From Citreicella sp. C3M06 (GTDB lineage Bacteria > Pseudomonadota > Alphaproteobacteria > Rhodobacterales > Rhodobacteraceae): a stretch of 64,000 bases of DNA. Shown here one piece after another: positions 1 to 64,000 of this stretch (positions are counted from its first letter, which is position 1; each line of letters starts with the position of its first letter). The notes beneath the pieces are model-generated. The model ran no database searches and had not been told where the DNA came from. It was given only the letters and a program-made list of their open reading frames with translations. Location: NCBI RefSeq assembly GCF_018860705.1, contig NZ_JAHKQA010000039.1, positions 1 to 64,000 of the forward strand. Reading direction: 5' to 3'. A program made the position numbers and the translations under genes.

Positions 1-13
1 ATGAATCCTGACC

Positions 14-667
14 CTAGGTGGCAGCGATGACCTTTTCTTGGCTGCGGCCCTGTTCGCGCAGCACCGAGAACAGGGCCGCCCCGTCGCGATTGCGTAGGCA
101 GCGCACCATTTCCACATGTTCGTGCAATACCTTCTGCCATTGCTCCGGCGTCTTTTCCGAGGAATAGCGTGCAACCTGAATGCGCCCTGACAGCGAGACG
201 TAAAGCCGCTGCAGCGTCTCGTTTCGGCTGGCGGCTACGATTGCGTCGTGGATCTGGCGGTTACGGGTGAAGTAGCTCGGGAAATTGCCGTTCGACCAAT
301 CGCGGATCATCGCGTCATGCACCACCTCGATCGCATCGACCTCGGCCTCGGTGATGGTGTCGCAAGCCTGCTCGCCGGCCGTCGCCTCGAGCACGGCAAT
401 GACCTCGAGCATGTTCTTCAGCTCGGCCTCGTTGATCAGCCGAACCCGGGGGCCGTAGTTGGGCAGGATCTCGAGCAGGTCCTCGGCGGCGAGCATCTTG
501 ATCGCCTCGCGTACGGGCGTGCGCGAGATGCCGAAACTCTCCGCAAGCTCGCTTTCGTTGACCTTGTCGCCGGGCTTGAGCGCGCCCGAGCTGATCATGT
601 CGCGCATGCGCATTGCCGCTTCGTCGTGAAGGTAGCGTCGATTGATGGGTTGCCTTGGCCTGCTCAT
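14..667 (-). CDS. GntR-family (FadR/FCD subfamily) transcriptional regulator
   Basis: A 217-residue regulator, probably controlling the divergent TRAP transporter operon. An N-terminal winged helix (about residues 10-75) carries the typical recognition segment SRTPVREAIKML. The rest is an all-helical FCD ligand-binding domain, with the FCD-type stretch RQIHDAIVAASRNETLQRLY near residues 140-160. The start at 667 is preferred over an in-frame start at 904, because the extra 79 residues are low-complexity and lack domain sequence, and a GAGG-like ribosome site lies just before the ATG at 667. FCD regulators usually bind small organic acids and release DNA. It resembles the second GntR protein at 21676. 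The ligand is unknown; the neighbouring operon suggests a carboxylate. Confidence 0.88.
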   Translation of the reverse strand: MSRPRQPINRRYLHDEAAMRMRDMISSGALKPGDKVNESELAESFGISRTPVREAIKMLAAEDLLEILPNYGPRVRLINEAELKNMLEVIAVLEATAGEQACDTITEAEVDAIEVVHDAMIRDWSNGNFPSYFTRNRQIHDAIVAASRNETLQRLYVSLSGRIQVARYSSEKTPEQWQKVLHEHVEMVRCLRNRDGAALFSVLREQGRSQEKVIAAT

Positions 668-879
668 TGGCGCCTCGCTCGGTCCAGTGGCCCGCTTGCG
701 AAGACCCGTCCAATATGCCGGGGTCCGGGCTTGTGCGCAGCCCCCGTGGTTCTCCGCGAAATCATGCCCGGCTCGGCGGTGCAATGGAAATAGGCGACAG
801 AGTCGCATCCCGCCAGAGCATCCAATCGGCCGCTCAACACCGGCGCCCGGCTCGCCTGAACCGGATGCGCAAGTTTGGG

Positions 880-908
880 TTGACCCGTTACATACTTTAT
901 ACAATATT
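880..908 (+). promoter_or_regulatory. Sigma-70-type promoter of the TRAP operon
   Basis: TTGACC at 880-885 and AATATT at 903-908 are separated by exactly 17 bases in an AT-rich patch of otherwise GC-rich DNA. It points toward dctP, whose start codon lies about 300 bases downstream. Assigned by consensus match only. Confidence 0.6.
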
Positions 909-923
909 CTAAATGCAATTTAG
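909..923. promoter_or_regulatory. Candidate GntR operator palindrome
   Basis: A perfect inverted repeat, CTAAAT-gca-ATTTAG, abuts the -10 element at 903-908, so a protein bound here would cover the transcription start. Placement next to a divergently read FCD-type GntR gene suggests that protein as the binder. No binding data; inference from symmetry and position. Confidence 0.5.
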
Positions 924-1215
924 GGATGCTTATGAGGAGTGAGTCCCCTGAATGAACTGGGAGAGAAGAGCGGGCGCCGCCAAGGTGGCCCCGCATAAGA
1001 CACCTGACGTGTGAACGACCGCCGCGGACATGACGCCCGGCGCCGGGGATCGCAGCACTGCTGTTCCCGAACAATCGACCTTTGCCCCGTGCCGGGCCGG
1101 ACGCCGTCCGGACCGGGGCCTTGCCGCCATTAGCGGCACCTGACCGCACCCTGACAGGGGTGTGGGCTCTGGCGTTCTGTGCGGTGATGGACCGCATCTT
1201 TGGGAGGAGAAATTC

Positions 1216-2199
1216 ATGAAGCGTCGCAATCTTTTGGTAGGTACCCTCGTGGCCATGCTTGGCCTTGCCACAACGGCCCAGGCCCAGACCGAGATCAAGT
1301 TTGGCCATGTCGGTGAACCCGGCTCGCTCATGGACCTGAGCGCAACCGAATTTGCCAAGCGCGCCAACGAAAAGCTGGGCGATCAGGCCAAGGTCGTGGT
1401 CTTTGGCTCAAGCCAGCTCGGCAATGACAAGGCGATGTTGCAGAAGCTGAAATTGGGCACCGTGGATCTGGCGCTGCCGTCGAGCATCATGTCCACCATG
1501 GTGTCGGAGTTCGGACTGTTCGAAATGCCCTATCTGGTCCAGAACCGTGAGCACATGGCGAGGATCAGCGAAGAGATCGTCATGCCGAAGCTGGTGCCCA
1601 TCGCCGAGAAGGCGGGCTATCATATCATCGGTGTCTGGGAAAACGGTTTCCGCCAGATCACCAACAACCGCCAGCCCATCGTGACGCCGCAGGATCTCAA
1701 GGGCATCAAACTGCGCGTTCCGGGCAGCGAATGGCGCGTGAAGATGTTTGAAAGCTATGGCGCAAGCCCCAGCCCGATGGCGTTCTCCGAGGTCTTTGTC
1801 GGGCTTCAGACCGGCGTCATGGACGGGCAGGAAAACCCCTATGCCCAGATCTACCCGGCGCGCTTTTACGAGGTGCAGACCTATCTGAGCAAGACCAACC
1901 ACGTTTACACGCCGGGATACGTGACCGCCGGGCGGTCGTTTGGCAAATTCTCGCAAGAGGTGCAGCAAATCCTGACCGAAACCGCGCAGGAAATGCAGCC
2001 CGTGGTCTATGAGATCGCAGCCGGGCTCGATACCGACCTGCTCGAAAAGCTCGTAGAGGCGGGCATGGAGGTGAACGAGGTGGACACGCAAGCGTTCATC
2101 GATGCCTCGGCCCCGGTTTACGCGGAATTTGCCGACAGCGTCGAAGGCGGTGCCGCGCTGGTCGAACAGGCCCGCGCTCTGGCCACGCTCACGAACTAA
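1216..2199 (+). CDS. dctP: TRAP transporter solute-binding protein (DctP family)
   Basis: A 327-residue periplasmic receptor of a TRAP transporter, which delivers an organic acid to the DctQM membrane proteins. A Sec signal peptide covers about residues 1-23 (MKRR, hydrophobic core, AQA before QTEIKF). The family's substrate-contact segments are visible: GFRQITNNRQP near residue 140, LKGIKLRVPGSEW shortly after, and GVMDGQENPYAQI near residue 200. The start at 1216 follows a strong GGGAGGAG ribosome site; an upstream in-frame start at 1162 would bury the signal peptide. It is first in an operon with dctQ, dctM, a CoA-transferase and a crotonase. The substrate is probably a carboxylic acid that is then activated with CoA. 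Confidence 0.93.
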   Translation: MKRRNLLVGTLVAMLGLATTAQAQTEIKFGHVGEPGSLMDLSATEFAKRANEKLGDQAKVVVFGSSQLGNDKAMLQKLKLGTVDLALPSSIMSTMVSEFGLFEMPYLVQNREHMARISEEIVMPKLVPIAEKAGYHIIGVWENGFRQITNNRQPIVTPQDLKGIKLRVPGSEWRVKMFESYGASPSPMAFSEVFVGLQTGVMDGQENPYAQIYPARFYEVQTYLSKTNHVYTPGYVTAGRSFGKFSQEVQQILTETAQEMQPVVYEIAAGLDTDLLEKLVEAGMEVNEVDTQAFIDASAPVYAEFADSVEGGAALVEQARALATLTN

Positions 2200-2268
2200 G
2201 CCTGATCGCGGGGCCGGGGGCATCTGTCTCCGGCCTTGCCGCGCTGCACATTCCCCCCGGAGAAACAC

Positions 2269-2862
2269 ATGCAATCGCTCAACAGCCTGAAGCAGGGGTT
2301 CGAAACCCTGCTCGAGGTGATCACGGCCACGATCGTGGCGGCCCTGACCATCCTCATCGTTTGCGGGACGGTATTCCGCTACGCCGGAAGCCCGCTGGTC
2401 TGGTACGATGAAATCGCCTCCGTCGGTCTTGTCTGGATGACCTATTTCGGTAGCGCACTCGCGGCGCTGAAAGGGGCGCATATCGGCTTTCCCGGTATCG
2501 TCAACGCCCTGCCACCCAACCTGCGCGTTCTCGCCACGGTGTTCTCCGAAATCTGCGTTTTCCTGTTCTTCGGCCTCATGGCCTATGCCGGGATGGAGGT
2601 GCTCATCATCCTCGAAGGCATGACGCTGGTCACGCTGCCGGGCGTGTCGGTGCAATTGACCCAGGCGATCATCCCGCTGGGCGCGGTGCTGTTCATGCTG
2701 GCCGAGGCTTTGCGTCTGCCCGAGGTCATGCGCGACGCACGCGGCGACGGCTTTGTCGACCACGAGGTCCGCGAGGCATTGGCCGAACTCGAGGCCGACC
2801 CCGAGGACAGCCCCGGGCGCAAGCACCCCCACGATGCCTCCCGCCTGGGAGAAGTATCATGA
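2269..2862 (+). CDS. dctQ: TRAP transporter small permease (DctQ family)
   Basis: A 197-residue integral membrane protein, the small subunit of the TRAP permease. Four hydrophobic segments are visible (about residues 20-40, 52-70, 90-112 and 128-150), followed by an acidic cytoplasmic tail. The segment PLVWYDEIASVGLVWMTY is typical of DctQ proteins. The start at 2269 follows CCGGAG, giving a normal family length; the in-frame start at 2236 lacks a ribosome site. The stop overlaps the start of dctM by four bases (ATGA), so the two are translationally coupled. Confidence 0.92.
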   Translation: MQSLNSLKQGFETLLEVITATIVAALTILIVCGTVFRYAGSPLVWYDEIASVGLVWMTYFGSALAALKGAHIGFPGIVNALPPNLRVLATVFSEICVFLFFGLMAYAGMEVLIILEGMTLVTLPGVSVQLTQAIIPLGAVLFMLAEALRLPEVMRDARGDGFVDHEVREALAELEADPEDSPGRKHPHDASRLGEVS

Positions 2863-4139
2863 CCATCGGCTACATGCTGTTCGGCCTGTTCGGCCTGTCG
2901 CTGCTGAATGTGCCCATCGCCGTCGCGCTGGGACTGGTCGCCATCGCCGCGGTGGTGACGGTGCAGGGGGCGGACATGCTGCCGAACCTTGCGCTGACCA
3001 TGTTCGAGGGCGCGTCAAGCTTTCCGCTTCTGGCGATCCCGCTGTTCGTTCTGGCAGGCGCGATCATGAACGCCTCGTCAATCTCCAGACGGCTGATCGG
3101 CCTTGCGTCGGCCCTCGTCGGATTCATCCGGGGCGGGCTGTCCTTCGTGTGCATCGGTGCCTCGATGTTCTTTGCGGAAATCTCCGGCTCGGCGGTGGCC
3201 GGTGTCGCTGCGCTGGGGTCGATCCTGATCCCGGCGATGCGCAAGAAAGGCTATTCCAAGGAGTTCTCGGCGGCGATCTGTTCCTCGGCCTCGAGCCTCG
3301 CGATCATTCTGCCGCCGTCGATCCCGATGATCCTGTATGCGGTGATGGCGCAGCAATCGGTGGTGAAGATGTTCGTCGCGGGCTTTGGCCCCGGCATCGT
3401 CGGCGCCATCTGCCTTGCGATCGCCGCCTACGTGCAGGCGCGCCGGTACAATTTCCCGGTCGAAGAACGCTTCAGCCTGCACAATGTGTGGGTGAAGTTC
3501 AAGGAAGCTGGCTGGGCGCTGATGCTGCCAGTGATCATCCTTGGCGGCATCTTCGGCGGCATCGTGACCGCGACCGAAGGCGCGGGCCTTGCGGTGGTTG
3601 CGGCGCTGTTCATCTCGGGGGTGGTCTATCGCGAGTTCGACGTCAAGCTGCTCTACAAGGCGCTGGTCGACAGCGGGCTTCAGACGGCGGTGGTGATGCT
3701 GCTGGTCGCGGCATCCTACCTGATCGGCGGTTTCCTGACCGAAGCGCAGCTTCCGCAGCAACTGGCCGAGGCCATCGGCGGCGTGACCGAGAACAAGTAT
3801 CTCATTCTTCTGATGCTGAACTTCGCCTTCCTCGCGCTTGGCATGTTCCTGCACTCGGCGGCGGCGATCATTCTCGTGGTGCCGATCGTCATGCCGATGG
3901 TTCATGCGGCGGGCATCGACCCGGTGCATTTCGGCCTTGTGGTGACGCTGAACCTCGCCATCGGGCAGCAGACGCCGCCCGTCGCCTCGGTGCTGATCGC
4001 CGCCTGTTCCATCGCGCGCGCGGACATCTGGGCCACCACCAAGGCGAACCTGCCGTTCATCGGCGCGCTGCTCGGCCTGCTGATCATCTGCACCTACTTC
4101 CCCGGCATCTCGCTGGCACTGGTGAACCTGATCTACTGA
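2859..4139 (+). CDS. dctM: TRAP transporter large permease (DctM family)
   Basis: A 426-residue, strongly hydrophobic protein with about 12 membrane segments. It is the sodium-driven transport subunit of the TRAP system. Family hallmarks include the N-terminal LNVPIAVALGL stretch, FAEISGSAVAGVAALGSILIPAM near residue 115, PPSIPMILYA near residue 150, and GQQTPPVASVL near residue 370. Length is normal. It is coupled to dctQ by an ATGA overlap and followed after 64 bases by the CoA-transferase gene. Confidence 0.94.
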   Translation: MTIGYMLFGLFGLSLLNVPIAVALGLVAIAAVVTVQGADMLPNLALTMFEGASSFPLLAIPLFVLAGAIMNASSISRRLIGLASALVGFIRGGLSFVCIGASMFFAEISGSAVAGVAALGSILIPAMRKKGYSKEFSAAICSSASSLAIILPPSIPMILYAVMAQQSVVKMFVAGFGPGIVGAICLAIAAYVQARRYNFPVEERFSLHNVWVKFKEAGWALMLPVIILGGIFGGIVTATEGAGLAVVAALFISGVVYREFDVKLLYKALVDSGLQTAVVMLLVAASYLIGGFLTEAQLPQQLAEAIGGVTENKYLILLMLNFAFLALGMFLHSAAAIILVVPIVMPMVHAAGIDPVHFGLVVTLNLAIGQQTPPVASVLIAACSIARADIWATTKANLPFIGALLGLLIICTYFPGISLALVNLIY

Positions 4140-4203
4140 CCCATCGAGCGGGCCGCGCTCCGGCCCGCTTACCCCCACCCATTTCCCCCCGAAGGAGAAA
4201 GAC

Positions 4204-5391
4204 ATGAGCCAATCCAAGACGGCCCTTCCGCTCGAGGGCATCCGCGTGCTCGATGTGTCACAGGTGATGGCGGGGCCCTTCGCCTGCATGCTGCTGGGCG
4301 ACCTTGGCGCCGATGTCATCAAGGTCGAACCGCCCACTGGCGATCAGACCCGCAGCGCCATGGGGTTCAAGCTCAAGGGCGACGACAGCCTTGGCTTCCT
4401 CAACATGAACCGCAACAAGCGGTCCATCGTGCTGGACCTCAAGTCCGAAGCGGACAAGGCCACCTACCTCGAGCTGGTGCAGACCGCCGACATCATCGTC
4501 GAAAATTATCGCCCCGGCGCCATGGCCCGCATGGGGCTGGACTACGAGACCATCCGCAAGGTCAATCCCAGCGTGATCTACGCCAGCATCTCGGGCTTTG
4601 GCCAGTCGGGGCCGTGGTGGAAACGCCCCGGATTCGATCTGATGGCGCAGGCGGCATCGGGGGTGATGTCGATCACCGGCGCGCCCGACGGGCCGCCCGC
4701 GAAATCCGGCGTTCCGGTGGCCGACATCGGCTGTTCGCTGTTCGCGGTCTACGCCATCCTCAGCGCCTATATCGGGCGACAGACCAGCGGGCAGGGACAG
4801 TTCATCGACGCCTCGCTTTACGAGGCGGGGCTGTCCTTTGCGGTCTGGGACATCTGCGATTTCTGGGGCACCGGCAACGTGCCGCAGCGCATCGGTACCG
4901 CCAACCGCATGGCCGCGCCCTATCAGGCGGTGCGCGCCAGCGACGGACATTTCGTGCTGGGGGCCAATAATGATCGCGCCTTTGGCAAGCTGTGCGACGT
5001 GATCGGGCGCAGCGATTTGCCCGAACATCCCGACTATGCCACCAATTCCCTGCGCCTTGCCCATCGCGACGCGCTGATCGTGGAACTGGAAAAGACCTTT
5101 GGCACCCAGACGCGCGACCATTGGGTCGAAACGCTGCTCGAGGCTGGCATCCCGGCAGGGTCTATCCTTGATTACGCCGAGGCGCTGGACAATCCGCACG
5201 CACAGGAACGCGAAATGGTCATGCCCATCGAACATCCCGTAGAAGGGCAGGTGAAGAACATCGGCTTCCCGGTCAAGCTGCGCGGCACGCCGCAGCAGGT
5301 GCGCCGTCATCCGCCGCTGCTTGACGAGCACCGCGACGAAATTCTGGCGGAGCTGCGCGGCCTTGGGGACAGGCAGGTGTCCAATGGCTGA
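4204..5391 (+). CDS. Class III CoA-transferase (CaiB/BaiF family)
   Basis: A 395-residue family III CoA-transferase, expected to move CoA from a donor thioester to a carboxylic acid. The N-terminal LEGIRVLDVSQVMAGPFA and LGDLGADVIKVEPP stretches are classical for the family. The catalytic aspartate that forms the mixed anhydride is visible in GQFIDASLYEAG near residue 200. A strong GAAGGAG ribosome site precedes the start. It lies downstream of the TRAP genes and overlaps the crotonase gene, so it most likely activates the imported acid. Carnitine-type CaiB chemistry and dicarboxylate CoA transfer are both possible; the sequence does not decide. Confidence 0.92.
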   Translation: MSQSKTALPLEGIRVLDVSQVMAGPFACMLLGDLGADVIKVEPPTGDQTRSAMGFKLKGDDSLGFLNMNRNKRSIVLDLKSEADKATYLELVQTADIIVENYRPGAMARMGLDYETIRKVNPSVIYASISGFGQSGPWWKRPGFDLMAQAASGVMSITGAPDGPPAKSGVPVADIGCSLFAVYAILSAYIGRQTSGQGQFIDASLYEAGLSFAVWDICDFWGTGNVPQRIGTANRMAAPYQAVRASDGHFVLGANNDRAFGKLCDVIGRSDLPEHPDYATNSLRLAHRDALIVELEKTFGTQTRDHWVETLLEAGIPAGSILDYAEALDNPHAQEREMVMPIEHPVEGQVKNIGFPVKLRGTPQQVRRHPPLLDEHRDEILAELRGLGDRQVSNG

Positions 5392-6169
5392 TACGCTGCG
5401 ATCCCACGGCCGCGTCGGGCTACTGATCGAAGGGGCGGTCGCCACCGTCACCTTCGACCGTCCCGAGGCGCGCAATGCCATCACTTTCGAAATGTACCGC
5501 CAGCTTGGTGACATTTGCGATACGCTCGAAGCCACGCCCGGTCTGCGCGCCATCGTCTTTCGCGGCAAGGGCGGGGCCTTCGTGGCGGGCACCGATATTT
5601 CCGAGTTCACCGCTTTCGAGGGCGGACAGGACGGGCTGGCCTACGAGGACAAGATCGCCGCAACCATCGCACGGGTCGAGGCGCTGCCCGCGCCGACTCT
5701 TGCGGTGATCGAGGGGGCGGCCATGGGCGGCGGCCTCGTGATCACCACCGCCTGCGATCTGCGCATCGTCACGCCCGAGGCGCGCTTTGGCGTACCGATT
5801 GCGCGCACCGTGGGCAATTGCCTGTCGCAGGCCAATGTTGCGCGGCTGGTGCGCGCCTTCGGGGTAGGCCCGACCAAGACCATGCTGCTGCTTTCGCAAG
5901 CACTGGACGGCGAGACGGCGTACCGGCTTGGCTTTGCCAGCGCCTGCGTTTCGCCCGAGGCGTTGGAGGAAGAGGTGTCGCGCACGCTGGATCGTCTGTG
6001 CAAAGCCGCGCCGCTGACCATCGCCGCCTGCTGCGAGATGGTCGCGAAGCTGGAACCGGAAACGCCGGATGATGCACAAACCGTCGCCCGGATTTACGCA
6101 AGCAAGGATTTCCGCGAAGGCGTCGATGCCTTCCTATCCAAGCGCAAGCCGGAATGGTCCGGCACCTGA
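5384..6169 (+). CDS. Crotonase-superfamily protein lacking both hydratase glutamates
   Basis: A 261-residue enoyl-CoA hydratase/isomerase-fold protein. The oxyanion-hole regions are kept: FVAGTDISEF near residue 65, and the GGG of AAMGGGLVITTACD near residue 112. In true hydratases the two catalytic glutamates lie in GGGCEL and FGQPE; here the matching segments read GGGLVI and FGVPIA, so both are replaced by hydrophobic residues. It should bind an acyl-CoA and stabilise an enolate, but simple hydration is doubtful; isomerase, decarboxylase or hydrolase activity is possible. The start at 5384 overlaps the CoA-transferase stop, showing coupling. The upstream start at 5321 is deep inside that gene and is rejected. 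Confidence 0.87.
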   Translation: MADTLRSHGRVGLLIEGAVATVTFDRPEARNAITFEMYRQLGDICDTLEATPGLRAIVFRGKGGAFVAGTDISEFTAFEGGQDGLAYEDKIAATIARVEALPAPTLAVIEGAAMGGGLVITTACDLRIVTPEARFGVPIARTVGNCLSQANVARLVRAFGVGPTKTMLLLSQALDGETAYRLGFASACVSPEALEEEVSRTLDRLCKAAPLTIAACCEMVAKLEPETPDDAQTVARIYASKDFREGVDAFLSKRKPEWSGT

Positions 6170-6193
6170 CGCTATTGGCGCAGCGATAATGAC

Positions 6194-6221
6194 GAGCCGC
6201 TGGCCTGACCGCCAGCGGCTC
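6194..6221. terminator. Bidirectional terminator between convergent operons
   Basis: A perfect 11-bp stem, GAGCCGCTGGC / GCCAGCGGCTC, with a six-base loop lies in the 60-bp gap between the crotonase gene (plus strand, ends 6169) and the malic enzyme gene (minus strand, ends 6230). On the plus strand it is followed by a T-rich stretch (gcttcgttt). It likely stops transcription from both sides. Confidence 0.8.
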
Positions 6222-6229
6222 GCTTCGTT

Positions 6230-8509
6230 TCAGCCGTAGCTTGCCACGTCGGCGCTTGCCAGAGTGGCGATGTTGATCAGCCCGCGCTGGGTGACCTCGG
6301 GGGTGACGATATGGGCGCGGTTGCCCATCCCCATCAGGATCGGCCCGACCTCCAGCCCTTCGGCCACGCCCTTGAGCAGATCGCGCGCCGCACCTGCCGC
6401 ATCGGTGTTGCCATAGATCAGCACATTGGCGCGCCCGCTTAGCCGGTTGCCCGGCAAGAGCCGTTCGCGAAGTTCCGGGTTCAGCGCCAACTCGGTGTGC
6501 ATTTCGCCCTCATATTCGAAATCCACGTTTTTGCGATCAAGGATCGCCAATGCCTCGCGCATGGCCACGCCTGTGCGGCAGTCGGTGTTGCCGAACTGGG
6601 ATCGCGAACACAGGGCAATGCGCGGCTCGATCCCGAAGCGGCGCACATGCCGGGCCGCCGCCTCGACCGTCCGCGCCAGTGTTGTGCCATCGGGTTCAAG
6701 CGTCACATGGGTGTCGGCCACGAACAGCGGCCCCTCGTCGAGGATCATCAGCGACAGCGCCCCGGCGGCGCACAGATCACCGGTTTCCAGCACCTGCCGG
6801 ATGTAGTTCAGATGCCACGAATACTGCCCGAAGGTGCCGCAGATCATACTGTCGGCATCGTTGCGGCGCACCATCAGCGCGGCAATCGCCGTGGTATTGG
6901 TGCGCAGGATGGCGCGGGCCAGATCCGGGGTCACGCCCTGCCGTTTCATCAGCTCGTGGTAGTCGCGCCAATAGTCGGTATAGCGCTCGTCGCTTTCGGG
7001 GTTCACGATCTCGAAGTCGCGGCCCGCCACCATCGGCAGCTCCATCTGCTCGAGCCTTTGCGCGATGACCTCGGGGCGCCCGATAAGGATCGGCGTGTGG
7101 ATGCCGTCCTCGGCCAGCCCCTGTACCGCGCGCAGCACGCGGCGATCCTCGCCCTCGGCAAAGACGATGCGTCTGCATGAGCGCCGCGCCGCCTCGGTCA
7201 CGCCGCGCATGGTGAGTGAGGAGCGGAAGACCTGCGCTTCGAGCGCCTGTCTGTAGCTGTCGAGGTCAAGCGTCCGGCGCGCCACGCCGCTTTCCATGGC
7301 GGCGCGGGCGACGGCCACGGCGATGGTCGGCAAAAGCCGCGGATCGAACGGCTTGGGGATCAGGTAATCCGGGCCGAAGGTCAGTTTCTCGTTCTCGTAA
7401 ACCTCGCCGACCTCGGCGGTGGTGGTCTGGCGGGCCAGATCGGCGATGGCATCGACGCAGGCCAGCTTCATGGCGTCGTTGATCTCGCGCGCCTCGACAT
7501 CCAGCGCCCCGCGAAAGATGAAGGGAAAGCACAGCACGTTATTGACCTGATTGGGAATATCCGACCGGCCTGTGGCGATCATCGCGCCGGGGGCGGCGGC
7601 GCGGGCGAGGTCTGGCATGATCTCGGGGGTCGGGTTGGCAAGCGCAAGGATCACCGGGGCAGGGGCCATACCCGCCACCATCTCGGGGGTCAGCACGCCG
7701 GGGCCGGAGACGCCCAGCACCATATCCGCGCCTTTCAGCGCGTCGCCCAGGCCGATGCCTTGTTCGGCATGGGCGAACTGGCGCTGTTCGGGGGCCAGAT
7801 CGTTGCGTCCCGCGTGCAGCACACCGCCCTTGTCGAAGACGGTGATGTTGCGCTCGGGGATGCCGAGCTTGGCGAGCATGGCAAGGCAGGCCGTGCCAGC
7901 GGCGCCCGCGCCGATGCCCACCACCCGCACCGTGGCGGGATCCTTGCACGCAAGGTGCAACGCGTTGCGCGCGGCGGCGGCGACCACGATGGCGGTGCCG
8001 TGCTGATCGTCATGGAACACCGGGATGCCCATGCGCTCGCGGCAGATCCGCTCGACGGTGAAACAATCGGGGGCCTTGATGTCTTCGAGGTTGATGGCGC
8101 CGAAAGTGGGTTCAAGCTTGCACACCCAGTCGGCAAGCGCCTCGGGGTCGGTCTCGTTCACCTCGAGGTCGAAGCAGTCGATGTTGGCGAATTTCTTGAA
8201 GAGCACGGCCTTGCCCTCCATCACCGGCTTTGACGCCAGCGCGCCGATATTGCCCAGCCCCAGCACGGCGGAGCCGTTCGACACCACCGCCACGAGGTTG
8301 CGCCTTGCGGTGTAGCGGGTGACAAGGGCGGGATCGCGGGCGATCTCCATGCAGGCATCGGCGACGCCGGGGGAATAGGCCCGCGACAGATCCCGCGCCG
8401 TGGCCATGGGCTTGGTTGCGCGGATCTCAAGCTTACCGGGGGTCGGGTAGGCGTGGTAGTCAAGCGCGGCCTGCTGTTCGGGCGGCGGCGGTGTCTTGTC
8501 GAGGGCCAT
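6230..8509 (-). CDS. maeB: NADP-dependent malic enzyme with C-terminal phosphotransacetylase-like domain
   Basis: A 759-residue MaeB-type enzyme: malate + NADP to pyruvate + CO2 + NADPH. The malic domain covers about residues 1-430, with [12 protein letters not shown] near residue 45, the acidic metal-binding stretch [12 protein letters not shown] near residue 160, and a dinucleotide-binding [12 protein letters not shown] near residue 197. A phosphotransacetylase-like domain fills the rest ([12 protein letters not shown] near residue 450); in the family it is usually regulatory. AAGGAGA precedes the ATG. It is the last gene of the long bhc operon, where it would turn the C4 acid made by the cycle into pyruvate and NADPH. 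Confidence 0.95.
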
Positions 8510-8533
8510 CGAGGTCTCCTTCAGGGTGCCATG

Positions 8534-9520
8534 TCAGATCGGATGGGCGAGGCGCTGCGTCATGTCGAGCATCCGCGCCGAGAACCCGGCTTCGTTGTCG
8601 TACCAGCCGAAGATCCGCAGCTGGCCATCGCCGACCACCTGCGTTTCAGTCCGGGCGAGGATCAGGCTTTCGGTCCGCCCACGGAAATCGACGGAGACGC
8701 AAGGGTCATGGCTGGCGCCGATGATCGTGCCGTCGGTTATGCTGTCGAGCAGCGCCTCCACCTTTCCCGGCGGGGCGGCGCATTGGATCACCGCGTCAAT
8801 CGCCGAGACCGAAATCGTCGGGATGCGCGCGGCGGCGATGCTGAGCCGGCCCTGAAGCGCGGGAAGCACCTTCAACACCTGCGCGGCGGCGCTGGTCGAA
8901 GTGGGCACGATGGATTCATGCGAGGCGCGGCTGCGTTCCAAAGTCTCGCCGGGGCGGTCGGTGGTGGGCTGGCTGGCGGTGGCGCAGTGGATCGTGGTGA
9001 CATGGGCGCGTTCGATGCCGCAGCGCGCGTGCACGGCGCGCAGCAGGGGGGCGATGGCATTGGTGGTGCAGGATGCGTTGGACAGGATGCGCGCATCCTG
9101 CGGCACCGCGCCCGAAGCCCCGATCACATAGGTCAGGTCCGCCGCCTGCGAGGGCCCCGAAATCAGCACCCGTGCGGCCCCGGCGTCAAGCCCGGCCATG
9201 GCCACCTCGCGGCTGCCCGCGCGCCCGGTGCATTCCAGCACCACATCGACGCCGGACAGGTCGAGCTGCCGCAGGTCTTGCACCGCATGAAAAGGCACCT
9301 GCCGTCCCGCGACGATCAGCGCGCCCGGCGCCACCTCCACCAGGGCGGGGAAGGGGCCGAAGACGCTGTCATAGCGCAGCAGGTAGGCACAGGTGTCCAG
9401 CGGCGCCACGTCATTGATGCCAGTGATCTCGATGGCAGGGCTGCCTGCGATGATCTGCCGAAAGACGGTGCGGCCGATGCGGCCGAAGCCATTGATGAAA
9501 ATGCGGACGGGTCGGGTCAT
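8534..9520 (-). CDS. Glyceraldehyde-3-phosphate dehydrogenase-like enzyme
   Basis: A 328-residue GAPDH-fold dehydrogenase. NAD site: NGFGRIGR at residues 10-17 and GINDV near 34. Catalytic cysteine: SNASCTTN near residue 145. The catalytic histidine is kept, but the usual HAYT is HCAT, PTSTG is PTSTS, and the C-terminal WYDNEWGYS is WYDNEAGFS. The phosphate-contact arginine (AARIPT) is present. It sits between bhcD and maeB with short gaps, so it is co-transcribed with the glyoxylate pathway. A gluconeogenic GAPDH is the simplest reading. Erythrose-4-phosphate dehydrogenase or another aldehyde substrate is possible, given the departures from the housekeeping sequence. Confidence 0.85.
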   Translation of the reverse strand: MTRPVRIFINGFGRIGRTVFRQIIAGSPAIEITGINDVAPLDTCAYLLRYDSVFGPFPALVEVAPGALIVAGRQVPFHAVQDLRQLDLSGVDVVLECTGRAGSREVAMAGLDAGAARVLISGPSQAADLTYVIGASGAVPQDARILSNASCTTNAIAPLLRAVHARCGIERAHVTTIHCATASQPTTDRPGETLERSRASHESIVPTSTSAAAQVLKVLPALQGRLSIAAARIPTISVSAIDAVIQCAAPPGKVEALLDSITDGTIIGASHDPCVSVDFRGRTESLILARTETQVVGDGQLRIFGWYDNEAGFSARMLDMTQRLAHPI

Positions 9521-9542
9521 CGGGGGGCCTCATGCGGTGGGG

Positions 9543-10508
9543 TCAGACATCCACCTTGATGGCGATGCCTTTTTCGATCGCAAGGTCGACCACCGCGGCG
9601 GCGACGGCAAGGTCCTGCAGACCGACGCCGGTGCCATCGAAAAGCGTGATCTCGTCCGCAGACTTGCGCCCGGGATGGGTGCCGTTGATCACCGCACCGA
9701 TCTGGTGGATGTCCGCCTCGGTCATCAGGTTTTGCGCAATGGCATGCTGAGCCTCGCCGATACTGACCGATTGCGCGATTTCGTCGGTGAACACCGTGGC
9801 CACCGCCAGAAGCGCGGCGTCGACTTCCTGTTTGCCCTTGGTGTCGGTGCCCATGCAGGCAAGATGCGTTCCGGGGCTGACATGGGCGGCCATCAGGCTG
9901 GGCGCGAAGGCCGAAGTGATGGACACGATGACATCCGCCTCGCGCATCCCGTCCAGCGGCACCGCTTCGAAGGGCAGGCCAGCCTCATTCGCCACCTTTT
10001 CGATGTTGGGCAGCATCTCGGGGTGGTAGTTCCAGCCGATAACCTTTGTGAAATCGCGCTGCTCCAGCGCGGCGCGCAGCTGGAAGGTCGCCTGATGGCC
10101 CGCGCCGACCATGCCCATCACTTTGGCATCCTTGCGAGCCAGATGGGCGATCGACACCGAGGACGCGGCAGCGGTGCGCAGCGCGGTGAGCAGGTTGCCC
10201 CCGACCATGGCGGCAACCTTGCCGGTGTCCGGATCGAACAGGAAAACCGTGGACTGGTGATTGATCTCGCCGTGTTTCGCAAGATTGTTCGGCCAGTAGC
10301 CCCCCGCCTTCAACCCAAGGCTAAGGCCCGCGCGATCAAAGCCGCCCTTGAACCCGTATAGCGCATCCTCGTGCCCGATGGCTTCGCGGATCACCGGGAA
10401 ATTATAGGCCTCGCCCGAGGCCATGGCGGCAAAGACCTTTTCCACGGCGTCGAAGGCCGAGGTGCGCGTCATCAGCGCGCCGATCTCGCGTTCGGGAACG
10501 ATGTACAT
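9543..10508 (-). CDS. bhcD: Iminosuccinate reductase (beta-hydroxyaspartate cycle, BhcD)
   Basis: A 321-residue protein of the ornithine cyclodeaminase/mu-crystallin family. In the beta-hydroxyaspartate cycle this family member reduces iminosuccinate to L-aspartate with NADH. The nucleotide-binding loop GMVGAGHQATFQL lies near residues 125-137; RTAAASSVSIAHLAR just before it is typical of the family. The start at 10508 follows AGGAGAG; a longer frame to 10700 overlaps bhcC and is rejected. The assignment to BhcD rather than a generic cyclodeaminase rests on the gene order bhcA-bhcB-bhcC-bhcD. Confidence 0.92.
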   Translation of the reverse strand: MYIVPEREIGALMTRTSAFDAVEKVFAAMASGEAYNFPVIREAIGHEDALYGFKGGFDRAGLSLGLKAGGYWPNNLAKHGEINHQSTVFLFDPDTGKVAAMVGGNLLTALRTAAASSVSIAHLARKDAKVMGMVGAGHQATFQLRAALEQRDFTKVIGWNYHPEMLPNIEKVANEAGLPFEAVPLDGMREADVIVSITSAFAPSLMAAHVSPGTHLACMGTDTKGKQEVDAALLAVATVFTDEIAQSVSIGEAQHAIAQNLMTEADIHQIGAVINGTHPGRKSADEITLFDGTGVGLQDLAVAAAVVDLAIEKGIAIKVDV

Positions 10509-10534
10509 GGTCTCTCTCCTGTTGTGCTGTCGTT

Positions 10535-10575
10535 CGCGCCTGTGCGACAGGCAAAGGGTCACCCGCACAGGCGCG
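10535..10575 (-). promoter_or_regulatory. Long hairpin in the bhcC-bhcD gap
   Basis: CGCGCCTGTGCG (10535-10546) pairs perfectly with CGCACAGGCGCG (10564-10575): a 12-bp stem with a 17-base loop in the 109-bp gap between bhcC and bhcD. It is not followed by a U-run in the direction of transcription. An RNA processing or stability element is more likely than a terminator. Confidence 0.5.
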
Positions 10576-10579
10576 TCTC

Positions 10580-10601
10580 GCAGGCCCTGTTCCGGGCCTG
10601 C
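10580..10601 (-). promoter_or_regulatory. Second hairpin in the bhcC-bhcD gap
   Basis: GCAGGCCC / GGGCCTGC, an 8-bp perfect stem with a six-base loop, lies 16 bases after the bhcC stop. With the 12-bp hairpin just downstream it forms a tandem structure that may protect the 3' end of the upstream transcript or attenuate bhcD. Confidence 0.45.
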
Positions 10602-10617
10602 CCCTTTTCCGTCGTTC

Positions 10618-11781
10618 TCAGTAGGCCTTGCCGCGCGCCGACACCGGCCAGACGCATTCGACCTTGCCGCTGCGCACGCCCACGTACCAGTCGTGCACAT
10701 TGGCGGTGGGATCGCAGTGGCCGGGCACCAGTCGCAGCTTGTCCCCCACCTTCAGCACGCCCTGCGGGTCCGCGATCACTCCATGTTCGTCCGAACATTT
10801 GATGTATTCGACATCGTCGCGCCCGAAGATCACCGGAAGACCGCTGTCCACCGACTGCGCCTTGAGGCCCGCATCGACGATGGCCTTGTCCGCCTTGGCA
10901 TGGCTCATGACCTGCGTCAGGATGAAGAAGGCGTTGAGCCATTCGCCCTGATCGATGCGCTTGCCGTCCTTATCCAAGATGCGGCCATAATCCGCGTCCA
11001 TAAAGGCGTATGACCCACACTGAAGCTCGTTGTAGACGCCGGAATTGCTTTCGAAATAATACGACCCGGTGCCGCCGCCCGAGACTAGCGCGCAGTCGAT
11101 GCCATCGGCCTTGAGGCCCGCCACAGCGTCCTCGACCATGGCGATGGCGGCGTCGAGCTTGTCTTTGCGCGCATCGTAGCTGTCGATGTGCTGCATCGCG
11201 CCCTGATAGGCCTGAATGCCCGCGAAGGTCAGGTTCGGCGCTCGTTCCACCGCCTTGGCAATTTCGACTACGGCGGGGGTGCTGGTCACGCCGCAGCGCC
11301 CGGCACCGCAGTCAATCTCGATGAAGATGTCGAGTCCGGTGCCGTGCCTGACCGCCGCCGCCGACAGCTCGGCCACGTTCTCCACGTCATCGACGCAGAC
11401 GATGATCCGCGCGCCAAGCTGCGGCAGCCGTGCCAGCCGGTCGATCTTGGCCGGGTCACGCACCTGGTTGGACACCAGCACATCCTTGATGCCACCGCGG
11501 GCAAAGACCTCGGCCTCGGACACTTTCTGGCAGCACACGCCGACCGCACCGCCAAGACGTTCCTGAAGCTTGGCCACATCCACCGATTTGTGCATCTTGC
11601 CGTGCACCCGGTGCCGCATGCCATGCGCGCGGGCGTAATCGCCCATCACCTTGATGTTGCGTTCCAGCGCGTCAAGGTCGAGCACAAGGCAGGGCGTCTG
11701 GATGTCTGCCTCGTCCATGCCGGGCTTGGCCGGGATGTCGAAGCCCACGTCGAACTGTTCGAGATCGGAAAGGTCTTTCAT
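10618..11781 (-). CDS. bhcC: 3-hydroxy-D-aspartate aldolase (BhcC)
   Basis: A 387-residue PLP enzyme of the D-threonine aldolase / alanine-racemase-fold family. In the cycle it condenses glycine and glyoxylate to (2R,3S)-beta-hydroxyaspartate. The PLP lysine is expected in HRVHGKMHKSVDVA near residue 60. The C-terminal LVPGHCDPTANVHDWY holds the histidine-cysteine-aspartate cluster that binds the divalent metal in this family. GGAGGAA precedes the ATG. Lying between bhcB and bhcD supports the BhcC call over a generic D-threonine aldolase. Confidence 0.94.
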   Translation of the reverse strand: MKDLSDLEQFDVGFDIPAKPGMDEADIQTPCLVLDLDALERNIKVMGDYARAHGMRHRVHGKMHKSVDVAKLQERLGGAVGVCCQKVSEAEVFARGGIKDVLVSNQVRDPAKIDRLARLPQLGARIIVCVDDVENVAELSAAAVRHGTGLDIFIEIDCGAGRCGVTSTPAVVEIAKAVERAPNLTFAGIQAYQGAMQHIDSYDARKDKLDAAIAMVEDAVAGLKADGIDCALVSGGGTGSYYFESNSGVYNELQCGSYAFMDADYGRILDKDGKRIDQGEWLNAFFILTQVMSHAKADKAIVDAGLKAQSVDSGLPVIFGRDDVEYIKCSDEHGVIADPQGVLKVGDKLRLVPGHCDPTANVHDWYVGVRSGKVECVWPVSARGKAY

Positions 11782-11836
11782 CTGTGTTCCTCCCTTGTGG
11801 GGTTGAGTGGCTCGGGGGTGTATTGGGGCGGCTGGC

Positions 11837-12802
11837 TCAGGCGAGCCAAGGCAGCCGGTCTAGGTCGACATTGCCGCCGGTAATGACGAGGCCGACGCGC
11901 TTTTGGCGAAAAGCCTCCGGGTTCTTGAGAACGATCGCGAGGGGCACGGCGCTCGACGGTTCCATGACCACGCGCAGGTGCTTCCACACCAGCTTCATCG
12001 CGTCGATGATTTCCGGGTCCGAGGCGGTGTAGATCTCGGAGACGTGGTTCGACACGAAATGCCAAGTGAGGTCCTTGAGCGGCACCAGCAGCCCGTCGGC
12101 GATGGTCTTGGGGGCGTCATCGGCGATGATGTGCCCGGCCTTGAAGCTGCGGTAGGCATCATCCGCCTGTTCCGGCTCGGCGGCGATCACTTGCGTTTCG
12201 GGGGCCAGTGTTGCCAGCGTCAGGCAGGTGCCCGAGATCATGCCACCGCCGCCGATGGGGGCAACCACCATATCAAGCCCATCGGTCTGTTCGATGAACT
12301 CCTTGGAGCAGGTGCCTTGCCCGGCGATCACGCGCGGGTCGTTGTAGGGGTGGACGAAATCGCTGCCGGTCTCGGCTTGGATGAGGGCGAAGGTTTCCTC
12401 GCGCGACGAGGTCGACGGCTCGCATTCGGTGATGCGCCCGCCGTAGCGTCGCACGGTGTCCTTTTTGGCCTGCGGCGCGGTGCGCGGCATGACCACGTTG
12501 CACGGGATGCCGCGCAGCATGGCGGCGTAGCTGAGGCAGGAGGCGTGGTTGCCCGAGCTGTGCGTTGCAACGCCCCGCGCCGCCTGCGCATCGCCCAAGG
12601 CGAACACCGCGTTGGCCGCGCCGCGCACTTTGAAGGCGCCGGGTTCCTGAAAGTTCTCGCATTTGAAGAAGAGCTGCGCGCCGGTCAGCTCGTCGAGGTA
12701 ATCCGAAGTCCGCACCGGGGTGCGGCGGATGTGGGGACGAATACGCTCATGCGCTGCGAGCATGTCGTCATAGCTGGGAATGATCATCGTTGGGGCGTTC
12801 AT
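11837..12802 (-). CDS. bhcB: beta-hydroxyaspartate dehydratase (BhcB)
   Basis: A 321-residue PLP-dependent dehydratase of the serine/threonine dehydratase fold. In the cycle it removes water from beta-hydroxyaspartate to give iminosuccinate. The PLP lysine is in ENFQEPGAFKVRGAANA near residue 60; SSGNHASCLSYAA near residue 90 and the phosphate-binding GGGGMISG near residue 185 are family motifs. The start at 12802 overlaps the bhcA stop by one base (TGATG), showing coupling; the long in-frame extension to 13444 runs antisense-like through bhcA and is rejected. Confidence 0.94.
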   Translation of the reverse strand: MNAPTMIIPSYDDMLAAHERIRPHIRRTPVRTSDYLDELTGAQLFFKCENFQEPGAFKVRGAANAVFALGDAQAARGVATHSSGNHASCLSYAAMLRGIPCNVVMPRTAPQAKKDTVRRYGGRITECEPSTSSREETFALIQAETGSDFVHPYNDPRVIAGQGTCSKEFIEQTDGLDMVVAPIGGGGMISGTCLTLATLAPETQVIAAEPEQADDAYRSFKAGHIIADDAPKTIADGLLVPLKDLTWHFVSNHVSEIYTASDPEIIDAMKLVWKHLRVVMEPSSAVPLAIVLKNPEAFRQKRVGLVITGGNVDLDRLPWLA

Positions 12803-13995
12803 CAGGCGACCTCTCTGGCGATGGTTGCAGGGTGCTTGCGGTAGAAATCCTGCGCCGCGGCGACGCCGGAGCCGAGCGTGATGTTCAGGCCGAAGTCGGC
12901 CATGCACATCTCCATGGTGGCGATCCCGGACAGCATCATCACCTCGGTCAGGCTGCCAAGATGGCCGATACGGAACACCTTGCCCGCCAGCTCTCCAAGG
13001 CCGACGCCAAAGGCAACGCCGTAGGTCTGCGCCGCATGGCGAACGAGTTCCGTGGCGTCGAAGCCTTCGGGCGTGCGGATCGTGCTGACCGTGTCGGACA
13101 TGAGGTCCGGGCTTGCGGCACAAAGCGGCAGCCCCCAGGCCCCGGTCGCCGCGCGCACGCCGCTGGCGATGCGGGCATGGCGGGCAAAAACGTTGTCCAG
13201 CCCTTCGTCCAGTAGCATCCGGCAGGACAGGTTCAGCCCGTTGATCAGACCGACGCAGGGCGTGTAGGGATACGCGTCCTGCCCATAAGCGCGCTGCATA
13301 TCGCGAAAATCGAAGAAGGTGCGGGGCAGGGTCTCGCCGCCCTTGGTCGCCGACATCGCCTTGGGGCTGACCCCGAGAATGGCAAGCCCGGCAGGCAGCA
13401 TAAACCCCTTTTGCGACCCGGTGACTGCGATATCCACGCCCCATTCATCAAAGCGGAAATCCATCGAGCCGATGGATGACACCCCGTCCACGAACAGCAT
13501 CGCCGGGTGGCCGGCGGCGTTCATCGCCCGGCGCACCGCGTGAATGTCCGAGCGCACGCCGGTGGCCGTCTCGTTGTGGGTCGCCAGCACGGCGCGGATG
13601 CGGTGCTGGGTGTCTGCCGTCAGGATTTCCTCAAACCGATAGGCGGGAATGCCTTGGCCCCAAGGTGTTTCTACAACCTCGACGTTGAGGCCATGGCGGC
13701 GGCACATGTCGATCCAGCGGTGGCTGAACATGCCGTTGCGCGCCGCCAGAACCGTGTCACCCGCTTTGAGCGTGTTGCTCAGCGCCGCCTCCCAGCCACC
13801 GGTGCCGGTGGATGGAAAGATGAACACCTCGGCCCGCTGGCTTTTCAGCACCCGGCGCACGCCGCTGCGGGCAGGGCGCAGGATCTCGCCGAACAGCGGC
13901 GAGCGGTGGTCGATGGTGGGCATGTCGCAGGCCTTGCGAAGCCCCTCGGGGAGGTTCGTCGGACCGGGGATGAAACTTGGGTTCTGAAGGCTCAT
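12802..13995 (-). CDS. bhcA: L-aspartate-glyoxylate aminotransferase (BhcA)
   Basis: A 397-residue class V aminotransferase. In the cycle it transfers the amino group of aspartate to glyoxylate, giving glycine and oxaloacetate. It starts MSLQNPSFIPGPTNLP, close to the BhcA N-terminus as I recall it. The PLP lysine is in VTGSQKGFMLPAGLA near residue 200, and FVDGVSSIGSMDFRFDEW just before it holds the PLP-binding aspartate. The frame extends upstream to 14148, but that part is antisense-like to the dehydrogenase gene; the ATG at 13995 gives the family length. It is the first of the four contiguous bhc genes. Confidence 0.94.
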   Translation of the reverse strand: MSLQNPSFIPGPTNLPEGLRKACDMPTIDHRSPLFGEILRPARSGVRRVLKSQRAEVFIFPSTGTGGWEAALSNTLKAGDTVLAARNGMFSHRWIDMCRRHGLNVEVVETPWGQGIPAYRFEEILTADTQHRIRAVLATHNETATGVRSDIHAVRRAMNAAGHPAMLFVDGVSSIGSMDFRFDEWGVDIAVTGSQKGFMLPAGLAILGVSPKAMSATKGGETLPRTFFDFRDMQRAYGQDAYPYTPCVGLINGLNLSCRMLLDEGLDNVFARHARIASGVRAATGAWGLPLCAASPDLMSDTVSTIRTPEGFDATELVRHAAQTYGVAFGVGLGELAGKVFRIGHLGSLTEVMMLSGIATMEMCMADFGLNITLGSGVAAAQDFYRKHPATIAREVA

Positions 13996-14029
13996 AGCAC
14001 TGGCTTTCTGTTGCAAGTTGGGGCGCAGG

Positions 14030-16966
14030 TCATTGCAGGTACCGGTCAAGCACGAGGGCCACATGGATCGCCTCACGCGCGGCACCGTCGTGGATCTGAT
14101 GGCGACAGCTGGTCCCGTCGGCCACGATAAGCGCGTCGGGGGCCGCATCGCGCACCGCCGGAAGAAGCGCGGCCTCGCCCATCTTCATTGACACATCGTA
14201 GTTCTTGGCGGCGTAGCCGAACGCACCGGACATGCCGCAGCACGAGCTTTCGATCATCTGCACATCAAGGCCCGGCACCCCGCGCAGCACGGTTTCCACC
14301 GCGCCCATGGCGCCAAACGCCTTTTGGTGGCAGTGGCCGTGCACGTGGACGGTCTGCCCGCCCGCATCCCCGACCGGCAGCGTCAGGGTACCCGCCGCGA
14401 TGTCTTCGGCCAGCAGTTCCTCGAAGATCAGCGCCTTGCCCGCCATGAAGCCGGTTTCCTCGGCAGGCAGCAGGGCGGTCATTTCGTCGCGAAAGGTAAA
14501 CATGCACGACGGTTCAAGGCCCACGACCCGCGCGCCCGCGTCAACGAAAGGCCGGAGCGCCCCAAGGGTGCGGCGCAGTTCGGCGCGCGCCTCGTCGGTC
14601 TGGCCAGACGCCAGATAAGTGCGCCCGCAACACATCGGACGGCGGCTGCTGCCCACGGTGACGCGGTGGATACGGTAGCCCGCCTTCACCAGCACGCGCT
14701 CGGCAGCCTCGAGGTTTTCGGATTCGAAGTAGCGGTTAAACGTATCGCCGAACAGCACGATGTCGCGCCCGTCGCCCTTGACGTCCTGCGGCACGGCCGG
14801 GGCGCGGTCCTCGACCCAGGGCTTGCGCCATTGGGGCAGCGTGCGTCTGGCCGAGAACCCCAGCCATTGCTCGGACAGTTTCGCCAGGAACGGCAGCTTG
14901 TCGCGCAGGTTCACCAGCGGCGCAAGGCGCGCGGCAAACGGTGCATAGCGCGGCATATACGCGATGAGCCGTTCGCGCAGCGGCAACCCGTGGCGCTTGT
15001 GATAGTGGTGCAGCACCTCGATCTTCATCCGCGCCATGTCGACCCCGGTGGGGCAGTCGCGCTTGCACCCCTTGCAGGATACGCACAGATCCATGGTTTC
15101 CTTCATCTCGGGCGAGGTGAAGGCGTCTTCGCCAAGCTGCCCCGAGATCGCGAGGCGCAGCGTGTTGGCGCGCCCCCGCGTCAGGTGCTGTTCATCGCGC
15201 GTGGCGCGGTAGGACGGGCACATGGTGCCGCCCGACAGCTTGCGACAGGTGCCGTTGTTGTTGCACATCTCGACCGCGCCGCCAAAGCCGCCCCAGTCGG
15301 ACCAATCCAGCGCGGGTTCTGCGGGCAGCTTGGTCTTGTAGCCCGGCTTGAAGCGCATCAAATCGCGGTCATCCATGCGCAGCGGGCGCACGATCTTGCC
15401 GGGGTTGAGGCGATTTTCCGGATCGAAACTGTCCTTCACCTGTTCGAAGGCGCGGGTGAGTTCGGCCCCGAACATCGGCTCGACATATTCCGACCGGGAA
15501 ATCCCGTCGCCATGCTCGCCCGAGAACGAGCCTTTGTATTTGCGCACAAGCTCAGCGGCCTCTTCGGCGATGGCGCGCATGGTTTTGGCGCCTTCCTCGG
15601 TCTTCATGTTGAGAATGGGCCGCACGTGCAGACAGCCGACCGAGGCATGGGCGTACCATGTCCCGCGCGTGCCGTGGCGTTCGAACAGATCGGTGATGCC
15701 GTCGGTGTAATCGGCGAGATGCTCAAGCGGGACGGCGCAATCCTCGATGAACGACACCGGCTTGCCCTCGGATTTCATCGACATCATGATGTTAAGACAC
15801 GCCTCGCGCACGCCCCAGACCGCCTTTTGGCGATGCGGCTCGACCACCTCGACCACAGCATCCGCATGGCCGTGATCGGCCATGCACTGGTCCAGCCTTT
15901 TGAGATCTCCCTTTAGCGCATCAAGGTCATCGCCCGCAAATTCGCAGAGCAGCAGGCAGTTGGGCGTGCCCTTGGTGATGTCGCTGATGGTACGCACAAA
16001 CGCGGGGATGTCGGCGCCCATGACCAGCACGTTGTTGTCGACCAGTTCCACCGCGACAGGGCCAAGGGCAACAAGGTGTTGCGTGGTCTCCATGGCGCTG
16101 CGGAAATCGGGGAAGTGGCACACGCCCATCACCCGATGCTTGGGCAGGGTCGACAGTTTCAGGGTGACTGCCGTGCTGAGCGCAAGCGTGCCTTCGGAGC
16201 CGACCAGCAGCCGCGACAGGTTCGGCTGGGCGGGCAGCAGCTCGTCAAGGTTATAGCCGCCAACACGGCGCTGCACCTTGGGGAAGATCTCGTCGATGCG
16301 CTCGCGGTGGGTGTCGGCCAGAGCGGTCAGGTTGCTCATGATCTCGCGCATCCGGGGAGAGGCATTTTCCGACCAATGCGCGGCATCAAGGCGGAAGCTG
16401 TCGCCGTCATGCATCAGCCCTTCCATGGCAAGAACGTTGTCCACCGTCTTGCCAAAGCGCAGCGATCGTGCGCCCGACGAGTTGTTGCCGCACATCCCCC
16501 CGATGGTGCAGCGCGAGGCGGTCGAAGGTTCCACCGGAAAGAACAGCCCATCCTGACGCGCCCGCTCGTTCAGCGTGTTAAGCACCATGCCGGGGCGCAC
16601 GGTCACCGTGCGCGCGGCGGCGTCGTAATCCAGCATGTCGTTGAAATGGCGTGACATGTCGAGGATCAGCCCGCGCCCGATGGGCTGGCCGTTCTGCGAG
16701 GTGCCGCCGCCGCGGGCGATGACCGGCACGCCATGTTCCGAGGCGATCTGAAGCGCGGCGGCAATGTCGTCGGCGGATTTGGGATAGGCCACGCCGGTCG
16801 GCATGATCTGGTAGATCGAAGCATCGGTGGCATAGCGACCACGGGTGAAGGCGCCAAAATCGGTGCCGCCTTCCATGGCTTTGGACAGCGCGCTCTCGAA
16901 GGCCTGCGATCGGGCCACGGCACGGGCGGCGGGGGTGGTGCTGCGCTGAGGCATGGGAGCATTCAT
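14030..16966 (-). CDS. Fused FAD/Fe-S 2-hydroxyacid dehydrogenase (GlcD-GlcF / YdiJ-like)
   Basis: A 978-residue membrane-associated-type dehydrogenase combining a flavoprotein and an iron-sulfur protein in one chain. Residues about 40-190 are the FAD-binding type 4 domain (IARGGGTSQNGQPIGRG); about 230-490 the FAD oxidase C domain. CVSCKGCKRDCP near residues 628-639 binds a [4Fe-4S] cluster, and an upstream Cys set (CNNNGTCRK, TMCP) may hold a second. Two CCG domains carry MCCGRTY near 779 and SSCCGMSG near 909. A strong AAGGAGG ribosome site selects the start. Relatives oxidise glycolate, D-lactate or D-2-hydroxyglutarate to the 2-oxo acid. Placed directly before bhcA, oxidation of glycolate to glyoxylate is the attractive inference. 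Confidence 0.92.
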   Translation of the reverse strand: MNAPMPQRSTTPAARAVARSQAFESALSKAMEGGTDFGAFTRGRYATDASIYQIMPTGVAYPKSADDIAAALQIASEHGVPVIARGGGTSQNGQPIGRGLILDMSRHFNDMLDYDAAARTVTVRPGMVLNTLNERARQDGLFFPVEPSTASRCTIGGMCGNNSSGARSLRFGKTVDNVLAMEGLMHDGDSFRLDAAHWSENASPRMREIMSNLTALADTHRERIDEIFPKVQRRVGGYNLDELLPAQPNLSRLLVGSEGTLALSTAVTLKLSTLPKHRVMGVCHFPDFRSAMETTQHLVALGPVAVELVDNNVLVMGADIPAFVRTISDITKGTPNCLLLCEFAGDDLDALKGDLKRLDQCMADHGHADAVVEVVEPHRQKAVWGVREACLNIMMSMKSEGKPVSFIEDCAVPLEHLADYTDGITDLFERHGTRGTWYAHASVGCLHVRPILNMKTEEGAKTMRAIAEEAAELVRKYKGSFSGEHGDGISRSEYVEPMFGAELTRAFEQVKDSFDPENRLNPGKIVRPLRMDDRDLMRFKPGYKTKLPAEPALDWSDWGGFGGAVEMCNNNGTCRKLSGGTMCPSYRATRDEQHLTRGRANTLRLAISGQLGEDAFTSPEMKETMDLCVSCKGCKRDCPTGVDMARMKIEVLHHYHKRHGLPLRERLIAYMPRYAPFAARLAPLVNLRDKLPFLAKLSEQWLGFSARRTLPQWRKPWVEDRAPAVPQDVKGDGRDIVLFGDTFNRYFESENLEAAERVLVKAGYRIHRVTVGSSRRPMCCGRTYLASGQTDEARAELRRTLGALRPFVDAGARVVGLEPSCMFTFRDEMTALLPAEETGFMAGKALIFEELLAEDIAAGTLTLPVGDAGGQTVHVHGHCHQKAFGAMGAVETVLRGVPGLDVQMIESSCCGMSGAFGYAAKNYDVSMKMGEAALLPAVRDAAPDALIVADGTSCRHQIHDGAAREAIHVALVLDRYLQ

Positions 16967-17004
16967 CTTGTGGCCTCCTTGGATTTTGGCATGAGGGGGG
17001 CGGC

Positions 17005-17026
17005 TCCGGGCCAAAGGCGGCCCGGA
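17005..17026 (-). promoter_or_regulatory. Hairpin between tctA and the FAD/Fe-S dehydrogenase gene
   Basis: TCCGGGCC / GGCCCGGA, an 8-bp perfect stem with a six-base loop, in the 92-bp gap downstream of tctA. No U-run follows. Probably an RNA stability or processing element separating the transporter part of the message from the enzyme part. Confidence 0.4.
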
Positions 17027-17058
17027 TGGTATTGATTTTGTAACGTGAAACCCGTGGG

Positions 17059-18576
17059 TTAGCTGGTTTCAGGCTGCGCGTCGGGGGTGCCGTCTGATGG
17101 CGGCTTGCGGCGGATCTGCCCCCAGATGCCGTAGGCCAGCGACACAGCCGACAAGATCAGCAGCGTGCCGGTGATGGGGCGGCTGACCAAGGTCATGATG
17201 TCGTGGTCGGCAAGGATCAGGCCCTGGCGCAGGCTCACCTCGGCGATGGGGCCAAGCACCAGCCCGATGATGAAGCTTGCCACCGGCAGACCGTAGCTTT
17301 TCAGGAAGAAGCCCACGCCCCCGAAGACCAGCATCACCGCCACATCCGACACGTTGTTGTTCAGCGCGAAGACCCCGGTCATGCAGAGCACCACGATAGC
17401 CGGACCGACCAGCTGGTAGGGTGCGCGCAGCACCACGGCAAACAGCCGCGCCGCCCGCAGGCCGAAGACCAGCATCAGGATATTGGCCAGCAGCATGCCG
17501 ATGAACACCGAATAGACGAGGTCCGAATTGTTCTGCATCAGCATCGGTCCCGGCACGATGCCGTGGATGGTCAGACCGCCGATCATCACCGCGGTGGTGG
17601 CAGAGCCGGGGATGCCCAGGGCCAGCAGCGGGATCATCGAGCCGCCTACCGCCGAGTTGTTGCCGGACTCCGGCGCGGCGATGCCCTCGGGCGAGCCCTT
17701 GCCGAACAGCTCTGGCTTCTTGGACCACCGAAACGCTTCGGAGTAGCTGATGAAGGCGGCGGTGGTGGCGCCAACGCCGGGCAGGGCGCCGATGATGGTG
17801 CCGATGACCGAAGAACGCAACAGCGTGGCCTTGGTGGCCATGAACTCGGCAAAGCTCGGAAGCTGGGTCGAAACCTGAGTCATCTGTTCGCCCTTGGGCG
17901 GGCCGTCGGCAAATCGTTGCAGCACCTCGGCAAGGGCGAAAATACCGATGATGGCGGCGATGAAGCTGACCCCGGTCAGCAGCATCATGTTGCCGAAGGT
18001 GAACCGCGCGGTCCCGGTCAGCGGATCGAGCCCGATCAGCGCCACCGCAAGGCCCAGAAGCCCGGCGATCAGCCCCTTGACCAGCGAGCCGCCGCCGATC
18101 GAGGCGATTGCCGTGATGCCCAGCACCGCAAGGGCGAAATACTCTGCCGGGCCAAATTCCAGCGCAAGGCGCGCCAGCGGCGGGGCCGCGAACATCAGCA
18201 CCAGCGTGCCAAAGATGCCGCCCACGGCCGAGGCCGCCAGCGCGATCCCCAACGCCTTGCCCGCTTCGCCGCGCTTGGCCATGGGGTAGCCGTCGAGCGA
18301 GGTGCAGGCCGCCTCGGGAGAGCCGGGGGTGTTGAACAGGATCGCGGCGATGGAGCCGCCAAAGGTGGACCCAACGTAGACACCGCCAAGCAACAGCATG
18401 CCTTCCGTCGGATCAAAGGCAAAGGTGAAGGGGATGAGCAGCGCCACGCCCACGATGCCGGTCAGGCCGGGGACGGCGCCAAAAACGATGCCCCAGATCA
18501 CGCTGAACAGGATCAGCAGAAAGCTCATGGGATTGCCGACCATATACCCGGCGGCGGAAACGAATGCGTCTAGCAT
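17059..18576 (-). CDS. tctA: Tripartite tricarboxylate transporter large permease (TctA)
   Basis: A 505-residue protein with about 12 membrane segments, the main transport subunit of a TctABC system. Characteristic stretches are FGAVPGLTGIVGVALLIPFTF near residue 35, SIAAILFNTPGSPEAACTSLDGYP near residue 80, and GALPGVGATTAAFISYSEA near residue 265. Length is normal. It follows tctB after 24 bases. The substrate of this copy is unknown; the downstream enzymes point to a hydroxy acid. Confidence 0.94.
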   Translation of the reverse strand: MLDAFVSAAGYMVGNPMSFLLILFSVIWGIVFGAVPGLTGIVGVALLIPFTFAFDPTEGMLLLGGVYVGSTFGGSIAAILFNTPGSPEAACTSLDGYPMAKRGEAGKALGIALAASAVGGIFGTLVLMFAAPPLARLALEFGPAEYFALAVLGITAIASIGGGSLVKGLIAGLLGLAVALIGLDPLTGTARFTFGNMMLLTGVSFIAAIIGIFALAEVLQRFADGPPKGEQMTQVSTQLPSFAEFMATKATLLRSSVIGTIIGALPGVGATTAAFISYSEAFRWSKKPELFGKGSPEGIAAPESGNNSAVGGSMIPLLALGIPGSATTAVMIGGLTIHGIVPGPMLMQNNSDLVYSVFIGMLLANILMLVFGLRAARLFAVVLRAPYQLVGPAIVVLCMTGVFALNNNVSDVAVMLVFGGVGFFLKSYGLPVASFIIGLVLGPIAEVSLRQGLILADHDIMTLVSRPITGTLLILSAVSLAYGIWGQIRRKPPSDGTPDAQPETS

Positions 18577-18600
18577 GGGATTCTCCGGTGCTGGGGCGGC

Positions 18601-19119
18601 TTAGTAAAGCGCCTGGCTGAGATCGTAAAAGATGCCTGTGCCCCGGGGCAGCGACAGCGACAGCCCATAGCTGAAGAAGGCCGCCAGAAGCAGGGTGAAG
18701 GCGGGGGCGAAGAGCAGCTTCGCCAGCGTGTTACGGTAAGGAAGGATAAAGGATCCGGCCCAGAGGAAGACCAGCGTTGCCAGCAGAAAGCCGACGTATT
18801 GCAGCGCAAAGAAGTAGCCGATGATCAGCGCGCCGGTCACGATCAGCCGCGTGTAATAGCCTTGCGGCACGTAGGCCTCGAGTTCTTCATCAAGCGTGCG
18901 CGGCCCGCCGGAGGGCGCGGCGATCAGCCCCGCCACCTTTTGCGCCAGATGGATGGCACAGCAGATCCCGAGCGCCCCGAACACCATCTTCGGCCACATG
19001 TCGCTGTCGACCTGAGCGTAGCGTTTCGACACGGGTAGCGCATCGGAAGTGAACCAGAGCGCGACGGACGCGATGGTCATGGCCGCGAAGACGACCACTT
19101 CGGACAGTTTGTAGAGCAT
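18601..19119 (-). CDS. tctB: Tripartite tricarboxylate transporter small permease (TctB)
   Basis: A 172-residue protein with about four membrane segments (roughly residues 8-26, 42-60, 92-125 and 132-158), matching the small subunit of TctABC systems in size, topology and position between tctC and tctA. Sequence conservation in this family is weak, so the call leans on context. The start at 19119 opens directly into the first hydrophobic segment. Confidence 0.85.
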   Translation of the reverse strand: MLYKLSEVVVFAAMTIASVALWFTSDALPVSKRYAQVDSDMWPKMVFGALGICCAIHLAQKVAGLIAAPSGGPRTLDEELEAYVPQGYYTRLIVTGALIIGYFFALQYVGFLLATLVFLWAGSFILPYRNTLAKLLFAPAFTLLLAAFFSYGLSLSLPRGTGIFYDLSQALY

Positions 19120-19175
19120 GTCGCCAGCCCCTCCCCAGGCTGGGGCGGACCCATGGGCCCGCCACGCCGATAAGA

Positions 19176-20132
19176 TCAGTAGCCGAGCTGGTTCATGATG
19201 GTGCTGTAGGTCTCCACTTCCTTGTCGAGGAAGGTTTTGAACGCGTCCGGCCCCATGAACTCGGACCGGTACTGAAGCGCGCTGTCGGCCTCGACCTTCT
19301 TGTAGCCCTCATCGGCGGCGGCGTCCTTGAACAGCGACACCAGTGTGTCGATCTGCGCCGCGTCGGTGCTGGGGCGAATGCCGAAACCACGCCAGCGGCC
19401 CAGCGTCACATCATAGCCAAGCTCGGCGGCGGTGGGCACATTGGGCAGTTCTTCGAGCCGTTCGTCCGAGAACAGCACGATGGGGATGAGATCGCCGGAT
19501 TCGATCAGCCCGCGGGTCGGGCCGTATTCCTCGTACATCATGTCGAGGTGCCCCCCGAGCGTGTTCGACACCATCTCGGCGGCGCCAAAGGGCACGGTGC
19601 CCAGCTCGATCCCCGCCTCTTCGTTGAACAGGCCGATCAGCGCGTCGTCAAAGCCCGCCGAGCCGGTCACCCCGACCTTGAGGCCACCCGGCTCTTCGGC
19701 CTCAGCGGCGAGCACGTCGTCGAGGCTGCGAATGTCGCTGTCCTTGGAGACCAGCAGTAGGCCCTGATCGTACTGGATGCGGACCAGCGGCTGCACGTTC
19801 GACAAATCGATCCGGCCAAGCGCGTGGTTGATCACGTCATCGGGGCTGAGCGACACCAGAGTGTAGCCGTTGGCCGGACGCTGCATGAAGGTGACGAAGG
19901 CGGGAACGCCGCCGCCGCCGGTGATCGAGATCGGAACAAAGCTCTGGCCGGTGGCCTCCTGCATCGGCTCGGAGATGGCGCGGATAAAGCGGTCGGTGCC
20001 GCCGCCGGGGCCATACTGGTGGATGATCTCCACCGTGCGCTCGGGGTAGTCACTGGCAAGTGCGGGCGTGGCTGTTGTCGCGACGGCGGCGATCAGGGCG
20101 ATGCCGCGCATGGGCCGTCCTACGGGTGTCAT
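19176..20132 (-). CDS. tctC: Tripartite tricarboxylate transporter solute-binding protein (TctC/BugT family)
   Basis: A 318-residue periplasmic receptor. A signal peptide covers about residues 1-22 (ending ATPALA before SDYPERT). The mature start YPERTVEIIHQYGPGGGTD is typical of the Bug/TctC family, whose first loop wraps the carboxylate ligand. A GGGAGGAGAG ribosome site precedes the ATG at 20132; the start at 20147 has none. It is the first transporter gene of the operon, after the aminotransferase at 20250-21440. Confidence 0.92.
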   Translation of the reverse strand: MTPVGRPMRGIALIAAVATTATPALASDYPERTVEIIHQYGPGGGTDRFIRAISEPMQEATGQSFVPISITGGGGVPAFVTFMQRPANGYTLVSLSPDDVINHALGRIDLSNVQPLVRIQYDQGLLLVSKDSDIRSLDDVLAAEAEEPGGLKVGVTGSAGFDDALIGLFNEEAGIELGTVPFGAAEMVSNTLGGHLDMMYEEYGPTRGLIESGDLIPIVLFSDERLEELPNVPTAAELGYDVTLGRWRGFGIRPSTDAAQIDTLVSLFKDAAADEGYKKVEADSALQYRSEFMGPDAFKTFLDKEVETYSTIMNQLGY

Positions 20133-20191
20133 GGTCTCTCCTCCCATAATGATGTCGGTCGCCGCCCCTCCTCCGTGGCGCGGTCGGCCTC

Positions 20192-20213
20192 TACCCGGCG
20201 CCGACGCCGGGTA
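20192..20213 (-). promoter_or_regulatory. Hairpin between the aminotransferase gene and tctC
   Basis: TACCCGGCG-ccga-CGCCGGGTA, a perfect 9-bp stem with a four-base loop in the 117-bp gap before tctC. There is no U-run. Such structures before or after receptor genes often raise the level of the binding-protein message; that role is inferred here. Confidence 0.45.
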
Positions 20214-20249
20214 TGCGGTGCCCGGCTGGCGGGCACAAAAGGCTTTGGC

Positions 20250-21440
20250 TCACTCGGCTGCGAGTGGCTCGTAAGCGGTCTGTTCCAATTCCGCCATGGC
20301 TGCGGCGACGCCGCCCTGGTTGTGCGGAACCCCGGCCTTGCGCAGGCCAAGTTCCACCCCCGTCAGGGTGCCGGCCAAGGTCAGATCATTGATGTCACCG
20401 AGGTGGCCGATGCGAAAGACCCTATCGGCCACTTTGGACAGGCCATTGCCGAGCGAGATGTCGTAATGGCGCAAAGCGCTTGCGCGGAAGGCATCGGCGC
20501 TGTGCCCTTCGGGCATAAGCACCGCTGTCAGCACGCCCGATTCCTGCCCCTGCTGCGCACAAAGCACCTCGAGCCCCCAGTGGCGCACCGCCGTGCGGGT
20601 GGCAGCACCATGACGCTGATGACGGGCAAAGACGTTGTCCAGCCCTTCTTCGTGCAGCATCGCGATGGCCTCGTTGAGGCCGTAAAGCATGTTGGTTCCG
20701 GGGGTGTAGGGGAAGTAGCCGGTTGGATTGATCGCGGCCATTTCCTGCCAATCCCAGTAGGAGCGGCGCATGCCGTTGCTCTTGGAATACTCAAAGGCCT
20801 TCTGGCTCACCGCGTTGAACGACAGACCGGGGGGCAGCATCAGGCCCTTCTGCGAGCCGGAGACGGCAACGTCCACGCCCCATTCATCGAACCGGAAGTC
20901 GATCGAAGCCAGACCCGAGATCGTGTCGACCATCAGAAGCGCCGGATGGCCCGCCGCGTCGATGGCCTGCCGCACCTGCGCGATGGGCGAGACGGACCCG
21001 GTCGAAGTCTCGTTATGGACCACGCAGACCGCCTTGATCTCATGAGCGCTGTCCGCGCGCAAGCGCGCCTCGATGCGATCGGGATCGGCCCCGCCGCGCC
21101 AGTCGCCTTCGATGAACTCGGCGTTCACGCCGAGCTTGGCCGCCATCTTCTTCCACAGCGTCGCGAAATGGCCGGTTTCGTACATCAGAACCTTGTCGCC
21201 CTCAGCCAGGGTGTTGACCAGGGCCGCCTCCCAAGCGCCAGTGCCGGACGAGGGGTAGATGAAGACATGTTGATCCGTCTTGAAGATCGTCTTCATCCCC
21301 GAAAGCGCCGCCTTGCCAACATCGGCAAAATCCGGGCCGCGGTGGTCCATGGTCTGCGCCGAGATCGCGCGCAACACCCGGTCGGGCACCGGGCTTGGCC
21401 CGGGGATCTGAAGGAAATGGCGTCCTGCCCTGTGTGTCAT
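20250..21440 (-). CDS. Serine-glyoxylate-type aminotransferase (class V)
   Basis: A 396-residue class V aminotransferase, paralogous to BhcA. It starts MTHRAGRHFLQIPGPSPVPD, and the PLP lysine is in VSGSQKGLMLPPGLS near residue 205, after LMVDTISGLASIDFRFDEW. Relatives use serine or alanine as donor and glyoxylate as acceptor, giving glycine plus hydroxypyruvate or pyruvate. A GGGAGG ribosome site precedes the ATG at 21440. As first gene of the bhc operon it could supply the glycine used by BhcC. Serine, alanine and aspartate donors cannot be told apart by eye. Confidence 0.87.
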   Translation of the reverse strand: MTHRAGRHFLQIPGPSPVPDRVLRAISAQTMDHRGPDFADVGKAALSGMKTIFKTDQHVFIYPSSGTGAWEAALVNTLAEGDKVLMYETGHFATLWKKMAAKLGVNAEFIEGDWRGGADPDRIEARLRADSAHEIKAVCVVHNETSTGSVSPIAQVRQAIDAAGHPALLMVDTISGLASIDFRFDEWGVDVAVSGSQKGLMLPPGLSFNAVSQKAFEYSKSNGMRRSYWDWQEMAAINPTGYFPYTPGTNMLYGLNEAIAMLHEEGLDNVFARHQRHGAATRTAVRHWGLEVLCAQQGQESGVLTAVLMPEGHSADAFRASALRHYDISLGNGLSKVADRVFRIGHLGDINDLTLAGTLTGVELGLRKAGVPHNQGGVAAAMAELEQTAYEPLAAE

Positions 21441-21496
21441 GTTGTGTCCTCCCTGACGCCGCAGGCGGGCAAGACCCCTCTGCGGCAATATGAATT

Positions 21497-21512
21497 ATGA
21501 ATGCATTTTCAT
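21497..21512. promoter_or_regulatory. Candidate GntR operator in the bhc divergent region
   Basis: ATGAA-TGCATT-TTCAT is a palindrome with 5-bp arms, located 57 bases upstream of the first operon gene. A TTGACA element (read on the minus strand at 21526-21521) lies upstream of it and a CATAAT just downstream, though their 21-bp spacing is longer than ideal. A second palindrome, TGCATGCA, is at 21609-21616. The divergent GntR gene at 21676 is the likely binder. Confidence 0.45.
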
Positions 21513-21675
21513 CAGCGAGGTGTCAACTGATAAGATTCTTCCCCAATCCTGCGGAAAAATGCTAAGACTGCTTCCCACTTGTCCTGCAATGGTAATAATG
21601 AAAAATTATGCATGCACAAATAGGTCGCACAGACCAGCCGTTCGCGGAACCGGCGCTTCATAGGGGTACCCAGAG

Positions 21676-22362
21676 ATGACCACAGCTCTTTCGACACCGA
21701 CGCCCTTCCGCCGCAAATCCCTGCACGCGGAGCTGACCGACGCGATCCGCAACCAGATCGTAAATGGCGATCTCGCCCCCGGCATCCGGGTGCCGGAAAA
21801 GGATCTTTGCACCTTTTACGGCGTGTCCCGCACGCCGCTGCGCGAGGCGCTCAAAGTGCTGGCCACCGAAGGGCTGCTGTCACTGGAGCCGAACCGGGGC
21901 GCATGGGTCAGCCGCATCACGCCCGAGGATCTCGACGAGGTGTTCCCGGTCATGGGCGCACTCGAGGCGCTTTCCGGAGAACTGGCCTGCAAGCACATCA
22001 GCGACGCCGAAATCGGCCATATCCGGGTGCTGCACCGGCAGATGCTGAAACATTACGAGAAGCGCGAACTGGCGAAGTATTTCGAGGTGAACCAGCAGAT
22101 CCACGAGGCGATCCTGAACGCCGCCCGCAACGAGACGCTGGCCACGCAGTACCGTTCACTCGCCGCGCGGGTGCGGAGAGCGCGCTACGTTGCGAACATG
22201 ACGCAAGAACGCTGGGCGCAGGCGACGGACGAGCACGAGCAGATCATGGATTGCCTCGAGACCCGGGATGGCGAACGGCTGTCTTATGTGCTCAAGCTCC
22301 ATCTCGAGAACAAGCTCGAGACAGTGCGCCAATGGCTGCAAGACAATCACGACCCGGCCTGA
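21676..22362 (+). CDS. GntR-family (FadR/FCD) regulator of the extended bhc operon
   Basis: A 228-residue regulator read divergently from the long bhc operon. The winged helix spans about residues 12-78 with SRTPLREALKVL; an FCD domain follows (NQQIHEAILNAARNETLATQ near residues 138-157). It is clearly related to the GntR protein at 14-667, with aligned recognition helices and FCD motifs. Known bhc clusters are, as I recall, controlled by an IclR-type BhcR; a GntR-type protein in this place is a variation. Glyoxylate, glycolate or the TctC substrate are plausible ligands. Confidence 0.9.
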   Translation: MTTALSTPTPFRRKSLHAELTDAIRNQIVNGDLAPGIRVPEKDLCTFYGVSRTPLREALKVLATEGLLSLEPNRGAWVSRITPEDLDEVFPVMGALEALSGELACKHISDAEIGHIRVLHRQMLKHYEKRELAKYFEVNQQIHEAILNAARNETLATQYRSLAARVRRARYVANMTQERWAQATDEHEQIMDCLETRDGERLSYVLKLHLENKLETVRQWLQDNHDPA

Positions 22363-22763
22363 CCGCCGCCCCCACGCCAACATCGGCATCCCGCCGATGC
22401 CGCTGGTGTTTGCAACCGGTACACCGAGACCGTGGGTCCACCGGCAAATCCCCTTGATAGTAAAACTCATAATCTTGATTCTAGGAAACAGCCTTCGCGA
22501 AGCGGGGCGTTGATCATGTTACCACCCTCGTCGGCATCGATGTGCCAAGGTGAGTCTGCGATGATCCACAAAGGAGGAGGGTCAGATCATCAATGCCCAG
22601 TGACGCCGCCATCTCTTTGCCATCCTTTCATCGAAAAGAGCGGCCTAGACCCGTTCCGAACACGCCAAAGGCAAATTTCGAAAAGCCAATGAACCGCGTA
22701 CCGCGAGCCGACGCGTTGCATTGCAAATGCGCGGCCCATGGCGGACCGCGCATTCCTTGAGCT
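22363..22763. other. Intergenic region downstream of gntR
   Basis: About 400 bases between the ends of the plus-strand gntR and the minus-strand sugar-binding gene. No coding frame with recognisable protein sequence; only the hairpin at 22726-22754 stands out. Confidence 0.6.
22726..22754 (-). terminator. Terminator-like hairpin after the sugar ABC operon
   Basis: AATGCGCGG / CCGCGCATT, a perfect 9-bp stem with an 11-base loop, starts 10 bases after the stop of the binding-protein gene, the last gene of the operon. Only a short T-run (TTT) follows on the minus strand, so it is a weak or Rho-assisted terminator. Confidence 0.5.
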
Positions 22764-24008
22764 CTAGTTGAAACCCAGCATCATGCGCGTTGTTTCGGCG
22801 AGGTCTTCAACCGCTTCGCGCGGGTCCGCGCCCTCGACAACCTTCAGCAGGTCGGCCGCGATGACGTCGGTGACGGCAACACCTTCGGCGCCGGGATAGG
22901 CATACCAGGGGCCTGCATATTGCGCGACCTGCGCGTGCGCGACACGGGCGTTGGGGTTCTGGGCGTAGAAGTCCCCTAGATAGCTGTCATCTTCGACAAC
23001 CAGCGCATTGGTGGGGGCATAGCCGGTGGTCTCGACGATGATCTTCTGGGCGTCGGGGCTGGTGACAAACGCGATGTAGTCCCATGCCGCCTGCTGCTTT
23101 TCCGCGTCGTCGGTCAGCATCACGATGCCCGACCCGCCGGTGGGCAGATAGACGTCTTCGTCCGCCGCTACGATCGGCATCGGCACCACCGTCATGTCAA
23201 AGCGCTCGCCCGCACCCTCGGCAAAGCGCGCCATGAGCGAGGAGCTTTCGAACATGATGCCCAGCGTGCCAGCGGGAAAGGCCTGACGCGCGTCGTTCTC
23301 GCTCATGGTGGACATACCCGCTTCGGATGCGAAACGACCATAGATCGTGGCGGCGGCCACGCCCGCGTCGCTGTCGAAGGTTATATCGCTTTCATCGGCA
23401 GTCATCGGGCGACCGCCGTGCGCTCCGAGGAATGACTGAAAGCGCCAGTCATGAGGCGAAACCCAAACACCCTCGATGGTGGCGTCCAGCGCGTCGATCT
23501 TGGCAGCCAGCTCGATGATACCGTCGTAATCGGTGGGAAAATCCTCCATCGAACCGCCCGCGCGTGCGACCAGGTCGGGATTGACGTAGGCGACCAGCGT
23601 CGAGGCCGAAGTGCCAAGGGCGTATTGCGTGTCTTCAAAGCGCCCCAGTGAGAGCAGAGCGCCGGTATATCCGACGGCCTCGGGGTCTTCGGGCAGAAAA
23701 TGGTCCAGCGGTTGCGCAAGGCTTCGCGCTTCAAGCACGCGCCACAGGTTCAGGCCAACCCAAGCCACGTCCGGCGCCGTACCAGCGACGGATTCGCGCA
23801 GCAGCCGCTGCACGCCTTCGGCATAGCCTTCGGCCGGGCCGTCCAGTTCGATGGTGATGTCGGGGTTCGCTGCCATGAAGGCATCGGCCAGCGCGGCCTG
23901 CGTGTCGGCCCAGATCGTGGGGATCGCGTAGTGCACGCGCAGCGTGGTGTCAGCGGCCGCGGACCCGGCAACCAGTGCAAGGCCGAGCGCGAGAATGGAA
24001 CGGTTCAT
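22764..24008 (-). CDS. ABC transporter sugar-binding protein (family 1)
   Basis: A 414-residue periplasmic receptor of the maltose/glycerol-phosphate-binding type. The signal peptide is residues 1-19 (MNRSILALGL...SAAA before DTTLRV). TLRVHYAIPTIWADTQAALADAF and DITIELDGPAEGYAEGVQRLL match the N-terminal lobe of family 1 receptors. AGGAGA precedes the ATG. It is unusual in being the last gene of the operon, after the ATPase and both permeases. The ligand is unknown; a sugar, polyol or glycerol-phosphate compound is likely from the family and the DeoR regulator. Confidence 0.9.
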   Translation of the reverse strand: MNRSILALGLALVAGSAAADTTLRVHYAIPTIWADTQAALADAFMAANPDITIELDGPAEGYAEGVQRLLRESVAGTAPDVAWVGLNLWRVLEARSLAQPLDHFLPEDPEAVGYTGALLSLGRFEDTQYALGTSASTLVAYVNPDLVARAGGSMEDFPTDYDGIIELAAKIDALDATIEGVWVSPHDWRFQSFLGAHGGRPMTADESDITFDSDAGVAAATIYGRFASEAGMSTMSENDARQAFPAGTLGIMFESSSLMARFAEGAGERFDMTVVPMPIVAADEDVYLPTGGSGIVMLTDDAEKQQAAWDYIAFVTSPDAQKIIVETTGYAPTNALVVEDDSYLGDFYAQNPNARVAHAQVAQYAGPWYAYPGAEGVAVTDVIAADLLKVVEGADPREAVEDLAETTRMMLGFN

Positions 24009-24093
24009 AACTGTCTCCTGAGATGTTCAGTCAATGGGGATCAAAGAGCAGGACGGGCGGTGTGCCGCCTCTTGGTTTTGTGTGGGGGCGGCT

Positions 24094-24906
24094 TCATCCC
24101 TTGAGGCCGGTGTTGGCCAGGCCTTGGGTAAAGCGGCGCTGGCTTAGCAAAAACGCCAGCACCAGCGGCGCGGTCACCAGCACGGCCCCCGCCATCAGGG
24201 GGCCCGGCGCATCACCGCTTTCGGCGTCGCGAAAGAACAGGATGCCGCGCGGCGGGGTGGCCAGCTGCGGATCGGTGGTGGCGATCATCGGCCAGAACAG
24301 ATCGTTCCAGTGGGCGGTGACCGAAAAGATCGCAAAGGCGATCACTGTGGGCATCGCCAGCGGAAAGGCGATGCGCCATGCGATGGCCATTTCGCCCATG
24401 CCATCGACGCGGGCGGCATCGATCAGGTCTCGGGGAATGCGGGCAAAGGCCTGACGCAACAGGAACAAGCCAAAGGCCGTCGCGGTGAAGGGAAGGATCA
24501 GTGCGGTGTAGGAGTTCAGCCAGCCCAGCTGCGCCAGCCCCAGAAAGATCGGGATCGCCGTCACATGAAAGGGCGCCAGCAGCGCTGCGAGGATGGCCGC
24601 AAACAACACTCCGCGCCCACGAAACCTGCGATGCGCGAGCGCATAGGCGCAGGGCACCGAGACCAGCAATTGCAGCACAAGGATGCCACCGGTCACGAGT
24701 GCTCCGTTCAGGAGATAGCGCGGGATCGCGGTCTGGGTGATCGCCTGCCAGTAGTTCGCAAGTGTCGGCGCGCGCGGCAGCAAGGTAACCGAGGAGGTAA
24801 AGATCTCGGCCTGCGGTTTGAGCGAAACCGACACCATCCAGATGAAGGGCAGCAGCACAACCACCGCGCCAAGGGCCAGAAGCCCAAGCAAAACCATGCG
24901 TTTCAT
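24094..24906 (-). CDS. Sugar ABC transporter permease (MalG type)
   Basis: A 270-residue permease with six membrane segments. The cytoplasmic EAA loop that docks the ATPase is visible in IDAARVDGMGEMAIAWRIAFP near residue 180. The ATG at 24906 overlaps the upstream permease stop (ATGA); the longer frame to 25179 is inside that gene and is rejected. N-terminal MKRMVLLGLLALGAVVVLLPF is a typical first segment. Confidence 0.92.
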   Translation of the reverse strand: MKRMVLLGLLALGAVVVLLPFIWMVSVSLKPQAEIFTSSVTLLPRAPTLANYWQAITQTAIPRYLLNGALVTGGILVLQLLVSVPCAYALAHRRFRGRGVLFAAILAALLAPFHVTAIPIFLGLAQLGWLNSYTALILPFTATAFGLFLLRQAFARIPRDLIDAARVDGMGEMAIAWRIAFPLAMPTVIAFAIFSVTAHWNDLFWPMIATTDPQLATPPRGILFFRDAESGDAPGPLMAGAVLVTAPLVLAFLLSQRRFTQGLANTGLKG

Positions 24907-25790
24907 CGGTAATGCACTTTCCGTTCGATGACCCAGATCTGCAGCGCGGTCAGCAACAGCAGCGCGAGGAAAAACACCACGGTGATGGCGCTGGCATAGC
25001 CTGCCTTGAAGTAGACAAAACCCTCGCGGTAGAGCGCATAGACAATGGTGTCCGAGGCAAAGGCCGGCCCACCCTTGGTCAGCGTCGCGACCGTTTCGAA
25101 CACGCGAAAGGCGCTGGCTGCGGTTACCACCATCACAAACAAGGTTGTCGGGCCAAGCATCGGCCAGGTGACCAGCCAAAAGCGCGCCCAGCCGCTGGTG
25201 GCGCCGTCGACCTCGGCGGCATCATAAAGGGAGGGCTGAATGGCGGCGAGCCCGGCCAGAAACAGCACCATGTTGTAGCCAACGCTCTGCCAGATGCCGA
25301 TTGCGGACAGCGTATACAACACAAGGCCGCGATCGCTCAGCCACAGGGGCGCGGGCAGTCCAAGCGCGCTGGACCACGTGTTGACCAACCCCAGCGAGGG
25401 GTGCAGCAGCATCTGCCACGACACCGCCATGGCCACTAGCGTGGCGGCGACGGGCAGAAAATACACCGCCTTGAGCATTTCGGAAACGCGCGGCAGGCTG
25501 CGCGCCAGCGCGTGCAGGCCCAAGGCCACCAGCAGCCCCAGCCCAACCGAGGCGGGAATGACGATCGACACATAGGTCAGTGTATTGAGGATCGCGTTGC
25601 GGCCCATCCGCGACCCAAAAAGCTGTGCGAAATTGTCCAGCCCGACCCAGCCGATGCCCGGCGCGCCGATCTGATAGTTGGTAAAGGCCAGCACAAAGAC
25701 CACAGCCACCGGCAGAAAGACACACAGCACCAGCGCCAGCGCTGCCGGGCCGGTCAGCAAGAGGGTGGACATGCTTTCGCGCATATTCAT
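24903..25790 (-). CDS. Sugar ABC transporter permease (MalF type)
   Basis: A 295-residue permease with six membrane segments and an EAA loop (YDAAEVDGATSGWARFWLVTW near residue 200). Its start overlaps the ATPase stop by four bases and its stop overlaps the next permease, so all three are translationally coupled. A second possible start (MRESM, 25784) is two codons downstream; the first is taken because of the overlap. Confidence 0.92.
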   Translation of the reverse strand: MNMRESMSTLLLTGPAALALVLCVFLPVAVVFVLAFTNYQIGAPGIGWVGLDNFAQLFGSRMGRNAILNTLTYVSIVIPASVGLGLLVALGLHALARSLPRVSEMLKAVYFLPVAATLVAMAVSWQMLLHPSLGLVNTWSSALGLPAPLWLSDRGLVLYTLSAIGIWQSVGYNMVLFLAGLAAIQPSLYDAAEVDGATSGWARFWLVTWPMLGPTTLFVMVVTAASAFRVFETVATLTKGGPAFASDTIVYALYREGFVYFKAGYASAITVVFFLALLLLTALQIWVIERKVHYR

Positions 25791-26905
25791 GCCTTGATTT
25801 CCTTGCGAAGGCCGGTGGCCGCGTCAAAGCAATGCAGCCGCGCCGCCTGAGCGCCAAAGCGCATCTTGGTTCCCTGCGGTGGCAAGGACGCAGTGCCTTC
25901 GGTCACGGCCAGCAGTTCGGCTCCTGCGTCGGTGCGCAGTCGCAGCAGGGTTTCCTCGCCGTGGAAGGCAGCATTTGTCAAAGTTGCAAGCAGCGCGCCG
26001 TTTGGATCGGCCTGCAACGCTTCGGGGCGGATCCCGATGTCATCCTGCATCCCGCGCGGGTGAAACGAGGCAGCCTCAACACCGGGCGGCAGGATGTTCA
26101 TCCGGTGGGCGCCGATAAAGCGGGCGACCTCGCGGTTGGCAGGCCTGTGGTAGATGTCCGCCGCCGAGGCGCATTGCGCCACGCGGCCTGCGATCATCAC
26201 CACGATCCGGTCGGCCATCGACAGCGCATCCGTCTGATCGTGGGTGACCAGCAAAAAGGCGTGGCCGGTGCGGCGATGCAAGTCGCGGATTTCTTCGCGG
26301 GTGCTGTGGCGCAGGGCGGTGTCGAGGTTCGACAGCGGCTCGTCCAGCAAAAAGGCCGACGGATCGCGCACCAACGCGCGCGCCAATGCAACGCGCTGTT
26401 GCTGGCCGCCGGATAGCTGGCCTGGCCTGCGCTCTAGCAGGCCGTCCAGCCGCAGCATCTGCGCGACGCTTTGGGTGCGGGCGTTGATCTCGGACTCGGC
26501 TTTGCGAACCTGCCCACTCAGCAGGCCCGCACCGGGCAGTCGCGCGGCGGCGCTGAGGCGCGTTTGACGCAACGGCGTTGCAATGTTCTGCCGAACGCTC
26601 AGATGCGGATACAGCGCATAGCTTTGGAACATCAGCGCAATGTTGCGTGCAGCGGGGCGCAGGTCGGTCACGTCGACGCCATCCATCAAGACCTTGCCGC
26701 TGCTGGGCCGTTCCAGCCCCGCCAGCATCCGCAGGGTTGTGGATTTTCCCGACCCGGACGCGCCCAGCAGGGCCACAAACTCACCGGCGAAAAGATCCAG
26801 CGAAAAATCCGACACGACCGTGGTGTCGCCAAAGCGCTTGGAGACGTTGCAGAGCGACAAGGCAGGCTTATCCGCGCGGGGTCGACAGTGTAAGATTTCG
26901 GTCAT
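25787..26905 (-). CDS. Sugar ABC transporter ATPase (MalK/UgpC type)
   Basis: A 372-residue ATPase. Walker A GASGSGKST near residue 50, signature [15 protein letters not shown] near residue 165, Walker B SAFLLDEPLSNLD near 187, and a C-terminal TOBE-type regulatory domain from about residue 265. Between the Q-loop (MFQSYALYPHL) and the signature there is an extra stretch of about 20 residues (around residues 120-142, rich in Leu, Ala and Gly) that most MalK/UgpC proteins lack. It follows the LOG-like gene with one base between stop and start. Confidence 0.92.
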   Translation of the reverse strand: MTEILHCRPRADKPALSLCNVSKRFGDTTVVSDFSLDLFAGEFVALLGASGSGKSTTLRMLAGLERPSSGKVLMDGVDVTDLRPAARNIALMFQSYALYPHLSVRQNIATPLRQTRLSAAARLPGAGLLSGQVRKAESEINARTQSVAQMLRLDGLLERRPGQLSGGQQQRVALARALVRDPSAFLLDEPLSNLDTALRHSTREEIRDLHRRTGHAFLLVTHDQTDALSMADRIVVMIAGRVAQCASAADIYHRPANREVARFIGAHRMNILPPGVEAASFHPRGMQDDIGIRPEALQADPNGALLATLTNAAFHGEETLLRLRTDAGAELLAVTEGTASLPPQGTKMRFGAQAARLHCFDAATGLRKEIKA

Positions 26906-26906
26906 T

Positions 26907-27563
26907 TCAATCGGCCGCGATCATCGGCAAATCGGCCAGCAGGCGGGCCAGCGTGGCCTCGACGGCGGCTGCGGCGTCGGCGGTGTGATACACACCATCC
27001 AACTGCGCGGCCCCGGCCACGCCAACCACGGGTTTGTCGAAATGCAGGCCATAGGCAACCTCGGTCAGGGTGCCTGGCGAATTGCCCACGGCCACCAGCA
27101 CCCGCGCCGCACGCACTATGATGATGTTGCGCACCTCGTTCAGCCCGGTGGTCAGCGGCACCGCGACATAGGGGTTGGCCTCTTGTGGATCGATGCCGGG
27201 CAGAATGCCGATTGGCAGCCCGCCTGCATCAAGCGCGCCCTTGCAGGCGGCCTCCATCACGCCACCGCGGCCACCGCAGATCACCGTCAGGCCCAAGGCA
27301 CCAAAGGCTGCGCCAACGGCCTCGGCAGCTTCGATCTGCGCGGCTGTGGCATTGCGAGGGCCAATGATGCCGACAACCAATTGCTGCAATGGGCGGGTGC
27401 GGGCCAGAGCTGTAAGAACCTCAAACGCGGTGACAGGGGTGGTATCCTCGGCGTTTTTCGGGAGCGCCGCGCCCTTGGCGCGCCACGCCCATTGACTGCC
27501 GCTAAGCTCATTCTGACCTAGAAAAAACCGACCATCTTCGCTGCGGGAGAAGCTTTCTTGCAT
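26907..27563 (-). CDS. LOG-like / TIGR00725-type Rossmann-fold protein
   Basis: A 218-residue protein related to the lysine-decarboxylase-like (LOG) fold. VVGIIGPRNATAAQI opens the fold near residue 60, and VICGGRGGVMEAACKGA near residue 98 is the first family motif. The second, usually a PGGxGTxxE phosphoribohydrolase motif, is altered to GNSPGTLTEVAYGL, keeping GT and E. About 50 residues before the fold match nothing I recognise. The start at 27563 (GAAGG before ATG) is chosen over 27599 because the putative DeoR operator begins at 27582. Leading a sugar importer operon, it may act on a ribosylated or nucleotide-like substrate; function not known. Confidence 0.78.
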   Translation of the reverse strand: MQESFSRSEDGRFFLGQNELSGSQWAWRAKGAALPKNAEDTTPVTAFEVLTALARTRPLQQLVVGIIGPRNATAAQIEAAEAVGAAFGALGLTVICGGRGGVMEAACKGALDAGGLPIGILPGIDPQEANPYVAVPLTTGLNEVRNIIIVRAARVLVAVGNSPGTLTEVAYGLHFDKPVVGVAGAAQLDGVYHTADAAAAVEATLARLLADLPMIAAD

Positions 27564-27581
27564 TGCGGCGTGCCTTCGTTC

Positions 27582-27620
27582 GTGTAAACTTTCTTCCACC
27601 TGATGGATGATAATTTACAC
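27582..27620. promoter_or_regulatory. Candidate DeoR operator pair
   Basis: GTGTAAA at 27582-27588 and its exact inverse TTTACAC at 27614-27620 are 32 bp apart centre to centre, about three helical turns, between the two divergent genes. This is the only AT-rich stretch nearby. DeoR/GlpR proteins bind such spaced inverted sites, so it likely controls both directions. Confidence 0.55.
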
Positions 27621-27626
27621 AGTTTT

Positions 27627-28358
27627 ATGACAGATACGCAGTCCACCGAAGATTTATCGTCGCGCCAAAGCGTGGTCTTGAGCCGCGTTTTGAGCTCGGG
27701 CTTTGTGACGATTGAGGCACTGGCCGAAGAGTTCGGCGTCTCGGCGCAGACCGTGCGCCGCGACATCATCACGCTGGCCGAAAAAGGGCTGTTGCAGCGC
27801 TTTCACGGTGGCGCTGGACCGGTAGGCCCGGCAGAGGCCGCGCGGCTGGACCACGCGGCCAAGCGCGATGTGGCACGGGTCGAAAAGCAGGTGGTCGGGG
27901 AACGCGCGGCCGCCGCCATCCCGGACGGGGCCAGCATTTTTCTGGACGTGGGCACCACCATCGAATGCTGCGCCGCGCGGTTGGCGCAGCGGGCGGGCTT
28001 TCGGATCTTCACCACCAGCATCCGCACGGCGCTGTTGTTCGACCCCGACGCGCATGAGGTCAACGTCATCGGGGGGCGGATGTCTGGCCGCGATGGCTCC
28101 CTCACCGGAGAGGAGGTGATCCTGCGGCTGCACGACCTCCAGATCGACATCGCGCTGATCGCTTGTTCGGCGGTGGACGATAACGCGAGGGTGATGGACT
28201 TCAACACCTCCAAGATCGCGGTCAAAAAGGCGGCAATGAACGCTGCCGCGGCCTCGTACCTGCTTTGCACGACAAGCAAGTTCGGACGAACGGCCCTTTC
28301 GACGATCGCTCCGATCAGCCGTTTTCAGTTGGTTATTACCGAAGCGGAAACGTCGTAG
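27627..28358 (+). CDS. DeoR/GlpR-family transcriptional regulator
   Basis: A 243-residue regulator. The DeoR helix-turn-helix is at about residues 10-60 (FVTIEALAEEFGVSAQTVRRDI, then LLQRFHGGA), followed by the sugar-phosphate isomerase-like sensor domain with SIFLDVGTTIECCAARL near residue 100 and a C-terminal KFGRTAL segment. Such proteins sense phosphorylated sugars. The start at 27627 is preferred to 27603 because the inverted repeat extends to 27620; neither has a good ribosome site. It is divergent from the sugar importer and almost certainly its regulator. Confidence 0.9.
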   Translation: MTDTQSTEDLSSRQSVVLSRVLSSGFVTIEALAEEFGVSAQTVRRDIITLAEKGLLQRFHGGAGPVGPAEAARLDHAAKRDVARVEKQVVGERAAAAIPDGASIFLDVGTTIECCAARLAQRAGFRIFTTSIRTALLFDPDAHEVNVIGGRMSGRDGSLTGEEVILRLHDLQIDIALIACSAVDDNARVMDFNTSKIAVKKAAMNAAAASYLLCTTSKFGRTALSTIAPISRFQLVITEAETS

Positions 28359-28821
28359 GTCCTAGGCCGCGGATTTCTCCCGCCCTTGCACGCCTTCACT
28401 CCGGCCCGCGAAGGTTTGGCGTAATCAGGCAAGGGCCGCTCTGCGCCGGAGGTGCTGCTCAGAAAATATTCGTCTGATGGTCGATTCTAACCCCGCGCGT
28501 CTGTGCCGATGGGCAGGGTCAGGCCAAACGCCTGCTCGTCGTCTACGGAACCTTGTCCCAGAACGGGCCTTTCGTGGATGCGCTTCGGCGAGGGCGGCGG
28601 TGTAGGTCGCGTGGGTTGAATGCGAGCCGTAATCGGTGATCGCCGCATGTTGGCGCAGGCGGTCAGGTGGCGGGCGGCGCGGCCCTTGCGTTGGCGGGTC
28701 AGGGCAAAACCGATCATCGCGCGCCACAGCGCGATCGGATACGACGTCTCGATTGCCATGCATTATCGCGATGGCGCAACCGGCCCGTCATCGCGAAACA
28801 GCCGGATAATCCCAGCTTCCC
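28359..28821. other. Intergenic debris before the transposase fragment
   Basis: About 460 bases after the DeoR gene. A minus-strand frame at 28487-28759 could be an old insertion-sequence remnant, but no family motif is clear. No gene is supported. Confidence 0.4.
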
Positions 28822-29198
28822 GTGACCCAAAGCGTGGGAGCAGAGCACGACCTGAACCGCGTAGAAGTTTTGAGCCAAGTCGTCCAGGGCTGGATGACAG
28901 CGGGCAATGCGACGACACTTCTGGCGTTGAGCCGCAGTCAGGTGCAGCGCCTGCTGAAGCGCTCCCGAACCGAACGCCCGGCGGCGGTCCGGCACAAGGC
29001 GCGCGGCCGACCGGTCGAACAATTGGATCGTTCCGGCGGTGCGGCCTTTGCCGTGATGCTTGTGAAGGAACAGCCTGCCGACTTTGGGCCGACGCCGGCG
29101 GCCGGGAATCTGGCCGAGGACCATGGCCTCAGGGTATCCCGTGAGAGGCTGCGCAAGCAGCGCCGTACCTCCCATCAGCCGCGCCTGCGCCGGGGATA
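28822..29198 (+). pseudogene. ISNCY-type transposase, N-terminal fragment
   Basis: The frame LNRVEVLSQVVQGWMTAG, then LLALSRSQVQRLLKRSR, KARGRPVEQLDR and ADFGPTPAAGNLAEDHGLRV matches the helix-turn-helix start of ISNCY-family transposases as I remember them. After LRVSRERLRK the similarity ends and the catalytic domain is missing; the rest runs into the end of the hydrolase gene at 29199. No terminal inverted repeats were found. It is a decayed remnant of a transposition event between two catabolic operons. Confidence 0.6.
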
Positions 29199-30014
29199 TT
29201 ATAGCGAGGCCAGAAACCGCTGCAGATAGGGGTCAAACTGATCGGGAACTTCCCAGAATGGGGCGTGGCCGATCCCGGGAAGGCGGTGCACGGTGTCCTC
29301 CCACAGCGTTTCATACGGCAGCGCCGCGATGAAGTCATTGTCGATGAACACGTCATCCTCGCCATTGACGATGGCCAGCGGGCGAGTGCTGTGAATAGCC
29401 GTTGCCTGCTGATCGGCGGCTGCCGGGGCAATGATCCGTGAAAACATCAGTTTCCTTGCGCGCCCGTCCGTACGGGCCACTGCCTTGAGGAGAAACTCCT
29501 CGAACGGAGCGTTGGCGCCACAAGTGGAATGAGCGTAATCCGCCACGTTCTGCTCCGAGAACATTTCCTGCCCAGCAAGGCCCATATGTTCGCTAGGGCG
29601 AAAGCCCGCGTTAAGGGACTCGTCGCTTGGGGCGAAGGGAGGAGAGCCGGTAATCATGAGCCCGGTAAGTGCTTCGCTCCGGGCCAGCATTTCGATCCCG
29701 ATGTGACCGCCAAGCGACCAGCCCAGCACGGCAAAGCGCTGGATGCCGAGCGCCTGCATCACCTCGAGCGCGGTTTCGGCGTAGCCCGGCATCCAATAGG
29801 TGCGTTCGGGGTCGGGCGCGTCTGCACTGTCGCCATGGCCAGGAAGATCCATGGCGATGCAGCGAAACTCCTGCCCGATTGCCCCTTGAACCTGATTGCG
29901 AAACACGCCCTTGCAGGACGAATTCCCATGGATCATCAGAACCGCCGGGCCACTGCCGCCGGTGTCATCCACGGCTATTGTGGCATGGGTCGTATCAATG
30001 CGATGAGTCTGCAA
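29199..30014 (-). CDS. Alpha/beta-hydrolase
   Basis: A 271-residue alpha/beta-fold hydrolase. The nucleophile serine is in VLGWSLGGHIG near residue 100; the catalytic acid is probably in NGEDDVFID near 225 and the histidine in PGIGHAPFW near 252. The oxyanion HG motif is LMIHGNSS near residue 28. The start is read as TTG at 30014, which sits six bases after GAGGAG; upstream codons overlap the permease gene. Last gene of the transporter operon. It could open a ring or cleave an ester or amide of the imported compound. NicD-like amidases share this fold, but identity is not shown. Confidence 0.82.
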   Translation of the reverse strand: MQTHRIDTTHATIAVDDTGGSGPAVLMIHGNSSCKGVFRNQVQGAIGQEFRCIAMDLPGHGDSADAPDPERTYWMPGYAETALEVMQALGIQRFAVLGWSLGGHIGIEMLARSEALTGLMITGSPPFAPSDESLNAGFRPSEHMGLAGQEMFSEQNVADYAHSTCGANAPFEEFLLKAVARTDGRARKLMFSRIIAPAAADQQATAIHSTRPLAIVNGEDDVFIDNDFIAALPYETLWEDTVHRLPGIGHAPFWEVPDQFDPYLQRFLASL

Positions 30015-30024
30015 GACGGTCTCC

Positions 30025-30981
30025 TCAGGATTTGGGGCGCGGCGTGAACAGCCGAGCAAAGATGTCGATGGCGCCTGCGGGAGCAATGCGCAGCACCAGG
30101 ATCATGGCCACCGCGACGACGAGGAACCGCGCTTCCTCAAGGCCGCGGATACCAGCCATGGCTTCGGTCGCAAAGGTCAGCCCGAGCGCGGCGAACACCG
30201 GGCCAAGGATCGACCCCGCCCCGCCAATGAGCACCATCGACAAGATCAGCGTGGCGACCGAGAAGCCGAAGACCTCGGGCGAGGCGACGCGCAGGTAAAT
30301 AGCGTAAAATCCCCCCGCTATGCCGGTGAACACTGCCGAGGCGCAGAGCACCAGCACCCTTTGCCGCGCCACGGAAATGCCCCGCGCGGTGGCATAATCG
30401 GGGTTGTCGCGCAGCGCCCGAAGCGATTTGCCGAAAGGAGAGCGGGCCAGCAGCATCAGCGACGCGACCGAAACGGTCAGCAATCCGAGCGCGATGTAGT
30501 AGTAGCCGAAGCGGAAATCGCGGATGAAGGAGTAGTCACCGAGGCGCAGATAGGGCAGCCGCACGAGTCCCTCCGCCCCTCCGGTTAAGTCGCCTTGGCT
30601 TAGCACCACCTGCATGCAGAGCTGCCCGAAAGCGAAAGTGACGAGCACGACGTAGATACCTTGCAACCTTGCGACTGGCAGCGCGATCAATAGCGCCGCG
30701 AGCGCCGCCGTGACCCCGCCAAGCGGAATGGCGAGCCAGGGCGACAGGTCCAGCGACGTGGTGAGGATCGCCGCCGTGTAGACGCCGATACCAAAGAACG
30801 CGAGGTGACCGAAGTTGAACAGCCCCGCCAGACCAAGGCTCAGGTCCCAGTTCACCGCCACGGTGCCGTAGATAAACGCGATGATGAAGATGTGGCGCGT
30901 GTAACTGTCGGTGACGATCGCCGGAACAAGCGCCAGGATGAAAAGCGCAGCCAGCGCGAAAAGGCTTCTGTTGCGTGTCAT
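30025..30981 (-). CDS. Branched-chain-type ABC permease (LivM family)
   Basis: A 318-residue permease with about eight to nine membrane segments. LAGLFNFGHLAFFGIGVYTAAIL near residue 50 and LRALRDNPDYATARGISVAR near residue 205 are LivM hallmarks. The ATG overlaps the upstream permease stop (ATGA). It belongs to the intact transporter set 30025-34538; a decayed counterpart lies at 37593-38620. Confidence 0.93.
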   Translation of the reverse strand: MTRNRSLFALAALFILALVPAIVTDSYTRHIFIIAFIYGTVAVNWDLSLGLAGLFNFGHLAFFGIGVYTAAILTTSLDLSPWLAIPLGGVTAALAALLIALPVARLQGIYVVLVTFAFGQLCMQVVLSQGDLTGGAEGLVRLPYLRLGDYSFIRDFRFGYYYIALGLLTVSVASLMLLARSPFGKSLRALRDNPDYATARGISVARQRVLVLCASAVFTGIAGGFYAIYLRVASPEVFGFSVATLILSMVLIGGAGSILGPVFAALGLTFATEAMAGIRGLEEARFLVVAVAMILVLRIAPAGAIDIFARLFTPRPKS

Positions 30982-31847
30982 GTGGCTTTCCCGAAAAGTC
31001 CGTTGGGTCGGAAGACAAGGACAAGGATCAGCGCCACGAACAGCACCGAGGGGGTCCAGTAAAGGCCAAGCCAAAGCACCAGCAGCGCCTCGAGCAGCCC
31101 GATGACATAGGCCGCGCCCGCCGTCGCGCCAAGGCTGCCAAGCCCGCCAAAGATCACGACGATCATCGCATTGACCAACGGATCGGCCCCGAGGCCAGGC
31201 GTCACAAAGCGGATCGAGCCCAGCAGAACGCCGGTCAGCCCCGCCAGCGCCGCCGACAGCCCAAAGGCCAGGCTGAAGGTCCGCGGCACATCAATACCGA
31301 TGAGCGCCGCCGAACCGGGGTTTTGCCCCACGGCCCTTAGCGAGCGGCCGCTGCGGGTGCGCCCGGTGTACCACCACAGTGCCATCAGCACCGCAGGCGC
31401 CAACACGATGATCAGCGCCTCATGCGCCGACACCGGCGCGCCAAGTAGGCTCACCTGTCCGTCAAGCGTGCGCGGGAGCTGCTTCAACCGTGGCCCCCAG
31501 ATCATCGAAATGCCGCGTTCCAATATGGTCGAGGCCGCCAGAGTCGTCATTACGGTGATCAGCATCATGTTGCGGTTGCCGTAAAACGGGCGGACCAGCA
31601 GAAGCTCGATCAGCACCCCTGCGATGACGGCAGCGCCGACGCCGGCGACAAACCCCATCACAAGGCCGAGGCCAAACTGTTCGGACACGGTCCAGGCGAT
31701 GTAGGCGCTCAACGTCATCAGCGCGCCATGGGCGAAGTTGAACACGCCGAGAGTTGTCCAGATCAGGCTGAGCCCCGAGGCCATCAGCGCATAGAGCGAA
31801 CCTAGCAAAAGGCCCGACACCAGCGTGGGAATGAGTACGCCATCCAT
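30978..31847 (-). CDS. Branched-chain-type ABC permease (LivH family)
   Basis: A 289-residue permease with about eight membrane segments. GSLYALMASGLSLIWTTLGVFNFAHGALM at the N-terminus and LRAVGQNPGSAALIGIDVPR near residue 175 are typical of LivH; GGLGSLGATAGAAYVIGLLEA near residue 235 is the C-terminal signature. It is coupled to the ATPase gene upstream by a one-base overlap. Confidence 0.93.
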   Translation of the reverse strand: MDGVLIPTLVSGLLLGSLYALMASGLSLIWTTLGVFNFAHGALMTLSAYIAWTVSEQFGLGLVMGFVAGVGAAVIAGVLIELLLVRPFYGNRNMMLITVMTTLAASTILERGISMIWGPRLKQLPRTLDGQVSLLGAPVSAHEALIIVLAPAVLMALWWYTGRTRSGRSLRAVGQNPGSAALIGIDVPRTFSLAFGLSAALAGLTGVLLGSIRFVTPGLGADPLVNAMIVVIFGGLGSLGATAGAAYVIGLLEALLVLWLGLYWTPSVLFVALILVLVFRPNGLFGKAT

Positions 31848-32569
31848 CAGTGCGCCTGCTCTCCGAAATACATTTCCATGATCTCCTTGTGGTCGGGAGC
31901 GTCGGCGCGGTTGATCATTCGTGCGATCTCGCCCTGCTCCACGAGATAGAGTCGGCTCGAGAGCGCCAGAAGGAATTCGACGTCCTGTTCGACCACGATC
32001 AGCGGCACCCCTTTGCGGGCAATCTCGGCAATCGCCTCGCGCAGCTCACCCTTGAGGCGCGGCGATAGGCCCAGCGTTGGCTCGTCAAGGATCAGAAGCC
32101 GCGGGTTGCACATGAGGGCGCAGCCGATGGACAGCATCTGCCGCTCGCCTCCCGACAGGGTTCGTGCCCTTTGGCGTTTGCGTTCCGCAAGGCGCGGGAA
32201 CAGCGCTTGCACCTCTTCGAGCCGAGTCTGCCAGCCGGACCGGGCGCGCGTGTTGAAGGCGGCAAGCTCCAGCGTCTCCTGCACGCCCATGTCGCCAAAG
32301 AGCGTGTTGCCCTGTTGCGCCTGCACAAGGCCCGCCGCCACGATGGCGGAAGGTTTCGCGCCGGTAATGTCTTGCCCGTCAAAGCGCACGCAGCCCGCCG
32401 TGGGCTTCAATAGCCCTGACACGGCGTGCAGCAATGTCGTCTTGCCGTGGCCGTTGGGCCCAAACAGACCGATGGCCTCGCCCGCGTCCAGATGCAGGTC
32501 GATCCCGTGCAGAACAGGCACGGTGGCATAGCCTGCGCGCAGGCCGGTAATGTCGAGAAGCCTCGTCAT
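31847..32569 (-). CDS. Branched-chain-type ABC ATPase (LivF family)
   Basis: A 240-residue ATPase. Walker A GPNGHGKTT near residue 35 (His in place of the usual Ala), signature LSGGERQMLSIGCAL near residue 138, Walker B RLLILDEPTLGLSP near 160, and a H-loop-region VEQDVEFLL where glutamine replaces the usual histidine context, as is common in LivF. Start overlaps the LivG stop by four bases. Confidence 0.92.
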   Translation of the reverse strand: MTRLLDITGLRAGYATVPVLHGIDLHLDAGEAIGLFGPNGHGKTTLLHAVSGLLKPTAGCVRFDGQDITGAKPSAIVAAGLVQAQQGNTLFGDMGVQETLELAAFNTRARSGWQTRLEEVQALFPRLAERKRQRARTLSGGERQMLSIGCALMCNPRLLILDEPTLGLSPRLKGELREAIAEIARKGVPLIVVEQDVEFLLALSSRLYLVEQGEIARMINRADAPDHKEIMEMYFGEQAH

Positions 32570-33300
32570 GCGGCGGCACTCCCCAGATAGGCCTCGATCA
32601 CGCGCTCGTCGCGGATGACTTCCTGAGGGGCGCCTTCGGTCAGCACGCTGCCTTGATTGAGCACCAGCAGCCGCTGGCTCACCGACAGCAGCAGGCCGAG
32701 AACGTGTTCAATAATAAGAATTGTGACACCCGAGCGGTTGACCCGCATCAGCAGCTCGTCAAGCGCCGCGATCTCAGGGCGGGTCAGGCCCGAAGCTGGT
32801 TCATCCAGCATCAGGATCGCCGGTTTCGATACCAGCGCCGATGCGATCATCAGCTGTTTCTTGCCGTAGACCGACAGGTCGGCCGTGGCCATGTCGCGCC
32901 GCGAGAGCTCGAACCCCACGAGGTCGAGCGCCTCTTCGCTGGCCTGTTCCAGCACCTTCCCGCCAAGGCCCGCGCCATAATGCCCCCCCAGTGCGACGGT
33001 TTCACGCGCGCTAAGGTCAGGGAACTCTGCATCTTTCTGGAAGGTGCGCGATAGGCCCGCCCGGAAGATCTTGTGCGGAGGGATGCCGTCGATGCGCACA
33101 CCGTCAAAGCGGATCTCTCCTCCGGACGGGCCGAAGGGGATTCCGGTGATGCAATTGAACAGCGTGCTCTTGCCGGAACCGTTGGGCCCGGCGACGCCGA
33201 AGACCTCGCCGCGATTGACGGTGAAGGTCACGTCGTTGACCGCCGTCAGCCCGCCGAAGGTCTTGGTGACGCCCCTGAGTTCGATTATCGGTTCCGGCAT
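32566..33300 (-). CDS. Branched-chain-type ABC ATPase (LivG family)
   Basis: A 244-residue ATPase. Walker A GPNGSGKST near residue 37, Walker B ILMLDEPASGL near residue 165, H-loop LIIEHVLGLLLSV near 195. The signature motif, normally LSYGQQR in LivG, reads LSVYGKKQLM, an unusual form. It follows the binding-protein gene by five bases. Confidence 0.92.
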   Translation of the reverse strand: MPEPIIELRGVTKTFGGLTAVNDVTFTVNRGEVFGVAGPNGSGKSTLFNCITGIPFGPSGGEIRFDGVRIDGIPPHKIFRAGLSRTFQKDAEFPDLSARETVALGGHYGAGLGGKVLEQASEEALDLVGFELSRRDMATADLSVYGKKQLMIASALVSKPAILMLDEPASGLTRPEIAALDELLMRVNRSGVTILIIEHVLGLLLSVSQRLLVLNQGSVLTEGAPQEVIRDERVIEAYLGSAAA

Positions 33301-33305
33301 GACGC

Positions 33306-34538
33306 TTAGTCCATCCAGTGCGGAGTGACGAAGGCGCCGTCGGCATAGGCGTCGGGCGAGAACAGCACGCGGGTTCCATCCTGAATTTGGTAGAACTGCA
33401 GCGGAATGTTCTCGGGGCCCTGCACCGCGAGGTGAGTGGCGGGGTCGAACTCGAGCTTGCCCACGGCTGTGTCAGAAGAGGACGCGCCGATCCACTCGCC
33501 AATGGCAACGCGGTCGACCGGATCGCCCACGGCTTCGAGCCCGGCGGCATACAGCATGACCTCTTCATACAGCATCGGACCGTAGACGCCCGGGGTGGTG
33601 TCATAGGCGGCCTCGTAGTCGCCCACGACCTTGGCCGCACGTTCGGACGCGCTGGCAGGCAACGTCCCGCCCAGCATGTTGTAAAGCACTCCCGAAGATT
33701 TCTCTGCCGTCAGGTCAAGGAACTCCGGAACCGAAGGCGCGTACTGGATGAACACGAGGCTATCGGTGGGTTGCTCCATAAACTGAGACATGAAGGCTGC
33801 GGCATTGCCCGACAGGTAGTCGGTGTTGATCACCACGGTCGGCGGGTTCTGCCGCACCTGCGCGAGGAAACCGCGCCAATCGCCAACTTCGCCGAAGGGA
33901 ACGAGGTCGTTCACGGTGATCTCCCACCCCGCGCCCTCAAAGCTTTCCACGAGGCCTTCCGCGATGGTCTTGGAATAAGGGTTGTCGGAAGAGATCAGCG
34001 CTAGCGTTTTCTCTTCGCGGGGCACCGAACCCTCTGCCATCAGCTGTTCGATCACCGGCAAAACGCCGGTGTTGTATGCGTCGAAGGACGGGCTGAAGGA
34101 CCACACAGTCGGGAAGGCATCGGGATCTTCGGTAATGATCTCGGCAGTCTGCGCGGAGTTTGCGGAGACGAGGTAGATCATCTCCATTTCGGCCATCATG
34201 TCGATCTCGAAGTTTGACCCCGAGGCGTAGCCGGTCACGATGGCGCCCATGTCTCGGTCGCCCAGCAGTCGTTCGGTGGCGGTGGCGACGGAGGCCGCGC
34301 TCTGGTCGGCAGCATCGCCAACCACGAGCTCAAACGTATACTCTCCGATACCGCCTGCGGCATTGAGCTGATCGATGGCTAGCTGCGCGCCGTTCACCAT
34401 CTCTTGGCCGTCGGCGGCGGCGGGGCCAGACACCGGGGCGAGAACGCCGATCTTGACCACCTCGGCGGCGGCGAGGCCGGGCAGGATGGTTGCCGCAACC
34501 AGCGAGGTCGCGGCAAGGAAGTGTCTTCTCTTCAGCAT
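33306..34538 (-). CDS. Branched-chain-type ABC solute-binding protein
   Basis: A 410-residue periplasmic receptor of the Leu/Ile/Val-binding-like (Periplasmic_BP_6) family. Signal peptide about residues 1-25 (MLKRRHFLAATSL...GLAAA). KIGVLAPVSGPAAADGQEMVNGAQLAIDQLN is the typical first lobe. GGAG precedes the ATG. Members bind amino acids, amides, urea or aromatic acids; surrounding amidohydrolases suggest an N-containing ligand. It is the first transporter gene after the M20 peptidase gene. Confidence 0.92.
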   Translation of the reverse strand: MLKRRHFLAATSLVAATILPGLAAAEVVKIGVLAPVSGPAAADGQEMVNGAQLAIDQLNAAGGIGEYTFELVVGDAADQSAASVATATERLLGDRDMGAIVTGYASGSNFEIDMMAEMEMIYLVSANSAQTAEIITEDPDAFPTVWSFSPSFDAYNTGVLPVIEQLMAEGSVPREEKTLALISSDNPYSKTIAEGLVESFEGAGWEITVNDLVPFGEVGDWRGFLAQVRQNPPTVVINTDYLSGNAAAFMSQFMEQPTDSLVFIQYAPSVPEFLDLTAEKSSGVLYNMLGGTLPASASERAAKVVGDYEAAYDTTPGVYGPMLYEEVMLYAAGLEAVGDPVDRVAIGEWIGASSSDTAVGKLEFDPATHLAVQGPENIPLQFYQIQDGTRVLFSPDAYADGAFVTPHWMD

Positions 34539-34578
34539 GGGGGTCTCCGAGTTGGATGTTGCTTTTTGTTATTAGGGC

Positions 34579-35883
34579 TCAGCGCGTACCGCAGATGTCG
34601 AGGATCGCCGCGGCGATAACCTTGGTCGATTTGTGCAACGAGGCGAGGTCCACGTATTCGTTGTCGCCGTGGAAGCCGTCGCCGGAGGGGCCGTAGATGC
34701 AGGCATCCACCCCTGCCCCAGCATAATGCGCCGCATCGGTCACCGCATCGAAACCGCAGACCTCGGGGGCCGCGCCAAGGCTGCTGTGATGGCCGATTAG
34801 CGATTGCACCAGCGGGTGATCTACCGGCGTGTCCATCGCCGGGAAATGCAGGCCGCCCAGCTCCCAAGCGATCTGGGGCGGGTTGGCACGGGTCCAGGGG
34901 TCCAGCGCCGCAAAGGCGGCGACGAAGTCCTCGAACTCACGGCGCACCTTGATAGAGCTTTCGTGGGGCAGGAACTTCAGGTCGAGGTCCAGCGTCACCC
35001 GGTCGGGCGTCATCGCGGGGTTGGTACGGATCAGCGGCAGGCCGTCTTCGCCGACGCCGACACCGCCGTGGATCACGCCGGGGTTGATGGTCGACAAGCC
35101 GGGCGGGCACAGCGGGTGGTAGTTGTTGCGGCAGCGTGACGCCTCAAATTCCTTAAGCGCGGCGAGGAAGCGCGCAGCGATCTCGATGGCATTGATTGCG
35201 GGCAGAAGGCGGCCCTCGACCTCGGGCTGAGGGAAGATGTCGTTATAGCGGAAACCCGCGTGGCCCGATCGCCCGAGCAGCGTGACCCGAACCCATTCGA
35301 GGCCCCCCTCGGCAGGCATGACCTTATCCCAAGTCGGTTCGGCTACGATGGCGTTCTTCGCGAGATGCCCCTTGGCCACTGCGTCCATCGCGCCGAAGCC
35401 GCCGGCTTCCTCGTCGACAACCGCGTGCACGGAGACTCGCCCATCAAGGTCTATTCCGGCGGCGCGGATGCTTTCGAGCGCCGCGATGCAGGCGGCAAGC
35501 CCGGCCTTCATGTCGACCGACCCGCGCCCCCAAAGCTTGCCTCCCGACACCTCGCCGCCGAAGGGATCGACAGTCCAGTTGTCGCCGTTGCCCACCGGCA
35601 CGGTGTCGATGTGACCACAGAGGATAAGGCTCTTCTCTTCGTTGCCGGGCAGCGTGCCGATCACGTTGGGCCGGCCCGGCAGGGCATCCCAGGATTCAGT
35701 CTCGAGCCCCATGGAATCCAGCCGATCGCGCACTAGCGCGGCAACGTCGGCTTCATTGTTGAGGCCTTGTTTCATCTCAAACTTGGGGTTCACCGAAGGA
35801 ATGCGCACCATGTCGCGCGTAAGGTTGACCACCCGGTCGGGAGTGCTATCGATCTCATCCCAGACTTTCTGCAGTGTCGTCAT
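34579..35883 (-). CDS. M20-family metallohydrolase (ArgE/DapE-like)
   Basis: A 434-residue zinc-dependent amidohydrolase. LILCGHIDTVPVG near residue 87 holds the first metal histidine and aspartate, GRGSVDMKAGLAA near 117 the bridging aspartate, and VVDEEAGGFGA near 152 the catalytic base and metal glutamates. The ArgE/DapE branch cleaves N-acyl groups from amino acids. Its start overlaps the isochorismatase-like gene by four bases. Together with the other hydrolases in this operon it probably releases an amino acid or amine from the imported compound; exact substrate unknown. Confidence 0.9.
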   Translation of the reverse strand: MTTLQKVWDEIDSTPDRVVNLTRDMVRIPSVNPKFEMKQGLNNEADVAALVRDRLDSMGLETESWDALPGRPNVIGTLPGNEEKSLILCGHIDTVPVGNGDNWTVDPFGGEVSGGKLWGRGSVDMKAGLAACIAALESIRAAGIDLDGRVSVHAVVDEEAGGFGAMDAVAKGHLAKNAIVAEPTWDKVMPAEGGLEWVRVTLLGRSGHAGFRYNDIFPQPEVEGRLLPAINAIEIAARFLAALKEFEASRCRNNYHPLCPPGLSTINPGVIHGGVGVGEDGLPLIRTNPAMTPDRVTLDLDLKFLPHESSIKVRREFEDFVAAFAALDPWTRANPPQIAWELGGLHFPAMDTPVDHPLVQSLIGHHSSLGAAPEVCGFDAVTDAAHYAGAGVDACIYGPSGDGFHGDNEYVDLASLHKSTKVIAAAILDICGTR

Positions 35884-36524
35884 GTGGTCACTCCTTGCAG
35901 TTCCTCGATCAGCGCGTCGGTGCTGAGCTGTCGACAGTAGCCCTTGATCGCATTGATCGACGCGGCCTGCCGTTCGGGCGTGTAGGTCAGGCAGGCATCG
36001 GTGACCTGCGTCACCAGATAGCCAAGATCGCAGGCATCACGGATGGCCCCTTCGACGCACTGGTCGGTTACCAGCCCAGCGATCACCACCTGCTTTACGC
36101 CAAGGCAGCGCAGCACGTAGTCGATGTTGGTCGACACGAAGACCGAAGAGGACGACTTCGGAAGCCAGATCTCGTCCTCGCCTGGGGCGAGCGCGTCGAT
36201 CGGACGGCCGTCCCAAGACCCTTTGGGCACGTTGAAACCGGTGATCTTGTAGTCAAGGCTGCGGTCTCGCCCATCCTTGGTCAGGCTTTCGATGGTTGTG
36301 TACATCACTTCCACCCCCGCCCCGCGCGCCGCATCTCGCAGGCGCTGCATGTTAGGCAAGGTTTCGGCCTCGAAAGTGTCGAAGAAGGCGCCGTAGGTGT
36401 CGGCAAAGGCTTTGGGATCCATGTCCTTGAACTCTCCGCCGTCGCGCCGGGCCGAAAAGTTCTGGACGTCGATGAAGATCAGCGCCGAAGCGGCGGGATC
36501 GAGCGGAACGCTGCGAGTCAACAT
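35880..36524 (-). CDS. Isochorismatase-like cysteine hydrolase
   Basis: A 214-residue cysteine hydrolase. The catalytic triad is visible: Asp in LIFIDVQN near residue 20, Lys in WLPKSSSSVF near 122, and Cys in GLVTDQCVEGAIRDA near 155. Family members hydrolyse amides such as N-carbamoylsarcosine, ureidoacrylate, biuret, maleamate or nicotinamide. It overlaps the upstream FGase-like gene by seven bases and the M20 gene by four. The operon suggests a role in breaking a C-N bond. Confidence 0.9.
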   Translation of the reverse strand: MLTRSVPLDPAASALIFIDVQNFSARRDGGEFKDMDPKAFADTYGAFFDTFEAETLPNMQRLRDAARGAGVEVMYTTIESLTKDGRDRSLDYKITGFNVPKGSWDGRPIDALAPGEDEIWLPKSSSSVFVSTNIDYVLRCLGVKQVVIAGLVTDQCVEGAIRDACDLGYLVTQVTDACLTYTPERQAASINAIKGYCRQLSTDALIEELQGVTT

Positions 36525-37309
36525 TGGGTTTCCAGTACGGTGCGGACAGCGCCGCAGAGCAGGGCCGCCATCTCAGCCTGTCCCTCCGGCGTGTCGATGA
36601 GGTCGTTGCGGATTTCGATGAGGCTGTGCTGCAGTCCGCTGGCCTCGCCATGAGCGGGCACGAACCAGTCGGACTCGTCGTCGATCTGATAGGGCTCGTT
36701 CAACGCCAAGTTGAGATCGGGCCGCTGCACGGCAAGCGCGTCCAGCAGCGCCTGCGAGGTTGCCTGGTCGTTGCGGCACAAGAACCCAATATGCCACGGG
36801 CGCAGGCCGGGCTTCGTGCGCAGCTCCGGAGTGAAGCTGTGGATCGACAGCAGTATCCTGCAAGCCGTACGCCGAGCGGTCAACACGGCATTGTTGTAGG
36901 GGGTGAAGATTTCGTCCACCCGCCGCTGCCGATGCTCCGCACCGAGCGCAGCATTTCCGGGCACTGGTACCCCATCGGACCGCTCGGGCATGGCATCTTG
37001 CGCCTTTGGGGGACGGTTGCAGTCGATCACCAGCCGGGAGTAGCGCTGCAGTACCGCCTGGCAACCGAGCTCCTGCGCCATGATGCGAGTTACCGCCCCG
37101 GCGCCAATGTCCCAGCCCACGTGCAGTCCGAGCGCTCCGGGTTCGAGGCCAAGCCCGTCAAGCACCGTTGGAACCGCCTTGCCCGCGTGTTCGCAGACCA
37201 ACAGCACCGGCAGCTTTGGCCGGTGTGGAGTTGGCGCCACCGTTTCGACCGGTTCGGGGTCGGTTTCGCGCGACAACAGGGAAACGGGCGCGCTCAGCAA
37301 GAGCGGCAT
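36518..37309 (-). CDS. N-formylglutamate amidohydrolase-family protein
   Basis: A protein of about 263 residues of the N-formylglutamate amidohydrolase (FGase) family. LLVCEHAGKAVP near residue 40 is the family's first metal-ligand stretch; HVGWDIGAGAVTRIMAQELG, YSRLVIDCNRPP and LLSIHSFTP follow in the expected order. The start is uncertain. The frame reaches 37399 (a TTG codon), but the extra 30 residues lie in AT-rich DNA with a TTGACA element at 37393-37388, so the ATG at 37309 is taken. First gene of the intact transporter operon. Homologues also occur outside histidine catabolism. Confidence 0.85.
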   Translation of the reverse strand: MPLLLSAPVSLLSRETDPEPVETVAPTPHRPKLPVLLVCEHAGKAVPTVLDGLGLEPGALGLHVGWDIGAGAVTRIMAQELGCQAVLQRYSRLVIDCNRPPKAQDAMPERSDGVPVPGNAALGAEHRQRRVDEIFTPYNNAVLTARRTACRILLSIHSFTPELRTKPGLRPWHIGFLCRNDQATSQALLDALAVQRPDLNLALNEPYQIDDESDWFVPAHGEASGLQHSLIEIRNDLIDTPEGQAEMAALLCGAVRTVLETQC

Positions 37310-37592
37310 CCCGGGGCGGGTCGCGCAGTGGGTGCATAGATTTGGCAAAGCGTCGTCATGGCGGAATGCTTTTGATGAATCTTTTTCAATGTCAAACAAA
37401 TCACTGCAACATGATCGGATTCATTCCGTCCTTCAGGTGTTGCCCCCCGAGGTTGCGCAAGAAATAGGCAGGTACTCACCGCTCTGTTTCCATTGATTTA
37501 AATATTGAGCGCGCAACGCCGGAAAACCCGACTGCCATCCCATGGCGACCGGGCAGATACAGGTCCGGGCAAACCTGTGGCGTCTTCTCCGC
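37310..37592. promoter_or_regulatory. Promoter-bearing gap before the FGase operon
   Basis: About 280 bases between the decayed livM and the FGase-like gene. An AT-rich segment with a minus-strand TTGACA (37393-37388) and a second AT-rich patch around 37490-37510 suggest that the intact operon has its own promoter. No clear -10 was found. Confidence 0.35.
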
Positions 37593-38620
37593 TCAGGGCG
37601 CTCCGCTGGAGCTGCGGCGCTTGCGGCGGCGCAGTAGCTCCTCGATTTCGAGGTTGCCAATCAGCCCGCTCGGCAGCAGCGCCATGACCGCCACGATCAC
37701 GACGCCCAGCATCAACCCCGAAAGAGCCAGCACCTGGGGCAGTTGCAGGCCCGCGATCTCAGGCCCGGCCTCGAGCCAGCGGATGGTTTCGAACCCGATG
37801 GAGTTAAACAGCGTGCCGAACACAGCGCCGGAGACACTGCGCAGGCCCCCGAGGATCAGCGTTGCCACCGTAAGGACGACGAAGTTGAAACAGAACGGTC
37901 GCGCCAAGATTGTGCCGAGGAATAAGGCCTAAGCGATCCCGGCCACGGCAAAGAACAGCGCTCCCAACATTCATGCCATCAGCCGGGTGCGGAAAACGTT
38001 GACCCCCATTTCACGGGCCCCGATCTCGTCTTCGGCGCAGGCCCGGAGTTGAAGGCCAAAGCGGCCGTCGCGGAACCAACGGGTGGCAAAGATCGCGATG
38101 ATCACAAACACTGTGATCTGCGGCCAATCAGGCACTTGGGGAATGCCGAAGAGCGCTTGGTTGCCCTTGAAGATCTTGGTGCGGTGCAGGAAGATCGAAT
38201 GCACGATGACGAGGATGGCGATGCTGACGGTGGTCACCCCCACCCCGGCCAGCCGTGCCACGAAGATCCCTGTGAACAGACCCAGCACCCCGGTGATCGT
38301 TATGGCCACCAAGGCCGAGGCCCATGGCCCCAGCGCAAAGACGTTGAGCCCCCATGGCGCATCGGGCAACGCGATGGCCTTCATCGCCGCCGGAGGCACG
38401 CAGATGGCGGCGGCGTAGGCGGCGATCCCCATGAAGGCGGCATGCAAGAAGTTCGTGAGGTTGGCATTGCCCGTGAAAACCTGAAGCCCGATCACCACCA
38501 ACAGGTTGACGAAGGTGGCGTAGAGCACGCGCGTCTGCCATGTCTCGCCCCATAGATAGTAGGTCCCGACAATAAGCAGTCCAGAAGTCTCAGGAGCGCA
38601 TTGCCGAGCAGCCCGCGACG
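37593..38620 (-). pseudogene. livM-like permease, broken by two in-frame stops
   Basis: A LivM-type permease is readable from about TYYLWGETWQTRVLYATFVN (38570) to the end at 37593. The frame is interrupted by TGA at 37971-37973 and TAG at 37929-37931; on both sides the same frame continues LivM sequence (GVNVFRTRLMA before, ALFLGTILARPF and LTVATLILGGLRSVSG after). No ATG start with a ribosome site was found at the N-terminal end. It is the last gene of the decayed transporter set. Confidence 0.85.
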
Positions 38621-38631
38621 TTGGCTTGAAT

Positions 38632-39125
38632 TTATAGTTGTCTCCTCTCCTTCGCGGGTGACAGGATGCCGTCGGGCCTCCAGACCAAGATCAGTGCCAC
38701 CAGCGCAAAGACCAGACCGCCGTAGCTTTGCGGCAAGAGGACAAGCACCACGACCTCGACTGCGCCCAGGAAGCCGCCCAGCACCGCCCCGGGCAAGCTG
38801 CCGAACCCGCCGATGACGCCGGCGACGAAGGCGGTGAGTAGCCCGGTGATCTGATCCGCCCGCCGCACCGTTCGGAAGGCGAGCCGTTCCAGCGGCGCCG
38901 GCACCGCACGCAGGCAATCAGCACTGCCGCCATGAGAATGAACAGGTTGCCGGTCAGCCCCGTGCCGATGCTGACCATGGAATAGCCGCCGAAAGCGATC
39001 ACCCCGCCACGGGCGAAGTTCACCAACCCTGTGATCGAGAAGACGATGGCAAGCCCAAGTGTGATCAGCGCGTATCCCACGCCGGAGCTCAGGGCATTTA
39101 GGATCTGCTGAACTGCGTAGTCCAT
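38632..39125 (-). pseudogene. livH-like permease, frameshifted and internally deleted
   Basis: The N-terminal half starts at 39125 (MDYAVQQILNALSSGVGYAL, then GLVNFARGGVIAFGG) and runs to about 38910. There the frame shifts to PLERLAFRTVRRADQITGLL and then jumps straight to VAGVIGGFGSLPGAVLGGFLGA, which belongs to the C-terminal end of LivH. About 100-130 residues that normally lie between are absent. The protein cannot be functional. Confidence 0.85.
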
Positions 39126-39789
39126 CAGCAGATCCTCAACGCCGCGCCGTCTCCGTAGTCTGCGGACCGGCCCTGCGATGAGACGAGACCATTGTTCAGA
39201 CATAGACGTGGTCCGACAGGCCGATGGCCGCAGTGGCATTCTGTTCGACGAGGAGGATGGTGCCCCCCTGCCCCCGCAGCTCTCGGGTCATGCCTTAGAT
39301 CTGCGCGTTGATCTGCGGCGCAAGGCCCAGAGACGGCTCGTCGAGCAGCAAGATACGGGACCCCGACATCGGCGCGCGGGCGATGGCGAGCATCTGCTAC
39401 TCCCCGCCCGAAAGGAAGCCTGCAGGCGGGTCCCGGCGTTCGCCAAGGATCGGGAAGCGGGCGAACCAAAGATCGATCTTGCGGGCTATCTCGCCTTTGC
39501 CGGACCGGACGGCGGCGCCCATCACGAGGTTCTCACGCACAATAAGGTTCGAGAACTTCCGCCGCCCCTCCGGCGGAAGGGCGATGCCGCGCTTTACCCG
39601 GCCTTCCCCCGACAGGCGGATCGTTCCGGTGTATTTCGCCGTACCGGTAATCGCGGGCAGCGTCGAGGTCTTGCCCGCGCCATTCGGCCTCTGCAAGGCC
39701 ACGCAGGTGCCCTCGGGCACCGAGATGTCACTGCCGTGAACCGTTTCGATCGGGTCGTGGGTGACCCTCAGGTTAAAGATTTCGAGCAT
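39125..39789 (-). pseudogene. livF-like ATPase with nonsense codons and a frameshift
   Basis: MLEIFNLRV starts at 39789; the Walker A is QRPNGAGKTS, with the usual first Gly lost. At 39399-39397 the codon after the FLSGGE signature is TAG (normally Gln). The frame then continues [26 protein letters not shown], meets TAA at 39297-39295, and carries on through LLVEQNATAAIGLSDHVYV before a shift to the NNGLVSSQ tail. Three separate lesions show neutral decay. Confidence 0.87.
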
Positions 39790-41004
39790 GTCTCGCAGTC
39801 CTTGGTCGGCGGCTCTCCAAGCCGGTGGCCCGAGGCACCGCGCGATTTTGTTGCCAGTCCGGTACGTTCTCGGGGAAGTCCCGCTGCAGCAGGGTGCGGG
39901 TGCCGTCCTCGAAACCGATGATCGAGATGTCGCGCAGGGCGTAGCTGCCGGCCCCCTTGAAGCTGTTCTATTCAACGGACATGACGGGATGCTCTCGGCG
40001 CTGAAAATAGCCTCGCGCACTGCGACCGGATCGGTGGACCCTGCGGCCTCGACGCCATAGGCGACGATCCTGACGGTGTCGGCGTCCAACGATGGGAATA
40101 GGCCGTTTACCTCCATGCCCATCTCGGCGCACTCGGCCTGAAATGCGTCGATGCGGCTATCGAGGGCTGACGGAGCAAGGGTCGCGAAGAAAACCTTGTC
40201 GAGAAAACCTGGGTCTTGCTCGGCCTCGGCGTCGAGGGAGGGGTCGTCGAAGCCATCGGAGCCGATGACTCAGGCATCTAGCCCGGCCGAGCGCATCTGG
40301 CGGATGAGGAAGCCGATGTCGGGCATCGCCCACGAGATGAACAAGGCGTCAGGCGCGGGGTCGAGTGCGCGCATTTCGGCGATCTGTGGCGACCAGTCGG
40401 TGGTCCCGGAGGTATAGTTCAGCGGCGTCTGCAACGTGCCGCCATCGACGATCACTTCGGCGAACCATTCGGGCACCTTGGCCGACCACGATCCGCCCTT
40501 GTCCGAGGTGAAGATCGCCACGTTTTCCACCCCTTGCGACAGGGCGTAGTTCGCGGCGGCCGTAGCGGTGAAGGGATCGGGCGCCACATTGGATAGGAAG
40601 GTGTCGACCACGCCGGAATGCATTTCAACTTGAGTGCTCTGGGCCTGGATTACCGACACGCCCTGTGTGCCTGCGATCTGCGCCAAAGGGATCATCGTGT
40701 GCGAGAACGGGATGGTCCCCAGCACCACCATGCCTTCGCCGAGAAATCGTTCGGTCAGGGTGATGGCCGCTTGGGTGTGGGCGCCGGTGTCCTGAATCAG
40801 AAGATCGAACATGCGGCCGTCGACACCGCCTTCCGTGCTGATCATCTCGGCCATGCAGCGCGCGCCGTCGACCTCGTTATAGGCGGCATAGTCGCCGTTG
40901 AGAGGGGCCGTGAAGGCCACCTTGATGGCTTCGCCTGCGCCAGAGCCGTGCCAGCGCTCAGCGCCGGAACAGCTGCGCCGGACAGGATATTGCCCAAGCG
41001 TCAT
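39773..41004 (-). pseudogene. Branched-chain-type solute-binding protein, multiply broken
   Basis: Starts at 41004 (ATGA overlap with the livG remnant). The signal peptide shifts frame near 40940 (PALSAGTALAQA in one frame, EAIKVAFTAPLNGDYAAYNE in another). A TGA at 40272-40270 follows SAGLDA. After VIGSDGFDDPSLDAEA and LFPSLDADTVRIVAYGVEAAGS there is a further shift near 40005 and a TAG, before the C-terminal FKGAGSYALRDISIIGFED. It was once a receptor of the same family as the intact 33306-34538 gene. Confidence 0.87.
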
Positions 41005-41731
41005 GTGGAATGCTCCTGTCGGGGGTGGTGGCCCTGCCCGGGGTAGGCCTTGATGACCTCTTGGTTGCATGTGATCTCGGCAGGGGCGCCCGTTGCGCGC
41101 AGACGGCCCATGTTCATGACCGTGGGCCGCTCGCAGGCGGACATGATGATTTTCAGATCGCGCTCGATCAGCATGATGCAACAGCGGTGGCGCTGGCGCA
41201 GCCAAGTGAGATCCTAGAAGAGCGCGTCGGTCTCGTCGTGGTTCATACCCCCCCGCAGGCTCGTCCAGCACTAGCACCTTGGGCCGCAGCGCCAGTGCGC
41301 GCACGATCTCGAGCCGCCGCGTTTGGCCGTAGGGCAGACGCCGGGCGCCTCGTCGAGAACCGGCAACAGGCCAAAGCGCTTCATGGCGCCCGGCAACAGG
41401 TCCCGGTCGGCGCTGTCGCTAGCATGAATTTCGGCCAGTTCGATATTGCGCCTTACGCTGAGGTTGCGGAACAGGCGCAGGTTCTGGAAGGTGCGCGCGA
41501 TACCTGCACGGGCCCGCTTTTCAGCAGGCGTGATCTGCACCTCGGCACCGTCCAGAACGTTCTGACCCGTCCTCGGGGTCAGTAGCCCCAAGATCCGTTG
41601 AGCATCGTCGTCTTGCCCGCCCCATTGGGACCGATGAGGCCGTGTATCCCATTGCGCCCCACGGTGAACGAGACGGAATCCACTGCCACCACCCCACCTA
41701 AGTTCTTCGAGATGCCGCATATCTCGAGCAT
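41001..41731 (-). pseudogene. livG-like ATPase, frameshifted
   Basis: MLEICGISKNLGGVVAVDSV starts at 41731, overlapping the stop of the ligase gene. Walker A GPNGAGKTT is intact, but the frame shifts just after it (around 41600). A second frame gives LGLLTPRTGQNVLDGAEVQ and ARTFQNLRLFRNLSV, and a third gives RRLEIVRALALRPKVLVLDEPAGG. The tail EVIKAYPGQGHHP ends at 41001. First of five decayed transporter genes. Confidence 0.87.
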
Positions 41732-43041
41732 CAATAGACCTCGGCGTAACGCGCACATTTGGCGGGCCAGTCGAGCCCCTCGAGCTGCGCAAGCTCGCCC
41801 TGCTTGTGTGCGATATAGAGATCTACGAAACCGTCCCCGAACCAGCCACGCGCAGCCTCCGAGCTGCGCAGCGCCTCAAGCGCCTTGCCAAGGCTGTCCG
41901 GCAGACGGCGGAAGCCTTTGGCCGCCAGCGCCTCTGGTGACAGCAAAGACAGGTCTTCCTGCGCCGGGGCGGGCGGCTCGATGGCATCGCGAACGCCTTG
42001 GGCGCCGGCAAAGACCAGCGCCGCCAGCGTAAGGTAGGGGCTTGCCGCGTTATCGGCGGCGCGGACCTCGAAATTGTACTGTCGCGCGATGCTCTCGGGA
42101 TCGGATGAGGTGACCGGGCAGATGCGCACCGACGCCTCGCGATCGCGGAACCCGAGGTTGTTGTAGGCCGCGCTCCAGCGATGCGGGGTGAGGCGCAGGT
42201 AGCTGATCTCAGAAGGGGCGAGGATCGCGAGGATCTGGTCGAGATACTTCAGAACGCCGCCGATGAAGTGCCGGGTGAGCGTGCTCATGCCGGTCTCCTC
42301 GCCCTCCTCCCAGGTCAGCGGCTCGCCTACATCATCCAGAAAGCTGAAATGCACATGCAGTCCGTTGCCGACGCTGTCGGGATCAAGGATCGGCGCAAAA
42401 CTCGGGCACTTGCCGAAGCGCGTCAGCACATCGTGGGTCAGCATCCGCAGAATGGCAGCATTGTCTGCCGAGGTGATCCCTTGAGCGGGCTTCATGGTGA
42501 TCTCGTACTGACCGGGGCCGTATTCCTTCATGAAAGTGTCAGGGGCGCAGCCCGCCGCAGAGAGCGCGGCAAGATAGGCCTCGGCCCATGCCTGTCCGTC
42601 TCGGAAGCCCTTGAAGCCGAACGCATCTCCGGGCCGGGGTACCTGCCCCTTGAGCTGAAACTCGTGTTCGAAAGAGGATAGCACCGTGGCCCCGGTCAAG
42701 GCGTGGAATTCCTCGATCGCCCGCCGCGCCAGAGAACGTGTACAAAATTCCCACGGCGCCCCCTCGAGGGTGCGGATGTCGCCCATGGCGAAATCTAACT
42801 TCTGGTCCTGGTCGATGGTGATGCGCGTCTGAGGGTCGGGCACCAGTGCCAAGTCGCCAAACGAGCCGAAGGGGCTGTCCGAGATGCTGTCGAAACAGGT
42901 GATCTGCACATTGGTCGGAGTCCAGCCGACGCCGCGCTGCGAGCGTTTGTCCCATTCCCCCACCGGGAAGGATTTGCCGCGCAGGATCCCCGCGATATCG
43001 TTCGTGCCCACGAAGAGCAAATTATTGTTTCTCTGTGTCAT
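41731..43041 (-). CDS. Glutamine synthetase-like (gamma-glutamyl ligase type) protein
   Basis: A 436-residue member of the glutamine synthetase superfamily, intact although the genes after it are broken. The metal-binding SSFEHEFQL near residue 133, the NGLHVHFSF loop near 245, and EVRAADNAASPYLTL near 340 correspond to conserved GS elements, but the N-terminal beta-grasp is atypical and the arginine-rich ammonia/ATP region reads TPHRWSAAYNNLG. Such divergent members usually ligate glutamate or another acid to an amine (PuuA-like), rather than fix ammonia. Coupled to the RpiR regulator by an ATGA overlap. Confidence 0.85.
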   Translation of the reverse strand: MTQRNNNLLFVGTNDIAGILRGKSFPVGEWDKRSQRGVGWTPTNVQITCFDSISDSPFGSFGDLALVPDPQTRITIDQDQKLDFAMGDIRTLEGAPWEFCTRSLARRAIEEFHALTGATVLSSFEHEFQLKGQVPRPGDAFGFKGFRDGQAWAEAYLAALSAAGCAPDTFMKEYGPGQYEITMKPAQGITSADNAAILRMLTHDVLTRFGKCPSFAPILDPDSVGNGLHVHFSFLDDVGEPLTWEEGEETGMSTLTRHFIGGVLKYLDQILAILAPSEISYLRLTPHRWSAAYNNLGFRDREASVRICPVTSSDPESIARQYNFEVRAADNAASPYLTLAALVFAGAQGVRDAIEPPAPAQEDLSLLSPEALAAKGFRRLPDSLGKALEALRSSEAARGWFGDGFVDLYIAHKQGELAQLEGLDWPAKCARYAEVY

Positions 43042-43886
43042 TTTTTGGTCCCTGGAGCGGGATCTTCCCGTAGTTTGTCCCATTGCGAGATGCGCGCCCG
43101 TGTCGCGTCCCAGTTGCGTTCCGCCATGGCTACCAGCATCGCTTCGATCATGGTGAAGGCTGGCACGTAGCTGTCCCAAACCGTGCCGGAGTGGATCGGC
43201 ACAGAAATCAGCTCGGTCGCGCCCTTGGCCGCCGGGCTGATCCACTTGTCGGTGATCACAATCGTCTGCGCCTTGCGCGAGCGCGCCTGCGCCGAGAGCC
43301 GCGCGAGGCTCGCCTGATAGCGGCGAAAATCGATCAGCAGCAGCACGTCTCGCGGCCGCATCCGCAAAAGATATTCTGGCCAGAGCTCGGGGTCGGAAGG
43401 GATGTGCGACACGTCGGGGCGGATCTGGCGCAGGTGGCGCACGAAGAACTCGGCGATGGAGTCGCTCATGCGGCCGCCAATCATGAAGATCCGGCGCCGC
43501 GGATCCGTCATCAGCTCGCAGAGCCGGATGAACTGGACCGCGGGGATCTGTTCGATCATCTCCTGGTTCAGTGTCTCGACCTGTCGCACATAGGACGCCA
43601 AGGTCGCATCGCTGGCACCATTTATCGCGTCGCGCAGATCGATAGGCGACTGCTGCCCTGCCTTCAATTCCTGCACGAGCCGCTGCTGGAACTCCTGGAA
43701 GCCCGCGCAGCCGAGCTTGGCTACGAAGCGCGAGATCGACGGCGCCGAGATATGCGCTCTCTTGGACAACTTCTGGATCGGCTCGAGTCCGGCGAAAGGG
43801 TAGTCGGCCAGAAGCACTGACACCAGCTGCCGTTCCGCTGGAGTAAACTGGCTCGACATGTCTTCAAGCTTTTGACGGATCTGCAT
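43038..43886 (-). CDS. RpiR-family (HTH plus SIS domain) regulator
   Basis: A 282-residue regulator. The N-terminal helix-turn-helix spans about residues 1-75 (PFAGLEPIQKLSKRAHISAP, then SISRFVAKLGCAGFQEFQ), followed by a SIS sugar-isomerase-like sensor domain (IFMIGGRMSDSIAEFFVRHL near residue 135; RSRKAQTIVITDK near 230). The start at 43886 is preferred over 43916. It heads the transcription unit with the GS-like gene, and probably once controlled the decayed importer as well. Confidence 0.9.
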   Translation of the reverse strand: MQIRQKLEDMSSQFTPAERQLVSVLLADYPFAGLEPIQKLSKRAHISAPSISRFVAKLGCAGFQEFQQRLVQELKAGQQSPIDLRDAINGASDATLASYVRQVETLNQEMIEQIPAVQFIRLCELMTDPRRRIFMIGGRMSDSIAEFFVRHLRQIRPDVSHIPSDPELWPEYLLRMRPRDVLLLIDFRRYQASLARLSAQARSRKAQTIVITDKWISPAAKGATELISVPIHSGTVWDSYVPAFTMIEAMLVAMAERNWDATRARISQWDKLREDPAPGTKK

Positions 43887-44477
43887 CGGGGTCTCACTGA
43901 AGCGGGCAGGTCCCAAGGCATTCGCCCTGGCGATTTCAAACCTACGACGAATGAAAATTATCTGTCAAATGTTATAAGATGAGCCACCTTGCACAAAGCA
44001 TTGCAGCTTTATATTTGTGCAGAACCGCTCAGGTGTGGGAGACAAGTGGCAAGACAGCCGGCATGGAAGTTTGACGTGGTATGCGAAGTCGTTGTGCCAA
44101 GCGGGCTCCAGTTTCAGTCACGGCCTCCAGACAGGTGCCGCCGCCAGCGTCTTGAAGTCACAGTCCACATAGCTTGCCAAGCCTCCAGAGAGTTGAGAGT
44201 AAGCTGCACGACGGCCATCTCGAGCGGGGAGAATGGTTCTGCCTGAACCGTGTTGGCTACCAGTGCGGGCTAACAGGAACAAAAACGCGGACTGACTGCA
44301 GCACGAAATCTACAATCGGTCGGAGGGCGATATGCCTGCCATATTTGAGACCTGAACGGCCTTCAGGCAAAAGTTGCATGAGCCCCCAAGCATGAAAAAA
44401 GAGGCGCCCCGGTCAGGGCGCCCCTTGTCGAGTGTTCGCCAAGGCGGGCGGGTGGCCCGCTCTGGCAAGGCCACAGA
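43887..44477. other. Intergenic region upstream of rpiR
   Basis: No coding frame is supported. An AT-rich patch at 43950-43982 contains a minus-strand TTGACA (43968-43963) and probably holds the rpiR promoter. The terminator at 44395-44422 belongs to the small gene at 44478. Confidence 0.5.
44395..44422 (-). terminator. Rho-independent terminator of the small exported-protein gene
   Basis: Stem GGCGCCC / GGGCGCC (44403-44409 and 44416-44422), six-base loop, followed on the minus strand by a run of six T. It lies 55 bases after the stop codon at 44478. Confidence 0.85.
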
Positions 44478-44729
44478 TCAGCTGTTGAAGTTGCGGATCA
44501 GGGCTTCGGCCTGGAATTTCGCGGTTGCGGCGCTGCCTTCGTCCGAGGCGGCCTGCCATGCGGCGACGGCTTCGGCGTTGCTCAGCGCAGCCACATCGGC
44601 ATTGGGGGCGATGCGCGACAGGGCGGCGCAGGCTGCGTCGCCGGTGTTGTTGGTCTGGGCCGATGCGGCGCCCGAAAGAGCAGCGGTTGCGGTCAGGGCT
44701 GCGGCGGCGATGAGAGCGATGCGGGTCAT
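44478..44729 (-). CDS. Small exported protein of unknown function
   Basis: An 83-residue protein with a clear signal peptide (MTRIALIAAAALTATAALSG, cleavage likely after SAASAQ-type Ala). The mature part of about 58 residues is alanine-rich with one cysteine (GDAACAALSRI) and ends NFNS. GGAGA precedes the ATG, and a strong terminator follows, so it is a free-standing expressed gene. The frame upstream to 44918 is not coding-like. No family recognised. A periplasmic helical protein is likely. Confidence 0.75.
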   Translation of the reverse strand: MTRIALIAAAALTATAALSGAASAQTNNTGDAACAALSRIAPNADVAALSNAEAVAAWQAASDEGSAATAKFQAEALIRNFNS

Positions 44730-45955
44730 GTGATGTCTCCGATTTGGGTCTGTGCGTTTGTGTTCGACGTTTCCGTCTTGTGGTAGACATATCGGTCGCA
44801 TGGCCCAATTGTTCAAATCACAGGATCGCTCTCGCACGCTCTTGGGGATGTGAGAAATCTGGCTGTAACGGCCGCCGAAGCCTGGGAGGAAACGGATTAG
44901 CCGTTTGATATTTATCAAATATCAAGAAACACCAGCTGCGCAGAGCGCCTGTTTTCCTGTAACACCTGCAAGCCTGAAGGTCCGTTTCCCAACCGAACAC
45001 CAGCTCTGTGCGAAGATGCACAAATGGAGACGCGTTAGATGGCAACCCCGTACCCGCGTAGCATGATCGAAAGACCCAGATCGCTCGGCTCCGCCTCGGC
45101 AGCGCCCGGCGACATGCGCCGCGGGAGCTAACTGTCCTTCGCGCGATAGCCGGCCTGCCGGCAGGCGCAGTGCCATGGCGGCTCGCAGCGGTTCACGCGA
45201 TCCGGTGCCCGTGCACATCGAACACCAAGGTCCCCGGCCGTCGCGACACGCGCAGCAATCCCGAGCCGCGATAAAATAGCTGGCGGCCGCACCCGGGATA
45301 CGTCCGACCGACAGGGCGCGCGGTCTCGTCGGTCTCATCGCCGCGCGGAAGTCGGAGCGGCGCGACCCGATCCGACCCGCAGCTCAGGGACACCGGGCGG
45401 CGCTGCAGCTGCATGACCTGCTCGAGAACCCTGAACCCCTATCTTGCGCCAGACGCCAGACGCCCGACCTCGCCCGTTCCGTATCGGCGCAGCACTCGCC
45501 GCCAGAGCACCGCGCGCCTGCGCTGCGCTTGTGCAACGACGGCGTTGTACCCAGTCTGAACCGGCGAATCGTGAATGACGCAATGGTGAGCCTCAATGCT
45601 GATTTCAGTCGCCCCCCGATTGCGCCCGAGCGCCTGGCGTTAGACAGGCTAGTTCCAAGGCCTGTTCTCGCTTCGAACGGCAACTGATGGAGCAGCCGGA
45701 CGAGACCCGGTTTTTGCGGCGGCTCGTCAGGCTTGGCATTGAGGATCCGCTCTGGGGTATAGAACGTCACGGAATTGACCCGGTGGATCAAGTCAGCAAT
45801 GAACCGGGCGAAGCACCGGGCCGCGGGCCCACTGTGTTCACAAAGAGCCGCGACCGGCTGTTGACGATCGGAATGGCGCGCACGACGCCCCTGCCGCATC
45901 ACAGGTCAGAGCCGCGGTTCAAAGCGCATCAGCGCTACGTCGACTTTGCTCTCTT
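44730..45955. other. Long region without a supported gene
   Basis: About 1.2 kb. Frames exist (minus 45384-45902; plus 45687-45959), but none has a ribosome site, known motif or consistent amino-acid makeup. Composition and the mix of frames suggest a decayed gene or mobile-element remains, not identified. Confidence 0.5.
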
Positions 45956-47389
45956 CTAAGCCGAAGCGAAGGCCTCCCGCGCCTCGGGCTGGTCCCAGAT
46001 CTTGTGGATCGCAGCCGCACCGGCCTCGGTCAAGGCGGCGGCATCCGCGACGACGATGCTTGCACCATCGACCAGAACCCGACCGTCTACGATGACCGTG
46101 TCGACATTCGCTCGGTTCGCCAGTGCGACGAGCGTGCGGCGCGGATCGTAATGCGGCTGAAGGTGAGGATGGGTCATGTCGATCAGCGTGAGATCGGCCT
46201 TCGCGCCCGGCGTGATCCGCCCCAGATCGGGCCGGTTCAGCGCAACAGAACCGGCCTCGGTGATCGCATTCAGAAGTGCCGGAGCGGTGGCACTGCGCGC
46301 GTCGCCGCGCGTTACTTTCGAGACGATGCCAGCTGCGTTGATCTCGCCCAGAAGATCCATGTTGTACCCATCGGTGCCCACCATGGTGCGCAGCCCCGCG
46401 GCCTCGAACCGTCCGAAGGAGGCGGTCTTGCCGGTACGGGCGAAGACCCGCGGGCAGTTCATCACCGTCACGTCCTGGGCCTTCATCATGGCAAGATCGT
46501 TGTCGCTACTGTAGACACAATGCGCGGCCAGAAGATCCGGCCCCAGCACACCCAGCCAGTCGAGGTATTCCGCTGGCGTGCGCCCGCCCCAGCGCTTGCT
46601 GATGGTCGCAACCTCACCTTCGCTTTGGGCGAGGTGCGTGGTGATCGGGACCCCCAGCTCGCGTGCGCGGGCCGTCGCCGCACGCAGCAGATCGGGATCG
46701 CAAGTATCGGTGGCATGCGGGCTCATGGCGAGGCTGATCCGGCCATTTTCCTGACCGTGCCATTGATCGTAGAGCGCGTTCCATGTGGCCAGGTCGGCCG
46801 CGTTGTCGCTGCCGTCACCCGATGCCGTGCTGTAGGAAACGCTCCCCTCGGTGCCTGCCTTTGGATCGGAGGCCGAGAAAAGGTAGGGTGCGCCCCAGAA
46901 GCGCAGGCCCAGTTCCGCGGCAGCGTCGAACATTTCGGGGAGAGTGTTTCGGAACGGCTCCATGACAGAGGTCGCGCCGCCCAACAACAACTGTACAATC
47001 CCCATGCGCGCAATCGCCATGCGCTCATCCGGCGTCAGAATGTCCAGGCCGGTTTTCGATAGCGGCAGCAGCACCGTGTAGACAATGCTTTGATCATTGC
47101 GCTTGCTCACCCCGTCTTCGGCATGGCTGCGGGCAATGGCCTCGCTGAAACAATGATTGTGCAGGTTCATCAGCCCCGGCAGCACAAAGCGCCCGGGCCG
47201 GTCCATCACCATGTCGGCCTGAGATGGCCGGCTTTCCGAAACGGCGGCGATCCGATCACCTTCAAGGATCACCCAGCGATCGCGCAGCACCTCTTGCCCC
47301 GCGGCTGTGCTGGCCAGCACGTAGGAGCCGAAGACTGCGGTGGTCTTGCCGTCCATGTTCGGCAAAGCCGGGATCGGGGAAACTGTCAT
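45956..47389 (-). CDS. Amidohydrolase (ATZ/TRZ / chlorohydrolase-like)
   Basis: A 477-residue metal-dependent amidohydrolase. LMNLHNHCFSEA near residue 75 is the HxH metal site, ITTHLAQSEGEV near 225 the third histidine, LLAAHCVYSSDND near 265 the fourth, and VGTDGYNMD near 315 the metal aspartate. Relatives deaminate or dechlorinate guanine, triazines, adenosine derivatives or open cyclic ureides. The start at 47389 (AGG upstream) is taken over 47404. It is the last gene of the leftward hydantoin-type operon, after a 139-bp gap, so partial independence is possible. Confidence 0.88.
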   Translation of the reverse strand: MTVSPIPALPNMDGKTTAVFGSYVLASTAAGQEVLRDRWVILEGDRIAAVSESRPSQADMVMDRPGRFVLPGLMNLHNHCFSEAIARSHAEDGVSKRNDQSIVYTVLLPLSKTGLDILTPDERMAIARMGIVQLLLGGATSVMEPFRNTLPEMFDAAAELGLRFWGAPYLFSASDPKAGTEGSVSYSTASGDGSDNAADLATWNALYDQWHGQENGRISLAMSPHATDTCDPDLLRAATARARELGVPITTHLAQSEGEVATISKRWGGRTPAEYLDWLGVLGPDLLAAHCVYSSDNDLAMMKAQDVTVMNCPRVFARTGKTASFGRFEAAGLRTMVGTDGYNMDLLGEINAAGIVSKVTRGDARSATAPALLNAITEAGSVALNRPDLGRITPGAKADLTLIDMTHPHLQPHYDPRRTLVALANRANVDTVIVDGRVLVDGASIVVADAAALTEAGAAAIHKIWDQPEAREAFASA

Positions 47390-47528
47390 GATCAAGCCTT
47401 TCACAGCGGCGCACGGGGTGCGCCTGGGTCTTGCCGCGGTGAGGCCTGCGGCAGAGGATAGACAGCGCCGACGCTAGGGTGCCGACGCAGGAGCGGACCA
47501 GAGCATCGCTCCGGCACCGTGAAAATCG

Positions 47529-48164
47529 TCAGGATGAGACGTCCAACCTTGCAAGCACAAGACGGCCCGCAGCGGCGACCGGGTCGATCACTGGCACCCC
47601 GAGATCGTCCTGAAGCCGCGCCGCGAGCTGCGCCATGCCCGCGCACCCGAGCACGATCGCCCCTGCACCGCGATCGCGCAATTCCTCGCCAAGCGCGAGC
47701 ACATGACGATAGACCTCGGGGTCCCGCCCTGAATCCGCCGCCGATACGTCGCGTAGCGGCAGTTCTGCAACCAGCCGATCCATGCAGCCAAGCGCCTCTA
47801 TTCGCTTGAGATGGCGGGGAATGGCCCGCTCGGACAGCGCGATGATACCAAAACGGTCGGCCTGCGCGCAGGCCTCCAGCACGGCGGCTTCCTGCGCCCC
47901 GACCACGGGTTGGCTTACCCGTGTCCGCGCGAGATCCAGCCCGGGATCAGAGAAGCAGGCGATGATGAAGCCATCGGCCTGCGCGCCAGAGATGCGGACG
48001 GCCAGAGGTTCGGCAGCCTCGGCCACATGATCGTCGGTTCGGATCGTTTCAGGACCGTCCTCCTGACGGACGACCTCGAACTGGGGCCCCAGTGGCGCCA
48101 GCGCCTCGGCGATGCCCTCGGTCACCGCGACCGACGAATTGGGATTGATCACAAGCACCCGCAT
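47529..48164 (-). CDS. Asp/Glu/hydantoin racemase family protein
   Basis: A 211-residue racemase. VLVINPNSSVAVTEGIAEAL at the N-terminus is the hydantoin-racemase form. Two catalytic cysteines are expected at FIIACFSDPGLD near residue 75 and IVLGCAGMAQLA near 175, and both are present. Start overlaps the hydantoinase stop by one base. It would interconvert the stereoisomers of the hydantoin-type substrate so that the hydrolases can use both. Confidence 0.9.
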   Translation of the reverse strand: MRVLVINPNSSVAVTEGIAEALAPLGPQFEVVRQEDGPETIRTDDHVAEAAEPLAVRISGAQADGFIIACFSDPGLDLARTRVSQPVVGAQEAAVLEACAQADRFGIIALSERAIPRHLKRIEALGCMDRLVAELPLRDVSAADSGRDPEVYRHVLALGEELRDRGAGAIVLGCAGMAQLAARLQDDLGVPVIDPVAAAGRLVLARLDVSS

Positions 48165-49618
48165 CAGCGCAGCTCCGCGCCGAAGTTCTGAGCAGGATCA
48201 AATTCCTTGGCGGTAAAGCCGGGCTTTGCGCGCAGATCGACGGGCTGACGGGCGACAAAACGGCCTTGGCCGGCTTTTGCCATAAGCGCGCCGTGTTCGA
48301 CGATCACCGCGCCGCGTGTCATGACAACCTCGGGCTTGCCGGTCAGCTCCATGCCCTCGAAAGGGGTGTAATCCATATTGTCGTGCTGATCGGCAGCGGT
48401 GACAATGACGCGCGCCTCCGGGTTCCAGATCGCAATATCGGCATCCATGCCCGGCGCGATCCGACCCTTGGTGTTGCAGCCAAAGGTCTTGGCGGCGTTG
48501 GTTGAAGACAGCGCCACGAATTGCTCCAGCGTGATGCGCCCCTTCACCACCCCTTCGGAAAACAACCAAGGCAGACGCGCGGCGATGCCGGGCATGCCAT
48601 TGGCGATCTTGGGATAGGGAATATCAGACCCGTTCAGGAACTTGCCGGTTTCGTCATAGCGGTAGGGCGCGTGGTCAGAGCTGACGCTTTCGAAGGTGCC
48701 CTGCGCAACGTGGTGCCAAAGGGCGTCCTGCGTGGCGGCATCGCGCAGCGGCGGCGAGCAGATGTATTTCGCCCCCTCCATGCCCGGCCGGTCGAGATCG
48801 CCGCGGGTCAGCGCGAGGTACTGCGGGCAGGTCTCGGCAAAAAGTTTGGCGCCGTTGAATTTTTCCCGCCGCACGATCTCGGCGCCGCCCGCGGTCGAGA
48901 CATGCACGATGAACAGCGGTGCATCGACCAGCTTGGCCAGCTGGATCGCGCGGTTGATCGCCTCTTCCTCGGCCAGTTCGGGGCGCGAGATGGCGTGATA
49001 CTTGGGGGCGGTCAGCCCCTTGGCTGCCAACTGCCGGTTCATCCATTTGACCATGTCGTTATTCTCGGCATGCACCATTGTGATGGCACCGTGCGCGCGG
49101 GCCACGGCAAGGATGTCGAGCATGCCGCCATCGCCCAGATTCATCAGGTCGTAGGTCATGAAGACCTTGAACGAGGTGATGCCACGCGCAAAAGCGCGGG
49201 GCAGTTCATCCTCAAGTACTTTCGGCTGAGGGTCCGAGATAATCAGGTGGTAGGAATAATCGATCACGGAACTTGCAGCGCGGGCGTCGTAGGTTGCAAT
49301 CACGTCGTCGACAGATTGACCGCGCTGCTGCGCCGCAAAGGGGATGAACGACGAGTTGCCGCCGAAAGCCGCCGAGATCGAGCCCGAGAGGTAATCGTCG
49401 GCGCTCATCACCCCCGAAGAGCTTTCCTGAGCGATATGGGCATGCGCCTCGATGCCGCCGGGCATGACGAGACGCCCGCCCGCGTCGATGCGGCGCTCGC
49501 CGCCCGAGAGGGTTTCGGCAACTGCGGCGATGCGCCCGTCCTTGATGCCGATGTCACCTTTGGCCGTATAGTCTGCGGTGGCGATCGTGCCGCCGTGGAT
49601 CACCGTGTCAAATTGCAT
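48164..49618 (-). CDS. Cyclic amidohydrolase (hydantoinase/dihydropyrimidinase family)
   Basis: A 484-residue binuclear zinc enzyme that opens cyclic ureides. GGIEAHAHI near residue 57 gives the first metal histidines, GITSFKVFMTYD near 150 the carboxylated lysine, MVHAENNDMV near 180, FIVHVSTAGG near 237, and SSDHAPYRYD near 315 the metal aspartate. The usual GGIDPHTH is GGIEAHAH here. Coupled to the racemase gene. With the carbon-nitrogen hydrolase at 55492 it would convert a hydantoin or dihydropyrimidine to a free amino acid. Confidence 0.93.
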   Translation of the reverse strand: MQFDTVIHGGTIATADYTAKGDIGIKDGRIAAVAETLSGGERRIDAGGRLVMPGGIEAHAHIAQESSSGVMSADDYLSGSISAAFGGNSSFIPFAAQQRGQSVDDVIATYDARAASSVIDYSYHLIISDPQPKVLEDELPRAFARGITSFKVFMTYDLMNLGDGGMLDILAVARAHGAITMVHAENNDMVKWMNRQLAAKGLTAPKYHAISRPELAEEEAINRAIQLAKLVDAPLFIVHVSTAGGAEIVRREKFNGAKLFAETCPQYLALTRGDLDRPGMEGAKYICSPPLRDAATQDALWHHVAQGTFESVSSDHAPYRYDETGKFLNGSDIPYPKIANGMPGIAARLPWLFSEGVVKGRITLEQFVALSSTNAAKTFGCNTKGRIAPGMDADIAIWNPEARVIVTAADQHDNMDYTPFEGMELTGKPEVVMTRGAVIVEHGALMAKAGQGRFVARQPVDLRAKPGFTAKEFDPAQNFGAELR

Positions 49619-49632
49619 GTCCCTGCCCTTTC

Positions 49633-50394
49633 CTAGCCCGCAACCGTCCAGCGATCCCGGTTCAGCGCCGTGGGAAAGCGCGCGTCAAGCCCCAGCTCCG
49701 CGATCCGTTCGATGCTGGTCTCGAAGAGTGTCGATTGCACGGGGATCGCGTCTGGCGACAGCGCAACCGCACGCAGCGCTGCCTCGCGCCCCATGTATGC
49801 CCCATATAGCGCCCTCAGATCTTCGACCGCCTGACCGTTGGACGTGTCGATGCGAAGGTCATAACTCGGGATGCCGTGATCGCCGGTGACCTGAAGCGCC
49901 GAAGAGCGCAAGGAACCCGCGACCTCGCCGCCTGCGGCCTGCCCTGCCTCGAGTGCGCGCAGCAGCTTTTCCGCCAAGGGCTGCTCTGGGTCTTCGAGGA
50001 AAGCGGCGGCCATGGCGGCCGTAACCCGCTCGTTATCCAGGATGTTCCCAAGAGCGAGGCAGTTCTTCCCGGCGGTATGCGTGTAAATCGAATACATGCG
50101 ACGACCGTGGAACACGGCGCTTTGCCCGCGCTTGTCGAGCGCCCCAAGTTGCCGCCATTCGATATCCGGGCTGCTTGCAGCAACCTGAGTGATGGTGTCG
50201 TCGGCGGATGCGCCCTCGCGCAACAGCGAGATGCCAAGATCGCCCAAGCGGCTGTCGGTACGGTGCTGTGACAAAAACGCGCCGCGGCCATGCGCAAGCC
50301 GGACGCAGCGGCTGCCAACGGCGAGGTCAGAGGTGGTGATGGCGGCGCCAAACGCCCCTGTACGGTCACAATGTCCGATGATCGAAAAGGTCAT
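49633..50394 (-). CDS. DUF1028-family protein (first copy)
   Basis: A 253-residue DUF1028 protein. MTFSIIGHCDRTGAFGAAITTSD is the family start, followed by AVGSRCVRLAHGRGAFLSQ. The family is of unknown function; I recall that it belongs to the Ntn-hydrolase clan, in which the residue after Met becomes the catalytic nucleophile. Here this is Thr2, as in the second copy at 56424. C-terminal LRIDTSNGQAVEDLRALYGAYM is conserved between both. It lies between the importer and hydantoinase genes. Confidence 0.88.
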   Translation of the reverse strand: MTFSIIGHCDRTGAFGAAITTSDLAVGSRCVRLAHGRGAFLSQHRTDSRLGDLGISLLREGASADDTITQVAASSPDIEWRQLGALDKRGQSAVFHGRRMYSIYTHTAGKNCLALGNILDNERVTAAMAAAFLEDPEQPLAEKLLRALEAGQAAGGEVAGSLRSSALQVTGDHGIPSYDLRIDTSNGQAVEDLRALYGAYMGREAALRAVALSPDAIPVQSTLFETSIERIAELGLDARFPTALNRDRWTVAG

Positions 50395-50406
50395 GTCATG
50401 CTCCTC

Positions 50407-51204
50407 TCAAGACGGGTGGGGTTTGGTGGCTGCGTAGGACCGGGCCACAGCGGCTGCCGTGACCAGCAGGGTCAGGATGACAAGGATCGTGGCCACGGCG
50501 GCGATCACCGGATCAACGGATTCCTGAATGCCCTCCCAGATCATCTTGGGCAATGTTTCGACACGGCGTACGGTGAGGAACAGCACCCCGACAATTTCGT
50601 CGAAGCTGACGATGAAGGCAAAGATTGCGCCGGTGATCATTCCCGGACGGATCGACGGAAGGATCACCGTACGGATCGCCAGGATGAGAGGCGCGCCGAG
50701 GTTGCGCGCTGCTTGCGGGATGCGCCGATCAAGATTGGTCAATGCGGCGAAAACAGAGATCGTCACATAGGGCAGCGCCAGCAGCGTATGTGCGAGGATC
50801 ACCCCGAAATGCGTGTCGATCAGCCCCAGTGTTACCCAGAACTTGTAGAATCCAAGCGACTGCACCACCGGCGGTACGAGGATCGGCACGATCATCACCC
50901 AGCGGGCGATTGTCGCCGCGCGGTCCGACAGGAACCAGCATCCGATGCAGAACGCGGTGCCGAGTGCCGTCGAGGCGGCCGCCACGATGATCCCGATCCA
51001 GATGCTCGTCCATGTGGCCTGCAACCATTCCGGCGAGTGCAGGAAGGTGTCAAAATGCTGAAGCGAAAGGTGCTCCTTGGGCAGGCCGATAAAGGCCGTG
51101 TCGGTAAGCGATACCGGGATCACAACGAGGATCGGCAGCACGAGGAAGGCCAGGATCGCCCAGCTTCCCGTGGCAAAGAAAATGCGCAGAGGCGAACGGG
51201 GCAT
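50407..51204 (-). CDS. ABC permease (PotC type)
   Basis: A 265-residue polyamine-type permease with six membrane segments and the EAA loop PQAARNLGAPLILAIRTVILP near residue 170. Coupled to the upstream permease gene by a one-base overlap. N-terminus opens with a positively charged MPRSPLRIFF and the first segment. Confidence 0.92.
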   Translation of the reverse strand: MPRSPLRIFFATGSWAILAFLVLPILVVIPVSLTDTAFIGLPKEHLSLQHFDTFLHSPEWLQATWTSIWIGIIVAAASTALGTAFCIGCWFLSDRAATIARWVMIVPILVPPVVQSLGFYKFWVTLGLIDTHFGVILAHTLLALPYVTISVFAALTNLDRRIPQAARNLGAPLILAIRTVILPSIRPGMITGAIFAFIVSFDEIVGVLFLTVRRVETLPKMIWEGIQESVDPVIAAVATILVILTLLVTAAAVARSYAATKPHPS

Positions 51205-52046
51205 CAGTTACGCTCCAGGAAGGTCTTGCGCAGGTTCACGAAACGCCCCGCGACAAAAAGGATGATGGCGGTGGCGACGAGCAGAGCCACCGAAAGCGCG
51301 GCGCCAAGGCCCCAGTTGAGGAATTCCTGAATCTGGTAGGTGATGTATTCCGAGATCATCATCACGCGGCCCCCGCCCAGCAGCGCCGGGGTGATGTAGA
51401 AACCAAGCGACAGCACAAAGACCAGCAGCCCACCGGAAAACACGCCGGGCAAGGTTTGCGGAAAATAGACGTCGCGAAAGGCGCGCCATTCGCTGGCGCC
51501 CAGTCCTCGCGCCGCTTTCATATAGCTGCCCGGGATACCGCGCATATTGGTCAGCATCGGCAGCACGGCAAAGGGCAGCATCACATGCACCATGGCGATG
51601 AGCACACCGGTTTCATTGTGCATGAAACGGATTGGCGTGGCGATCAGCCCCGTGTCCATCAGGGCGTCGTTCACCAGACCAGAGCGTCCCAGCAGCACGA
51701 TCCACGCAAAGGACCGGATCAGCACCGACACCCAGAAGGGCAGCAGCACCAACCCCAGCATCAGGGGCCTTGCCTTGGTTGCGAAATTCGAAATCGTGTA
51801 GGCCAGTATATAGCCCAGCAGCAGGCAGACCACAGTGGTGATCGCCGCGATGCGGAAGGTCAGCATGAAGCTGACCCGTACCGCGTTTGAATCGAACATC
51901 TTGGTGTAGTTGCCAAGCCCTGTCGCGGGCTCGGTGACGGAGATGCCCCAAATGTTGAGCACCGGCCAGATGTAGAAGAAGATCATCACGGCCAGAGCTG
52001 GCAGAACCAGCATCCAGTAGCGGAGTTTTTCGTTCATTCGGGGCAT
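51204..52046 (-). CDS. ABC permease (PotB type)
   Basis: A 280-residue polyamine-type permease with six membrane segments; EAA loop MKAARGLGASEWRAFRDVYFP near residue 185. It follows the binding-protein gene after 12 bases. Together with 50407-51204 it forms the membrane pore of the leftward importer. Confidence 0.92.
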   Translation of the reverse strand: MPRMNEKLRYWMLVLPALAVMIFFYIWPVLNIWGISVTEPATGLGNYTKMFDSNAVRVSFMLTFRIAAITTVVCLLLGYILAYTISNFATKARPLMLGLVLLPFWVSVLIRSFAWIVLLGRSGLVNDALMDTGLIATPIRFMHNETGVLIAMVHVMLPFAVLPMLTNMRGIPGSYMKAARGLGASEWRAFRDVYFPQTLPGVFSGGLLVFVLSLGFYITPALLGGGRVMMISEYITYQIQEFLNWGLGAALSVALLVATAIILFVAGRFVNLRKTFLERN

Positions 52047-52058
52047 CTTGGGCTCACG

Positions 52059-53186
52059 TCAACCGATCAGCGCGTCAATGTAGAGCTCTTCGGCAGAGAC
52101 CTGATTCTTGCCGTACCACTCGTCGTTGTAGATCACCTGCTTGGCCACGTTCTCGGGCGTGTTGGGGTTCCACTCGGACAATTCTGCCGGAACCAGCGCT
52201 GCGGCTGCAGGGTTGATCGGGCCGTTGCCGATGGCAACGAACCACTCCGCCTGAAGCTGCGGATCCTGCACTGTGGCGATGAATTTCATCGCGGTCTCGG
52301 TGCCCGCCGGGTTGTTCTTCGGCACCACCCACATGCCCGGCTGAAGCAGCGCGCCGTCATATGTCATCTTGAAAGTGCCCGGCTCCATCTGTTCCCTTAG
52401 CAGGAAGCCGCGGGTCGAGTAGATGTTGCCCATCGCAACTTCGCCCTGAAGGAACAGGTTCTGGCTGTCCGAGCCCGACCCCCAGACGATGATGTTGTCG
52501 CGCAGCTCGCGGAACTTGGCGATGGCGGCCTTGATGCCGTCGTCGTCGAGAAATTCGTAAACGTCTTCCTTGGCGATGCCCATCGCCTGCGCCGCAGCTT
52601 CAAGCTGGCCGCGCACGGACTTGCGGAAGGTCCGCATGCCGGGGAAGTCCTTGACGTTCCACACGTCCGCCCAGCTCTGCGGCGCTCCGCCCGGCAGCAT
52701 GGTCGGGTTATAGGCCATGGCGTAGGAAAAGAGGTAGTTGCCCACGGCAAAGGGCAACGCGGTGCCCTCAAGCACCTTGCTCTTGTCGACGATGGAATAG
52801 TCGATGTCCTGAATCACGCCGGCGCCGTTCATGACGATCGCCGAGCCTGCTCCGCTGTCGCAGACATCCCAGACCACCGCGCCGCTTTCGACCATGGCGC
52901 GGACTTTGCCCGCGCTCGGGCCGGCCCCGTCGACGCGGACAGGAATGCCGGTCTCTTCTTCGAAGGCCTTGCCAAGCAGATCGCGCAAGATGTCCGAGGC
53001 TTGGCCACCCCAGTTGCACACGACCACTTCACTGGCCTGCGCGAGTGCACGGTTGCCAAGCAGCGGCACGAGGCCAAGCGCGCCCATGGCGCTGAGAAAA
53101 CCGCGGCGCGACAGCGTGCCAGCCTTGTATTTCTCTGCCGCAATCTCGGCGAGATCGGACTGAAAATGGTGATCTGAAGTATCCAA
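52059..53186 (-). CDS. ABC solute-binding protein (PotD/spermidine type) with twin-arginine-like signal
   Basis: A receptor of about 375 residues. The signal peptide contains SRRGFLSAMGALGLVPLL near residue 28, resembling a twin-arginine signal, with cleavage after RALAQA. The mature start EVVVCNWGGQASDILRDLLG fits PotD-like receptors. The start is read as TTG at 53186, which lies seven bases after AAGGAG; the longer frame to 53228 runs through that ribosome site. The 114-bp gap to the ATPase gene carries a strong hairpin. Ligand unknown; a ureide or amino-acid derivative fits the enzymes. Confidence 0.87.
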   Translation of the reverse strand: MDTSDHHFQSDLAEIAAEKYKAGTLSRRGFLSAMGALGLVPLLGNRALAQASEVVVCNWGGQASDILRDLLGKAFEEETGIPVRVDGAGPSAGKVRAMVESGAVVWDVCDSGAGSAIVMNGAGVIQDIDYSIVDKSKVLEGTALPFAVGNYLFSYAMAYNPTMLPGGAPQSWADVWNVKDFPGMRTFRKSVRGQLEAAAQAMGIAKEDVYEFLDDDGIKAAIAKFRELRDNIIVWGSGSDSQNLFLQGEVAMGNIYSTRGFLLREQMEPGTFKMTYDGALLQPGMWVVPKNNPAGTETAMKFIATVQDPQLQAEWFVAIGNGPINPAAAALVPAELSEWNPNTPENVAKQVIYNDEWYGKNQVSAEELYIDALIG

Positions 53187-53240
53187 GAGAAGTCTCCTTG
53201 TTGGGTGGGTTACCCTGATCACGGGCACCCTTCTTGCGTT

Positions 53241-53268
53241 GGCCGCCCAACGCGCAAGTTGGGCGGCC
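53241..53268 (-). promoter_or_regulatory. Strong hairpin between the ATPase and binding-protein genes
   Basis: GGCCGCCCAAC / GTTGGGCGGCC, a perfect 11-bp stem with the loop gcgcaa, in the ATPase to receptor gap. No U-run follows. It may act as a 5' stabiliser that lifts the receptor above the ATPase, or as a partial terminator. Confidence 0.5.
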
Positions 53269-53300
53269 CTCGAAACTCGCCAAACCGGGTACGGCGTCGA

Positions 53301-54371
53301 TCAGGCGTCGACCAGCGCCACACAGGCTTTGGCATCCCAGCCAAAGCTCACGTCCATCCGCGGCTCTGGGCGCACACCCGAATGCCACGTGGGCTGCGAG
53401 ACCAGCACTTCGCCCAGCACGTCATGGTCCACCAAAACCTGGCAGCGCTCGCCGAGGTAGCTGATCTGCTTGACCCGGCCTGTGAACGGTTCGTCACCGG
53501 GAAGACCCAGACGGATGCGTTCAGGTCGAAGCGCGAGGCAGCCTTTGCCGGTCTCGGCCACCCCCGTACCGGCATGAACTGCGAAACGGTGGCCTGCGGC
53601 TTCGGCGATCAGGTGATCCCCGTCGCGGCCCGTCATCCGGGCTTCGATGCAATTGGATTTGCCAAGAAAGTTCGCCACAAACCGGGTGCGCGGCCAATCG
53701 TATAGCTCATTTGGCGCGCCCTCTTGCTGAATAGCCCCATCCTTGAGGATGACGATCCGGTCTGACATCGACAGCGCTTCGTCCTGATCATGCGTCACGT
53801 AGATGAACGTCACGCCAAGCCGCTCGTGCAGCGCTTTCAACTCCCACTGCAAATCGGCCCGCAGCTGCTTGTCCAGCGCCGAAAGCGGCTCGTCGAGCAG
53901 CAGCACGTCGGGCTTGAAGGACAGCGCCCGCGCCAGTGCGATGCGCTGTTGCTGGCCGCCCGACAGTTGTTGCGGCATGCGGTCGGCGAACTGTCCCATC
54001 TGCACCAGATCAAGGCACTCCGTGACCCGCTCGCGGATCGCGGCCTTGCTCCACTTGCGCACCCGCAAAGGGTAGCCGACATTTTCGGCAACGCTCATGG
54101 TCGGGAAAAGCGCGTAGCCTTGGAACACCATGGCCAAGCCCCGTTTCTCTGGCGGCAGTCGGGTAATGTCATCGCCCTTGGCATGCACGACGCCGCTATC
54201 AAGCGCAGTGAATCCGGCGATGGCCGAAAGCAGCGTGGACTTGCCCGACCCTGAAGGCCCGAGAAGGGTAAGGAACTCACCCTCCCGAATGTCGAGATTC
54301 ACGGCATCAAGTGCGCGGAAGTCGCCGTAGGTCTTGATGGCCTGGCGCACGGAGAGAATGGGTTCGGACAT
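53301..54371 (-). CDS. ABC transporter ATPase (PotA type)
   Basis: A 356-residue ATPase. Walker [10 protein letters not shown] near residue 38, Q-loop MVFQGYALFPTM, signature [15 protein letters not shown] near residue 135, Walker B VLLLDEPLSALD near 158, and a C-terminal TOBE domain from about 285. First gene of the leftward operon; the palindrome at 54472-54490 lies 100 bp upstream of its start. Confidence 0.93.
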   Translation of the reverse strand: MSEPILSVRQAIKTYGDFRALDAVNLDIREGEFLTLLGPSGSGKSTLLSAIAGFTALDSGVVHAKGDDITRLPPEKRGLAMVFQGYALFPTMSVAENVGYPLRVRKWSKAAIRERVTECLDLVQMGQFADRMPQQLSGGQQQRIALARALSFKPDVLLLDEPLSALDKQLRADLQWELKALHERLGVTFIYVTHDQDEALSMSDRIVILKDGAIQQEGAPNELYDWPRTRFVANFLGKSNCIEARMTGRDGDHLIAEAAGHRFAVHAGTGVAETGKGCLALRPERIRLGLPGDEPFTGRVKQISYLGERCQVLVDHDVLGEVLVSQPTWHSGVRPEPRMDVSFGWDAKACVALVDA

Positions 54372-54467
54372 TTTACAGCCTCCTGAACGTCAGTGCAAAG
54401 CTGTGAGCTCCGCTGTTGCCGTTAACAGAACAGCCCCCGCCGTCATGGTGAAATAAAAAATATCGGC

Positions 54468-55394
54468 TCAGGAATAATCTGTAGTTATTCCCCATGCGGC
54501 CATGGCCTCGGGATCGTTCAGCGCGTCGTGGACGAATTTCTGGAACTGCATGGCCACATGGGAGGTCGGAAAGAGGTTCGAGGTGACACCGTGCAGGCTC
54601 ACCGACATCGTTGGCTCGATCTCGCGTACGGCAATGCTGGGCCGAGCCACCCCCAGCAGCGCAAAGTTGTCGACCAGCGCAACCCCGGCCCCCGCGGCGA
54701 CCATCTCAAGCGCCGTCGAGGTGTGACGCACTTCGCAAAAGTAACGCCGCTCCATACCGTGCCTGCGATAGACTTCGTCGACCATCTGCCCCAACGGCGT
54801 GCCAGAACTATACGAGATATGCCGCACGTGGTTCAGATCGAGCACGTTTATACGCCGCGACGAGGCCAGATCATGCCCCTCTGGCATCGCGCAGACCATG
54901 CTGCCCGCAGCCATCGAGCGTACGTTCAACGCCGTGTGGCGGGGCAACGTGATCGAGAATCCAAGGTCGGCCCTGCCGCTGACAAGCTGCTGAATGATCT
55001 CGTCGACGCTGCCGAGTTCGATCGACAGCTGCACCCGAGGTCGCGTGCGGGTGAACTCGGTGATCAGTCGTGGCAACAGCACGTAGCCGATCGAAGGCGT
55101 TGCGATCACGCTGAGCTGTCCGACAGTCCCGCCGCGCAATTGGTTGATGATGCGGTCAACGCGCTTTTGCTGTGAAAACAGGTGCTGCGCCTCTTGGGCG
55201 ATGTGGAGTGCTTCGGGGGTCGGTGTCAGCCGCCCCTTTTCGCGCTTGAACAAGGGGAACCCCACAAGGTCTTCGATATGTCTGATCATGTTCGAAACCG
55301 CCGGCTGGCTTACCGACAGCACTTCGGCAGCGCCGGACGTGGTGCCGAGGTCGATCACCGCGCACAGCACTTCGAGTTGTCGCAATCGGATCAT
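54468..55394 (-). CDS. LysR-family regulator of the hydantoin-type locus
   Basis: A 308-residue regulator. MIRLRQLEVLCAVIDLGTTS starts the winged helix; AAEVLSVSQPAVSNMIRHIE near residues 22-41 is the recognition region. The effector domain follows (LSVIATPSIGYVLLPRLI near residue 93). It lies between the two oppositely directed operons, with a palindrome just upstream of its own start and another inside its 3' end, matching a role as joint regulator and autoregulator. Confidence 0.92.
   Translation of the reverse strand: MIRLRQLEVLCAVIDLGTTSGAAEVLSVSQPAVSNMIRHIEDLVGFPLFKREKGRLTPTPEALHIAQEAQHLFSQQKRVDRIINQLRGGTVGQLSVIATPSIGYVLLPRLITEFTRTRPRVQLSIELGSVDEIIQQLVSGRADLGFSITLPRHTALNVRSMAAGSMVCAMPEGHDLASSRRINVLDLNHVRHISYSSGTPLGQMVDEVYRRHGMERRYFCEVRHTSTALEMVAAGAGVALVDNFALLGVARPSIAVREIEPTMSVSLHGVTSNLFPTSHVAMQFQKFVHDALNDPEAMAAWGITTDYS
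54472..54490. promoter_or_regulatory. Candidate LysR box for the leftward operon
   Basis: GAATAA-TCTGTAG-TTATTC, perfect 6-bp arms (7 bp with the flanking G/C) with a 7-base spacer, inside the last codons of the LysR gene and 100 bp before the PotA-type gene. It shares arms and spacing with the site at 55398-55416. Confidence 0.6.
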
Positions 55395-55397
55395 AAC

Positions 55398-55416
55398 GAA
55401 TAACCTTGGATTATTT
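55398..55416. promoter_or_regulatory. Candidate LysR box for the rightward operon and lysR itself
   Basis: GAATAA-CCTTGGA-TTATTT, one mismatch from a perfect palindrome with 6-bp arms and a 7-base spacer, starting four bases upstream of the lysR start codon and 75 bases before the carbon-nitrogen hydrolase gene. It contains a T-N11-A core. Confidence 0.6.
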
Positions 55417-55491
55417 CTCCTGTAGGCTTTTTTATTTCCAGATGAAATTTGTCTTGTCTACCCTCCTCCCAAGATTTCGAAGGAGCAGGTA

Positions 55492-56427
55492 ATGAGCCGT
55501 AAAACCGTATTCGCCGTGGCCCAGATGGGCCCGGTCCATCTCAGCGACACAAAAGAAGCCACCGTTGCACGCCTGATCGAAATGCTGCGCGAAGCGCGGG
55601 GCCGCGGTGCGCGCTGGGTGACCTTCCCCGAATTGGCCCTGACCACGTTTTTCCCGCGCTACGTCTACGATGATCCCGCAGAATACGACCGATTTTACGA
55701 AGAAGGCTTCCCATCGCCCGCCATGGCACCCCTCTTTGACGAAGCCAGGAAGCTTGGCGTCGGCTTTTACCTTGGCTACGCCGAGAAGGTGACCGAGGGC
55801 GGCACGGTGCACCGGTTCAACACCTCGGTTCTGGTCTCGCCCGAGGGCGATCTGCTTGGCAAGTACCGCAAGATCCACCTGCCCGGCACCAAGGATCCGA
55901 TTGGAGACCCGGAATTCGAACACCTTGAAAAGCGGTATTTCGAGGTCGGCGACCTCGGGTTCCCGGTGTTCAAGTCCGATGTCGGCCGCATCGGCATGTG
56001 CATCTGCAACGACCGCCGCTGGCCGGAGACCTTCCGGGTCATGGCCCTGCGCGGTGCCGAGGTCTTCATGCTTGGCTACAACACCCCGACCCGCAACATC
56101 CACCACAATGAACCGGTGCACCTGCGCGAGCATCATCATCGCCTCAGCCTTGAATCCGCCGCCTACCAGAACGGTGCCTGGCTGATGGCAGCAGGCAAAT
56201 GCGGATCCGAAGATGGCTTCACCATGATCGGGGGCTCGGCCATTATCGCCCCCACCGGCGAAACCGTCACCCGCGCGGTCACCGAAGAGGACGAGGTGAT
56301 CTCGTACAACTGCGATCTGGAACTTGGGGACTACATCCGCCGCTCGGTGTTCAACTTCGCGAAACACCGCCGGATCGAGCATTACGGGCTGATCACGTCA
56401 CAGACCGGCGTGGAGATCGAAGAATGA
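55492..56427 (+). CDS. Carbon-nitrogen hydrolase (N-carbamoyl-amino-acid amidohydrolase-like)
   Basis: A 311-residue nitrilase-superfamily enzyme. The triad is Glu in WVTFPELALTTFF near residue 45, Lys in KYRKIHLPG near 125, and Cys in IGMCICNDRRWPETFRV near 170; the CNDRRWPET form is typical of N-carbamoyl-D-amino-acid hydrolases. GAAGGAG precedes the ATG. It would remove the carbamoyl group left after the hydantoinase step, giving an amino acid, CO2 and ammonia. First gene of the rightward operon. Confidence 0.92.
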   Translation: MSRKTVFAVAQMGPVHLSDTKEATVARLIEMLREARGRGARWVTFPELALTTFFPRYVYDDPAEYDRFYEEGFPSPAMAPLFDEARKLGVGFYLGYAEKVTEGGTVHRFNTSVLVSPEGDLLGKYRKIHLPGTKDPIGDPEFEHLEKRYFEVGDLGFPVFKSDVGRIGMCICNDRRWPETFRVMALRGAEVFMLGYNTPTRNIHHNEPVHLREHHHRLSLESAAYQNGAWLMAAGKCGSEDGFTMIGGSAIIAPTGETVTRAVTEEDEVISYNCDLELGDYIRRSVFNFAKHRRIEHYGLITSQTGVEIEE

Positions 56428-57101
56428 CCTATTCGCTCGCTGGACGTTGCCCCGATACCGGTCGCATCGGCTTTGCCGTCACCACGTCGTCGGTTGCCGT
56501 CGGCGCGCGCTGCGGGGCCGTGCTGCCCGGCTGCGTGGTTTTCTCGCAGGCCCGCACCGATCCGCGACTGCACCGCGTCGGCTTGCGCGCTTTCGAGCAG
56601 GGCTCTGACGCAGCTGGCGTGCTGGAGGCAATGCGCAGCGCCGCCCATGCCCCGCATTGGCGCCAGCTTGGCGTGCTGACCATGCAAGGCGACGGGGTCC
56701 ACCACACCGGGGACTCCTGCCTCGACCATACCGGCGGCCTCGTCGGAACCGATTGCCTTGCCATCGGCAATTTTCTTGGCAGCGCCGAGGTCCTGCCAGA
56801 GATGGTTCGCGGCTTCGAAGCGGCATCAGGGCCCCTTGAACTGCGGCTTCTGGCCGGGATGCTGGCGGGCGAAGCGGCGGGCAGCGAGCGTGATCCGCTG
56901 CAATCCGCATCCCTGGTCGTCATGGGCGCGGACGAGCTGAAGGATACCGACCTGCGCGTCGACGACTCCAAAACGCCCCTGCAAGATATGGCAGCGCTCT
57001 ACGCGGGCTGGGCGCCCAAGGCCGAGGCCTACAGGCTGCGCGCGATTGATCCGGACAGTGCGCCCGACTCGTCCGTTGTCGAGGGAAACAGACCGGCCTG
57101 A
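56424..57101 (+). CDS. DUF1028-family protein (second copy)
   Basis: A 225-residue DUF1028 protein, coupled to the hydrolase gene by ATGA. MTYSLAGRCPDTGRIGFAVT and SSVAVGARCGAVLPGCVVFSQ align with the first copy (49633-50394), including Thr2. DLRVDDSKTPLQDMAALYAGW near the C-terminus matches LRIDTSNGQAVEDLRALYGA there. The longer frame from 56199 is inside the upstream gene. Two copies, one per arm of the locus, suggest a role in the shared pathway; the reaction is unknown. Confidence 0.88.
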   Translation: MTYSLAGRCPDTGRIGFAVTTSSVAVGARCGAVLPGCVVFSQARTDPRLHRVGLRAFEQGSDAAGVLEAMRSAAHAPHWRQLGVLTMQGDGVHHTGDSCLDHTGGLVGTDCLAIGNFLGSAEVLPEMVRGFEAASGPLELRLLAGMLAGEAAGSERDPLQSASLVVMGADELKDTDLRVDDSKTPLQDMAALYAGWAPKAEAYRLRAIDPDSAPDSSVVEGNRPA

Positions 57102-57235
57102 ATTTGCGGCGCCCCCTCGACTTTCTCTCACACGAATACGAAGGGAGCGAAAAGCTCCCCGTAACGCGCGCGCAGCGTGGGATCCTCTGCGCGCGCCAGA
57201 TCCTGCGATCCCGAAACCAACAGTGGAGATTCCCG

Positions 57236-58081
57236 ATGACTTTCAAAATTACAACTCTGGCTTCGTCCTTGGTGCTTGGTCTCGCCGCCAGCGCTGCCTT
57301 TGCCGAAACCGCGGCCGAAATGGTCCCCGCGGATATCAGGGAAAAAGGCTACCTCTCGGTCGGCATCGAAAGCACCTATCCTCCGATGGCCTTCCGCAAC
57401 CCCGAGACCAACGAGCGCGCCGGCATCAACGTGTTGCTGGTGGACGCGCTTGGCGAGGTGCTTGATCTTGAAATCCGTTACGAAGACATGGGCTTCGAGC
57501 AGCTGATGACCTCGGTCGCCAGCGGTCGTATCGACATGATCGGCACCGCAATTTCGGACCTGCCGAGCCGACGCGAAACCATGTCCTTTGTCGATTACCT
57601 GTCGACCGGCGCACAACCCTTTGGCCTTGCCGCCACCGCCGCCGAATTGACCGAAAACGCCGATCTCTGCGGCCACGCGGTCGGGGCACCGCGGACCACC
57701 AGCTATCTGCCCTCGCTCGAAGCATGGAACGAGGAGCACTGCGTTGGCGCAGGGCTCGACGCGATGAACGTGCTGGGCACAGGCGGAGCAACAGACACCC
57801 GCCTTTCGCTGATGCAGGGACGTCTCGATGCGGGCATCCTCGGGCAGGAATACGTCGCCTACCTTATGGCGCAGGAGCCGGGCACTTTCGACAGCATCGG
57901 CGAACCGATCACGCGCACGCTTTTTGGTTTCGCCTTCGGCACCGAATACCTCGAACTGCGTGATGCGGTGGCACAGGGCGTGACCGAGATCATCGAGAAC
58001 GGCGCCTATGGGGCCGCGCTGGAAGCCTTCGGCATGGAAGCGCAGGCGCTGACCGAAGTTTCGATCGATCAGGGCACCTGA
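57236..58081 (+). CDS. ABC solute-binding protein, polar amino-acid type (family 3)
   Basis: A 281-residue receptor. Signal peptide about residues 1-23 (MTFKITTLASSLVLGLAAS, AFA before ETAAEM). KGYLSVGIESTYPPMAFRNP is the typical first segment of family 3 receptors, and RIDMIGTAISDLPSRRETMSF near residue 98 the second. GGAG precedes the ATG at 57236; the frame from 57104 has no signal peptide. It serves the permease and ATPase at 59110-60728. Confidence 0.91.
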   Translation: MTFKITTLASSLVLGLAASAAFAETAAEMVPADIREKGYLSVGIESTYPPMAFRNPETNERAGINVLLVDALGEVLDLEIRYEDMGFEQLMTSVASGRIDMIGTAISDLPSRRETMSFVDYLSTGAQPFGLAATAAELTENADLCGHAVGAPRTTSYLPSLEAWNEEHCVGAGLDAMNVLGTGGATDTRLSLMQGRLDAGILGQEYVAYLMAQEPGTFDSIGEPITRTLFGFAFGTEYLELRDAVAQGVTEIIENGAYGAALEAFGMEAQALTEVSIDQGT

Positions 58082-58084
58082 TCC

Positions 58085-59113
58085 ATGACGGCCCAGATCC
58101 TTGATGCGACCAAGATGCAGGCCGTGGTTTGGGGCAAGGCAGCAGGCGGAGCACCTTTCGCTTTGCGCGCGCAGCCCATCCCCCAACCCGGACCGGGAGA
58201 GGTGCGCCTACGCGTGGCGGCGGCGGCCCTCAACTATTCGGACCTGCTGCTGGCGCGCGGGCGTTACGCGCTTGCCAGCCCGGTCGCCGGGATCGAAGCC
58301 GCTGGTGAAATCGACGCACTGGGCCCCGATGTCACCGGCTGGAAGGTCGGTGACAGGGTCTGTGCGCTAAGTGATGGCGGGGCGCAGGCCGATTGGCTCT
58401 GCGCTCGCGCCGACCACCTGTTGCCTTGGCCTGAAAGGCTGGATGCGGCAGAAGCTGCCTGCCTTCCGGAAGCGATGGCCACGATCTGGTCCAATCTCGT
58501 CGATCTCGGAGGAATGTCGCGTGGCCAGACCTTGCTTGTTCATGGCGCTTCGGGCGGCATGGGCAGCTTTGCGGTCGAGGCTGGCCACGCGATGGGCCTG
58601 ACCGTGATTGCCTGCGCCAGCGCCTCGAAAACGGAGTTTGTCCGCAGCCTTGGCGCCGACCATGTGATCGACGGACGCGACGCCGAAGCCTGCGCCGCGA
58701 AGGTTCTCGCCCTGACAGGCGGGCACGGCGCCGACCTTATCCTTGACGTCATGGGAGGCTCGCACCTGACCGCCAACGTCACCGCCGCCGCAATGGACGG
58801 GCGGATCGCGCTCATCGGCCTGATGGGCGGCCCCGAGGCGCAGGCACCGCTCGGCCGGATGATGGCCAAGCGGCTGACACTGTTTACCACTTCGCTGCGC
58901 GATCGCCCGGTTTCGGCCAAGGCCCGGATCATCAGCGGTGCCCGGCAGGACCTGCTGCCGCTGGTCGAGACGGGCGCGCTCACACCGCGTATCGCACGGC
59001 GCTTTCCCCTTGCAGAGGTTGCACAGGCGCACCGCTTCATGGAAAGCCGAGGCCACCTCGGAAAGATCGTCCTCGAAACACAGACACATTCCGACAGGAC
59101 CCCAGACACATGA
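58085..59113 (+). CDS. MDR-family NADPH:quinone oxidoreductase-like protein
   Basis: A 342-residue medium-chain dehydrogenase/reductase without zinc-site cysteines. GPGEVRLRVAAAALNYSDLLLARG near residue 37 and the nucleotide-binding GASGGMGSFAVEAGHAMG near residue 157 are typical of the quinone-oxidoreductase branch. It lies inside the transporter operon, starting three bases after the receptor stop, and overlaps the permease gene (ATGA). It probably reduces an enoyl or carbonyl group formed from the imported compound. Confidence 0.88.
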   Translation: MTAQILDATKMQAVVWGKAAGGAPFALRAQPIPQPGPGEVRLRVAAAALNYSDLLLARGRYALASPVAGIEAAGEIDALGPDVTGWKVGDRVCALSDGGAQADWLCARADHLLPWPERLDAAEAACLPEAMATIWSNLVDLGGMSRGQTLLVHGASGGMGSFAVEAGHAMGLTVIACASASKTEFVRSLGADHVIDGRDAEACAAKVLALTGGHGADLILDVMGGSHLTANVTAAAMDGRIALIGLMGGPEAQAPLGRMMAKRLTLFTTSLRDRPVSAKARIISGARQDLLPLVETGALTPRIARRFPLAEVAQAHRFMESRGHLGKIVLETQTHSDRTPDT

Positions 59114-59955
59114 CCTTGCCCCCCAACCCCTATGCCGATCTGCCGGTCGTCCACCGTCGCTACCATGGTCGCTACCTGTCGGCGGCGCTGATCCTTTTGG
59201 CGCTCGGCGGCATCGCTTACGGCTTTGCCGTCGGCAAGATCGAGTGGAGCTACGTCGGCCGCTTTCTGACCGTACCCGCCATCATGAGCGGCCTCGTGAA
59301 TACCGTGATCATGTCGATCCTCGCAATGCTGATCGGCATCGCTCTGGGCGTGATCTTTGCGATCATGCGCCTGTCGAGCAACCCTGTGCTCAGCTGGTCC
59401 TCGCGCGGCTACGTCTGGTTCTTCCGCGCCGTGCCAGTGCTGCTGCAACTGCTGATCTGGTTCAACCTCGCGCTTATCTTCCCAAGCATCGCCATTCCCG
59501 GCGTCTTTTCAATATCGACCGTCGATCTGATGACACCCTTCGTCGCCACCTTGCTCGGTCTTGGCATCCAGCAAGGGGCCTATACCTCCGAAGTGGTGCG
59601 CGCCGGCCTCATGTCAGTGGATCGCGGCCAGTATGAAGCTGCGCAGTCCATCGGGATGCCGCAGTTGCAATGCCTGCGCCGCATCGTGATCCCGCAGGCC
59701 ATGCGTGTGATCGTGCCGCCGATCGGCAACGAATGGATCGGCATGGTCAAGCTGACCTCGCTGGCTTCGGTCATCCAGTATTCCGAGATCCTGCACTCTG
59801 CACAGAATATCTATTACGCCAATGCGCGGGTGATCGAGCTGCTGATCGTGGCCTCGATCTGGTACCTGCTCATCGTCACCATCATGAGCATCCTGCAAAG
59901 CCGCATCGAAAAATTCTACGCCAAGGGCGTCCGCCAGCACGGGAGCAGGACATGA
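59110..59955 (+). CDS. Polar amino-acid-type ABC permease (HisM/GlnP type)
   Basis: A 281-residue permease with about five membrane segments. [23 protein letters not shown] near residue 57 and the loop [26 protein letters not shown] near residue 175 are family marks. Only one permease gene is present, so it probably works as a homodimer. It overlaps both neighbours by four bases. Confidence 0.92.
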
Positions 59956-60728
59956 CCGCCACCCCAATCGTCGCCTCTTACGGGCTCGAGAAATATTTCG
60001 GCACCTTTCATGCGCTCAAAGGTATCGATCTTGCGGTGCAGAAAGGCGAGGTCCTCTGCATCATCGGCCCCTCGGGTTCGGGCAAGAGCACCTTTCTGCG
60101 CTGCATCAACCAGCTTGAAACAGTCAGCGGTGGACAGCTGGTGGTGGCCGGTGATCTTGTCGGGTATCGCCGCGACGGTGACCGCCTGCGTGAGCTCACT
60201 GACCGCGAAATCGCCCGGCAGCGGCTGAAAACGGCAATGGTCTTCCAGCGTTTCAACCTCTTTCCGCACAAGACCGCGCTGGAGAACGTCACCGAGGGCC
60301 CGATCCAGGTGCTGCGCCACTCCCGAGCCAAAGCCCGTACAAAAGCTGAGGATCTGCTGACCAAGGTCGGGCTTGGGCAGAAGTTGCATGCCTATCCCTC
60401 CGAGCTTTCGGGTGGCCAGCAACAACGTGTCGCCATCGCACGCGCGCTGGCGATGGAGCCCGAGGTGCTGCTTTTTGACGAGCCCACGTCGGCGCTTGAC
60501 CCCGAACTGGTAGGCGAGGTTCTGAACGTGATGCGCAGCCTCGCCGAGACCGGCATCACCATGATCATCGTGACACACGAACTTGGGTTTGCACGAGACG
60601 TGGCGCATCGGGTCCTGTTCATGGATCATGGTGAAGTGGTGGAAACCGGCACGCCCGAACAGGTGCTCAGCTCACCAACGGAACCGCGGACGCGTGCCTT
60701 CATCTCGGCAGTGCGATCACACGGCTAA
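59952..60728 (+). CDS. Polar amino-acid-type ABC ATPase (GlnQ/HisP type)
   Basis: A 258-residue ATPase. Walker [19 protein letters not shown] near residue 38, Q-loop [17 protein letters not shown], signature [15 protein letters not shown] near 155, Walker [20 protein letters not shown] near 178. Start overlaps the permease stop. It completes the rightward importer. Confidence 0.93.
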
Positions 60729-60847
60729 TCGAAGGATGCTGCTAGATGAGCAGGATCGCAGATTGCTTCGTTTTCCCTGTCACACAAGGCGCAACGATGC
60801 CCCGGAAAATCCATCCCATACTTAACTCTCACTCTTAGGAGCCCACC

Positions 60848-61192
60848 ATGAATATCACACGTATCGAACCCGGCGCACGTATGAGCCAGGCTGTCGTGCA
60901 CAACGGCACGATTTATCTTGCGGGTCAGGTCGGCGAAGGCGCTGATGTGACCGAACAGAGCAAGGCTGCCCTCCTTGAGGCAGAGCGCCTCCTTGCCGTT
61001 GCTGGCTCGGACAAATCGCATATTCTCTCGGCCACCATCTGGCTTTCCGACATGTCTCTGTTTGCCGAAATGAACGCGGTCTGGGACGCATGGGTAGACC
61101 CGGCCAATCCCCCTGCTCGCGCCTGCGGTGAGGCCAAGCTTGCAACACCTGACTATCTGGTGGAATTCATGATTGTTGCAGCCGTCTCCTGA
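60848..61192 (+). CDS. RidA-family (YjgF) protein
   Basis: A 114-residue RidA-family enzyme. TIYLAGQVGEGADVTEQSKAAL and the arginine-containing PPARACGEAKLATPDYLVEF near residue 90 fit the family, whose members hydrolyse reactive enamines and imines. AGGAG precedes the ATG. It is 119 bp after the ATPase gene and before a hairpin terminator, so probably the last gene of the operon. Its presence suggests that the pathway makes an imine or enamine. Confidence 0.9.
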   Translation: MNITRIEPGARMSQAVVHNGTIYLAGQVGEGADVTEQSKAALLEAERLLAVAGSDKSHILSATIWLSDMSLFAEMNAVWDAWVDPANPPARACGEAKLATPDYLVEFMIVAAVS

Positions 61193-61202
61193 TCAGACCC
61201 AC

Positions 61203-61229
61203 GGGGGCGAGCAAAGCAACAGCGCCCCC
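61203..61229 (+). terminator. Terminator-like hairpin after ridA
   Basis: GGGGGCG / CGCCCCC, a 7-bp stem with a 13-base loop, 10 bases after the ridA stop, followed by a moderately T-rich stretch (cttccatcttc). Confidence 0.5.
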
Positions 61230-61589
61230 CTTCCATCTTCTGCCCCAACGGACGCCCGCCAGCGTTGTCACCAGGCTCAGCACCCATCCCATTGCTGTGC
61301 GGGGGCCGGGTGCTTATCGATTAAGTCAGCGCCATAGTTCGAAACGGTACACCGGCTGCGATCCGGTAGCGTCCGAGGCTGTTGTTTAATTTCATCGACG
61401 CTGCCGGTGCCGGGCGGGGTGGCCATCGAGGTATCTGCTCGAGGCGGTACATCGCGGCGTCAACCGGCCCCACACGCGGATCATGCGGCGCATGGCCTTG
61501 CCGGCCGGTGGTTAACCAAAACGACAATGGGCCTGTCCGGGCTTTTGGCCATGCCCGACAGGGCGATTTGCTGCGCAGCTTCGCCTAGG
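61230..61589. other. Intergenic region before the IS remnant
   Basis: About 360 bases with no supported gene. Short frames in several phases; possibly further mobile-element remains. Confidence 0.4.
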
Positions 61590-62450
61590 AAGTCCTGCAG
61601 CTGATGATGTCGACGGCTTGCTTGGTGCTGGATGGCATGAACGGGCTAATCGGCGTACAACGTGGCGCAATGGCCAGCGCGACAGGGCGCTGGACCCCCG
61701 TCTCCGCGGAACCTGCGGCTGCCCAAGCTACCGCAGGGCAGCGATTTTCCGGGCGTCCTCGCGGTGCGCAAGACGTCCGGGCAGGCGTTGGGTGCCGTCA
61801 TTCAGGAAGCCCAGATCAGCGACGCCTCGACACGGCCCAGTGCAGGCCATGGGGCTGGTCGGCCTTTCGAAAGGCACGGTCTCGAAGCGCTGCAAAGACA
61901 TCGGTGAACGGGTCGGCGCGTTCCGGAACCGACCGCTCGCGGGCGAATGGCCCTTTGTCCGGCTGGATGGAACCTGTCTTAAACAACGGCCGGGCGGCCG
62001 CATCGTCTCGGTCGCGGCCACGATCGCCGTGGCGTCCAACACCGAAAGCGGCAGGGAAATCATCCGCTAGGGGCTGAGGTCGCCCGAGGCCGAGCCCGCC
62101 TGGATAAAGTTCCTGCGATCCTGAAAGCCCACGGCCTCGACGGGCTAAAACTGGTGGTCAGCGACGCTCATACGGGTCTGAAAGGGGCTATCGCGCGGGT
62201 CTTCGAGGCAAGATGGCGGCGATGCCGCGTTCCTTGGATGCGCAACGCCTTGGCCCATGTTTCACGCGGTCAGCACAGGGTCGTTACCGCCGCGATCCGC
62301 CAGGCCTCCGGGCGACCGGGCCGCTCATGCCGCCGGAACAGGGCCCCGGGTGGCCCAAACGCGCCGATCTCATGGACAACACTGACCATGGCCTGCTGGC
62401 CTGACCTATCCCCGCCCCCGCTGGCTCAGGCCGCACAGCACGACCCCGGT
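61590..62450 (+). pseudogene. IS256-family transposase remnant, frameshifted
   Basis: Pieces of an IS256-type (Mutator-like) transposase occur in order but in different frames: TTWRNGQRDRALDPRL near 61660, the central run LVGLSKGTVSKRCKDIGERVG with WPFVRLDGTCLKQRPGGRIV in one frame (61850-62070), then LKLVVSDAHTGLKGAIARVF and MRNALAHVSRGQHRVVTAAIRQA in another (62150-62310). The C-terminal end is garbled and cut. The catalytic Asp in RLDGT is present, but the gene cannot make a full protein. Confidence 0.8.
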
Positions 62451-62863
62451 TGACCACCCCCCTCTCATGAGGGGCAGGGCAAACCGCGTCCTGCGTCCTT
62501 GTCGGGCAACGAAACAAGAAGGACAAACGCCGCGTCGGCAGCGTCGGGTTCGGCGGGCAGACGGCGCCCTAGGCTGCCTTGCTGATCCGCCTCGCGCCGC
62601 AACGAGGCCTCGATTCTGCGGGTGATGGGGGCAGGCCGGTTCGAGCAGACCGACGACCGGCAGACCTCGAGCCGCGACAGGATGCTCGAGGCCTTCGCCA
62701 AGATCGATAAAGAGGAAATCGGCCCGCGCCTCAACATAACCATGAAAGCCACCTGATCATGACCTCAGGCGAACTCGCAATTTACACCAGCTTGACGGAC
62801 GTGACCCGATCCAGCCGGCCTGCAACCGATGCACGTCGATGCCACACCGCGCCACGAACGCAA
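62451..62863. other. Intergenic region between IS256 and mocR remnants
   Basis: No supported gene. A short plus-strand open stretch ending near 62756 (EAFAKIDKEEIGPRLNITM) looks protein-like but was not recognised. Confidence 0.35.
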
Positions 62864-64000
62864 TCAATACGGCGCCAAGTGCTCCACAAGCCTGTTATCT
62901 CGCGCCCCATAAGCCATTCCAAAAACTGGTTTGATTTGTAACGGTATCGCCATTGAGGGATCCCCAAGCACAAGGCCATTGTTGCGCCGTGACCTGTCAC
63001 AGCCGACCTTCCTACCCTCAAGCAACCCTTCCTCGATCCCTTGCTCGATTGAATGAAGCGCGACCGGAAGCCCGGCCTCCTGCCGTTCCTCATCCATCAG
63101 AAGAGAGCAGAGCTTGACGAAGCTGCGCCCGTTTTCCGGATTGTCGAAGAAAACCCGACCGGGTTCGTTGACCAGTTTACGGCGCCGCAGCCGGGCGGCG
63201 AACTCGATGGTATCAAGCCCTCCCGGCGCGCGGATCCACAGGTTGAGCCGTCCGAGGACGGCGGCATGTCCCACCCTGTAAGGAACCTAGAGACAAGCCG
63301 GTTACAACTTTGCCAGCACCGTTTTGTAACGCACCGAAAGCTGCGGATCTGCTTTTCGTAGCCACCCCTCGAGATGAAATGCGCCTGCGTGCGCTGTTCG
63401 TGCCCCGACAGGTTTCGGATCTGGTAGCGGCGGCAGTTGCGAATGGCCGCAATGACATCGGCATGGGCCGCAACAACGGCGTCCCGACAGATCGCCCTGA
63501 GATACTTGGAAAAGCGACTGACATAGATGACATGTTCGCCCCATTTGCCGCACTCGGCGCCGAAGACTGCCCGATGAAGCGCATCTGGGAATCGTAGTCG
63601 TTTTCGATGATGACCTTGCCGGTGGCGGCGGCCATCTGGTGCAGCCGGACCTTTCCCTGGGTCGACATGCTAACGTTTCCGGGCAGTTGGTGGCTTGGAG
63701 TCGTGTAGAGGAGATCCGCCGCTTGCGGTATCGCATCCAGCACCAGCCCGCCCTTGTCGAACGGCACCGGGAACAGGCGGGCGCCCGAGCGCGGAAAACT
63801 GTGCCGCGCATCCGGATAACCGGGGTCTTCGAGGGCGACTTGCGTGCCGGGCCGCATCCTCACCTGAGCAATCATGTGCAAGGCGTGCTGGGTACGCGCG
63901 GTCAGCAGGATATTCTCTGGCCCGGCAAAGATGCCGCGCCTCGGCAGCAGCTCCTTCGGGATCATCTCCGTCAGGAAAGGATCGTCCGCGCCGGAATTGT
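62864..64000 (-). pseudogene. MocR-type (GntR plus aminotransferase domain) regulator, broken and cut by the window end
   Basis: The aminotransferase-like domain of a MocR regulator is read in at least three frames: ENILLTARTQHALHMIAQV and VALEDPGYPDARHSF with VIIENDYDSQMRF (63580-63965); then EHVIYVSRFSKYLRAICRD, holding the expected PLP lysine, in another frame (63490-63550); then LNLWIRAPGGLDTIEFAARL with NEPGRVFFDNP (63120-63260). The N-terminal DNA-binding domain is outside the window. Frameshifts and stops make a working protein unlikely. Confidence 0.75.

Follow-up and report, generated by a model that had tools for sequence, protein, structure and literature searches.

The beta-hydroxyaspartate cycle (BHAC) turns the C2 acid glyoxylate into a C4 building block, which engineers exploit to save carbon and through which glycolate carbon is processed in the sea. 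Paracoccus denitrificans carries bhcABCD together with the IclR-type regulator BhcR, which is required for growth on glyoxylate, whereas glcDEF is located with the GntR-type regulator GlcR at a separate locus (PMC11323563). This arrangement agrees with the BhcR-run bhc cluster that the preliminary description of the present DNA had given as the known form.

In the window, that is, the whole 64,000-nucleotide stretch analysed here, open reading frames and family profiles agree on the row of 11 equally oriented genes that had been proposed, with bhcA-D contiguous. The row runs on the minus strand from 21440 down to 6230 in the order AT1-tctC-tctB-tctA-FAD/Fe-S-bhcA-bhcB-bhcC-bhcD-GAPDH-like-maeB. 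AT1 (20250..21440) is a BhcA-like class V aminotransferase that misses the NCBIfam cut-off for BhcA (NF045640, 434.6 versus 650 bits). It is followed by the genes for the solute-binding protein TctC (19176..20147), the small membrane subunit TctB (18601..19119) and the large membrane subunit TctA (17059..18576), each matching the Pfam family of the same name, and for a fused FAD/Fe-S 2-hydroxyacid dehydrogenase resembling YdiJ and GlcD (14030..16966; Pfam FAD_binding_4, FAD-oxidase_C and Fer4). The four adjacent BHAC enzymes all exceed their NCBIfam equivalog cut-offs: the L-aspartate--glyoxylate aminotransferase BhcA (12802..13998; 720 bits, cut-off 650), the beta-hydroxyaspartate dehydratase BhcB (11837..12802; 574 bits, cut-off 550), the 3-hydroxy-D-aspartate aldolase BhcC (10618..11781; 751 bits, cut-off 690) and the iminosuccinate reductase BhcD (9543..10508; 583 bits, cut-off 500). 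The row ends with a divergent GAPDH-like dehydrogenase (8534..9520) and MaeB, a malic enzyme with a phosphotransacetylase-like domain (6230..8509; Pfam malic, Malic_M and PTA_PTB). From AT1 to maeB the intergenic gaps measure 102, 56, 24, 92, 31, -1, 55, 109, 22 and 24 bases, the bhcA and bhcB genes sharing one base, and from this spacing and the common orientation we infer a single transcript for all 11 genes. Directly past maeB lies a 12-pair hairpin (6193..6222, strand not assigned), a likely terminator between convergent gene runs; the nine other terminator-like matches in 6000-22400 have stems of 5-8 pairs, and the total of 10 is not above the chance expectation (mean 11.0). The convergent neighbouring run on the plus strand (1162..6169) encodes a TRAP transporter, a CoA-transferase III and an enoyl-CoA hydratase, gene kinds that many relatives carry within their AT1 module.

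The regulator divergent from the row is a GntR/FCD protein (21676..22362, plus strand; Pfam GntR and FCD), as the preliminary description had it, and no IclR-type BhcR gene adjoins bhcA at this locus. In the bhc clusters of relatives (107 loci, of which about 100 could be read; a further 40 bhc loci were left out), a divergent IclR-type BhcR gene is located next to bhcA in 95 of 99 readable cases. A BhcR elsewhere in the genome had been named as an observation that would speak against control by the GntR protein; a search of the whole genome with a relative's BhcR returned a best match of just 26% identity. In the genome, which is 96% complete, a single bhc cluster was found, with one bhcC and one close bhcD, and on these searches a second cluster or a BhcR elsewhere in it was rejected. 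Comparison with the same relatives also changes the standing of the downstream genes, which had been listed as part of the expanded operon and are not peculiar to it: the GAPDH-like gene directly follows bhcD in 26 of the 100 bhc clusters that could be read and maeB follows ordinary clusters in 4 of 100. The GAPDH-like protein misses the NCBIfam cut-off for type I GAPDH (TIGR01534, 287.4 versus 367 bits) and retains the SCTTN cysteine motif.

The upstream half of the row has a different provenance. A GntR regulator, the FAD/Fe-S dehydrogenase, AT1 and an importer form a module that is conserved across alpha-, beta- and gammaproteobacteria and generally lies apart from bhc genes, with the composition GntR, FAD/Fe-S, AT1, TRAP or Tct, enoyl-CoA hydratase, CoA-transferase and GlcG; FAD/Fe-S and AT1 are often divergent units in these other loci. 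Among the loci around AT1 in the family, the window aside, 31 of 33 carry the FAD/Fe-S gene within 6 kb of AT1 and 26 of 33 a GntR homologue (at least 38% identity) within the same distance. In a wider sample, the best 80 AT1 loci of many more matching among genome contigs, tblastn detected the FAD/Fe-S gene in 72, as a whole open reading frame in 67. A bhc gene or remnant is present in 11 of these best 80 loci and no bhc gene in 69, some of which are short contigs; conversely, the module was not found within 9 kb of any of the 107 bhc loci of relatives. The comparison shows two conserved modules joined, rather than one bhc cluster expanded: the notion of an expanded bhc operon stands insofar as the bhc genes lie within a long row, and falls insofar as that row did not grow from one cluster. 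Judged from the sequence, these modules, each separate elsewhere, follow one another in the same orientation downstream of a single GntR-type promoter region, and BhcR was not found.

The same merged gene order is found in Roseovarius nubinhibens and, apart from a truncated bhcA, also in Salipiger thiooxidans; bhc remnants or other linked forms are present in Sulfitobacter DFL-14, S. mangrovisoli, three Paracoccus, Filomicrobium, two Tateyamaria and Aliihoeflea. Of five merged operons, three have bhc genes cut by deletions, so the merger does not persist in every case; Sulfitobacter DFL-14 has kept AT1, Tct, FAD/Fe-S, bhcC and maeB and lost bhcA and most of bhcB and bhcD. Genomes with bhcC are enriched among those with AT1 (24/33 versus 132/262; Fisher p = 0.016, uncorrected for kinship).

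The idea that AT1 is an ordinary duplicate of BhcA was rejected, as AT1 belongs to a module of its own across 33 of the 295 family genomes; orthologues there share at least 58% identity and the next matches at most 49%. It is 43% identical to the BhcA of the window. All 79 of 79 AT1 sequences contain the DHR and FRIGHLG motifs that are common in BhcA, and position 88 separates AT1 (Glu) from BhcA (Arg) in the sequence comparison. The neighbours of AT1 in other genomes include a protein that exceeds the cut-offs for both hydroxypyruvate isomerase (379 bits, cut-off 353) and 2-oxo-tetronate isomerase, a urate hydroxylase PuuD, a BhcC homologue in one Caballeronia module (42% identity, below the BhcC cut-off with 370 versus 690 bits) and GlcG/HbpS in 21 of the best 80 loci. 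In Paracoccus onubensis, AT1 occupies the place of bhcA beside bhcBCD. These neighbours point to glyoxylate as a common thread. Relatives of AT1 are also found next to amidases, racemases and a hydantoinase-like gene, and at the Aminobacter and Defluviimonas loci no FAD/Fe-S gene is among the listed neighbours, so substrates may differ between AT1 loci.

The FAD/Fe-S protein reached no NCBIfam equivalog cut-off, missing those for the D-2-hydroxyglutarate dehydrogenase YdiJ (NF049975, 552.5 versus 1350 bits) and the glycolate oxidase GlcD (TIGR00387, 203.9 versus 567.9 bits). Compared by eye with PDB sequences, it has HASVGCLH and GEHGDG where the aligned lactate and glycolate enzymes show HxGDGNxH and GEHG; this alignment yielded no substrate prediction. 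A GlcD-like orthologue is retained in 31 of 33 AT1 genomes, including that of the window (445 bits, below the 568-bit GlcD cut-off), and in 267 of 295 family genomes overall. This retention weakens the idea that the FAD/Fe-S enzyme replaces GlcDEF, and the enzyme is not necessarily a glycolate dehydrogenase. For the imported substrate, glycolate would be the simplest candidate. Sulfolactate was considered because TauE-type exporter genes lie near relatives of AT1 (loci L078, L081 and L082, with a Pfam check on one, and Rhizobium NXC24) and R. nubinhibens degrades sulfolactate; it was dropped, as no cysteate or sulfolactate lyase was found in the merged operon.

The region between AT1 and the regulator gene contains an operator-like site, TGCATTCATAATTCA (21491..21505, minus strand), just upstream of AT1 and, with 23.2 bits, the best match to the motif in the window. 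It lies 15 bases behind a TTGACA spotted by eye (21526-21521), which would put it on top of the -10 element expected for the AT1 promoter. A second, weaker site is found on the GntR side (21602..21616, minus strand; 12.6 bits); a two-site layout is also seen at loci L093-L096. The window and its four closest relatives were left out of the 75 upstream regions on which the motif was trained, although its seed had been picked by eye from regions that did include them. It exceeds 8 bits in 62 of the 75 training regions versus 4.4 in simple shuffles, and sites of at least 18 bits in other loci number three in 1.77 Mb. The motif scan returned no such site at bhcA. It seems that the bhc genes are under the GntR switch of the AT1 module instead of the usual BhcR.

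On balance, we consider it probable that the locus is a genuine BHAC operon that has become attached to another conserved module and come under its GntR control, the whole serving to import a 2-hydroxy acid, oxidise it and supply the cycle with glyoxylate. The GntR protein would keep the AT1 promoter repressed in the absence of its ligand, which would be either the imported acid or the product of its oxidation; TctABC would import the 2-hydroxy acid, and the FAD/Fe-S enzyme would convert it to the 2-oxo acid, in the simplest case glycolate to glyoxylate. AT1 may act as a second glyoxylate-using aminotransferase, turning part of the glyoxylate into glycine with another amino donor instead of, or in addition to, aspartate, while BhcA-D would convert two glyoxylate to oxaloacetate. 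MaeB could drain C4 to pyruvate after a malate dehydrogenase encoded elsewhere, and the GAPDH-like enzyme may aid gluconeogenesis; the earlier view of a complete module leading to pyruvate and gluconeogenesis derives from gene names.

Two independent units might instead simply abut, with AT1-Tct-FAD/Fe-S under GntR and bhcABCD-GAPDH-maeB transcribed from a promoter of its own inside or behind the FAD/Fe-S gene under an unlinked regulator (such as CceR or a distant IclR protein). We regard this as possible although rather unlikely: the genome does encode 19 HTH_IclR matches and four distant matches to BhcR (18-26% identity), and Tateyamaria and Aliihoeflea have the AT1 module next to a bhc cluster with BhcR, as separate units, but here only 31 bases separate FAD/Fe-S from bhcA, no IclR gene adjoins bhcA, and R. 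nubinhibens keeps the FAD/Fe-S-bhcA order. Besides lacking an operator-like site, bhcA shows no promoter-like match in a scan that was confined to the sigma-70 consensus and missed the AT1 promoter too.

The nature of the imported acid bears on another alternative. Tct importers commonly transport di- and tricarboxylates, and were the substrate a C4 hydroxy-dicarboxylate such as tartrate, FAD/Fe-S could yield oxaloglycolate and AT1 beta-hydroxyaspartate, entering the cycle at BhcB/BhcC. The GntR module would then be an undescribed, widespread route from an imported hydroxy acid to a BHAC intermediate other than glyoxylate, and the operon a second, mid-cycle entry with its own regulator. The retention of the GlcD-like gene alongside the module, the BhcC homologue in the Caballeronia module and the gene set kept by Sulfitobacter DFL-14 are consistent with such a route. 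However, DFL-14 has another bhcA-bhcC pair elsewhere, so its retained bhcC may be due to chance, the neighbours of AT1 suggest glyoxylate, and no module enzyme is a known tartrate enzyme; both the C4 substrate and the mid-cycle entry appear doubtful to us. Chance hitch-hiking, in which a rearrangement united modules with no metabolite in common, is very improbable: most AT1 loci are indeed free of bhc genes and bhcC is missing, at the cut-off applied, from 9 of the 33 genomes with AT1, but there are at least five differing linked architectures (the window type, Paracoccus, Filomicrobium, Tateyamaria and Aliihoeflea), gene order is retained across two genera, and AT1 has taken the position of bhcA in P. 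onubensis.

If the reading as a BHAC operon under the GntR module is true, a natural operon ties the BHAC to a dedicated importer and oxidase and to another switch, and the cycle has been re-wired to a different signal. It also points to a common GntR-controlled module that is uncharacterised as far as the literature searched shows; the search listings contained neither an account of the merged operon nor a description of the module. Ordinary bhcABCD loci with the GAPDH-like gene (26/100) or maeB (4/100) correspond to the 3' half of the window operon, but never have its 5' half within 9 kb and carry BhcR beside bhcA (95/99). The GntR-FAD/Fe-S-AT1 module corresponds to the 5' half, down to the operator-like motif shared by 62 of 75 relatives, but is elsewhere often split into divergent FAD/Fe-S and AT1 units and mostly bhc-free, whereas here bhc is joined to it. 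With P. denitrificans (PMC11323563), the locus shares the four Bhc enzymes, and a GntR regulator is part of the wider glycolate system of that organism; however, P. denitrificans employs two regulators at two loci, whereas in the window bhc lies behind a GntR-type promoter together with a Tct importer, a fused FAD/Fe-S dehydrogenase and a second aminotransferase.

The minus strand of the window carries, from 21440 down to 6230, a row of 11 genes recognized from open reading frames and family assignments: a class V aminotransferase gene (AT1), tctC, tctB and tctA of a TctABC importer, a gene for a fused FAD/Fe-S 2-hydroxyacid dehydrogenase of about 980 residues, bhcA, bhcB, bhcC and bhcD of the beta-hydroxyaspartate (bhc) cycle, a GAPDH-like gene, and maeB. 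The intergenic gaps measure 22–109 bases, bhcA and bhcB overlap by one base, and a GntR/FCD regulator gene (21676–22362) diverges from the row. BhcA, BhcB, BhcC, and BhcD all pass their NCBIfam cut-offs (720, 574, 751, and 583 bits against 650, 550, 690, and 500), whereas AT1, while BhcA-like, remains below the BhcA cut-off (434.6 against 650 bits). A 12-pair hairpin (6193–6222) separates maeB from a convergent run (1162–6169) encoding a TRAP transporter, an enoyl-CoA hydratase, and a CoA-transferase III; taken together with a second GntR gene, these convergent genes span 14–6169. The preliminary description of the row is thus correct.

Judged by its relatives, the 3′ half of the row (bhcABCD, the GAPDH-like gene, and maeB) forms a bhc cluster of the ordinary kind with known neighbors. 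We examined 107 bhcC loci of the family sample (7 plus the 100 most similar to BhcC of the window). A GAPDH-like gene immediately follows bhcD in 26 of 100 readable loci and maeB lies near bhc in four, the two occurring together in two, whereas neither AT1 nor the FAD/Fe-S gene is found within 9 kb of bhc in any of the 107; hence, the former genes accompany bhc elsewhere but the 5′ half does not. In 95 of the 99 loci with bhcA and readable upstream DNA, bhcA adjoins a divergent gene for the IclR-type regulator BhcR, which is missing beside bhcA in four (L213, L240, L254, and L258). No BhcR gene lies beside bhcA in the window; the earlier remark that the regulator is of the GntR and not the IclR type is the key point. 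A search of the whole genome (assembly completeness 96%) with BhcR of a relative yielded four distant matches (18–26% identity), none near the operon. This genome contains one bhcC and one close bhcD (next match, 31% identity), as well as a glcD-like gene on another contig, followed by a second FAD-domain gene and scoring 445 bits against the 568-bit GlcD cut-off.

Two further features of the bhc loci deserve mention. Genes matched by probes that we take to represent purine (allantoin, ureidoglycolate) genes lie within 9 kb of bhc in 39 of the 107 loci (e.g., L084, L085, L088, and L089), and the cycle may be fed by purine-derived glyoxylate. Second copies in two genomes (L236 in G099 and L251 in G173) comprise bhcBCD without bhcA, followed by an enolase-superfamily-like ORF and, in L236, preceded by one resembling D-amino-acid dehydrogenase (names assigned by eye); these perhaps function outside glyoxylate assimilation.

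The 5′ half (GntR, AT1, Tct, and FAD/Fe-S genes) is, from its distribution, a module in its own right. AT1 orthologs are present in 33 of 295 family genomes (at least 58% identity; next matches at most 49%); in nine of these, no bhcC reached the cut-off applied. Of the 33 AT1 loci examined beyond the window, with one genome contributing two, 31 have the FAD/Fe-S gene and 26 a GntR gene no more than 6 kb away; in one genome (G176), AT1 and bhcC are 14 kb apart. A wider sample of genome contigs, the best 80 of at least 352 loci encoding a relative, comes from alpha-, beta-, and gammaproteobacteria and contains the FAD/Fe-S gene in 72 by tblastn (67 as an ORF). Genes for enoyl-CoA hydratase (39 loci), the TRAP large subunit (33), CoA-transferase III (27), TctA (25), and GlcG/HbpS (21) are also present; the TRAP, CoA-transferase, and hydratase kinds recur in the convergent run of the window. 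One Bradyrhizobium locus (L159) carries two tandem AT1-type genes and ORFs resembling, by eye, methylthioadenosine-salvage genes.

A bhc gene or remnant occurs in 11 of these best 80 loci. The order AT1-TctCBA-FAD/Fe-S-bhc recurs in Roseovarius nubinhibens ISM and Salipiger thiooxidans. In the former, bhcABCD is intact and the following 4 kb contain neither a GAPDH-like gene nor maeB; in the latter, bhcA is reduced to a stretch matching residues 292–398 (51%), bhcBCD, GAPDH-like gene, and maeB are present, and a hydratase gene is convergent as in the window. The Sulfitobacter DFL-14 operon (L093, 9986–21188) retains AT1, Tct, FAD/Fe-S, bhcC, and maeB but lacks bhcA, the part of bhcB that precedes residue 266, and the part of bhcD that follows residue 37, so that an intact bhcC stands between two deletions; in the merged locus of S. 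mangrovisoli, a bhcB remnant is the sole bhc relic. These last three genomes, with bhcA truncated or lost, each encode another bhcA and bhcC elsewhere; thus, of the five genomes, the two that lack a second bhcC have an intact bhcA in the merged operon, namely that of the window and R. nubinhibens, the latter encoding a BhcA relative (51% identity) elsewhere. Other architectures link the AT1 module to bhc in Filomicrobium, Aliihoeflea, and Tateyamaria, in Paracoccus onubensis (AT1-bhcB-bhcC-bhcD-GlcG-GntR-GntR-FAD/Fe-S, with another bhcA and bhcC elsewhere), and in P. acridae and P. laeviglucosivorans, whose contigs stop after AT1-bhcB.

The 250 bases upstream of AT1 in 79 relatives share strongly repeated words with the intergenic region of the window. 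Inspection of these regions by eye, those of the window and its closest relatives included, supplied the seed for a 15-base motif, which was then trained on 75 regions without the window and these relatives; it exceeds 8 bits in 62 of the 75, an optimistic count as these are the training regions, against a mean of 4.4 in base-shuffled copies. By far the best match in the window (21491–21505, 23.2 bits) lies 15 bases behind TTGACA, overlying the expected place of a −10 box, with a second operator-like site on the GntR side (21602, 12.6 bits). Conservation of the motif and its best match at the AT1 promoter support control of this promoter by GntR through the predicted operator, probably by repression. 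The window scan detected no such motif near bhcA, and a consensus promoter scan missed the AT1 promoter and gave none at bhcA. Three sites of at least 18 bits occur in 1.77 Mb of other loci. Weaker matches in the window are at 896 and 50082–50096 (12.9 bits), the latter within an ORF beside dihydropyrimidinase-like and transporter-like ORFs and possibly due to chance.

BhcA transfers the amino group of aspartate to glyoxylate, yielding glycine, which BhcC joins to glyoxylate; BhcB then dehydrates the product and BhcD reduces it to aspartate. Overall, the cycle converts two glyoxylate into oxaloacetate, as stated in PMC12214560 and PMC11323563. In the window, Tct would import a 2-hydroxy acid, the FAD/Fe-S enzyme would oxidize it, and AT1 would transaminate the product. 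Neighbors of AT1 across diverse genomes point to glyoxylate: bhcBCD, hydroxypyruvate isomerase in Methylobacterium (also passing the 2-oxo-tetronate isomerase cut-off), urate hydroxylase in Aminobacter, hydroxyisourate hydrolase 9 kb away in Defluviimonas, and, in one Caballeronia, a BhcC homolog (42%, below the BhcC cut-off), none being annotated at the equivalent place in another. The Aminobacter and Defluviimonas loci speak for AT1 alone, because no FAD/Fe-S gene is annotated there. Given these neighbors, glycolate would be the simplest imported substrate; another hydroxy acid is quite possible, because a GlcD-like ortholog is kept in 31 of the 33 AT1 genomes.

No account of the merged operon was found in the literature searched, beyond the reach of which lay the 2019 Nature paper. 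From these comparisons, the operon is best described as a bhc cluster merged with a module apparently run by GntR.
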